In this document: positions 1-35,662 of the stretch, one piece after another
How the letters are laid out: each line of letters starts with the position of its first letter
How positions within the stretch are numbered: the stretch's first letter is position 1
DNA from: Prevotella sp.
GTDB taxonomy: Bacteria > Bacteroidota > Bacteroidia > Bacteroidales > Bacteroidaceae
Direction: 5' to 3'
Length of the DNA stretch: 35,662 nucleotides
Assembly: GCA_017557185.1 (NCBI GenBank)
Contig: JAFZAP010000033.1
Location: forward strand, 1 to 35,662
The notes under the pieces: model-generated
The model's database searches: none
Told to the model about the DNA's origin: nothing
Seen by the model: only the letters and a program-made list of their open reading frames with translations
Position numbers and translations under genes: made by a program

Positions 1-143
1 AATGCTCCCGTTCAGTAAATTAACTTAATTTGATCGGTAAATTAACTTATTTTACTCAGTAAATTAACTTATTTTACTTGGTAAATTAACTTAATTTACT
101 ACACAAATTAACTTAATTTACTGAACAATTTAAGTTGATTTGC
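1..143. repeat. 22-bp AT-rich tandem repeat array
   Basis: Six head-to-tail units of exactly 22 bp start at 15, 37, 59, 81, 103 and 125; the last is partial and diverged. Bases 1-14 look like the end of another unit, so the array probably continues left of the window. Each unit carries the near-palindrome AAATTAACTTAATTT (T or A at one position), followed by a variable 6-7 base tail such as GATCG, ACTCA or ACTTG. No reading frame is supported here. It lies just downstream of the GH105 gene, which reads toward it. There are no unique spacers, so this is a minisatellite and not a CRISPR. Confidence 0.9.
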
Positions 144-240
144 AAAACTAGGTCATTGCTCCGGCATAACGGGAGCATGCAAACAGAGAAATAAAAGGAT
201 GCCTTTTGCGGTATTAAAGCAATGATATTGCCTTAATGCT

Positions 241-1506
241 TTATTTCGACACACCCTGCTTGAGTAGTTTGTAGTATTCGCTGCCGCCAAGGAGGAAACA
301 GCCGGTGCCGAAGTCTTCGAAGTCGGGAACGCGGGTATAAGATAAAGGTTGTCCGTCCTTGGGTTCCTTGCCCGTGCCCTGCACCCAGCCGAGGAAGCCG
401 TCAGCATGCACGCAGTCGTGCTGCAGGGCCTGCCAGGCACGGTCGCAAGCCGCGCGATACTTCTTCGCGGGAAGCAATCCATTGCGGATTCCCCAGCTCA
501 AGCCGTAGAGGAAGAGCGATGTGCCCGTGAGTTCCTTGCCTTCATAATTGCTGCTGACAAGACTCACATTCCACAATCCGTCCTCGCGCTGACATTGCAA
601 CAGTGCCTTACTCATCTTGATAAAGTCCTTACGGAGAAGACTTGAACCATTGAACGCGCGAAGCGCATTTGAACCTTGAACCTTTGTCCCTTGAACCTTT
701 GCGCCCCCCTCGCCTTTAGGAGAGGGGATGGGGGTGAGGCTTTCCATCACTCTCACCAGCGCTGCATACACCCATCCGTTGCCGCGACTCCAGTAGCATT
801 GCCGGCCGTCGGGTTCCTTGTAAGGCGGTACAAAGTCCTTGTCGCGCCACCACAATCCTTCTTTCTCGTTGAAGAGGCCGCCGGCGAGCGTGTCACGCGT
901 CCAACAGTACATCTTCATGGCATGTTCGAAATACTTCTTCTCGCCCGTAATGGTTGTCATCTGAGCATAGACAGGCATCGCCATCTGGATGGCATCGATC
1001 CACGTCCACCATCCATAAAGGTTCACGGCATTGGCTTTCGCCGTTTCCCACTCATTCTTTGGAACCAACTTTAGGTTGGGAGTGAGTAGTTGGTGGTCCA
1101 GATTCTGACGTGTAGGCAACAGCTTCTCCTCGCCTCCCACCTGCATGTAGCGCATCAGATAGGTTTGTGCGCAACACTGGTTGTCGGCATCGCAGGTGTT
1201 CACGCCGTCGCGCGGTGTCCACTGGTGGAACTCCGCCCAGCGGTCAACGTAGTCGAGATATCGCTGCTGCGGGTCGACGTCGTTGAGCGCCATCAGTCCT
1301 TCGTAATAGACGGCACGCGTCCACAATGAACTTGGACGCACCTTTTTTACATACGTCGCGCGCGTGGGATCGGCGTACTTCGCCATGAAATAATCGTTAG
1401 CACGCCGCAGGGTAGCGAGCACGTCGTCGGCTGTCGTTGTGCCTTGTGCGTGGATAGAAGCGGCAGACAGCAGCATCGCTATCCAGATAGTCATCGTCTT
1501 TCTCAT
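241..1506 (-). CDS. GH105/GH88-type unsaturated glycuronyl hydrolase, secreted
   Basis: A 421-residue protein with an N-terminal signal peptide (about residues 1-20, ending SIHAQ) and an alpha/alpha-barrel pattern of Trp- and Tyr-rich segments. Family-like motifs include DADNQCCAQTYL, WTWIDAIQMAMP and WSRGNGW. The family removes unsaturated galacturonyl residues from rhamnogalacturonan fragments made by pectin lyases, so a periplasmic pectin-degrading role is likely. The ATG at 1504-1506 is preceded by a -7 box at 1550-1557. A GC-rich palindrome plus TTGAACC repeats (about 645-740) adds roughly 30 residues, including LTPIPSPKGEGG, between the WSRGNGW helix and the FIKMSKALLQCQ helix without breaking the frame. 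The exact substrate cannot be read from the sequence. Confidence 0.85.
   Translation of the reverse strand: MRKTMTIWIAMLLSAASIHAQGTTTADDVLATLRRANDYFMAKYADPTRATYVKKVRPSSLWTRAVYYEGLMALNDVDPQQRYLDYVDRWAEFHQWTPRDGVNTCDADNQCCAQTYLMRYMQVGGEEKLLPTRQNLDHQLLTPNLKLVPKNEWETAKANAVNLYGWWTWIDAIQMAMPVYAQMTTITGEKKYFEHAMKMYCWTRDTLAGGLFNEKEGLWWRDKDFVPPYKEPDGRQCYWSRGNGWVYAALVRVMESLTPIPSPKGEGGAKVQGTKVQGSNALRAFNGSSLLRKDFIKMSKALLQCQREDGLWNVSLVSSNYEGKELTGTSLFLYGLSWGIRNGLLPAKKYRAACDRAWQALQHDCVHADGFLGWVQGTGKEPKDGQPLSYTRVPDFEDFGTGCFLLGGSEYYKLLKQGVSK
645..740. repeat. GC-rich palindrome plus TTGAACC repeats inside the GH105 gene
   Basis: Bases 704-738 form a GC-rich hairpin (CCCCTC, loop around CTTTAGG, GAGGGG) followed by GGGGGTGAGG, a member of the dispersed family described in the findings. 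Next to it, TTGAACC occurs at 669-675, 676-682 and 691-697, with a GCGC-rich palindrome at about 653-670. The whole stretch is read in frame in the hydrolase and supplies a segment that I infer is absent from relatives. Confidence 0.7.
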
Positions 1507-1549
1507 CTTGTGTTGTGATTATCGGATGGTTGTCGGTTGGAATGTTGTA

Positions 1550-1557
1550 CAAAGGTA
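1550..1557 (-). promoter_or_regulatory. Promoter -7 box of the GH105 gene
   Basis: The minus strand reads TACCTTTG, a perfect match to the Bacteroidetes TAnnTTTG box, 44 bases before the ATG. No clear -33 TTTG is visible at the expected spacing. Confidence 0.5.
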
Positions 1558-1663
1558 CATAAAAATACCTGAAAACCTTGTGTTATCGTGTTTGTGCATC
1601 ATTATTTTTAGGTATTTTTGACACAAAAAACACAAATGCCACCGAGTTGCGAAAAATTCTCAG

Positions 1664-1671
1664 TACCTTTG
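1664..1671 (+). promoter_or_regulatory. Promoter -7 box of feoAB
   Basis: TACCTTTG lies 31 bases before the feoAB ATG, matching TAnnTTTG. The -33 element is not obvious. No clear Fur box was identified by eye. Confidence 0.5.
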
Positions 1672-1702
1672 CATAAGAAAAGACAAAAGTATCAGGTAGA
1701 AG

Positions 1703-4135
1703 ATGAAACTATCGGAACTGAAGACAGGCGAAGAGGCCGTTATCGTGAAGGTATCGGGTCACGGCGGATTCCGCAAGCGCATCATCGAGATGGGCTTTGT
1801 GAATGGAAAGACGGTGGAGGTGTTGCTGAACGCTCCGCTCCAAGACCCTGTGAAATACAAGATCATGGGCTACGAAGTGTCGCTGCGCCGACAGGAAGCC
1901 GCGATGATTGAGGTGATTACCGAGGAAGAATACAAGGGAATCGAGAGCACCAGACAGGCAGAAGGCAGTAAACTGGTGTTTGAACGTTCCGAACATCAGG
2001 ACGACTACCTGCAGCACCAGGCTCTGAAGCAAAGACGCACCATCAACGTGGCTCTTGTCGGCAATCCCAACTGCGGCAAGACGTCGCTCTTCAACTATGC
2101 CAGCGGTGCCCATGCACGTGTAGGCAACTACTCGGGTGTGACCGTCGATGCCACCGAGGCACATGCTTCGTTCTTCGGTTATGAGTTTAAACTCGTTGAT
2201 CTGCCCGGCACTTATTCGCTGTCGTGCTATTCGCCCGAGGAACTCTACGTGCGCCAGCACCTGACGGAGCAGATGCCCGATGTGGTGATCAACGTCATCG
2301 ACTCGTCGAACCTTGAGCGTAACCTCTACCTGACCACGCAGTTGGTGGACATGGATATACGCCTCGTGGGGGCATTGAATATGTTCGATGAGTTTGAACG
2401 TCGTGGTGATACCGTTGATCTGAAGACGCTCAGCACGTTGTTCGGTATGCCGATGGTGCCTACGTCGTTCAAGAACGGCATGGGTGTCAAGGAACTCTTC
2501 CGTGCAGTTATTCAGGTGTATGAAGGCCGTAGCCAGGAAGCTCGCCATCTGCACATCAACTATGGTCATGAGATAGAGGACGGTATCCGCCACATACAGC
2601 AGTATCTGAAGGCCGACGAACACATCAGACTGCGCTACTCAACGCGCTATCTGGCCATCAAACTGTTAGAGAACGATACCCATGCTCTGCAATATGTGAC
2701 GCAGCACCTGGCTGAGGAAGCACGCTCTGAAGATAGCAAGCAGTTGCTTGCCTTGCGCGACACCGCTGCCGCCCGCGTACTGGAAGAAACCAACGTGGAT
2801 GCCGAGACGGCCATCATGGATGCTAAATACGGTTTTATCAATGGTGCTCTGACAGAGGCGGGATTCCTCACAGGCACGAAGGAGGACACCTATCGCACCA
2901 CGCACCTCATCGACCGCGTGCTTTCGAACCGCTGGGTAGGATTTCCCATCTTCTTCGCCATCCTGTTCCTGATGTTCCACGTGACGTTCGTGCTCGGCCA
3001 ATATCCAATGGACTGGATAGAGAAGGGCGTGGCTTGGCTGGGTAATATCATCGGCACATCGCTGCCTGAGGGACCCGTTCGAGATATGCTCATCGATGGT
3101 GTCATCGGTGGAGTAGGGTCGGTCATCGTTTTCTTGCCGCAGATTCTGATTCTCTACTTCTTCATCTCGCTCATGGAAGACTCCGGCTACATGGCGCGTG
3201 CTGCGTTCATCATGGACCGCCTCATGCACAAGATGGGCTTGCACGGCAAGTCGTTCATTCCGCTCATCATGGGCTTCGGCTGTAACGTGCCTGCTGTGAT
3301 GGCTACTCGTACCATCGAGAGCCGTCGCTCGCGACTCATCACGATGATGATTCTACCCTTCATGTCGTGTTCGGCACGCCTGCCTATCTATATTATGATT
3401 ACCGGAACGTTCTTCGCTCTGCATTACCGCTCGCTGGTGATGATCTCGCTCTATGCTATCGGCATTCTGATATCGGTCATCGTCAGCCGCATCTTCTCGA
3501 AGTTCGTTATCAAGGGCGAGGACACACCGTTCGTGATGGAATTGCCGCCCTATCGCATGCCGACCGCCAAGGCCATCGGCCGTCACACATGGGAGAAAGG
3601 CAAGGAGTATCTGAAGAAGATGGGTGGTATCATTCTCGTTGCCAGCATCATTGTTTGGGCGTTGGGCTACTTCCCCCACCACGAAGAACTCACCACGCAG
3701 CAACAGCAGGAACAGTCGATCATTGGCCATATCGGTAAGGCCATTGAACCGGTGTTTGTCCCGCAGGGCTTCAACTGGAAGCTTGATGTGAGTCTCGTAG
3801 CAGGTCTCGGTGCAAAGGAGATCGTTGCATCGACCATCGGCGTGCTGTATTCCGATAACTCCGATTATTCGGAAAGCGCCGACTCTTCCGACAATGGGGA
3901 ATCCACGGAGAACTATCAGCGCCTGCATCAGCTCATGGCGGCCGACGGCATCACTCCGCTCACCGGTTATTGTTACTTGCTCTTCGTATTGCTCTACTTC
4001 CCCTGCCTGGCCACCATCGCCGCCATCAAGAACGAGACGGGCTCATGGCGCTGGGCGGTGTTTGCAGCGGTTTATACGACGGTGGTAGCATGGATTGTCT
4101 CAGCTGCCGTATTCCAGATAGGGCAACTGTTGTAA
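1703..4135 (+). CDS. feoB: FeoA-FeoB fusion, ferrous iron transporter
   Basis: An 810-residue inner-membrane Fe(II) transporter in which FeoA and FeoB are one polypeptide. Residues 1 to about 75 are the SH3-like FeoA domain (MKLSELKTGEEA...). The G domain follows, with G1 GNPNCGKTS near residues 120-128, G3 DLPGTYS near 166 and the NMFD version of G4 near 226. The C-terminal half holds the membrane region with Gate motifs, including MEDSGYMARAAF and GFGCNVPAV. An acidic Ser/Asp-rich stretch (SDNSDYSESADSSD) lies before the last membrane segments. FeoA-FeoB fusions are common in Bacteroidetes. The gene ends 4 bases from the convergent DUF4834 gene, with no room for a terminator between them. 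Confidence 0.96.
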   Translation: MKLSELKTGEEAVIVKVSGHGGFRKRIIEMGFVNGKTVEVLLNAPLQDPVKYKIMGYEVSLRRQEAAMIEVITEEEYKGIESTRQAEGSKLVFERSEHQDDYLQHQALKQRRTINVALVGNPNCGKTSLFNYASGAHARVGNYSGVTVDATEAHASFFGYEFKLVDLPGTYSLSCYSPEELYVRQHLTEQMPDVVINVIDSSNLERNLYLTTQLVDMDIRLVGALNMFDEFERRGDTVDLKTLSTLFGMPMVPTSFKNGMGVKELFRAVIQVYEGRSQEARHLHINYGHEIEDGIRHIQQYLKADEHIRLRYSTRYLAIKLLENDTHALQYVTQHLAEEARSEDSKQLLALRDTAAARVLEETNVDAETAIMDAKYGFINGALTEAGFLTGTKEDTYRTTHLIDRVLSNRWVGFPIFFAILFLMFHVTFVLGQYPMDWIEKGVAWLGNIIGTSLPEGPVRDMLIDGVIGGVGSVIVFLPQILILYFFISLMEDSGYMARAAFIMDRLMHKMGLHGKSFIPLIMGFGCNVPAVMATRTIESRRSRLITMMILPFMSCSARLPIYIMITGTFFALHYRSLVMISLYAIGILISVIVSRIFSKFVIKGEDTPFVMELPPYRMPTAKAIGRHTWEKGKEYLKKMGGIILVASIIVWALGYFPHHEELTTQQQQEQSIIGHIGKAIEPVFVPQGFNWKLDVSLVAGLGAKEIVASTIGVLYSDNSDYSESADSSDNGESTENYQRLHQLMAADGITPLTGYCYLLFVLLYFPCLATIAAIKNETGSWRWAVFAAVYTTVVAWIVSAAVFQIGQLL

Positions 4136-4139
4136 GGGA

Positions 4140-4379
4140 TTATTCTTCCGTATACTCTACGTATTCGCCTTCGTCCTTCGGGATGATCTTCTTCGACGCG
4201 TCCTCTGGCGAACGACGGTCGATGACCACGTTGCCATCGACATGTGTCTGCTGCTGGCTGCCTTGCTCGCGGAAGTGGCGGTAGCCGCTCTTCACTTGTT
4301 GCCAGACCGACAACAAGAATATCGCAATGGCGACGACGCCGAAGATGAAGAGAAAAAACAGGAACTTCAGGATAATCAT
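4140..4379 (-). CDS. DUF4834 family small membrane protein
   Basis: A 79-residue protein with one N-terminal hydrophobic helix (about residues 2-24). A polar linker rich in Gln follows, then a conserved-looking acidic tail KKIIPKDEGEYVEYTEE. The tail and overall shape match the DUF4834 family of Bacteroidetes as I recall it; its function is unknown. The start lies 3 bases after the pssA stop, so it is almost certainly the last gene of the psd-pssA operon. This suggests, but does not show, a link to envelope lipids. Confidence 0.8.
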   Translation of the reverse strand: MIILKFLFFLFIFGVVAIAIFLLSVWQQVKSGYRHFREQGSQQQTHVDGNVVIDRRSPEDASKKIIPKDEGEYVEYTEE

Positions 4380-4382
4380 AGG

Positions 4383-5120
4383 CTACGATGGCTGATTGGC
4401 TTTATAGCGTTGTGTCATGATGGAAAGCACGACGTACCACGCGATGATGACGGCGATGCCTGTGATGCCGAAGAAGGCCAGGATGGGTACGCAAGAGATC
4501 AGAAACAGATAGCGCACCTCGTTGCCGTGCCAACCCCATTGCTTGAACTTCAGGGCGAACATCGGAATCTCACACACCAGGAGGTAGCAGCTGAAGAACA
4601 TCATGACCAACAGGGTAACGACGCCTACAGACAACTGGTCGAGCCATCGGTGAGTGCCCGCGATGAGTGAACCCCAGAACAGGGCATTCGCAGGTGTGGG
4701 GAGTCCGATGAATCCCATCGCCTGTCGCTCGTCGAGGTTGAACTTCGCCAGTCGTAATGCCGAGAAGGCAGCCATGAAGAATGCCATGAACGACAGCAGT
4801 TGGGCCCAAGTCATCGACGAGTTGGCAGTGATGGCGGTCTGGAGTGAAGCAGGCCAGTCCATCACGGTGAGCTGAGCATAGAGTATTGCCGATGGAGCCA
4901 CGCCGAACGTCACGACATCAGCCAGCGAGTCGAGTTCCTTGCCGATGGGTGAACTGACGTGGAGCAGTCGTGCCGTCATTCCGTCGAAGAAATCGAACAC
5001 AGCACCAACAACAATCCACAGCAGGGCGAGGGTTGCATTTCCATAGATAGCCATTACCGTTGCGATGCAACCTGAAATCAGATTGCAGCAGGTAATCATA
5101 TTGGGGATATGCTTTTTCAT
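4383..5120 (-). CDS. pssA: CDP-diacylglycerol-serine O-phosphatidyltransferase
   Basis: A 245-residue integral membrane enzyme that makes phosphatidylserine from CDP-diacylglycerol and serine, the first committed step to phosphatidylethanolamine. The full CDP-alcohol phosphotransferase signature D-G-x2-A-R-x8-G-x3-D-x3-D is present at D46, G47, A50, R51, G60, D64 and D68. Several hydrophobic helices follow. It lies 44 bases downstream of psd, whose product uses phosphatidylserine, so the two steps are genetically coupled. The intergenic gap carries four TCTAGA-like motifs of no clear meaning. Confidence 0.96.
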   Translation of the reverse strand: MKKHIPNMITCCNLISGCIATVMAIYGNATLALLWIVVGAVFDFFDGMTARLLHVSSPIGKELDSLADVVTFGVAPSAILYAQLTVMDWPASLQTAITANSSMTWAQLLSFMAFFMAAFSALRLAKFNLDERQAMGFIGLPTPANALFWGSLIAGTHRWLDQLSVGVVTLLVMMFFSCYLLVCEIPMFALKFKQWGWHGNEVRYLFLISCVPILAFFGITGIAVIIAWYVVLSIMTQRYKANQPS

Positions 5121-5164
5121 TGGGAAGGTTTTTATTTCTAGATGGCCTAGATATTCTAGAAGTT

Positions 5165-5869
5165 CTAGATGTCCTGATTTCTCTTGAGGCGGGCAATGAC
5201 GGTCAAGTCACCGGTTGTCGACTGTCCCATCTTCACACAAACCTCCGTGCCAAGTGGTAGATAGACATCCACACGCGAGCCAAACTTGATGAAGCCCAGA
5301 TGTTCATCGATGTAGCAGTCCTCGCCTTCCTTGGCATAGGTGACGATGCGGCGTGCCACAGCACCGGCAATCTGACGGCAAAGCACATCGGTGCCGTCGG
5401 GGGTGGTAATCATTACGTCCGCATGCTCGTTCTCTTCGCTGGCCTTTGGGAGCCAAGCCTTGTGGAAGTTTCCGTCCTGATGATGCACGAACTTCACTTT
5501 TCCATCGACGGGGAACCAGTTGGCATGCACATTAAAGAGACTCATGAAAATACTGATCATCAGTCGGCGGTCATGGAAATACTCGTTCTCCTCTACCTCC
5601 TCGATGACAACAATCTTGCCATCGGCAGGAGCTACGACGATGTCTTCCGTGTCCTCCTGTGGGAAGTAGCGAATAGGACAGCGGAAGAAATTGACAACAA
5701 CGCCATAGATAGCACTGAAAACGAGAACGAACAGCCAAAATGGTATTTTCGTATCCAGACGCCAGAGTAATAGAGCAATGGCTGCAATCGCGATCAGGCT
5801 CCATACTAGTGTGTCAGTACCCTCGCGATGCAGGCGTATTTTCTTGAGTTTTTTGATTTTTTCTCCCAT
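5165..5869 (-). CDS. psd: Phosphatidylserine decarboxylase proenzyme
   Basis: A 234-residue protein of the short, archaeal-like PSD type. It decarboxylates phosphatidylserine to phosphatidylethanolamine. Two hydrophobic segments near the N-terminus (about residues 20-52) anchor it. [10 protein letters not shown] near residues 196-205 holds the Gly197-Ser198 bond where self-cleavage should generate the pyruvoyl group. I chose the ATG at 5869 ([10 protein letters not shown]) over an upstream in-frame ATG at 5902, because the -7 box at 5900-5907 would put the transcript start downstream of the longer form. First gene of the psd-pssA-DUF4834 operon and divergent from dnaE. Confidence 0.95.
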
Positions 5870-5899
5870 GATGTTATCATTACAGGCTTTTCCAACCTG

Positions 5900-5907
5900 C
5901 AAAATTA
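5900..5907 (-). promoter_or_regulatory. psd: Promoter -7 box of the psd operon
   Basis: The minus strand reads TAATTTTG, matching TAnnTTTG, about 30 bases before the psd ATG at 5869. It decides between two possible psd starts. Confidence 0.45.
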
Positions 5908-6008
5908 GTAAATTCTTTTTAATTACAGCCCTTTTTGTCTTAAAAAATTCTTTATGGCTTTGTTTTTTGCGGTTTTGTCGTTTTCTTCACGTTAATCTTC
6001 GCAAAATG

Positions 6009-6040
6009 TTTGTCGCATCGGCTCAAAATTAGTAACTTTG
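6009..6040 (+). promoter_or_regulatory. dnaE: Promoter of dnaE (TTTG, 20 bases, TAACTTTG)
   Basis: TTTG at 6009-6012 and TAACTTTG at 6033-6040 are separated by 20 bases, close to the Bacteroidetes -33/-7 consensus. The expected transcript start near 6047 favours the dnaE ATG at 6081 over the in-frame ATG at 6045. Confidence 0.65.
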
Positions 6041-6080
6041 CAAAATGCGGCCCATCATATCAAACCGCTATTTTCACACA

Positions 6081-9000
6081 ATGGAAGATTTCATACATCT
6101 GCACGTACATACTTATTATTCCATCCTCGACGGACAATCGAAGATTTCCCGGCTTGTCAATAAAGCCATCAATGATGGCATGCGTGGCATGGCCATCACC
6201 GACCACGGCGACATGTTCGGCATCAAGGAATTCCATGATTATTGCATCAAAATCAATAAAGAGCGGAAGAAGGAAGGCCTGGAGCCCTTCAAACCCATCT
6301 TCGGTTGTGAGATGTATGTCGCTAAGTATGGGCCGAAAGAGAAAAAGGATGGCAAGGAAGACCAGAGCGGCTATCACCTGATTGTGTTGGCGAAGAACTA
6401 TCAGGGCTACAAGAACCTGATCAAACTCGTCTCACGCTCGTGGGTTGACGGTTTCTACATGCGACCGCGCACCGATCGTGCCGACTTGGAACGCTATCAC
6501 GAAGGACTGATCGTGTGTTCGGCCTGTATAGCTGGCGAGGTGCCTCACAAGATTCTGCAGGGTGACATCGCCGGTGCTCGTGAGGCCATCGAGTGGCACC
6601 AGCGTGTCTTCGGTGATGACTATTATCTGGAGTTGCAGCGCCATGAGGTGAAAGACCCATACGTGCGAGCCAATCGCGAGACATTCCCCTTGCAGCAGAA
6701 GGCAAACCGTGTGCTCATCGAGCTGGCACGCGAGTATGGCATCAAGCTTGTCTGCACCAACGACGCTCATTTCGTCGACGAGGAAAATGCAGAGGCCCAC
6801 GATCATCTGTTGTGCCTCTCCACAGGAAAGGATCTCGACGATCCCACGCGCATGCTCTATTCGAAACAGGAGTGGTTTAAGACCCGGGCTGAGATGAACG
6901 AAATCTTTGCCGATGTGCCCGAGGCATTGTCGAACACGCTGGAGATTCTCGACAAGGTGGAAATCTACAGCCTCGACCATGATCCCATCATGCCTTTCTT
7001 CCCGATTCCGGAAGACTTTGGAACCGAGGAGCAATGGCGGCATAAGTTCACAGAAGAACAACTGTTTCAGGAGTTCACCACTGATGAGAATGGTGAGAAT
7101 CCGCTACCCCGTGAACAAGCAGAGGAGAAAATTGAGCACCTTGGCGGCTACGAAAAGCTATATCGCATCAAGTTTGAGGCCGACTATCTGGCGAAGCTCG
7201 CTTACGAAGGTGCTGCCAGACAATACGGCACGCCGTTGGCAAAGGATGTTGAAGACCGCATTCGTTTTGAACTTCACATCATGAAAACGATGGGCTTCCC
7301 CGGCTACTTCCTCATCGTGCAGGACTTCATCAATTCTGCTCGCAATGACCTAGATGTGATGGTGGGACCGGGTCGAGGTTCGGCAGCAGGCTCGGTGGTT
7401 GCCTATTGCCTGGGCATCACGAAGATTGACCCGCTGAAGTACGATTTGCTGTTTGAGCGTTTCCTGAACCCCGACCGCATTTCGTTGCCTGATATCGATA
7501 CTGACTTCGACGACGACGGTCGTGGCCGTGTGTTGAAATGGGTAGAGGATAAGTATGGCCATGAGAACTGTGCCCATATCATCACCTATGCATCGATGGC
7601 TACGAAGAATTCCATCAAGGATGTGGCACGCGTAGAGAAACTGCCTTTGGCAGAGTCGAACCGTCTGTGTAAGGCTATTCCTGACCGTTTGCCTGATGTG
7701 GATGGCAAGACCCCGAAGATGAACCTTACCAATGCTATCCGTGCCGTTCGTGAGCTGCGGGAGGCTGAAACCTCTTCCGATCCCATACTGGCCAACACCA
7801 TCAAATATGCGAAAATGCTTGAGGGTACCGTTCGCGGCACGGGTATTCATGCCTGCGGTTTCATCATCTGCCGCGATCCCATCAGCGACTGGGTTCCTAT
7901 CAGCACGGCCGACGACCCTGACTTCAAGGACCAGAAGACCAACTGTACGCAGTACGATGGTCACGTCATCGAATCGACGGGGCTTATCAAGATGGACTTT
8001 CTCGGACTGAAGACGCTCAGCGAGATGAAGGAGGCTTGTGCCATCATCAAGCAACACCGGGGAATCGACATCGACCTCGACAACATCCCTATCGACGACC
8101 CCAAGACTTACGAACTCTATCAGCAGGGCCGTACTGTGGGTACCTTCCAGTTTGAGTCGGCAGGCATGCAGAAATACCTCCGCGAACTTAAGCCCACCGT
8201 CTTCGAGGATCTCATCGCTATGAATGCCCTCTATCGTCCCGGTCCTATGGGCTACATCCCCCAGTTCATCCGGCGCAAGCATGGCGAGGAACCTATCACC
8301 TACGATATTCCCGTCATGGAGAAATATCTGAAGGATACCTATGGCATCACTGTCTATCAGGAGCAGGTGATGTTGCTGAGTCGATTGCTCGCCGACTTCA
8401 CCCGCGGTGAGAGCGACAAGTTGCGCAAGGCCATGGGAAAGAAGCAGAAGGCCATCGTTGAAGAGATGAAGCCGAAGTTCATTGAAGGAGGAAAGAAGAA
8501 TGGCTATGACCCGAAGGTGCTGGAGAAGATCTGGAGCGACTGGGAAGCGTTCGCCTCCTATGCGTTCAACAAGTCGCATGCCGCCTGCTATTCGTGGGTT
8601 GCCTTCCAGACTGCCTACCTGAAAGCCAACTATCCTGCAGAGTTCATGGCTGCCATCATGAGCCGTCGTCGCGACCAGATTACGGAAATCACGAAGCTCA
8701 TGGACGAATGTAAGTCGATGGATATCGCCACGCTAGGGCCCGATGTCAACGAATCGTACCTGAAGTTCGGTGTTAACCAGAAAGGAGAAATTCGTTTTGG
8801 ACTGGCAGCCATCAAGGGAATGGGTGACAATGTGGCACAGTCGATCATCGATGAGCGCGAGAAGAACGGTCCCTACAAGAGTGTCTTCGACTTTGCCCAG
8901 CGCGTCAACTACGGATCGGTCAACCGGAAGGCTTTCGAGTCGCTGGCGCTGAGCGGCGGTTTCGACAGCTTCGGCATTCCACGCGAGAACTACTTCGGTG

Positions 9001-9800
9001 TCGATAGTCGCGGCAATATGTTCCTCGATGTCCTCATTCGCTACGGACAACTCTATCAGGCAGAGAAGCAGCAGGCTCAGACCTCTCTCTTCGGTGATGA
9101 AGGTGCTGTCGATATAGCTACGCCGCCCGTACCTCAGGGCGAGCCTTGGAGCACCATTGAGCGACTCAATCGCGAGCGCGACCTCGTTGGAATCTATCTC
9201 TCTGCCCATCCGCTCGACGAGTTCAGTATCGTCCTAAAGGGCATGTGTAACACCCATTGCTCAGAACTTGAAGACAAGAATGAACTCCTAAAGAAGGATG
9301 AGGTCACCTTTGGCGGCATCATCACGGCCGTGAAGGACCGCTACACCAAGAACGGAAAGCCCATGGGCATTGTCACCATCGAGGATTTCGAAGGCTCTGG
9401 CGAACTGGCGCTCTTCGGTGAGGAATGGGGGAAATGGCGAGGTATGTTCGTGGAAGGTAGCACCATCTTCGTTCGTTGCAAGTTCTCGCAAAAGTTCGCT
9501 ACGAGTAGGTTTGTTGATATGCAGGTGCTTGAAGTACAGTACCTTCAGACTGTTCGCGACAATTACATCGAACGCTTCACGATCACCATCAATAGCGAGG
9601 CCGTCAACGATAGTTTTGTCAACGATCTGTCAACCCTCGTGGCAGAACGTCCCGGCAAGACTGAACTCTATTTGCAGATTGTCGATCGTGCCCACAACAC
9701 CAACTTGCTGCTGCGCTCGTCGTCGAAATCCATTACGCTTGACCGTGCTCTCTTGCAATACATCGAGAGCAATGAGCACTTGAGCTATCAGGTGAACTGA
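6081..9800 (+). CDS. dnaE: DNA polymerase III alpha subunit
   Basis: A 1239-residue replicative polymerase of normal DnaE length. The N-terminal PHP domain starts with HLHVHTYYSILDG. The palm follows, with GPGRGSAAGS near residue 430 and the catalytic aspartates in PDIDTDFDDDGRG near residues 469-481. The fingers/beta-binding region and a C-terminal OB-fold region (VTFGGIITAVKDRYTKNGKP near 1074-1093) come after. No intein or frameshift is visible. The start was chosen at 6081 from the promoter position and from the usual MEDFIHLHVHT beginning; the 12 extra residues of the longer frame look spurious. trxA follows 96 bases downstream on the same strand. Confidence 0.98.
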   Translation: MEDFIHLHVHTYYSILDGQSKISRLVNKAINDGMRGMAITDHGDMFGIKEFHDYCIKINKERKKEGLEPFKPIFGCEMYVAKYGPKEKKDGKEDQSGYHLIVLAKNYQGYKNLIKLVSRSWVDGFYMRPRTDRADLERYHEGLIVCSACIAGEVPHKILQGDIAGAREAIEWHQRVFGDDYYLELQRHEVKDPYVRANRETFPLQQKANRVLIELAREYGIKLVCTNDAHFVDEENAEAHDHLLCLSTGKDLDDPTRMLYSKQEWFKTRAEMNEIFADVPEALSNTLEILDKVEIYSLDHDPIMPFFPIPEDFGTEEQWRHKFTEEQLFQEFTTDENGENPLPREQAEEKIEHLGGYEKLYRIKFEADYLAKLAYEGAARQYGTPLAKDVEDRIRFELHIMKTMGFPGYFLIVQDFINSARNDLDVMVGPGRGSAAGSVVAYCLGITKIDPLKYDLLFERFLNPDRISLPDIDTDFDDDGRGRVLKWVEDKYGHENCAHIITYASMATKNSIKDVARVEKLPLAESNRLCKAIPDRLPDVDGKTPKMNLTNAIRAVRELREAETSSDPILANTIKYAKMLEGTVRGTGIHACGFIICRDPISDWVPISTADDPDFKDQKTNCTQYDGHVIESTGLIKMDFLGLKTLSEMKEACAIIKQHRGIDIDLDNIPIDDPKTYELYQQGRTVGTFQFESAGMQKYLRELKPTVFEDLIAMNALYRPGPMGYIPQFIRRKHGEEPITYDIPVMEKYLKDTYGITVYQEQVMLLSRLLADFTRGESDKLRKAMGKKQKAIVEEMKPKFIEGGKKNGYDPKVLEKIWSDWEAFASYAFNKSHAACYSWVAFQTAYLKANYPAEFMAAIMSRRRDQITEITKLMDECKSMDIATLGPDVNESYLKFGVNQKGEIRFGLAAIKGMGDNVAQSIIDEREKNGPYKSVFDFAQRVNYGSVNRKAFESLALSGGFDSFGIPRENYFGVDSRGNMFLDVLIRYGQLYQAEKQQAQTSLFGDEGAVDIATPPVPQGEPWSTIERLNRERDLVGIYLSAHPLDEFSIVLKGMCNTHCSELEDKNELLKKDEVTFGGIITAVKDRYTKNGKPMGIVTIEDFEGSGELALFGEEWGKWRGMFVEGSTIFVRCKFSQKFATSRFVDMQVLEVQYLQTVRDNYIERFTITINSEAVNDSFVNDLSTLVAERPGKTELYLQIVDRAHNTNLLLRSSSKSITLDRALLQYIESNEHLSYQVN

Positions 9801-9896
9801 CGTTGTGGCGTACAGATATTTGGCATGCCTTTTGCTTGAAGGTAATGGAAAAGAGATATAAGACAAACCAATTATTCATTTTTAATAACAAACATT

Positions 9897-10211
9897 ATGG
9901 AAGTAACAATCACCAACGAGAACTTTGAGAGCTATCGCAATGGCGAACTGCCTCTGGTTGTAGACCTCTGGGCACCTTGGTGCGGTCCTTGCCGCATGGT
10001 AGGTCCTGTTATCAGCGAACTGGCAGCCGACTACGACGGACGTATCGTCGTTGGCAAGTGCGATGTCGACGAGAACGACGATGTTGCCATTGAGTTCGGC
10101 GTTCGCAACATTCCCACCATCCTGTTCTTCAAGGGTGGACAACTGGTTGATAAGTTCGTGGGTGCAGCCACCAAGACTACCCTCGACGAGAAATTCCGCG
10201 CACTTCTCTAA
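9897..10211 (+). CDS. trxA: Thioredoxin
   Basis: A 104-residue cytoplasmic thioredoxin with the canonical active site WAPWCGPCR (Cys29, Cys32) and the cis-proline region RNIPTILFF. It reduces protein disulfides and serves as hydrogen donor for reductases. It has no signal peptide, unlike the many periplasmic thioredoxin-fold proteins of Bacteroidales. It follows dnaE on the same strand and is closed by a strong hairpin at 10236-10280. Confidence 0.97.
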   Translation: MEVTITNENFESYRNGELPLVVDLWAPWCGPCRMVGPVISELAADYDGRIVVGKCDVDENDDVAIEFGVRNIPTILFFKGGQLVDKFVGAATKTTLDEKFRALL

Positions 10212-10235
10212 ACCGTTGCGCGAGATACCCGGATT

Positions 10236-10280
10236 AACAGCAGCGGGGCTCCTTCACTCGAAGGAACCCCGCTGCTGTTT
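10236..10280 (+). terminator. Hairpin terminator after trxA
   Basis: AACAGCAGCGGGG (10236-10248) pairs with CCCCGCTGCTGTT (10267-10279). An inner TCCTTC/GAAGGA stem closes an ACTC loop. A short T-rich tail (TTTGATTT) follows. The same hairpin may also stop the convergent gene ending at 10300. Confidence 0.75.
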
Positions 10281-10299
10281 GATTTCTGATTTATATGTC

Positions 10300-10833
10300 C
10301 TAAACCTTTTCTTCCTCTTCTTTCATATGTTGCCTGATATCCTCCACCACTTGTAATGCCCAGGTGTTGTCGTTGCCCACAGGCAGGTACAGATACGACT
10401 GTGGCTTGTCCTTCAGCGTGATGACCACCTGGTAGCTATCAGGGGTGTAGGCGATTGATGCATTGTTGAACGTCACGTCTTCAATGTCATCGAAGGAGAT
10501 CACCTCGCCATTGATGATGAATTGTCTGCGCTCCTTGTAGACCAGCACCACGCCATGCGCATCGTTGCCGAGCGTGGGGACAAGTAGTAAAACATCATCG
10601 GGTTCTCCATAGCGCACAACCAGGTCGTCAACCGTCTGAGCACGTCCCTTCCGTTCCGGCTGTGAAACGAAGTCGTCGGCAGATTTCGAGTTTTTTGTGA
10701 ACAAGCCTACGGCAAACGAGGCCAGCATCGAAACCACAGCTGCTGCCATCGCCTTTATGGGTTCGTCAGCCATTGCCTCCAATACGGCCACGATGGCACC
10801 GAATATTAAGATGGGAATAATATTCTTAAACAT
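10300..10833 (-). CDS. Hypothetical membrane protein with PH-like tail
   Basis: A 177-residue protein that I do not recognise. It has two hydrophobic segments near the N-terminus (about residues 3-20 and 30-46) and a cytoplasmic-looking domain of alternating beta strands (VLVYKERRQFIINGEVISFDDIEDVTF...), which could be a PH-like fold. It ends in a charged KEEEEKV tail. The ATG at 10831-10833 follows the tsaE stop after 2 bases, so it is translationally linked to tsaE; a GTG at 10839 overlapping the tsaE stop is the alternative. Last gene of the porX-tsaE run. Confidence 0.75.
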   Translation of the reverse strand: MFKNIIPILIFGAIVAVLEAMADEPIKAMAAAVVSMLASFAVGLFTKNSKSADDFVSQPERKGRAQTVDDLVVRYGEPDDVLLLVPTLGNDAHGVVLVYKERRQFIINGEVISFDDIEDVTFNNASIAYTPDSYQVVITLKDKPQSYLYLPVGNDNTWALQVVEDIRQHMKEEEEKV

Positions 10834-10835
10834 AA

Positions 10836-11249
10836 TCACCAGTTGATGCTTCGCGATCCGTCGGGTTCTTCAATGATGCTGACGCGCAAGGCTGTATCAG
10901 GCAGTAGTTCCTCAATGAGTTCAGGCCACTCGATGAGGCACAGCGCCCCAGGCTCGTAGAAATAGTCCTCGTAGCCCATGTCATAAACTTCTTCAAGCCG
11001 TTTGATGCGGTAGAAGTCGAAGTGGTAGATGGCCCCTTCTGAGGCTTCATATTCGTTGACGATGGCAAATGTGGGCGAAGTGATGACATCCTCGACGCCC
11101 AGTTCTTCACACAGGGCCTTGATGAATGTCGTCTTGCCTGCTCCCATCTTGCCGTAGAAGGCTATCACGCTATGTCCTGGCAGTGCCTCGTTGATGAACT
11201 GGCGGGCAGCCTCGCGAATGTTTTCTATATGATTGATCTTTATTGTCAT
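10836..11249 (-). CDS. tsaE: tRNA threonylcarbamoyladenosine synthesis ATPase TsaE
   Basis: A 137-residue P-loop protein of normal TsaE size. The Walker A motif GKMGAGKTT sits at residues 33-41, followed by the typical SPTF motif (about residue 58) and the YHFDFYRI and CLIEWPE motifs. TsaE works with TsaB and TsaD to form t6A37 on ANN-decoding tRNAs. It starts 6 bases after the porX stop and ends 2 bases before the next ATG, so it is embedded in one transcript. Its position behind porX has no obvious functional reason. Confidence 0.95.
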   Translation of the reverse strand: MTIKINHIENIREAARQFINEALPGHSVIAFYGKMGAGKTTFIKALCEELGVEDVITSPTFAIVNEYEASEGAIYHFDFYRIKRLEEVYDMGYEDYFYEPGALCLIEWPELIEELLPDTALRVSIIEEPDGSRSINW

Positions 11250-11255
11250 AGTATT

Positions 11256-12800
11256 CTACCTCTTTCTCGGCGTCAACGTCACCAGCGGCACAAGCATCTC
11301 TTCCATTGAGATACCGCCATGCTGGAACGTGTCGCGATAGTATGAAACGTAGTAGTTGTAATTGTTCGGGTAGGCAAAGAAGGCATCGCCCGTTGCGAAG
11401 ACATAGCTCGTCGAGATGTTCGGAGTCGGCAACTGTGCCTTGTGGGGCTCCTTGATTACGAACACTTCCTTCGGGTTGTAGTTCAGGTTCTTGCCCAGTT
11501 TGTAGCGCAGGTTGGTGTTCGTATTGCGGTCGCCGATAATTTTGCTCGGCCTCGATACGCGGATGGAACCGTGATCGGTGGTTACGAGAACCTTGCAATC
11601 AGTTTGCGACAGATGCTTCAGCACTTCAGCCATCGCCGAGTGGCGGAACCACGAGAGTGTGATAGAACGGTAGGCCGACTCGTTGTTGGCAAGCTCGCGC
11701 ACCATCTTCGACTCCGTGCGGGCATGCGACAACATGTCGATGAAGTTGAACACCAACACGTTCAGATCGTTCTGTCTGAGCGACGGCAGTTGTGCGAGCA
11801 GGCGCTCGGCGTCCTGCGAGGTGTTCACCTTGTGATACGAGAACGTGTCGTGACGGCGGAAGCGTTCTATCTGTGTGCCGATGAGCGGACCTTCGTTCAG
11901 GTTCTTGCCTTCCTCTTCGTCCTCGTCGACCCACAGTTCTGGGAACATCTTCGCAATCTGTACGGGCATCAGACCCGAGAAGATGGCGTTGCGTGCATAC
12001 TGTGTCGCTGTAGGAAGAATACTCATGTAGAGTTCCTCCTGCGATTCGAACAGGTCGCCAATCTCCTGGGCAATCATGCGCCACTGGTCATAGCGGAAGT
12101 TGTCGATGACGATGAGGAACACCTTCTCGCCTTCGTCGAGCAAAGGGAACACGCGGCGCTTGAACACATCGGGCGACATCATCAACTCTCTTTCGCCTAT
12201 CCAGTCCAGGTAGTTCTGCTTCACGAACTTCGCAAAGCCGATGTTGGCTTCCTCCTTCTGTGTAGAGAGAATCTCGGTCATCGAACTATCAGCTGAACTT
12301 AGCTCCAATTCCCAGTGCACCAGCCGTCGATATACTTCTACCCAGTCGTCGAACGAACGGCATTCCTGTATCTGCATCGAGATATCCATGAAGTTCTGCT
12401 GATAGCCCGTCTGCGTCACTTCCGTTACAATCTCGCGCTTGTGGATGTTCTTCTTCAGCGTCAGCAGTATCTGCATCGGGTTCACAGGCTTGATCAGGTA
12501 GTCGGCAATCTTCGAACCGATGGCCTGGTCCATAATGTTCTCTTCTTCGCTCTTCGTACACATCACCACTGGCGTTGCCGGAGTAATCTGCTTGATGCGC
12601 TGTAGCGTCTCGAGTCCTGTCAGGCCTGGCATCATCTCGTCGAGCATCACCAAGTCGAACGACTGCTGCTGGCACTCTTCGATGGCGTCGGTGCCGTTCG
12701 ACACTGTCACCACTTCGTAGCCTTTCTTCTCAAGGAACAGGATGTGAGCCTTCAGCAACTCAATCTCGTCGTCAACCCAAAGAATCTTTCCGTTTGTCAT
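11256..12800 (-). CDS. porX: PorX: response regulator with PglZ phosphatase-like domain
   Basis: A 514-residue two-domain protein. Residues 1 to about 120 are a CheY-like receiver with acidic D10/D11, phospho-acceptor D54 (VMLDEMMPG) and the conserved Lys in YLIKP. After a helical linker comes a PglZ domain of the alkaline phosphatase superfamily, with metal-site style motifs DNFRYDQWR and TTDHGSIRV. PorX and the kinase PorY regulate type IX secretion in Porphyromonas; the family is the same here. The start at 12800 (MTNGKILWVDDE) is preferred over an ATG 8 codons upstream, because the -7 box at 12822-12829 overlaps that longer start. No porY is in the window. Confidence 0.93.
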   Translation of the reverse strand: MTNGKILWVDDEIELLKAHILFLEKKGYEVVTVSNGTDAIEECQQQSFDLVMLDEMMPGLTGLETLQRIKQITPATPVVMCTKSEEENIMDQAIGSKIADYLIKPVNPMQILLTLKKNIHKREIVTEVTQTGYQQNFMDISMQIQECRSFDDWVEVYRRLVHWELELSSADSSMTEILSTQKEEANIGFAKFVKQNYLDWIGERELMMSPDVFKRRVFPLLDEGEKVFLIVIDNFRYDQWRMIAQEIGDLFESQEELYMSILPTATQYARNAIFSGLMPVQIAKMFPELWVDEDEEEGKNLNEGPLIGTQIERFRRHDTFSYHKVNTSQDAERLLAQLPSLRQNDLNVLVFNFIDMLSHARTESKMVRELANNESAYRSITLSWFRHSAMAEVLKHLSQTDCKVLVTTDHGSIRVSRPSKIIGDRNTNTNLRYKLGKNLNYNPKEVFVIKEPHKAQLPTPNISTSYVFATGDAFFAYPNNYNYYVSYYRDTFQHGGISMEEMLVPLVTLTPRKR

Positions 12801-12821
12801 AAGTTTCAATCTTTTCAGATG

Positions 12822-12829
12822 CAAATATA
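12822..12829 (-). promoter_or_regulatory. porX: Promoter -7 box of porX
   Basis: The minus strand reads TATATTTG, about 22 bases before the porX ATG, in the 122-base gap behind porW. It suggests that porX, tsaE and the next gene can be transcribed separately from porW. No matching -33 box was seen. Confidence 0.45.
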
Positions 12830-12922
12830 GACAATTTCTGCGAATTATGTGCCACTCGCACCGAGAAATTAAGTTTCTTTAGAAAGTATATAGTTGCCTA
12901 AACTCTTCGAGATGAATAGTCA

Positions 12923-15900
12923 TTAGAAGCCGTCGAGTTCGAAGTATTCGTCTTCGAGTTCCGAGCCGTCTTCTTTCTCCTCGTCGGTGATGATGACTTC
13001 CGTGTCGTCGTCGGTAGTGGTTGTAGCTTCTTCGTCGTCAAGGATGATAGCGTCATCATCGTCGCTCGTGGTTGGTGTATCGTCGTCCTCGAGGATAATC
13101 GCTTCTTCTTCGTTGTTATTTCCAGCAGCATCGTCTTCAGTCACAAAGGTCGTTTCATCCTCAGTCTGGACAGGTGTTGTGGGTTCATCGGGAACCACGA
13201 GTGTGCCTTCATCCTCAGTCTGGACAGGTGTTGTAGGCTCGTCGGGAACAACGAGTGTTCCTTCATCCTCAGTCTGGACAGGCGTCGTGGGTTCATCGGG
13301 AACCACGAGTGTGCCTTCATCCTCAGTCTGGACAGGCGTCGTAGGCTCGTCGGGAACTACGAGTGTGTTCTCTTCCTCCTTCGGCTGACCAAGGTCGTCG
13401 TCCTCGTTGACGATGATATCATCGGCATTCGCTTTCTCGGCAGGTTCGCCTGTATCGTCGCCAAACACTTCGCCACTCTCGCCGTTGCCGGCGTTCTCGT
13501 CGTCACCCAGGCCTTCTTCACCTTCTTCATCGGAGTTGCCACCCCTCAGCACAGGTTCTTTCTCGTAACCGATCTCGGCAGGCTCGGAGAGCAACGGCCG
13601 CTTGTCGATCTCGAGTGGCACGAAGTTCTCTTCGTAGAACTCAGCATAGTCGTCGTAGCTGAACTGCTTGCCCAGCAATTCGAGGTTCGGTTCGCTGATG
13701 ATGAGGACACGCGAAACTGCCGCCGAGTCGTTCTCCTCCTGTTGGCTAAGCCCAGCCACATCCATGATGTTCTGCTGCTTGTGCAATTCGCGGGCATACT
13801 GCAATGCTTCGTCGTAGCTCAGGAATCCGCCGACGCGCATATGTGTGGGTCCTTCAGTATCGACAATCTCGATGTTGAAGTTGCGCACCATATAGTTGGT
13901 GAAGTTATAGCGTGCGAGCTCAAAGAGAAGTTTGTTCTCGCTGATGGAGTCGGGGTTGTAGGCGATGATATATAGGAACTTCTCGTTGCGTTCGGGCGAG
14001 AACTCGCGGGCAGCGATGGAATCGCTGTCGCTGAGCACCACCGAGCGCCGGCTCCAAATGTTGCCCAGGTCGAACTTTCCACCGTGCAACCGTCGCCCTT
14101 CCTTCACGCCATTCACAATCATACCAGCCATCTCGGCGAGCTTGCTCTTCGGGAATTTCTCGACAAGCATCTTCATATCGGCCAGGCAGCCGTCGCCATC
14201 GCCGTCGTTGAGCTTCGAGAGTCCGCCGATGAAGATAAACTTATCGCGGTTCTCGCCCAACGGGAAGCGCTCTTCAGAGAGTCGTGTGTTGCTGCGCACC
14301 TCGCTGTATCGGTCTTCCTTGAAGGCCACGTAGGTGGCACCGTAGAGTGAATCTTCCACGTGCTCGCCAAACTGTGCGTTCTCCTTGAAATATGGATCGG
14401 TGAGAAGCGTCGTCCACTGACTCTCTGGGAACTGTTCCTGTAGTCGCGCCACATAGCCCGCCGCCAGGTCGTGTTCATCCTTTCGTGAGTGCAGCAGGAA
14501 CATGTGGTAATAGACATCTTCCATCTTCTCGAACTCGGGGAAGTCGGTGAGCAGGCGGGTGAATGCCTTCTCGCTAAGGGGCAGGTTGTCAAGTTTGTCC
14601 TTGAAGATGACACCCGAGTTGTAGAGTCCGTCCTGAATCAGGAGGTTGCTGGCTTCAACTTGCTCCTCGGTGAATGGAATCTGAGCCAGATAGTATTCAC
14701 GCTTGTGCGGGTCGCTCTGTGCGCTGTCGGTCACCTGTTCCAGCGAGTCTTGTGCTGCTTCGACACGTGCGATGGAGTCGAGGGCTTCCTGCGAGAGGTC
14801 TTCGCCCGTACCACCCATACCCGCAACGACTGTCTGATTGGCTCGCTGCCAGTTGTCGACGTTCTCGCGCTTACCCCACAGCCTCTCGAAAGCCTGCTTT
14901 CCCTGCTGAACCGCCATCGGGTTGTAGAAGTACCATTTGCCCTGTTGCTGTGAGTTCTGCTGAGCCTGGTTGATAGGAGTGTTGGCGTTGTTGCGGTTAC
15001 CCGTTGCACCATTTCGCTGCATAGTCTGCTGGGCATTGGCCTCAGCCTGCCTGCGCTGTTCTTCCTTCTCCTTCTTCTTCAGCGCTTCGATGACGCGGTC
15101 GATGGCGGCATTGCGGTCTTTCTCGCTCATCTTCGCCAAAGCCTGCAGGGAGTCCTGAAGGTGGACGGCATCGGTATGTGGCACCAGTTCGTCGAGAACC
15201 TTCGAGCGACGCGACAGCTGTTCGTAGTCCTTTCGTTCCTTGTCGAGCAAGCCGATGGCTTCGCCGTAGCAGCGCTGGGCATCGTTGAACTTCTCCTGCT
15301 GCCAATACAGGTCGCCGAGTTTCAAAAGCAACACGCCCTTCTCGATGCCGCTTCTGGTTGCCTTCTCGTTGCCTTTCTCGTAGGCACCGATGGCATGAGC
15401 AGTGTCGCGCTGGGCGAGATAGATGTTACCGATGGCGTAGTACACCTGATCCAGATAATCTTTGTTCTTGTCGCTGGCGGCCATACGCTTCAACCTGCTG
15501 ATCATCTGCTTGGCCTGACCGGCAGCCATCACCTCGGTCATAGCGATGCGGGCGTTGAACTCAATCTCGTAAGGCGGGTTCTGGGCGACCACCTTCTTAT
15601 AAGCCTTGTATGCCTCCTGCTTATGTCCGAGCTCAGCCTCGAGCTGTCCGAGCAGGAAGTACTCGCGTGCCTTCTGGCGCTTACGCATCTCGTGCTTGAC
15701 GACTTTCTGCAGGTAGGGCACAGCTTCCGCATAGTCGCCCGTGTGGATGTAGTAATCGGCCAGTGTGTAGTCCCACTCCTTCTGTGCTCGCCAATGGATG
15801 CTGTCGCGGCGCATATTGCGGATCACGTCCTCAGCATCGTATATCCAGTCTTGCTCAATGTAGCACTTGGCGAGCCAGGCGCGGGCACGGCCATAGATAG

Positions 15901-16405
15901 CGGGCTGCGTGGAGTAGAGGCGACTCATGTAGTTGAACGTTGAGGCTGCTTCGTCGAAGGCACCCTTGTAGAACTGCGAACGGCCCATAAGCATCCACGC
16001 CTTCCACAGGAACGGGTTGTATTCCTTACGTGAGAGCCATTCCAAATCGCTTTCGGTCTTGCGGCGCTTCTTCGTCCATTCGGGTTTCTTCTTGATGCTG
16101 TGCAGCTTGATAGCCTTCTGGCATTTCTCGATGGCCTTGTCGTAATTGCCCTTGCCGATTTCCTTCGACTGCTTGTTGCCAACCGTGTAAAGTGGGATAA
16201 TCTCGGTGAAATTATCCTTGTTGCCGTTTTCTTTTTCCAGCGAAGCGTCGATATAGGCCTGAGCACCGTTGTAGTAAGTATTATATCGAGCATTGAATGA
16301 GTGCCACCAACGGCTCTTCGCAGTATTCTTCTGCGTAGAACAGCCTGCCACCAGTCCTGTCAAAACCAGCAGCAAGAGCAACCGTATGGCATTTTTCTGC
16401 TTAAT
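12923..16405 (-). CDS. porW: PorW/SprE-like TPR lipoprotein of the type IX secretion system
   Basis: A 1160-residue outer-membrane-type lipoprotein. The lipobox VAGC places Cys22 as the lipidated residue. Multiple TPR-like helical repeats fill about residues 40-900 (for example YGRARAWLAKCYIEQ and EYFLLGQLEAELGH). PorW/SprE proteins connect T9SS shaft/ring components and are needed for secretion or gliding. No ATG, GTG or TTG gives a proper signal peptide except by starting at an in-frame ATT (16403-16405), which yields MKQKNAIRLLLLLVLTGLVA; starting at the TTG (16379-16381) loses the positive n-region. The C-terminus is an extended acidic tail with four 18-residue repeats. porX lies immediately downstream. 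Protein identity is firm; the start codon is inferred. Confidence 0.9.
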   Translation of the reverse strand: MKQKNAIRLLLLLVLTGLVAGCSTQKNTAKSRWWHSFNARYNTYYNGAQAYIDASLEKENGNKDNFTEIIPLYTVGNKQSKEIGKGNYDKAIEKCQKAIKLHSIKKKPEWTKKRRKTESDLEWLSRKEYNPFLWKAWMLMGRSQFYKGAFDEAASTFNYMSRLYSTQPAIYGRARAWLAKCYIEQDWIYDAEDVIRNMRRDSIHWRAQKEWDYTLADYYIHTGDYAEAVPYLQKVVKHEMRKRQKAREYFLLGQLEAELGHKQEAYKAYKKVVAQNPPYEIEFNARIAMTEVMAAGQAKQMISRLKRMAASDKNKDYLDQVYYAIGNIYLAQRDTAHAIGAYEKGNEKATRSGIEKGVLLLKLGDLYWQQEKFNDAQRCYGEAIGLLDKERKDYEQLSRRSKVLDELVPHTDAVHLQDSLQALAKMSEKDRNAAIDRVIEALKKKEKEEQRRQAEANAQQTMQRNGATGNRNNANTPINQAQQNSQQQGKWYFYNPMAVQQGKQAFERLWGKRENVDNWQRANQTVVAGMGGTGEDLSQEALDSIARVEAAQDSLEQVTDSAQSDPHKREYYLAQIPFTEEQVEASNLLIQDGLYNSGVIFKDKLDNLPLSEKAFTRLLTDFPEFEKMEDVYYHMFLLHSRKDEHDLAAGYVARLQEQFPESQWTTLLTDPYFKENAQFGEHVEDSLYGATYVAFKEDRYSEVRSNTRLSEERFPLGENRDKFIFIGGLSKLNDGDGDGCLADMKMLVEKFPKSKLAEMAGMIVNGVKEGRRLHGGKFDLGNIWSRRSVVLSDSDSIAAREFSPERNEKFLYIIAYNPDSISENKLLFELARYNFTNYMVRNFNIEIVDTEGPTHMRVGGFLSYDEALQYARELHKQQNIMDVAGLSQQEENDSAAVSRVLIISEPNLELLGKQFSYDDYAEFYEENFVPLEIDKRPLLSEPAEIGYEKEPVLRGGNSDEEGEEGLGDDENAGNGESGEVFGDDTGEPAEKANADDIIVNEDDDLGQPKEEENTLVVPDEPTTPVQTEDEGTLVVPDEPTTPVQTEDEGTLVVPDEPTTPVQTEDEGTLVVPDEPTTPVQTEDETTFVTEDDAAGNNNEEEAIILEDDDTPTTSDDDDAIILDDEEATTTTDDDTEVIITDEEKEDGSELEDEYFELDGF
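13154..13369 (-). repeat. porW: Four 54-bp tandem repeats in the porW tail
   Basis: Unit boundaries at 13154, 13208, 13262 and 13316 are exactly 54 bp apart. Each encodes the 18-residue unit TLVVPDEPTTPVQTEDEG (last copy diverging at its end). Copies 1 and 3 share GTGGGTTCATCGGG, while 2 and 4 share GTAGGCTCGTCGGG, which points to duplication of a 108-bp dimer. Copy number is likely variable between strains. Confidence 0.92.
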
Positions 16406-16465
16406 CTTTCTTTATTCTTTAATTGTCTATATAACGTAAATCGGTCCTTTTTATTGCATCAGCCG

Positions 16466-16483
16466 CTTATTTTATGAAATAAG
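16466..16483. repeat. Perfect inverted repeat upstream of porW
   Basis: CTTATTT, loop TATG, AAATAAG. It lies about 60 bases before the porW start and could be an operator or a hairpin in the leader; I cannot tell which. Confidence 0.4.
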
Positions 16484-16493
16484 ATTAAAAAGG

Positions 16494-16647
16494 AAGAGCA
16501 GCCTTTTCGTGTGTCAAGAGCAGTCATCTCGTGTGCCTATCTCAATGGTCTGGTGCAGCAAGAGCAATGCTAACGCTATTTCAAGGCACTGCTCCTGAAA
16601 CACAAAAGCACTGTTCTTGCCACACGAAAGCACTGCGACGCTTTTGT
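16494..16647. repeat. Degenerate 22-bp tandem array upstream of porW
   Basis: Seven consecutive 22-base units (starts 16494, 16516, 16538, 16560, 16582, 16604, 16626) line up without gaps. Units 1, 2 and 4 start AAGAGCA; units 5, 6 and 7 share AGGCACTG or AAGCACTG; unit 3 is diverged. Several carry AAGAGCA/TGCTCTT-type near-palindromes, and the two ends form an inverted pair (CGTGTGTCAAGAGCAG against CTGTTCTTGCCACACG). No coding frame is supported. The 334-base gap 16406-16739 between porW and the GH51 gene holds this array, an inverted repeat and the hairpin at 16669-16710. Confidence 0.75.
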
Positions 16648-16668
16648 TATGGCGGAATATTACAACAC

Positions 16669-16710
16669 AAAGAGTGGCGCTCTTCACATGAGGAGCACCA
16701 CTCTTTTTTT
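16669..16710 (+). terminator. Hairpin with T7 tract on the + strand
   Basis: GAGTGG (16672-16677) plus GCTC (16679-16682) pair with GAGC (16693-16696) plus CCACTC (16698-16703), followed by seven T on the + strand. It lies 30 bases beyond the end of the GH51 gene. For that minus-strand gene the tail is only CTCTTTGTG, so the better terminator faces rightward, where no gene lies upstream on the + strand. It may be bidirectional. Confidence 0.6.
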
Positions 16711-16739
16711 ATGTTTCCAACTAAGTTGTTCAGCGTTGT

Positions 16740-18758
16740 TTACAGATTGTATGTAAACATGGTGAACGAATAGGGAGGAATCTCGACGTTTGTCTTCTTC
16801 TGGGCCTTGATGGTTTCTGTTTGCGGAGCGATGGGCTGGGCATCGAAGTTGTTCTCCTGGTCGGGCTGACCGGTGAGAACGGTCTTCGTGGCCACCTTCT
16901 TCATCGACTTGAAGCGCGAGAGGTCGAGTTTGGCGGTTGTAGCCTTATCGCTTGCATTGCAGATCTTCACGAATAGCTGGCGCGTCTTCACATTGAGCAC
17001 CACGCTCTGCTCCATGAGGTTGCTGGCATCATTGATCTTCACGCAGTCGCCGTAGAAATACTGTCCGCTCGACAGTCCAAACATCTGCTGCACATAGTAG
17101 CTGCAGGTGAGGAACGGCCGCTCGTTGTCGAAGTAGATGAGGTCAGGGTTCCAGTTGGTGGCGTTCTTGCGGGCGAAGAGGGGAGCGTAGCTGGTCATGC
17201 AGACCACGTCGCCGTTGCGCTCCACGTGCAAGAGGTAGAGACCTTCTGCCAGAGCGTCAATGAGTTTCTTGTCTTTCGCAGCATACTCACCCAGATATAC
17301 CTTCGTCTTACGGTCGCGTGGGTACTTGTCGTACTGGCGGCTTTCAAGGAAGTACTTGTTCGGCTCGTAGTAGTGTTCATCGAGGATGGGCACACCCAGT
17401 TCCTCAGCCAACTTCCAACCGGCTTCATAGTCGCCGTTGCCGGGATGCGAGCCAGGACCGGCGGTGCCGACGATGACAATCTCGGGATGTGCCTTCGTGA
17501 CACGTTCGTAGATGTACTTGAAGCGCTCGCTGAACTCCGGCGAGATGCGCTCCTCGTTGCCCAGACCGAGATACTTCAGCCCGAAGGGTTTCGGATGGCC
17601 GGCATCGGCACGCATCTTCGCCCACTTCGATGTGGCAGGGTCGCCGTTGGCCCACTCGATGAGATCGAGAGCCTCGCTTGCCCACTCATCCATCTCCGAC
17701 ATCGGCACGACATCTTGTGCCTGACCGCGCATGCCCCAACCGCCGTTGGCACCCTGACAGCTGACGCCGCAAGGCAGGATAGGCAGCGGCTCCATGCCGA
17801 GGTCCTCGCAGAACTGGAAGTACTCGTAGTAGCCCAGCCCCATGCTCTGATGGTAGCCCCATGTGTTCTTCAGCGGACGGCGCTGCTCTTTCGGACCGAT
17901 GGTGGTCTTCCAGCGATAGGTGTTCCAGAAGCCGTCGCCACCGCCGTGCACCACACAGCCACCGGGGAAGCGCATGAACTTCGGATGCAGGTCGGCGAGT
18001 GCCTGTGCCAGGTCTTTGCGCAGACCGTGACCCTTGTAGGTGTCCTCCGGCATCAGTGAGAACTGGTCGACATCGAGGGTGCCTACGTTGAGCATGAGCA
18101 CTTGCAGCACTGCCTTCTGGCTGTTCTCGGTCGGGGTCAGCACAGCCTCGTATTTTTGCCAGTCGGTGCCGTTCACATCGAAGAACGCTTCGGCCAAGAG
18201 TTTCGGATTCTGGCCCCATCCCGTCTGAGGCTCAACGAGGGCGACGCGAAGTTGTATTGTTGCTTCAGGCTTGAAGGCTGCGGGCGAGGCATGCTTGTCG
18301 GAAACGCGGAGGAAAGCCGAGAAGTCGTATTTCTCGCCGGCCTTCACCGAGATGCCGTCGAAGCCGTCATTCTGCAGGCCGAAGCCTTTCCAGCCCCTGT
18401 AGTCGTAGTATTCCTTCACACGCTCACTGTGCAGACGCATGTAAGTAGGGTTGTTCGGATGAACAGGGTTGTCCATTCGCGGCTCCATATATCCTGTGGA
18501 GTGACCGGGACGGACGATGCGCCAGGCGGTACCGGGTCCCCAGCCGTCACGTTCAGTAGGGCTGAACTCGAACGAGCCGTTCTGCAGGAGTTCGGCATAG
18601 AGGCCGCCGTCGGCAGCCGAGCTGATATCCTCGAAGAAGATTCCGATGAGTTCGTCACTAATGGCCTTGCCGCCTGCGGGCGCGGTCATGGGTTTCTGGG
18701 CATAGAGGCCCAACGAGGCTGCCAGCATGAGGGCAGCGAAAACGAAGATTCTTTTCAT
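16740..18758 (-). CDS. GH51 alpha-L-arabinofuranosidase, secreted
   Basis: A 672-residue protein with a signal peptide (about residues 1-20, ending LGLYAQ). GIFFEDISSAADGG and RFPGGCVVHG are GH51 hallmarks. The acid/base is probably Glu402 in GLGNEE; the nucleophile is probably Glu461 in LDEHYY. A carbohydrate-binding-like beta domain seems to lie near the N-terminus (about residues 60-220). The family removes terminal alpha-L-arabinofuranose from arabinan and arabinoxylan. It starts 11 bases after the BASS transporter stop and is probably co-transcribed with it. The exact polysaccharide target is unknown. Confidence 0.93.
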   Translation of the reverse strand: MKRIFVFAALMLAASLGLYAQKPMTAPAGGKAISDELIGIFFEDISSAADGGLYAELLQNGSFEFSPTERDGWGPGTAWRIVRPGHSTGYMEPRMDNPVHPNNPTYMRLHSERVKEYYDYRGWKGFGLQNDGFDGISVKAGEKYDFSAFLRVSDKHASPAAFKPEATIQLRVALVEPQTGWGQNPKLLAEAFFDVNGTDWQKYEAVLTPTENSQKAVLQVLMLNVGTLDVDQFSLMPEDTYKGHGLRKDLAQALADLHPKFMRFPGGCVVHGGGDGFWNTYRWKTTIGPKEQRRPLKNTWGYHQSMGLGYYEYFQFCEDLGMEPLPILPCGVSCQGANGGWGMRGQAQDVVPMSEMDEWASEALDLIEWANGDPATSKWAKMRADAGHPKPFGLKYLGLGNEERISPEFSERFKYIYERVTKAHPEIVIVGTAGPGSHPGNGDYEAGWKLAEELGVPILDEHYYEPNKYFLESRQYDKYPRDRKTKVYLGEYAAKDKKLIDALAEGLYLLHVERNGDVVCMTSYAPLFARKNATNWNPDLIYFDNERPFLTCSYYVQQMFGLSSGQYFYGDCVKINDASNLMEQSVVLNVKTRQLFVKICNASDKATTAKLDLSRFKSMKKVATKTVLTGQPDQENNFDAQPIAPQTETIKAQKKTNVEIPPYSFTMFTYNL

Positions 18759-18769
18759 ACTATTTCTGT

Positions 18770-19612
18770 TTATTTTCGAATAATTGCGACATAGATAAGC
18801 AGGAGTACGTTCATCATCAAGGCATACACGATGGCTGGAATGGCAATAACCTCATTGTTGAAAACCAAAGGGCTGCAAGCCACCGTGATGGCCTGTGCCG
18901 CATTCTGCATGCCCACCTCGATGACAATGGTGCGCCGCTCCTGACCATTCAGGGAGAACAGTCGGGAGAGCAATACGCCACTTCCCATCGCGAGTAGGAT
19001 GAGAACCGTCATCGTGAGGCCCAACGATGGGAACTCGCGAACGATGGTAGCCCGATGCTGCAGGAAAAACACCGTGACGAGAAGGATGAGTGCCGGGAAG
19101 GCGATGCGCTTCAGCACTCCGTGGATACGGCGTGCGACCGTTGGACGATACTTCGCCAGCAACAGACCTGCGATAATGGGAACAGCCATCAGCACAAGGT
19201 TCTGAACGAGCAGATTGCCTACAGGCAGATGAACATTGACCGCCGTTCCCACACTTCCCGTTACCCATGCCATGATCAGGGGGACGGTGAAGAGAGTGAT
19301 GATGCTGCTACAGGCTGTCAGCGAGACCGACAAGGCGATATCGCCACGGGCAAGCATTGAGAACACATTGCTCGACGAGCCTCCGGGACTGCAGGCAATG
19401 AGCATCACGCCAAGGAAGAACAGTGGCTTCAGTCCAAAGACAACCGCCACTCCCCATGCGATGAGTGGCAGCAGGATGATCTGCCCGATGAGTCCTGCCA
19501 GAACCGGACGTGGACGGTGAAGCATCAGGCGGAAGTCTTCTGCGCGTAGCGTTAGTCCTAGATCGAACATCAGCAATGTGAGGATGGGCAATACGATAAA
19601 TATGGTATTCAT
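18770..19612 (-). CDS. Bile acid:sodium symporter family transporter
   Basis: A 280-residue, highly hydrophobic protein with about eight to nine membrane helices. ACSPGGSSSNVFSMLARGD matches the conserved helix-crossing region of the BASS/SBF family. Members carry bile acids, pantoate, pyruvate or other organic anions with sodium; the substrate here is unknown. It lies between a porin and a GH51 enzyme on one strand, which hints that an outer-membrane pore, an inner-membrane carrier and a glycosidase could be expressed together. Their substrates need not be related. Confidence 0.9.
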   Translation of the reverse strand: MNTIFIVLPILTLLMFDLGLTLRAEDFRLMLHRPRPVLAGLIGQIILLPLIAWGVAVVFGLKPLFFLGVMLIACSPGGSSSNVFSMLARGDIALSVSLTACSSIITLFTVPLIMAWVTGSVGTAVNVHLPVGNLLVQNLVLMAVPIIAGLLLAKYRPTVARRIHGVLKRIAFPALILLVTVFFLQHRATIVREFPSLGLTMTVLILLAMGSGVLLSRLFSLNGQERRTIVIEVGMQNAAQAITVACSPLVFNNEVIAIPAIVYALMMNVLLLIYVAIIRK

Positions 19613-19656
19613 AAAGGGGATTTACGATTTACGGATTTCTTTCTCCATTTTATTAC

Positions 19657-19674
19657 GAAAGCGGCAGAGCCGAG
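19657..19674. repeat. Short dispersed repeat GAAAGCGGCAGAGCCGAG, copy 1
   Basis: The 18-base motif occurs here, in the gap between the porin and BASS genes, and twice more at 27050-27067 and 27247-27264. Similar T/C-rich flanks (CTTTCTCC or CTTTCCCC) precede each copy. Confidence 0.7.
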
Positions 19675-19698
19675 TCCGATTGATGATTTCTTTCTCTG

Positions 19699-20805
19699 TC
19701 AGAATGCAAACTGCACTTGTGTTACCCATTGCCAGGCATCAGGGCCCGTACAACGATGCTGGCGCACATATTGCGAGGCTACACGACACTGGCGCCACAG
19801 CCAGTACTGCAGGCCTGCCGTGTAGTTATGACTTTCCGTGTTTATGGCATATTGTTGCTGTTCCTCGTGGCTCAGGTCGACATTGCGGTTCAGGTAATCG
19901 TAATTCACGACAAGGTCCAGTTTCGGCAACACTTGCCACCAGGCCTCTGCGTAGAAGGCGCGGCTTCTGACATCGCGGTTCCTGCCCAGCGTCAGTTCAC
20001 TACGCAACAGCAACGGACCATGTTTCCACTGTGAGCCGGCACTCCAGCGAAGACGACGATAGTTCTGACCAGCCAGGATATCACCGTATGGAGAATCGGT
20101 AAGGGCGTGGCCGTGGCCTAAGATGAACGACGTAGTGAGCATCCAGTCCTTCACGGGATATACCTGCAGCATGCCAATGAGGTCCTTTGCGCGGTTGTTG
20201 TCGCGCGTGTTCATTCCCGCACCATTGAAGAGGCCCAGGCTATAGTTCAGAAACGCATGCCCATCGGGCTGCCGCAAAAGGTCGCCCGTAGCCATCACAC
20301 CCAAGTCGCGACCTACCATCGCTCCCTGCAGCGGATCGCCGGCAATGCCCGCCATATAGCGCGTTCCCTCTGTCATATTCAGGGCACCGAGCAGTGTGGG
20401 AATCAGGATGTTCTCATACATGAAGGGTTGCTTGAACTGTCCCATTCGCACTTTCACCGCATCGGAGAAGTTCCATTGCAGATAGTATTCATGCAGACGG
20501 CGGTTGGCTGCCTGTGCGGCAACATCGACCATCACCAATGCACGCAGATGACGTCCTACGGCAGCATTTCCGATGAGAATCACGCGCTTCACCTGGAAGT
20601 CGTTGGGATTCTCCTCGCCGTCATGAGTCATCTCATAGTGAGCCTGCCCGTAGCCATTAAGCGTCAGGCTCAGTTTGTCGCCGATGGCCACCGAGGGCGG
20701 ATCGGCAGTTATTGCCAGGCTGTCCTTGGGTTCGTCAGCAGCCTTTGTCGCCAGGCAAAAGCCTGCCAGCGCCAACGACAGGATGTATCTATTCAAATAA
20801 TTCAT
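19699..20805 (-). CDS. OprO/OprP-like outer-membrane porin
   Basis: A 368-residue protein with a signal peptide (about residues 1-22, FCLATKAADE) and a beta-barrel pattern of alternating aromatic strands ending in Phe (QVQFAF). Segments QVKRVILIGNAAVG and KVRMGQFKQPF resemble the phosphate-selective porin O/P family, which is common in Bacteroidetes for anion or general uptake. I chose the ATG at 20805 (MNYLNRYIL), because the longer form puts ten charged residues before the signal peptide. It lies 19 bases after the upstream Cys-rich gene. Substrate not known. Confidence 0.85.
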   Translation of the reverse strand: MNYLNRYILSLALAGFCLATKAADEPKDSLAITADPPSVAIGDKLSLTLNGYGQAHYEMTHDGEENPNDFQVKRVILIGNAAVGRHLRALVMVDVAAQAANRRLHEYYLQWNFSDAVKVRMGQFKQPFMYENILIPTLLGALNMTEGTRYMAGIAGDPLQGAMVGRDLGVMATGDLLRQPDGHAFLNYSLGLFNGAGMNTRDNNRAKDLIGMLQVYPVKDWMLTTSFILGHGHALTDSPYGDILAGQNYRRLRWSAGSQWKHGPLLLRSELTLGRNRDVRSRAFYAEAWWQVLPKLDLVVNYDYLNRNVDLSHEEQQQYAINTESHNYTAGLQYWLWRQCRVASQYVRQHRCTGPDAWQWVTQVQFAF

Positions 20806-20824
20806 GTTCTCTTTCCTTTCTATA

Positions 20825-21223
20825 TTAATTCTCACGAAGCATCATCAGTTCATCCTTGAGCTCGTCAGGCACGTTGATGCCTCTTAGGATGAGGCTCCGG
20901 CACCACGCTGCCACCTCTTCAGGTTTCATGGTGTGGAGGATGTAGGCAAACTGTTCCACTTCCTCATCGGTATAGCTATCGGCGGCACGTCCTTTGAAGG
21001 CATCCAGTTCTTCGTCGTCGAAGTATTCGATGGGTTTCGTGGCGGCCTCCATCATGCAAGCCTGCTCACACCGCGGACTCTCCGGTGTGCACGTTGCGCA
21101 GTCGCCCTCGCCGATGACGATAGGCTCTTCGCTCCCGTCGGCGCGGCGGTTGTGTCCGAAGATATAGGCAATAGCCCCCAATGTAGCGAGTGCGATGATG
21201 GCAATGATCGTTATCTCGGTCAT
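20825..21223 (-). CDS. Small membrane-anchored Cys-rich protein, function unknown
   Basis: A 132-residue protein with one N-terminal membrane helix (about residues 4-22). A cysteine cluster follows, CATCTPESPRCEQAC (four Cys within 15 residues), that could bind zinc or an iron-sulfur cluster. The acidic C-terminal domain contains EYFDDEELDAFKGR and ILRGINVPDELKDELM. I recall similar proteins next to aroA in other Bacteroidales, with no defined function. It starts 17 bases after the aroA stop and ends 19 bases before the porin start, so it is inside one operon. Confidence 0.8.
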   Translation of the reverse strand: MTEITIIAIIALATLGAIAYIFGHNRRADGSEEPIVIGEGDCATCTPESPRCEQACMMEAATKPIEYFDDEELDAFKGRAADSYTDEEVEQFAYILHTMKPEEVAAWCRSLILRGINVPDELKDELMMLREN

Positions 21224-21240
21224 ATTTCTTCTGTTTCTCC

Positions 21241-22503
21241 TTACTCTTTTATCTCACTCGATTCCGTGATTTCAACTCCTACTTTCCTCAGCTCTTCCCA
21301 GAATCGGGGATATGACTTCGTCACCACAAGCGGATTGCGGATGGCGAGACCTGGGCGGACGAAGGCCAGCGGAGCAAACGACATCGCCATTCGGTGGTCC
21401 TCATACGTGTCGATAGGTTCGCCGGTGGGCTCGCTGCGCGTGCCGTCCCAGACGAGGTCGAAGTTCTCCTTCACTTCAACCACCACACCCAGCTTCCGCA
21501 GCTCGTGGCGCATGGCCTCGATACGGTCGGTCTCCTTGATCTTCAGCGTCTGCAGTCCGTGGAAGTAGAACGGAATGCCCTTGGCGACGCAGGTGGCGAC
21601 GATGGTCTGCACCAGGTCGGGCGAGTTCACGAAGTCGTAGTCCAGTCGCGGCACCACGCGGTTGTTCTTGCGGAGCACCACGCTGTCTCCCTTCGAGAAA
21701 GTGGTCTTCACGCCCAGAATGGAGAAGATGTAGCGGGCAGCAGAGTCGCCCTGCTTCGAGCCGTCGGTGAGTCCCGACAGTCGAATCTCGGCATCGGGAT
21801 CATCGGTGAGCGCCATCATCTCATACCAGTAGCTGGCTGAACTCCAGTCGTTTTCAATCAAGTAGTCGTGCTGCTCATAGGGCTTGGGTCGCACCACCAC
21901 CGTGTCACCGCTGGTCCAGTCGGCATCGGCGCCGAACTCGCGCATCATCCACAACGTCAGATCGATATAGGGTCGCGAAATCACATTGCCCTTCAACCGC
22001 AGTTCCAATCCGTTTTTCAGCACAGGGCCTATCATCAGCATGGCCGATATATACTGCGAGCTCATGTTTCCTGGAATATCGATGATACCGCCGTCGAGCG
22101 GCTTTCCCTTGATGCGCAGGGGCGGGAATCCCTCTTCGCCCTCGTAGCTGATGTCGGCACCCAACTGTCGCAGGGCGTTCACCAGAATGCCTATCGGACG
22201 ATGTTGCATGCGCTTCGTCCCTGTCAGCACGTGTTCGCCCGGCCTCACAGCGAGGTAGGCAGTCATAAACCGCATCGCCGTGCCCGCTGCACCGATGTCG
22301 ATGACTTCGGGATTGTCGCGAAATGCTTTGATGATCACCGCCGTATCGTCGCAGTCGGATAGGTTCTGCGGCAACGCCACTGCTTCTCCAGCAAGTGCAT
22401 GGATGATGAGTGCGCGGTTCGAGATGCTTTTCGACGCTGGCAGCTGAACTGTTCCCCGCAGGGCCTTTGGCGGATTTATATAATAAATAGGTGAATGATT
22501 CAT
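21241..22503 (-). CDS. aroA: 3-phosphoshikimate 1-carboxyvinyltransferase (EPSP synthase)
   Basis: A 420-residue shikimate-pathway enzyme that joins phosphoenolpyruvate to shikimate-3-phosphate. Typical motifs are LPASKSISNRALI near residues 21-33, GTAGTAMRF-like GAAGTAMRFMTAYLA, and YEDHRMAMSFAPL near the C-terminus. The ATG at 22501-22503 is preferred. An upstream in-frame ATG at 22608 would overlap the -7 box at 22606-22613 and add an unconserved 35-residue leader. It is divergent from the UvrA-like gene and first in the minus-strand run to GH51. Confidence 0.96.
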   Translation of the reverse strand: MNHSPIYYINPPKALRGTVQLPASKSISNRALIIHALAGEAVALPQNLSDCDDTAVIIKAFRDNPEVIDIGAAGTAMRFMTAYLAVRPGEHVLTGTKRMQHRPIGILVNALRQLGADISYEGEEGFPPLRIKGKPLDGGIIDIPGNMSSQYISAMLMIGPVLKNGLELRLKGNVISRPYIDLTLWMMREFGADADWTSGDTVVVRPKPYEQHDYLIENDWSSASYWYEMMALTDDPDAEIRLSGLTDGSKQGDSAARYIFSILGVKTTFSKGDSVVLRKNNRVVPRLDYDFVNSPDLVQTIVATCVAKGIPFYFHGLQTLKIKETDRIEAMRHELRKLGVVVEVKENFDLVWDGTRSEPTGEPIDTYEDHRMAMSFAPLAFVRPGLAIRNPLVVTKSYPRFWEELRKVGVEITESSEIKE

Positions 22504-22605
22504 CCTGTGTTTGTAGTCATTTACATAGTTACACAAAATCACGGGCAAACCCAAGAACCCGTTCTTGATGGTGCCGAGATGCAATGAGTTCGCCGTCTTT
22601 GATGG

Positions 22606-22613
22606 CAAAGATA
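22606..22613 (-). promoter_or_regulatory. aroA: Promoter -7 box of aroA
   Basis: The minus strand reads TATCTTTG, matching TAnnTTTG, about 100 bases before the aroA ATG. The long leader between them holds no obvious riboswitch that I can identify. Confidence 0.5.
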
Positions 22614-22657
22614 CGAAAAAACTCCCAACTGACCGCCATTAACTCCAAACTTTTTCT

Positions 22658-22665
22658 TACCTTTG
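22658..22665 (+). promoter_or_regulatory. Promoter -7 box of the UvrA-like gene
   Basis: TACCTTTG lies 31 bases before the ATG at 22697 and 44 bases from the divergent aroA -7 box. Confidence 0.55.
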
Positions 22666-22696
22666 CAGAACTTTAAGTTTTTTTATCAATAGCAGC

Positions 22697-25174
22697 ATGG
22701 ATTACACCGACATCGTCATACGCGGAGCCAGCGAGAACAACCTGAAGAACGTCTCGCTGTCGTTGCCAAAGCATAAAATCACGGTTTTCACTGGAGTCTC
22801 GGGCTCGGGCAAGAGTTCTCTCGTTTTCGACACCATCGCGGCAAAGTCGCGGCGAGAGCTCAACGACACGTTCCCGACTTTCGTACAACAGTATCTGCCG
22901 AAATACGGCCGTCCGCATGTAGATAGCATCGAGAATCTGCCCATTGCCATCGTCATCGATCAGAAGAAGCCCGCACAGAACTCGCGCTCCACGGTGGGCA
23001 CCTACACCGATATCGCTGCCCTGATGCGATTGTTGTTCTCGCGTGTGGGAAAGCCCTTTGTGGGTTATGCCGAGTCGTTCTCGTTCAATCACCCCGAGGG
23101 CAGTTGTCCGCGCTGTTCGGGACTGGGCGAGATACGCGAGCTGGACATCCACAAGCTCGTTGACTTCGACAAGAGTCTGAACGACGAGGACACCATCCAC
23201 TACATCGCCTTCGGCAAGGGTGGCTGGCGCTGGATTCGCTATGCCCACAGCGGTCTCTTCGACCTCGACAAGAAGATTCGCGACTATAGTCCTGAGGAAC
23301 TCGACTTGTTCCTGAACAGTCCGCAGATACGCTTGAAGAACCCGCCCGCCAACTGGCCGAAGACCGCGAAGTATGAAGGTATCATCCCGCGCATGTACCG
23401 TTCCATCATCAACTCCGAGGAAGGCCTGCTGCATGCCGCCGTACTAAATCCGATGCTGCGCATGGGCACTTGCCCCGACTGTGGCGGCACGCGTCTGGCT
23501 CCGCGGGTGCTGAAGTGCAGAATCTCTCCCCAGGAGGGCCAGGAAGGGGCTTCACTCAATATTGCCGAAGCCTCTGCACTCAGCATCACACGGCTGAATC
23601 GGTGGATTAAGAGCATCGGCGACCCGCTGGCCGAAGACCTGAAAGCGGCCATCAGCGCACGCCTCACTGCGCTCGAGGAGATTGGCTTGGGCTATCTCAG
23701 CCTTGACCGTGCTGTTGGAACGCTCTCGGGCGGCGAGGCGCAGCGATGTAAGATAGCGAAGTATATCAATTCTTCACTCTCCGATGTGCTCTACATTCTC
23801 GACGAGCCCAGCACCGGTCTGCACAATCACGACATCCAGCTGATGAAGCGCTCTATCCAACGACTGCGCGATGCAGGCAACACCGTGCTCCTCGTCGAAC
23901 ACCACAAGGAGATGATCCGCATGGCCGACCACATCGTGGACCTCGGTCCGGGACCGGGCATCGACGGAGGACACATCGTCTTCGAAGGCACCTACGATGA
24001 ACTACTGCAAAGCCACACCGCCACAGGCGAGATGCTGCAGCGCACAGGAGATTTCAAGGCGAACCCCCGACAGCCGCAGACAATCTTCCCCCTTCGGCAT
24101 GCCAGTCTGCACAACCTGCAGGACATCTGCATCGATCTGCCGCTGGGTGTGTTTGCCGTCATCGCAGGCGTGGCGGGCTCGGGCAAGAGTTCGCTGATGG
24201 AGAGTTTTCAAAAACCCACCCCCAACCCCTCCCAAGGGGAGTGGAACTTGGATACCCTTTCTAATAGAAGCACTGAAGCAATAACTAATATGACTCCCCA
24301 CCCCTCGGGAGGGGCTGGGGGTGGGTTTATCTACATCTCTCAGAAGAACATCGGTGTGAGCCTGCGCTCCACTCCTGCCACCTATATGGATGTGGCGCCC
24401 GACATTCGGAAGATGTTCGCGCGCAAGTACAAGCTGAAGGAATCCTTTTTCACCTTCAACGGACAGGGTGCCTGCCCTGTCTGCGGCGGAAAAGGCGTCA
24501 TCGTCTCCGAGATGGCATTCATGGACAACATTGAAACCGTCTGCGATGCCTGCGGAGGACTGCGCTACTCGAAGGAAGCGCTGCAGTACAGGCTCTCTCC
24601 CCAACCCCTCCCCAAAAAGGAGGGGAGTGGAATGCCTTCATTGAGTAGTGCTTCCCAGTTTGAAAGACCATCTACTCCCCTCCCTTATAGGGAGGGGCAG
24701 GGGGGTGGGTCTTCTCTCTCTATCGCCGAAGTCTTTGACCTCAGCGTACGCCTCGCCTCCAACTTCTTCCGTGGAACAGTCATCGAGGAGAAGCTGCGGC
24801 CACTCATGGACGTCGGACTCGGCTACCTGCACCTGAACCAGGCGCTCTCCACACTCTCGGGCGGTGAACTGCAACGCATGAAGATTGCCTCCTACCTTGC
24901 CGAGAAGGGAAAGACATTCATCATCGACGAACCCACCGACGGACTGCACCCGAAGGATGTTCAGCGACTCGTCAACCTCTTCGAACAGATGGTCAACGAA
25001 GGAAACACCGTTTATGTTGTTGAGCACAACACCGATGTCATCAAGGCTGCCGACTATGTCGTTGAACTCGGACCGGGTGCCGGCGAACAAGGTGGCTGCA
25101 TCCTCTTTGCCGGACAGCCGCACGACCTGCTCGGCTGTCCCGCCAGCGTCACAGCCCGCTACCTTAAGGAATAG
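22697..25174 (+). CDS. Short UvrA-like ABC ATPase with two in-frame repeat insertions
   Basis: An 825-residue UvrA paralogue carrying two ABC ATPase halves. Half 1 has Walker A GVSGSGKSS (about residue 34), signature LSGGEAQR (343) and Walker B LYILDEPSTGLH (365). Half 2 has GVAGSGKSS (491), LSGGELQR (719) and FIIDEPTDGLH (741). CxxC pairs CPRC, CPDC, CPVC and CDAC suit zinc modules. It is shorter than canonical UvrA (about 940) and seems to have a reduced UvrB-binding region, as in UvrA2/resistance-type paralogues, so classical excision repair is uncertain. About 80 residues come from GC-rich palindromes (residues 506-544 and 633-672); without them the protein would be near 745. Confidence 0.9.
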   Translation: MDYTDIVIRGASENNLKNVSLSLPKHKITVFTGVSGSGKSSLVFDTIAAKSRRELNDTFPTFVQQYLPKYGRPHVDSIENLPIAIVIDQKKPAQNSRSTVGTYTDIAALMRLLFSRVGKPFVGYAESFSFNHPEGSCPRCSGLGEIRELDIHKLVDFDKSLNDEDTIHYIAFGKGGWRWIRYAHSGLFDLDKKIRDYSPEELDLFLNSPQIRLKNPPANWPKTAKYEGIIPRMYRSIINSEEGLLHAAVLNPMLRMGTCPDCGGTRLAPRVLKCRISPQEGQEGASLNIAEASALSITRLNRWIKSIGDPLAEDLKAAISARLTALEEIGLGYLSLDRAVGTLSGGEAQRCKIAKYINSSLSDVLYILDEPSTGLHNHDIQLMKRSIQRLRDAGNTVLLVEHHKEMIRMADHIVDLGPGPGIDGGHIVFEGTYDELLQSHTATGEMLQRTGDFKANPRQPQTIFPLRHASLHNLQDICIDLPLGVFAVIAGVAGSGKSSLMESFQKPTPNPSQGEWNLDTLSNRSTEAITNMTPHPSGGAGGGFIYISQKNIGVSLRSTPATYMDVAPDIRKMFARKYKLKESFFTFNGQGACPVCGGKGVIVSEMAFMDNIETVCDACGGLRYSKEALQYRLSPQPLPKKEGSGMPSLSSASQFERPSTPLPYREGQGGGSSLSIAEVFDLSVRLASNFFRGTVIEEKLRPLMDVGLGYLHLNQALSTLSGGELQRMKIASYLAEKGKTFIIDEPTDGLHPKDVQRLVNLFEQMVNEGNTVYVVEHNTDVIKAADYVVELGPGAGEQGGCILFAGQPHDLLGCPASVTARYLKE
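24212..24328. repeat. 117-bp GC-rich element inside the UvrA-like gene, copy A
   Basis: AAACCCACCCCCAACCCCTC at the left end is repeated inverted at the right end, with a 22-bp terminal match and one mismatch. About 70 bp of non-repeat sequence lies between. The total of 117 bp is 39 codons, so the frame is kept. It adds PTPNPSQGEW at one end and TPHPSGGAGGG at the other, just after the second Walker A and before YISQKNIGVSLRS. Confidence 0.88.
24593..24712. repeat. ~120-bp GC-rich element inside the UvrA-like gene, copy B
   Basis: It has the same plan as copy A. The left end is CCCCAACCCCTCCCC then GGAGGGGAGTGG; the right end is CTCCCCTCCC then GGGAGGGGCAGGGGGG, in inverse orientation. The encoded ends are SPQPLPKKEGSG and STPLPYREGQGGG. 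It lies between EALQYR and SIAEVFDL, where relatives are normally contiguous as far as I recall. Boundaries are uncertain by a few bases. Confidence 0.82.
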
Positions 25175-25214
25175 GGGCCTCCCCCGACCCCTCCAAGTAG
25201 AGGGGAGCCACGAA
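25174..25214. repeat. GC-rich family member, left half of a 41-bp perfect inverted pair
   Basis: It begins with the last base of the UvrA-like stop codon. The exact reverse complement occurs at 27121-27161. The internal hairpin is CCCCTC, loop CAAGTA, GAGGGG. Confidence 0.9.
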
Positions 25215-25340
25215 AAGGACAGATTAAAGACGTACAGGAGTTTTTATAAAGGAAAAAACAATAAAAACCTGCTCACGGCAATGGTATTGGAGCTGACCTA
25301 ATAAAGCACAAAAGCGGCCTGAAGGGCCTGAGAGCTATCA

Positions 25341-25365
25341 GCCCAGGGCACGCCCTGGGTTTTTG
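25341..25365 (+). terminator. Hairpin terminator after the UvrA-like gene
   Basis: CCCAGGG (25342-25348), loop CACG, CCCTGGG (25353-25359), followed by five T. It is about 165 bases past the stop codon. Confidence 0.8.
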
Positions 25366-25589
25366 TGTGTTCAGATCAGTTTTCGCGCTGTAAGTGCAAA
25401 AGCATAGAAAACTACCATTTGTTTTATTGAGACTATCTGAGTAGTGGATTCATGAAGACAACTTAGACAACTTTGGACAACTTTATGTTGTCCTTTGTTG
25501 TTCGTGTTGTTTTTGGATTGATGAGCTCATTGTAAAGACAATCTGGGTTGTGGATTCATGAAGACCGAGAGAGTCGGAGTGGGGCCCCC

Positions 25590-25625
25590 AAAAATAGCGG
25601 GCAGGGTCTTCACAGATCCTGCCCG
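25590..25625 (-). terminator. Hairpin terminator of the DUF3836-like gene
   Basis: CGGGCAGG (25598-25605) pairs with CCTGCCCG (25618-25625). Read on the minus strand it is followed by CTATTTTTG. It lies about 70 bases past the stop of the gene ending at 25698. Confidence 0.75.
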
Positions 25626-25697
25626 TTGTCATGATTTACTAAAGCCGTTATATATTTGTTTTTTTAAAGAGAGAGGTCGTGTTTTACCTGAGTATTA

Positions 25698-26288
25698 TTA
25701 CTGTTGTGTCACGAAGTCCTGCTGGGGAAGCGAGTCGGCAGCCAGGTCGTAGAAGTAGCTCACGGGGATATTGAGGGTGTTTGTCAGCTTGAAGTCGGAG
25801 TGGTCGTTCTTGCGATGATAGCTGCTGACGAATCCGTTGTCGGTGCCTGCCTTCACCTCGTAGACCATTCGTTCCGTAGGTAAGGAGAAGCGGCTGCTTA
25901 TAGCATTCCACTTGCTGCACTCCACGATGTTGACTCCAGGCTGGTAGCTGTAGTCGAGGCGGTACATGGTCTGCCAGTCATCGGCGGTATTGTTCCAGAA
26001 GTATGTGGTACGGGTAGCGAGTCTTCCTTCGGCATCATAGCTATAGCAATGCTTCACGTGCGGTGTGAGCATCATGCATGCATTCTTGCCACGATGGCTC
26101 TGCGACTTGCGGTAGATGTACTGAGTGGTGAGCATTCCGTTCTCGAAATCAGCATTGTATGCATACTCGGAATTCTCGGCAAGCACTGCGTCCTGATAAG
26201 TCTTCATAACGCTTTCGTTGGTGATGGTCTGTGCCTGGGTGGCGGTGGTGAGCAGAAACATGGCTGCTGCAAATACTAACTTTTTCAT
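25698..26288 (-). CDS. Small secreted protein, probably DUF3836 family
   Basis: A 196-residue protein with a clear signal peptide (MKKLVFAAAMFLLTTATQAQ). The mature part consists of beta-strand repeats of the type YSYDAEGRLATRTTYFWNN and MYRLDYSYQPG, recalling the Bacteroidales DUF3836 family by its shape. No catalytic motif is visible and function is unknown. It stands alone, between a 5' repeat-rich region and its own terminator. It is enclosed by the 41-bp inverted GC-rich repeats at 25174-25214 and 27121-27161. Confidence 0.75.
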   Translation of the reverse strand: MKKLVFAAAMFLLTTATQAQTITNESVMKTYQDAVLAENSEYAYNADFENGMLTTQYIYRKSQSHRGKNACMMLTPHVKHCYSYDAEGRLATRTTYFWNNTADDWQTMYRLDYSYQPGVNIVECSKWNAISSRFSLPTERMVYEVKAGTDNGFVSSYHRKNDHSDFKLTNTLNIPVSYFYDLAADSLPQQDFVTQQ

Positions 26289-26702
26289 AATTTTGTTTGT
26301 TTAAAATGTTTATTATTAATTTTGAATATCTTTCATCCCGACGTGGGAGTTCTCTTATTTGTTGGCGTCCGTACGTTAGACACAAAATTGTTCGATTTGT
26401 GACACTTTTCAGTGCTAATTTTTCTTAATTCTTGTCTTGTTGCTTTGTCTGTTAGACGCAACGGGTTGAGAAAAAGTTGCAGCAGATGCAGTTTTTCGTT
26501 CAGAATAATGACAAAGAGACAAAGAGTTTATTTATCCACAGATTACACCGATTACTCAGATTTCTAAGGAATGCAGGAATTGAAGGATACGAATGAAACG
26601 GATGAAATAGGATCATGGAGGAGATGGTGTTTCTCACCATCGTCACACGTTCGATAGAGTCTGCATGACAAATGCGGCCCCCCTCTAATCCCCCAAGCTA
26701 CC

Positions 26703-26735
26703 CTCGCCTTTCGGAGAGGGGCTGGGGGTGAGGCC
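26703..26735. repeat. GC-rich palindrome family member
   Basis: CCCTCGCCTTTCGGAGAGGG followed by GCTGGGGGTGAGG. Closely similar to the copy inside the GH105 gene at 704-738 (CGCCTTT, GGAGAGGGG, GGGGGTGAGG). Confidence 0.8.
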
Positions 26736-27049
26736 TGGTGGAAGCCACGTTAAGACAAACAGCAGAGAGAGGCACTACGCTACTATCCCTAGTCACTCTT
26801 TCAAAGGAATGGATTATGCTGGTAGTAAAGGCACCCCTCTACTTGGCGACTGGGGTCTTCAGAGCAGCCACCGGCGTGGCTGCGGCCCCACAAAGGGGAG
26901 CAAATCCCCCATTTGCGACGGAGGCCGGGCAGGGGGAGGCTCTCCGCACGCGGAATCGCCCTCCATAATCCAATTACTTCCGTTTCATTCTTTCTCCGCT
27001 TCGCTATGTAATCGAACCAACGGGCCGCTTTCAGAACGTAGTGGGGAAA

Positions 27050-27067
27050 GAAAGCGGCAGAGCCGAG
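27050..27067. repeat. Short dispersed repeat GAAAGCGGCAGAGCCGAG, copy 2
   Basis: Identical 18-base motif to 19657-19674. A partial inverted copy (CGGGCCGCTTTCAGA) lies about 25 bases to its left. Confidence 0.7.
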
Positions 27068-27120
27068 CGCGTGTTCGACTCTTTGTCTCTCTGTCTTATG
27101 ATGGAAGATTTTGCGTCCCC

Positions 27121-27161
27121 TTCGTGGCTCCCCTCTACTTGGAGGGGTCGGGGGAGGCCCC
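27121..27161. repeat. GC-rich family member, right half of a 41-bp perfect inverted pair
   Basis: Exact reverse complement of 25174-25214 over 41 bases. The pair encloses about 1.9 kb containing the DUF3836-like gene. Confidence 0.9.
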
Positions 27162-27246
27162 ATCCTTCTATTCCTTAATTCCTTAGAATTATCTGGGCAA
27201 AAATATTTATGAAAAATTGTGGATAATTCTTTCCCCGTTACACTCT

Positions 27247-27264
27247 GAAAGCGGCAGAGCCGAG
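27247..27264. repeat. Short dispersed repeat GAAAGCGGCAGAGCCGAG, copy 3
   Basis: Identical motif to copies 1 and 2, again preceded by a CTTTCCCC-type flank. Confidence 0.7.
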
Positions 27265-27421
27265 CGTGTGGGAATTTGTATTAAAAACAAATCGGTGTCA
27301 TCAGTGTAATCTGTGGGGAAATAATCGTTAAGATTTTCGTTACTTTCGTGATTTTCGATGTTCTCGGAATCATTTTTTCTTCTGCAAAAACAACTTTTTT
27401 GTGAAAAAACCACGAAAATAC

Positions 27422-27452
27422 TTGCACGTATCACAAAAACTTTGTAACTTTG
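27422..27452 (+). promoter_or_regulatory. Promoter of tRNA-Pro (TTG, 20 bases, TAACTTTG)
   Basis: TTG at 27422-27424 and TAACTTTG at 27445-27452 are 20 bases apart. The tRNA starts 47 bases after the -7 box. Confidence 0.6.
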
Positions 27453-27498
27453 CACCCGCAAATGCACCATTAGGTCAGTTGCTAAGCTATAAAAGGAT

Positions 27499-27574
27499 CG
27501 GGATTTAGCGCAGTTGGTAGCGCACACGTCTGGGGGGCGCGAGGTCGCTGGTTCGAGTCCAGTAATCCCGACCA
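27499..27574 (+). tRNA. tRNA-Pro (anticodon GGG)
   Basis: Full cloverleaf: acceptor CGGGATT/AATCCCG, D-stem GCGC/GCGC, anticodon loop CTGGGGG with GGG at 27532-27534, T-stem GCTGG/CCAGT with loop TTCGAGT, and encoded CCA at 27572-27574. The anticodon stem CACGT/GCGCG has an A-C mismatch at positions 28-42 and a T-G wobble at 31-39, so it is weaker than normal. A promoter and a terminator flank it. The 3' half is the left copy of a 52-bp direct repeat. Confidence 0.93.
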
Positions 27575-27581
27575 AACGTAA
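27530..27581 (+). repeat. Left copy of a 52-bp direct repeat (att-like)
   Basis: It is identical over 52 bases to 28852-28903. It runs from the first base of the tRNA-Pro anticodon loop through CCA and 7 bases beyond. This is the typical extent of a tRNA attachment site for a tyrosine integrase. Confidence 0.85.
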
Positions 27582-27617
27582 AAGACCGAGAATCATATGA
27601 TTCTCGGTCTTTTTTTG
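27581..27617 (+). terminator. Perfect hairpin terminator after tRNA-Pro
   Basis: A 32-base perfect palindrome (27581-27612, core GAATCATATGATTC) is followed by a run of T to 27617. Confidence 0.85.
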
Positions 27618-27657
27618 TTTTTATGTGTACATCACATTTCCCTCTGGTTGACGCGTT

Positions 27658-27690
27658 GGTTTACTCCAAAAGTAAACCGAGAAGTAAACC
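27658..27690. promoter_or_regulatory. AGTAAACC motif cluster, left (possible integrase arm sites)
   Basis: AGTAAACC at 27671-27678 and 27683-27690 (12-bp period), plus an inverted GGTTTACT at 27658-27665. The same pair with the same period lies inside the right att-like repeat. Arm-type sites are an inference. One frame reads SKPRSKP at both places, so decayed coding sequence is the alternative. Confidence 0.5.
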
Positions 27691-27818
27691 AAATTTATGG
27701 AAGCAACAATTTCAGTAGTAGAGTTGCCTTTCGTAGGTAGCTCTCTTTTTTGATTTTATCCTTTTTTAGCCCCAAATGTTAAAAAGTCCTTTCTGTACAT
27801 AAGAATTTATTACTATTA

Positions 27819-27850
27819 TTTGCTTTTTGTTTACTAATTAGTTATCTTTG
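27819..27850 (+). promoter_or_regulatory. Promoter of the toxin-antitoxin pair
   Basis: TTTG at 27819-27822, 20 bases, then TATCTTTG at 27843-27850: a near-perfect Bacteroidetes promoter 17 bases before the toxin ATG. Confidence 0.65.
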
Positions 27851-27867
27851 CAAAAAAATAATGCACT

Positions 27868-28221
27868 ATGCCGAAAAGAGAATATATAAGAACCATTGTT
27901 GCATACAAGGACTACTTCAAAAACTTCAAGCGGACAGTTTCTCAACAAGTGCTTGACAAGTTTTACGAGATATTCCTCTATATCATGACTTTGGAAGTGA
28001 TTCCAAGCACCTATTTTAGATCAATAGAAGGCGTGAAAGGCTTATTTGAGATTCGTGTAGAAGAAGGTGGAAACATCTATCGAGTGTTTTGCTGTTTCGA
28101 CGATGGAAACTTAGTGGTGCTTTTCAATGCATTTCACAAGAAAGCTCAGAAGACACCTCCTAACGAGATTGCCAAAGCGAAACGAATAATGAAAGAATAT
28201 TTTGATAACAAAAACAAGTAA
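27868..28221 (+). CDS. HigB/RelE-like toxin (Gp49/DUF891 type)
   Basis: A 117-residue basic protein. The pattern YRSIEGVKGLFEIRVEEGGNIYRVFCCFDDGNLVVLFNAFHKKAQKTP is typical of the RelE/HigB fold, with a FEIR strand, a YRVFCCF strand and a HKKAQKTP tail carrying basic residues. Such toxins cleave mRNA on the ribosome. The stop is 4 bases before the antitoxin ATG, and toxin-first order is the higBA arrangement. The DNA is AT-rich compared with neighbouring housekeeping genes, suggesting acquisition. It sits between the two tRNA-Pro repeats. Confidence 0.9.
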   Translation: MPKREYIRTIVAYKDYFKNFKRTVSQQVLDKFYEIFLYIMTLEVIPSTYFRSIEGVKGLFEIRVEEGGNIYRVFCCFDDGNLVVLFNAFHKKAQKTPPNEIAKAKRIMKEYFDNKNK

Positions 28222-28225
28222 TAAT

Positions 28226-28534
28226 ATGAACAGAGAAGAAATGAAACGGCTGAATCTTACACCTATTGAAGATTTTATTACTGAAGATCATGGTGAAGAG
28301 GGGACGCCTACGAGAATCGAGTTTGAAACTCGTGTGGATGCTTTCATCTTGGGAGAACGACTCAAAGAAGAGCGTCGTAAAGCAGGACTGACCCAAGAGC
28401 AGCTTGCAGAAATAATTGGAACCAAGAAAAGCTATATATCCCGTGTTGAGAATGGACATGCAGACATACAGGTGTCAACATTATTTAAGATTTTCCAAGG
28501 GCTAGGAAGAAGGGTGAGTTTTACAATTTTGTGA
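28226..28534 (+). CDS. XRE-family antitoxin of the HigBA-type pair
   Basis: A 102-residue protein whose C-terminal half is a helix-turn-helix (LGERLKEERRKAGLTQEQLA, then IIGTKKSYISRVENG). The N-terminal half is acidic and could wrap the toxin. It should bind and inactivate the toxin and repress the shared promoter. I chose the ATG at 28226 over a TTG at 28202, which would overlap the toxin end. A GAGAATCC/GGATTCTC hairpin lies downstream at 28581-28613 but lacks a T tract. Confidence 0.9.
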   Translation: MNREEMKRLNLTPIEDFITEDHGEEGTPTRIEFETRVDAFILGERLKEERRKAGLTQEQLAEIIGTKKSYISRVENGHADIQVSTLFKIFQGLGRRVSFTIL

Positions 28535-28694
28535 TGCAGAAAATAACATACGTTACATACCTGCAAAACAAGTGATTGCAGAGAATCCCATATTTCAGAA
28601 TTGACGGATTCTCACAGACTCCAACTTACTTAAATAAATTACATTCATCCTGAAAATAATTGGGCAAAAGTGCTTTTATGTCGACAATTTTTTG

Positions 28695-28702
28695 TAACTT
28701 TG
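28695..28702 (+). promoter_or_regulatory. Promoter-like -7 box before the defective tRNA copy
   Basis: TAACTTTG is identical to the tRNA-Pro promoter box and part of a longer shared TTTGTAACTTTGCA. It lies 122 bases before the defective copy, much further than for the intact tRNA. Confidence 0.4.
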
Positions 28703-28767
28703 CAATGATTCCGTAAGGGATTAAAGCGAGAGTAATTAAATTTATGTTTCATCAATCGGTGAACGAA

Positions 28768-28787
28768 AGTAAACCAAGAAGTAAACC
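28768..28787. promoter_or_regulatory. AGTAAACC motif pair, right (possible integrase arm sites)
   Basis: AGTAAACC at 28768-28775 and 28780-28787, with the same 12-bp period and a nearly identical linker as the left cluster. It lies 64 bases inside the right 52-bp repeat. Confidence 0.5.
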
Positions 28788-28824
28788 GAGAGAAAACAAT
28801 AAAGCGTAATCAATTGATTTTCAG

Positions 28825-28896
28825 TGGGATTTAGCGCAAGCTGGCTAGCTCCTGGGGGGCGCGAGGTCGCTGGTTCGAGTCCAGTAATCCCGACCA
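28825..28896 (+). pseudogene. Defective tRNA-Pro copy (att-like)
   Basis: The acceptor (TGGGATT/AATCCCG), T-arm and CCA are kept, and GGGATTTAGCGCA matches the intact gene. The D-arm is altered (AAGCTGGCTAGCTC) and the 5' strand of the anticodon stem is missing, so no functional cloverleaf can form. Bases 28852-28903 repeat 27530-27581 exactly. Confidence 0.82.
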
Positions 28897-28903
28897 AACG
28901 TAA

Positions 28904-28927
28904 GGAGCTGATAACAGCTCCTTTTTT
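28904..28927 (+). terminator. Hairpin terminator after the defective tRNA copy
   Basis: GGAGCTG, loop ATAA, CAGCTCC, then six T. Its sequence differs from the terminator of the intact tRNA gene. Confidence 0.8.
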
Positions 28928-28981
28928 CGTACCCTTTTGCCACTTGTCTTACTGTGCCATCTGCGGGCAGATCTGACCCAT

Positions 28982-29016
28982 TCCCCCTTCCCTTCAGGGA
29001 GGGGACGGGGGTAGGC
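28982..29016. repeat. GC-rich palindrome family member
   Basis: CCCTTCCCTTCAGGGAGGGG followed by ACGGGGGTAGG. It is nearly the same as the copy in the dockerin-like region at 29540-29579 (CCCTTCAGGGAGGGG, GGGGGTAGG). Confidence 0.85.
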
Positions 29017-29017
29017 C

Positions 29018-29051
29018 AAAAAACCAGCCCGAGTCTCGCGACTGGGGCTGG
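29018..29051 (-). terminator. Hairpin terminator of the BspA-like gene
   Basis: CCAGCCC (29024-29030) pairs with GGGCTGG (29045-29051), with an inner AGTC/GACT stem. Read on the minus strand it is followed by six T. It is about 115 bases past the stop codon at 29165. Confidence 0.8.
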
Positions 29052-29164
29052 AAAAACTAATAATAACTAAAAATCATTTCATGAAAACTAAATAAACAAT
29101 CAATATTCTTTTTTAGGGCTTAAAGGGTCTTCACTTTCTTTACTCTCTCACTGCCCGCAGGGCC

Positions 29165-32100
29165 TCATTGCAACTCATTGATTGCTGCATTGAGTATTTC
29201 TATTTTTTCATTGAGTTCATTCCCTTTTACTTGGCATACTACCACATCATACTCAGAACTCACGCTTTCCAATTGTTCTTGCAGTGCAGTTATCAAGGCC
29301 TCAATCTCACTTGCCATTTGCCAGAGAGCATCCTGAGCATGTCCGCTGTCCTTTGATTCGAGTTCTGCTTTCGCCATTTCATAAGACGCTTCAATCTTAG
29401 CCATTTGTGCATGCAGAACTTCTATTTCCATCATGAAATTCTCCAAATCTATTTTTCCGAGCAAATACTCGACAATGATCTTCGTATCGTCAATCGTGAC
29501 GGAGCCGCTCAGGTTCACATCCGCAGCCTGGAGGTTGTACCCATCTCCCATCCCTTCAGGGAGGGGCTGGGGGTAGGCTATCAGATAATTGGTCAGGGCC
29601 GTGATGTCAGCCACGTCCACCTTGCTGTCACCGTTCACGTCGCCCAGCAGGAACGCGGGCTTGTAGGTGAAGTAACCCGGATCGCTTGTGCCGCCGTCGA
29701 TATGGGCATACGCCGCTTCCGTGTGGTTGTCGTCGTAGGCCGTGCCCTTGCCGCCTACAAGGCTTGTGCAGCCGGTGAACATATTGTATGAATAGGTCAC
29801 GGCGGCAGTACTCCAACCATCGCCAACGTAGATAGTCCGCATGTTGTTGCAGCCATAGAACATCCAACTGAAATTTGTAATGTTCGACGTGTTGAAGTGG
29901 CTCAGGTCGAGGGTGGTCAGGCCGCTACAATCACAGAACATGTAAAACATATCGGTCATGTTCGCTGTGTTGAAGTTGCTCACGTCAAGACTCGTCAGGC
30001 CACTGCAGCCGTCAAACATAGCATACATGCTCGTCACATTCTTCGTATTGAAGTGGCTCAGGTTCAGGCTGGTCAGGCCTGTGCAACCGTTGAACATTTT
30101 GTGCATGCTCGTCACGTTCTCCGTGTTGAAGTTGCTCAGGTCGAGGGTGGTCAGGCCTGTGCAACCGCTGAACATTTCGCGCATGCTGGTCACATTCTTC
30201 GTATTGAAGTGGCTCAGGTCGAGGGTGGTCAGGCTGCTGCAGTATTGGAACATTTCGCGCATGTCCGTCACATTCGACGTGTTGAAGAGACTCAAGTCGA
30301 GGCTGGTCAGGCTGCTGCAACCGATGAACATTTCGTACATGCTCGTCACATTCGACGTGTTGAAGTGGCTCAGGTCGAGGCTGGTCAGGCTGCTGCAGCC
30401 ATAGAACATACCATACATGTTCGTCACCTCACTGGTATTGAGGTACTCGATGCCCGTGATGCTGGTCAGTTTTGACATTAGGGCGAACCAACCAACGGTA
30501 CTCGTGGGCCTAGCATCAGCAAACGACTCATGGAACACCACAGAAGTAACATTCGCATAGCTTAAATCGCGATACCAAGCGGGAAGAGTGCTGCCCTCGT
30601 TCAGATCATACACCGTCTCCGTCGTTGCGTTGTGTGATACCTGCTGGCCGTCCTTATAGAATGTCAGCGTAGTGTTGCTGGAGTCATAGACGACATATGG
30701 TTTTGTTGCCACAGTGAAATATCCCGGGTTATCCGTTCCGCCGTCGATATGGGCATAGGCCACATCCGTGTGGTTTGCGTCGTAGGCCGTGCCCTTGCCA
30801 CCCACAAGGCTTGTGCAGCCTTGGAACATCTCGACTGAATTGGTCACGGCTGCGGTACTCCATCCGCTGCCCACATAGATGGTTTTCAAGTTTTCAGTTG
30901 AATAGAACATGTTACACATATCGGTCACCTTGGCGGTGTTGAAGTTGCTCAGGTCAAGGCTGATCAAGCCGCTACAATCATAGAACATGCTGTTCATGCT
31001 GGTCACATTCGATGTGTTGAAGTTGCTCACATTGAGGCTCGTCAGGCTAGTGCAGTTAGAGAACATGCCGTTCATGTTCTTCACCTTTCTGGTGTTCAGA
31101 TATTCGATGCCAACGATGCTGGTCAGTTCGAACATTTTATCGAACCATCTGCTGGTTCTAATCGGCCGTGCATTGGCAAACGACGGGTCGAATACCACAG
31201 TGGTAACATACTTATAATTACCATCAGTACTCCAGACAGGCCATTCTTCTTCCTCGTCCAGATCATACACCTTCTCCGTCGTTGCGTTGTGCGATGCCCG
31301 CTGGCCGTCGTTGTATAACGTCAGCGTGGTGTTGCTGGAGTTATACACGGCATAGGGTTTTGTTGATTCAGTGAAATAGCCTGGGTTATCGGGGCCGCCG
31401 TCGATGTGGGCATAGGTAGAAAAGGTCTGGTTTTTGTCATAGGTCGTTCCCATACCGCCAACAAGTTTTTCACAATTGTTGAACATAGCCGGGATCGCAG
31501 ATGTACTAAGTCCCGCTGTAGTCCAGCCGTTACCGACAAAGATGGTGATAATGGAATTGCAACTATTGAACATATAAATCATGTTGGTCACATTAGCCGT
31601 ATTGAAACTGCTCAGGTCAAGACTTGTCAAGGACATGCACTGATAGAACATGTTACTCATGTCGGTCACATTGCACGTGTTGAAATCACTCAGGTCGAGG
31701 CTTGACAAACTGTAGCAAGAAGCGAACATGGCATACATTTCAATTACCTTCTCGGTGTTGAAGTGGCTCAGGTCGAGGCTGGTCAGTCTGCTGCAGCCAT
31801 TGAACATGCTTCTCATGGTCGTCACCTCACTGGTATTGAGGTACTCGATGCCCGTGATGGTGGTCAGGTATTCCATTCCGAAGAACCAAACATAGGTACT
31901 CGTGGGACGGGCATCAGCAAACGACTCATGGAACACTACCTTGGTTACATTCGCATAGCTACCATCGCTGTACCAACCTGGATCATTACTTCCCTCGTTC
32001 AGATCATACACTTTCTCCGTCTCTCCGTTGTGCGATGCCCGTTGGCCGTCGTGATAGAATGTCAGAGTATTGTTGCCGGAGGTATAGACAACATAGGGTT

Positions 32101-35100
32101 TTGGCGGTGCAGTGAAATATCCCGGGTTATCCGTGCCGCCGTCGATATGGGCATAGGCCTTATCCACATGACTGGCATCATAAGTCGTGCCCATGCCACC
32201 CTTGATGTTGGTACAGCCGCTGAACATTCCATCGGAATCTTCAATGCCGCCTTCATCCCAACCGTCACCCACATAGATGGTCGTCAGGTTCGAACAACCA
32301 CCGAACATATAGTTGGTTAAAAGCAAGTCGGAAGTGTCGAAGGAACTCAGGTCGAGAGCCGTCAGACTGCTGCAACCAGAGAACATGCTACTCATATCAC
32401 ACACATGGCTCGTGTTGAAGCCACTCAGGTTGAGATTCGTCAGGTAGGTGCAGTCAATGAACATCTGTTTCATAATTTCTGCCTCGCGCGTGTCGAAGTT
32501 GCTCAGGTCGAGGCTGGTCAGACCGACGCAGTCGAAGAACATATCCTTGAAACTCTTCACGTTCTGTGTGTTGAAGTTGCTCAGGTCGAGCGATGTCAGG
32601 GCGCTACTCTCATAGAACATTCCTTCCATATACCTCACGTTCTGCGTGTCGAAGCTGCTCACGTTGACACTCGTCAGGTAACCATTGTCACCGAACATAT
32701 AGCTCATGTCCGTCACGTTCGATGTGTCGAAGGTGCTCAGGTCGAGAGATTCCAGTTCTGTGGAGCCGAACATATAGCTCATGTCTGTCACCTCGCTGGT
32801 GTTCAGGTATTCAAGTCCCGTGATATTGTTCAGCCAATACACCATGTAGAACCACTTATACGTCGTTGTCGGCCGTGCATCAGCAAACGAGGGATCAAAT
32901 ATCACTGTCGTGATATCTTTGTTGCCGTATTGACCAAGCCAGCCAGGATTCTGCTTGTCTGTGTTCAAATCATACACCAGCACCCCCTCTCCGTTGTGGG
33001 ATGAACGCTCTCCGTCATAGTAGAACGTCAGCGTAGTGTTGCTGGAGTCATAGACGGCATAGGGTTTTGGCGCTTCAGTGAAATATCCCGGGTTATCCGT
33101 GCCGCCGTCGATGTGGGCATAGGCCACATCCGTGTTATTCTCATCATAGGTCGTGCCCATGCCGCCCGTGATTCTCTCACAGCCGTAGAACATCATTGTT
33201 GATGATGTGACTGCCTCCGTAGTCCATTTATCACCCACATAGATAGTTTTGAGCGATGAATCAAATGAAAACATGCCAGACATATTTGTTACGTTCTCGG
33301 TTGAGAAGCTACTCAAATCAAGCTCTTCGGCAACGCAAAACGCGAACATGGCACTCATGTCAGACACATTCCTGGTGTCAAAGCTACTCAAGTCGGCAGT
33401 AAGCACACCAGAGCAATCATTGAACATGGACTTCATGGTTGTCACCTCACTTGTGTTCAGGTAAATCAATCCATCAATAGTGACGAGGTTAAACATCGAA
33501 CTGAACCATTCGGCAGTACTTGTGGGGCGCGCATCAGCAAATGAAGGGTCGAACACAACTCGTGTGACCGACGTATTGCTACCGTCAGCACACCATCCCG
33601 GCTCTTCATTTCCCTCGTTCAGATTATACACCTTCTCCGTCGTTGCGTTGTGCGACGCCTGCTGGCCGTCATTGTAGAACGTCAGCGTGGCGGTGCTGGA
33701 GTCGAACACTACATAATAAGGAGGACACCCCATGGTCACTTCCTCGATATTGCTCCACCCACTCTCCTTTCCATCGGCATAGAGCGCCTTAACCATGTAC
33801 TGGTAGGTGCTGCCGGCTTCAAGGTTCTCGACCGTATAGAACTTGTTGGTGATGCCGGAAATCAATTGACCCTCGGCATTTCCAATTGCATATACCTCCA
33901 TCAAGGCAATATCTGGTGAGGTTTCACTGTCGGTTGTGTATACGGTAATCTTCTCACCAGAGCTGGCAGTTACCAACCAAGTATAGGTTTCTTCAGCTAC
34001 GAAGTTGTGACCCACAGCAGTGGTCTGGGGGGTATAGACGGTGTAGTTGCCAGCAGCATAGGAACCCGAGCCCGTAGTAATCAACAACGAGAACGTAGCA
34101 TTTATGTAACCCTCGGGTATCGTGTAGGTGATATATCCGGTAGGATGGCCATTATAGTTGTTCTTGACATAGATGGCACCCTTGCCACCGCGCACGTTGA
34201 CGCCACCCCATGGAGCAGGTAATGTGATATCGGCATAGCTATCGGTGTACCAACTTCCATACAACGAAGCCAGCAACATCGACTCATCAATCTTGGGATT
34301 GACCGCAAGGGTGTAACTGGCCACATTAGCCTCGGTGGTCTCATCAGTCCAGTCGGCACGGAATGAGGTCAAACCAATGTAATCCTCATTGGCAGGCAAC
34401 ATCACGGGATCATATTTCGCCCCATTAGTGAAGTAGCCTGGGTTGCTCGTGCCGCCATCTAGGTGGGCATAGGCCACATCCGTGTGGTTGGCGTCGTAGA
34501 CCGTGCCCTTGCCACCCACGAGGCTCGTGCAGCCAAGGAACATCTCGACTGAATTGGTCACGGCTGCAGTACTCCATCCGTTGCCCACATAGATAGTTTC
34601 CAACTGGTCGCTGTTAGTGAACATTCCGGTCATGTTAGTCACTTTGGCCGTGTTGAAACTGCTCAGGTCTAGACTTTTTAAAACCAGATCAGAAAACATC
34701 CAACTCATGTCGGTCACCTCACTGGTGTTCAAATATTCCATGCCAGTGATGGATTGAAGACTTTTCATGTCAAAAAACCATGAGCGGGTGGTTGTCGGGC
34801 GCGCATCAGCAAACGATGAATCGAAGACCACTTCGGCAATGTAAGTATAAATACCGTCGCTAACCCAACCGGGGCTGCCAGAGTCGCTGTTCAGGTTGTA
34901 GGTCCTGTCGTTTCGGGTGCTGCGCAGGTCGTCATAATAGAACGTAAGCGTCGCGTTCGAAAAGGCGAAGCAGGCATATGCCTCCTGTGCCGAGGCGGTG
35001 ACAGCCCACCCCCAACCCCTCCCTAAGGGAGAGGAGAAAATAAAGAAGGCAAGGAGGAGCCAACCCCAGACCCGATTCAAATGGAGGGGAGAAAGCCCCA

Positions 35101-35158
35101 CCCAGACCCTCCCCCGAAGGGAGGAACGTAAATGATTAAAGAATGCTTTGGTTTTCAT
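29165..35158 (-). CDS. BspA-like leucine-rich-repeat surface protein with dockerin-like domain
   Basis: A 1997-residue exported protein. Six related modules start near residues 62, 481, 698, 1018, 1266 and 1483. Each opens with a TLTFYxDGQ strand region, continues with BspA/DUF285 repeats (SLDLSxFNTSNVTDMxxMF) and ends AYAHIDGGTDNPGYFT. A fibronectin-III-like region lies between modules 1 and 2 (about 243-479). Then come two dockerin-like calcium loops (DVNGDSKVDVAD and DVNLSGSVTIDD, about 1838-1905) and a C-terminal coiled coil. No LPxTG or clear T9SS sorting domain is seen. BspA proteins act in adhesion. The ATG at 35158 is chosen because the -7 box at 35198-35205 excludes the longer form. 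Four GC-rich repeats lie inside the frame. Confidence 0.9.
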   Translation of the reverse strand: MKTKAFFNHLRSSLRGRVWVGLSPLHLNRVWGWLLLAFFIFSSPLGRGWGWAVTASAQEAYACFAFSNATLTFYYDDLRSTRNDRTYNLNSDSGSPGWVSDGIYTYIAEVVFDSSFADARPTTTRSWFFDMKSLQSITGMEYLNTSEVTDMSWMFSDLVLKSLDLSSFNTAKVTNMTGMFTNSDQLETIYVGNGWSTAAVTNSVEMFLGCTSLVGGKGTVYDANHTDVAYAHLDGGTSNPGYFTNGAKYDPVMLPANEDYIGLTSFRADWTDETTEANVASYTLAVNPKIDESMLLASLYGSWYTDSYADITLPAPWGGVNVRGGKGAIYVKNNYNGHPTGYITYTIPEGYINATFSLLITTGSGSYAAGNYTVYTPQTTAVGHNFVAEETYTWLVTASSGEKITVYTTDSETSPDIALMEVYAIGNAEGQLISGITNKFYTVENLEAGSTYQYMVKALYADGKESGWSNIEEVTMGCPPYYVVFDSSTATLTFYNDGQQASHNATTEKVYNLNEGNEEPGWCADGSNTSVTRVVFDPSFADARPTSTAEWFSSMFNLVTIDGLIYLNTSEVTTMKSMFNDCSGVLTADLSSFDTRNVSDMSAMFAFCVAEELDLSSFSTENVTNMSGMFSFDSSLKTIYVGDKWTTEAVTSSTMMFYGCERITGGMGTTYDENNTDVAYAHIDGGTDNPGYFTEAPKPYAVYDSSNTTLTFYYDGERSSHNGEGVLVYDLNTDKQNPGWLGQYGNKDITTVIFDPSFADARPTTTYKWFYMVYWLNNITGLEYLNTSEVTDMSYMFGSTELESLDLSTFDTSNVTDMSYMFGDNGYLTSVNVSSFDTQNVRYMEGMFYESSALTSLDLSNFNTQNVKSFKDMFFDCVGLTSLDLSNFDTREAEIMKQMFIDCTYLTNLNLSGFNTSHVCDMSSMFSGCSSLTALDLSSFDTSDLLLTNYMFGGCSNLTTIYVGDGWDEGGIEDSDGMFSGCTNIKGGMGTTYDASHVDKAYAHIDGGTDNPGYFTAPPKPYVVYTSGNNTLTFYHDGQRASHNGETEKVYDLNEGSNDPGWYSDGSYANVTKVVFHESFADARPTSTYVWFFGMEYLTTITGIEYLNTSEVTTMRSMFNGCSRLTSLDLSHFNTEKVIEMYAMFASCYSLSSLDLSDFNTCNVTDMSNMFYQCMSLTSLDLSSFNTANVTNMIYMFNSCNSIITIFVGNGWTTAGLSTSAIPAMFNNCEKLVGGMGTTYDKNQTFSTYAHIDGGPDNPGYFTESTKPYAVYNSSNTTLTLYNDGQRASHNATTEKVYDLDEEEEWPVWSTDGNYKYVTTVVFDPSFANARPIRTSRWFDKMFELTSIVGIEYLNTRKVKNMNGMFSNCTSLTSLNVSNFNTSNVTSMNSMFYDCSGLISLDLSNFNTAKVTDMCNMFYSTENLKTIYVGSGWSTAAVTNSVEMFQGCTSLVGGKGTAYDANHTDVAYAHIDGGTDNPGYFTVATKPYVVYDSSNTTLTFYKDGQQVSHNATTETVYDLNEGSTLPAWYRDLSYANVTSVVFHESFADARPTSTVGWFALMSKLTSITGIEYLNTSEVTNMYGMFYGCSSLTSLDLSHFNTSNVTSMYEMFIGCSSLTSLDLSLFNTSNVTDMREMFQYCSSLTTLDLSHFNTKNVTSMREMFSGCTGLTTLDLSNFNTENVTSMHKMFNGCTGLTSLNLSHFNTKNVTSMYAMFDGCSGLTSLDVSNFNTANMTDMFYMFCDCSGLTTLDLSHFNTSNITNFSWMFYGCNNMRTIYVGDGWSTAAVTYSYNMFTGCTSLVGGKGTAYDDNHTEAAYAHIDGGTSDPGYFTYKPAFLLGDVNGDSKVDVADITALTNYLIAYPQPLPEGMGDGYNLQAADVNLSGSVTIDDTKIIVEYLLGKIDLENFMMEIEVLHAQMAKIEASYEMAKAELESKDSGHAQDALWQMASEIEALITALQEQLESVSSEYDVVVCQVKGNELNEKIEILNAAINELQ
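29540..29579. repeat. GC-rich repeat between the two dockerin-like loops
   Basis: CCCATCCCTTCAGGGAGGGG plus CTGGGGGTAGG, read in frame on the minus strand as AYPQPLPEGMGDGY. It lengthens the linker between the two calcium loops of the BspA-like protein. Confidence 0.85.
35004..35125. repeat. Three GC-rich repeats in the BspA signal-peptide coding region
   Basis: Copies in the same orientation lie at about 35004-35035 (CCCACCCCCAACCCCTCCC...), 35059-35091 (degenerate: CAACCCCAGACCC, then GGAGGGGAG) and 35095-35125 (CCCCACCCAGACCCTCCCCC, GGGAGG). On the minus strand they encode SSLRGRVWVGLSPL, NRVWGW and SSPLGRGWGW around the hydrophobic LLLAFFIF core. Confidence 0.85.
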
Positions 35159-35197
35159 GATTATGACGGATCTTGTTATTATTTTCATTTGTTTCTG

Positions 35198-35205
35198 CAA
35201 AGATA
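35198..35205 (-). promoter_or_regulatory. Promoter -7 box of the BspA-like gene
   Basis: The minus strand reads TATCTTTG, 40 bases before the ATG at 35158. It rules out the in-frame ATG at 35200. Confidence 0.55.
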
Positions 35206-35331
35206 CAACAAAAAGTTTATAGTTCCTAGTTTCTAGTCAAAAAAGTTGTAGCAGTCTGTGTTGTCCTTAACACTTTGCACTCGAATCATGGAACTCGAAA
35301 CATGAAATTACTTCTGTTTTCGAGGTTGCCT

Positions 35332-35662
35332 TTATTCTTCATTATCTTTGTCATTAGTTGGTAACAGATAGTCGCTGGCTTTAGCTGAAGAAATAACGCT
35401 GCGTCCCAGTTTGCTCTCCAGTTGGTTGCGGGCAGCCTTAGCCACGCTGCCGCCTTCTTTTGCAACTTGCTTCTGAGCATTGAAGCCCTTTGGGTCACGC
35501 TGCTTGGAGAGTTCTGTTGTCGAGGCTTCTGCCAGAATATTGAGGGCTATCTCAAGATTGGTCATGTTATCGCGCAGGTTCTCTTTCTTCAGCCCTTTGT
35601 GGTGCTTATATTGCTTGGTGGTAAAACCACTCCATTCGCGAGTGATGATGTCCGTCAGCGAG
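35332..35662 (-). CDS. dinD: DinD-like protein, C-terminal part (runs off the window)
   Basis: The frame stays open to the right edge, giving the last 109 residues of a larger protein. Segments TDIITREWSGFTTKQYKHHKGL, LNILAEASTTELSKQRDPKG and AKEGGSVAKAARNQLESKLG resemble the C-terminal region of DNA-damage-inducible protein D, whose N-terminus usually has a Bro-N-like domain. Function is poorly defined; E. coli DinD inhibits RecA. An ATG at 35565 exists but is internal, because the homology continues upstream of it. A CTCGAAA/TTTTCGAG hairpin follows the stop. Confidence 0.75.
   Translation of the reverse strand, partial: SLTDIITREWSGFTTKQYKHHKGLKKENLRDNMTNLEIALNILAEASTTELSKQRDPKGFNAQKQVAKEGGSVAKAARNQLESKLGRSVISSAKASDYLLPTNDKDNEE

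Follow-up and report, generated by a model that had tools for sequence, protein, structure and literature searches.

GC-rich palindromes read in frame in a Prevotella genome match the terminal inverted repeats of putative DUF559-nuclease elements

REPs are common repeats of bacterial genomes, and the source genome considered here belongs to a gut bacterium, Prevotella sp. The window, meaning the whole stretch of DNA that was analysed (35,662 nt; contig JAFZAP010000033.1 of assembly GCA_017557185.1), carries GC-rich palindromes that repeatedly lie inside long genes. An earlier note on this DNA had described repeated arm-loop-arm copies, at least eight of them within genes, and had read them as a palindrome family resembling Rickettsia palindromic elements, with a search for a RAYT-type partner as one check. 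The pattern, exemplified by the C-rich arm CCCACCCCCAACCCCTCCC followed by a short loop and then GGGAGGGG, was confirmed in all 13 stretches, and nine copies occupy three long genes with the frame intact, namely a GH88 gene (n=1), a UvrA-like ATPase gene (n=4) and a gene for an LRR/dockerin protein (n=4). Copy borders differ by a few bases from method to method.

The GH88 gene (241-1506, minus strand; the Pfam GH88 domain aligns in two stretches, of which the better stops at residue 257) contains a solo internal palindrome at 704..738 (minus strand, 20.0 bits), which is translated in frame as LTPIPSPKGEGG. The LRR/dockerin gene (29165-35200, minus strand; dockerin match at residues 1852-1914) holds a solo internal copy in frame in its dockerin-like part (29540..29579, minus strand, 23.5 bits) and three tandem palindromes at 35004..35125 (plus strand; 22.3, 11.4 and 11.3 bits), which sit near the end of the open reading frame, in the N-terminal signal-like region, as read from the translation. 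Four further solo palindromes were placed between genes by a simple gene caller: 26700..26735 (22.1 bits), 27121..27161 (16.0 bits) and 28982..29016 (22.4 bits), all on the minus strand, and 25174..25214 (plus strand, 16.5 bits), which starts at the stop codon of the UvrA-like gene. The last has an inverted, near-identical copy at 27115-27161, the 47-nt arms being 96% complementary. Among known RNAs, only a tRNA was matched in the window.

To follow the family across the genome, a profile was seeded with the 13 window copies and the ends of five of the six own-genome elements carrying a DUF559 gene. At a threshold of at least 11 bits it recovers 13/13 window copies, a figure that is partly circular because these copies were seeds, as most other places in the 435 kb of the own genome were not. 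Matches were found at 82 places in these 435 kb, and chance low complexity was rejected as an explanation on the basis of a first-order Markov version of these 435 kb as control, which yielded no match and a best score of 6.7 bits. Searched with a strict pattern, the own genome shows 82 occurrences, against 0 when the pattern is read backwards. The family extends beyond the window: counting the own genome, 23 of 60 genomes contain the strict pattern. Of the 82 own-genome places, 27 fall within genes, flanked on either side by coding signal, and 33 are intergenic. Palindromes within 200 bp of each other form 8 head-in pairs, 11 tandem and 0 head-out arrangements (random mean 3.7, all kinds), so that inverted pairs exceed chance expectation, as in REPINs.

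The UvrA-like gene (22697..25174, plus strand, 825 aa; match to the solved UvrA 7sh1 at E 2.7e-181; 80 orthologue loci) gives the clearest view of insertion into coding sequence. Its four copies constitute two inverted pairs, both in frame and on the plus strand: pair 1, which lacks a nuclease, spans 117 bp (24212..24328; ends at 24212-24240 and 24295-24328, both 18.6 bits), and pair 2 spans 120 bp (24593..24712; ends at 24593-24630 and 24671-24712, 19.6 and 21.1 bits). Pair 1 adds 33 residues beyond the majority alignment columns at core position 500 and pair 2 adds 38 at core position 594; the inserts coincide with gaps in the alignment to solved UvrA. In keeping with their reading as insertions in the earlier note, most orthologues lack them (57 of 81 rows empty at these sites, the row of L031 being a short piece only), and any insert of at least 8 residues at three UvrA sites was found in 23 of 80 orthologues. 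When the DNA of both pairs was compared with relatives, one of these (L026) proved to carry an insert homologous to pair 2. In other species, these UvrA loops are occupied by repeats of unrelated sequence, such as SKLKVQSSKLKVESS and SSSSETL, as would be expected if variable surface loops simply gathered any low-complexity repeat, palindromes included. As a full explanation, loop tolerance is insufficient because intergenic copies exist; it accounts for where inserts survive and not for what they are, and the same palindrome family bounds DUF559 genes, so that we regard it as highly improbable.

The identity of the inserts is suggested by their association with DUF559. Seven PF04480 matches were detected in the own genome, six of them strong DUF559 genes, and all six of these are flanked by inverted palindromes, both by eye and by profile. 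Each of these elements is either embedded in PriA or located at the start of another gene. An independent arm-to-arm score was passed by 5 of the 6, the exception being L024. Among called control frames, 2 of 285 are bracketed as DUF559 genes are, and 2 of 280 exceed a flank score of 16; the 285 frames include no separate DUF559 gene, since that of L019 is uncalled and that of L020 is part of a fused frame. The palindromes of the window match the terminal inverted repeats of what appear to be DUF559-nuclease elements, a link that the earlier note had missed.

The same anatomy recurs more widely. Genus DUF559 loci were the best-scoring ones, with partial domains dropped and 17 of 43 plasmid records taken in; the resulting 114 rows represent 113 places (L182 = L236). 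Paired ends scored above all 1140 shuffles at 92 of the 113 distinct loci, the other 21 having no clear paired ends, and under a conservative mispaired control 81 of 114 rows exceeded the 95th percentile and 48 of 114 the 99th. Frames of at least 200 aa contain 54 of the 113 loci, a share biased upward because many loci were chosen for long frames; among the DUF559 matches listed by best score, about 40 of 150 lie in such frames, as counted by eye. End sequence covaries with the nuclease (r 0.47 for all pairs, 0.39 for pairs at different sites), and similar elements were recognized beyond Bacteroidota in 10 of 17 tested cases. By eye, a target-site duplication was not made out at the ispF and UvrA junctions.

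Across 36 genus genomes, DUF559 number correlates with palindrome number (rho 0.59, p 1.4e-4; the count for G030 takes in one match at E 2.1e-20). A DUF559 match is absent from three of 13 palindrome-rich genomes (G022, G027 and G032) and present in 5 of 23 palindrome-poor ones. These counts bear on the classical REP/REPIN model, in which a RAYT (Y1 tyrosine transposase) moves the palindromes and DUF559 is a passenger or secondary user. Head-in inverted pairs do have a REPIN-like look, and Y1_Tnp matches occur in 40 of 60 genomes, including the own genome with three. Palindrome pairs bound none of these three own loci, one of which lies about 1 kb from a single palindrome; over the 36 genus genomes palindrome number bears no relation to Y1_Tnp (rho -0.07), and the palindrome-rich G019 (47 copies) and G023 (22 copies) lack any Y1_Tnp match. 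The search for a RAYT partner covered the own genome and 60 genomes, and such a partner was rejected on these grounds; the classical model as a whole now seems decidedly unlikely. What survives of the first interpretation is a dispersed family tolerated in frame in a Bacteroidales-type genome, there read as Pro/Ser/Gly/Glu peptide.

Against solved structures, DUF559 matches the endonuclease-like 3hrl (E 3e-20) and, over residues 65-122 only, the 'Mobile intron protein' 3r3p (E 6e-4), which we take to be I-Bth0305I. Across 112 rows, conservation of the candidate active-site residues stands at 99-100%. We infer from these matches a Vsr/EDxHD-like nuclease of homing type, which would cleave DNA and home. 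Pfam places DUF559 in frame with PriA, IspF, RpiB, RNase H and LeuRS, and the inserts are clean against solved PriA and LeuRS. None of 13 ispF fusions has an ATG between the nuclease and the IspF core, and two ispF fusions are palindrome-only; IspF is essential. The conserved candidate active site and the nucleic-acid-related hosts (PriA, RNase H and helicases) might also indicate that DUF559 was domesticated as a useful domain of DNA- or nucleotide-related enzymes, with the palindromes as convenient linkers. Metabolic hosts (IspF, RpiB and guanylate kinase) are, however, as frequent, presence is patchy, and a domesticated domain needs no paired inverted ends, which leaves domestication a very slim prospect. 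An intein reading was rejected, as seven element-bearing proteins contained no protein-splicing Pfam family at E 1e-3, and a group I/II intron reading was likewise rejected, since 16 element loci gave no Rfam hit at the gathering score.

Whether the fusions spread or were merely inherited was addressed by comparing element and host phylogenies. The element tree, which omits L236 and L136b and labels L024 'none' despite its being an RNase H fusion, largely follows host site at five sites, as intein alleles do (2 changes in 13 rows at ispF, 3 in 8 at gmk, 2 in 6 at rnhA, 1 at abcF and 1 at leuS); elements at C218, hel and degT1 do not cluster by site in this tree of few columns and weak deep support. 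It may be argued that the fusions are old and purely vertical, with one gain per site, many losses, no homing, and palindromes as spacer-like remnants. Nuclease distances correlate with host distances for ispF (r 0.48) and for rnhA (r 0.73), with r 0.04 for gmk, and the hosts with an occupied ispF show slight clustering, as low a value being reached in 19 of 500 shuffles, so the pattern is partly one of vertical inheritance; leuS elements of two families are, moreover, sisters in the element tree. Against a purely vertical history, the 14 filled hosts in the IspF tree, for which 20 extra ispF loci were picked for somewhat long frames, require 10 changes, DUF559 equals IspF in degree of conservation in several ispF pairs, and other sites hold hundreds of palindromes. 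We consider that history unlikely.

The palindromes are instead probably the ends, occurring solo, in pairs or together with the nuclease, of a mobile element that is translated without splicing and encodes a DUF559 homing nuclease. The features displayed at the sequence level are an end-nuclease-end anatomy, in-frame fusions, mostly site-following clades, patchy hosts and palindrome-only ispF fusions. Such an element would usually measure about 430-730 bp, with DUF559 as its only gene and the palindromes as terminal inverted repeats, and full copies would sit within conserved genes, keeping the frame, or be fused to, or wedged at, gene starts. It would be translated rather than spliced, its end palindromes yielding Pro/Ser/Gly-rich linkers, and the window copies would be nuclease-less forms, namely inverted pairs (UvrA) and solo ends. 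The nuclease may cut an allele lacking the element, or else its own palindromes, with repair copying the element in; in-frame inserts may be kept by selection, and the element might be hard to lose once the host's own start is gone. Pairs and solo ends could arise by internal deletion or by spread in trans. The fusions also offer a natural experiment, in that IspF, guanylate kinase, PriA and LeuRS appear to be produced carrying a nuclease of ~120 residues on element-encoded linkers. If true, this would let a selfish gene persist within an important gene with neither intron nor intein, and would also account for some fused 'DUF559 domain-containing' annotations.

How these elements relate to known systems can be judged from several directions. 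In-frame REPs, single or as dimers, have been reported in uvrA, recB and tRNA synthetases (Di Nocera 2013, PMC3733652), and for one REP superfamily no dedicated transposase was apparent; in the sections available, no nuclease partner is reported for these CGTC- or GTAG-tagged intragenic REPs. Element ends begin with (A/G)CC(C/T)CACCCC or similar, and neither tag was apparent on visual inspection of the window copies and of the DUF559-element arms listed. VsrA of Caulobacter is a DUF559 protein, a predicted Vsr-like endonuclease able to damage DNA (PMC12907096); it is described there as a mismatch repair protein, and the parts of that source consulted make no mention of palindromic ends or in-frame fusion. 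In the open-access literature, with subscription papers mostly outside this scope, no report of a palindrome-DUF559 link was found, and, to judge by their listing, none of the papers naming DUF559 was about REPs.

Paired terminal inverted repeats, above all shuffles at 92 of 113 loci, are shared with MITE/TIR transposons. The likeness to Rickettsia palindromic elements proposed in the earlier note holds for behaviour, in that those palindromes too are translated in frame in many genes; that family is not known to include a bracketed nuclease gene. With EDxHD/Vsr-like homing endonucleases such as 3r3p, the DUF559 elements share a nuclease sequence match and, at some host sites only, site-wise clades with partly patchy hosts, but they have no surrounding intron or intein in the loci and proteins searched. 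Homing nucleases fused in frame to a host gene without splicing occur in fungal mitochondria, where they belong to other nuclease families and are not known to have REP-type ends. A parallel in form is offered by REP/REPIN systems with RAYT, which likewise comprise short palindromes in hundreds of copies, single and as inverted pairs, bracketing an enzyme gene; here, in contrast, that gene encodes a DUF559 nuclease instead of a Y1 tyrosine transposase. With a gene other than a RAYT flanked by REP-type palindromes in several phyla, the partner question becomes testable. We judge the chances evenly balanced that these REP-bounded, unspliced DUF559 elements, whose ends would also serve as peptide linkers and which would seize the start codon or reading frame of important genes and so be hard for the host to lose, form a distinct class of bacterial mobile element, that their decay is a main source of GC-rich REPs in Bacteroidota and other phyla, and that they are a candidate partner for REPs that lack a transposase.

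In each of the 13 window stretches that the earlier note had assigned to one dispersed palindrome family, a C-rich arm is followed, after a short loop, by a G-rich one. A profile seeded with these stretches and with the ends of DUF559 elements (nuclease genes between inverted palindromes) from the same genome gave 101 matches of at least 8 bits when run over 435 kb of that genome, window included; these mark 82 separate places, and scaling yields about 630 per genome. A Markov control of the same size gave no match at this threshold (top score 6.7 bits); the pattern is confirmed as real. The profile scan, proposed in the note for counting intragenic against intergenic copies, placed 27 gene-internally (coding signal on both sides), 33 intergenically, 20 in an ORF near its end and 2 overlapping a gene end, based on simple codon-score gene calls. 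Neighbors less than 200 bp apart formed 19 pairs (8 head-in inverted, 11 tandem, none head-out), compared with 3.7 under random placement.

The suggested likeness to Rickettsia palindromic elements, namely copies lying in frame within genes, was borne out. The UvrA-like ATPase (825 aa) carries two inverted pairs, both in frame, as are the copies in the GH88 gene and the LRR/dockerin protein; three copies at 35004-35125 form much of the signal-peptide-like N-terminus of the latter. In an alignment of 81 UvrA rows (the window and 80 orthologue loci, mostly from rumen Prevotellaceae and other Bacteroidales), an insert of at least 8 residues at core position 448-449, 500-501 or 594 was counted from the alignment listing in 24. 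These inserts are unlike one another, comprising palindrome pairs in the window, L033, L049 and L079, and unrelated repeats in L049 (at 594) and L091. The second window insert appears homologous to the L026 insert and would thus have remained in frame despite some divergence. Both palindrome inserts are gaps in the alignment with solved UvrA 7sh1. AlphaFold modelled both as low-confidence coil in a prediction of moderate quality (mean pLDDT 67.6); six native stretches look the same, so the model gives weak support.

Several other repeats were observed. An apparent GH2 beta-galactosidase elsewhere in the genome (L013, contig C11, ~1490-1651) holds an in-frame palindrome pair whose spacer is internally duplicated; the UvrA insert of L049 shows a similar duplication. 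Another kind of repeat, AAAGTTCAAAGTT-like and read as SKLKV or KVQGTKVQG, lies in frame beside or in place of palindromes, in the insert that L049 UvrA carries at core position 594 and in the window GH88 gene just past 738 (- strand). Window positions 1-157 hold an array of AT-rich 22-nt repeats (GTAAATTAACTTA...) with long inverted symmetry, and a distinct dispersed 18-nt repeat, GAAAGCGGCAGAGCCGAG, occurs at 19657-19674, 27050-27067 and 27247-27264. Two tRNA-Pro(ggg) calls within 27499-28903 have 52 nt of identical 3' sequence (27530-27581, 28852-28903), flanking Gp49-like and HTH genes (27868-28534); the arrangement resembles a small island that targets a tRNA and carries a toxin-antitoxin pair.

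The first clue to a partner was one palindrome pair bracketing an apparent DUF559 gene. A PF04480 search of this genome returned seven matches, six of them strong, and all six strong genes lie between inverted palindromes of the window family; the weak seventh (L025) has no such flanks. Five of the six had seeded the profile, and the non-seed, L024, was still matched at both ends (11.8 and 10.9 bits); by a profile-free arm-to-arm score, L019-L023 pass and L024 fails. In two rough controls, inverted pairs bracketed 2/285 called frames and flanks scored above 16 in 2/280. Within single open frames, Pfam placed DUF559 inside PriA (L022) and ahead of IspF (L020), RpiB (L023) and RNase H (L024), while L019 and L021 lie directly upstream of putative GpsA and aminopeptidase P, named from translations only.

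Across relatives, DUF559 was present in 28/60 genomes and 174/298 genus genomes (this genome counted in both). Paired ends exceeded all 1140 shuffles at 92 of 113 distinct loci; of the 114 rows, 81 exceeded the 95th percentile and 48 the 99th of a mispaired control, conservative because the ends of different loci are related. Median element length was 557 bp (97 rows scoring above 14). The earlier note had expected a RAYT partner, and this proved wrong: among 36 same-genus genomes, strict palindrome counts rose with DUF559 counts (rho 0.59, p 1.4e-4) and showed no relation to those of Y1_Tnp (rho -0.07). DUF559 occurred in 10 of 13 genomes with at least seven palindromes versus 5 of the remaining 23. 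End sequence and nuclease covary (Mantel r 0.47 for all pairs, 0.39 for pairs at different sites), as would be expected if both travel together.

Frames of at least 200 aa were counted by eye in about 40 of the 150 genus DUF559 matches listed. Open frame of at least 60 residues on both sides was found in 19/114 rows, about 16 of which we read as truly internal insertions; hosts, mostly named from translations and in some cases Pfam-tested, include PriA, helicases and aminotransferases. The same place is occupied in LeuRS of two families and in an ABC-F ATPase of two species. In PDB alignments, PriA residues 389-542 fall between positions 360 and 363 of the 4nl4 chain, and in LeuRS the corresponding segment, residues 299-440, lies between 236 and 242 of 1h3n; L153 LeuRS has a second, separate stretch (152-210) missing from the 1h3n alignment. 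The nuclease-to-core stretch lacks ATG in 13/13 ispF fusions (also GTG and TTG in 7/13), 6/8 at gmk and 3/7 at rnhA; the single rpiB fusion has an ATG. Fusions also occur in one- or two-contig genomes (G016, G120, G268, G302) and are therefore not merely assembly chimeras.

In a tree built from 112 DUF559 domains, with few columns and many open forks, elements cluster by host site at ispF, gmk, rnhA, abcF and leuS, and not at C218, hel and degT1; site labels required 25 changes versus 47.6 when shuffled (0/200 as low). Among 298 genomes, ispF was detected in 291, and 7 of the roughly 150 ispF frames listed were long enough for fusion. Filled hosts (n=14) required 10 changes on the IspF tree versus 12.6 shuffled (19/500 as low), and thus appear scattered yet not random. 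Empty ispF genes mostly start M-x-R-VGxGxDVH; in filled ones the palindrome runs directly into the VGxGxDVH core. Upstream palindromes in 5/45 unfilled ispF, two of them (L312, L324) fused to the enzyme without DUF559, may be either remnants or independent acquisitions. Distances between nucleases track those between their hosts at ispF (r 0.48) and rnhA (0.73) and show no such relation at gmk (0.04), so vertical inheritance accounts for part of the site pattern. From these sequence comparisons we infer that the elements may also home.

A relative was found in 43 plasmid records. Among 17 fetched from outside Bacteroidota (Cyanobacteriota, Deinococcota, Pseudomonadota), paired ends scored above all of their own 300 shuffles at 10 loci and failed to do so at 7. 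In Sphingomonas, DUF559 lies 1 nt ahead of a transhydrogenase subunit gene at one locus and 2 nt ahead of sufC at another; in Deinococcus psychrotolerans it is flanked by paaD and paaZ, and in Pseudanabaena it lies within a single long annotated CDS. On Sinorhizobium meliloti pSymB (L329), a DUF559 gene with ~114-nt near-identical inverted flanks adjoins an ISRm16 transposase gene.

DUF559 matches two solved proteins: the endonuclease-like 3hrl at E 3e-20 and, at E 6e-4, the deposited "mobile intron protein" 3r3p, which we take to be the EDxHD homing endonuclease I-Bth0305I. Residues E31, D59, E70, D72 and H76 are conserved at 99-100% (112 rows), which suggests selection for a functional enzyme. 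The best account, and one we consider reasonably probable, is a REP-ended, unspliced homing-nuclease element accompanied by its nuclease-less forms. A search of the open-access literature found no report of the nuclease partner, the translated element or the allele-like clades; in-frame REPs as such are already known, as an earlier paper indicates (PMC3733652).
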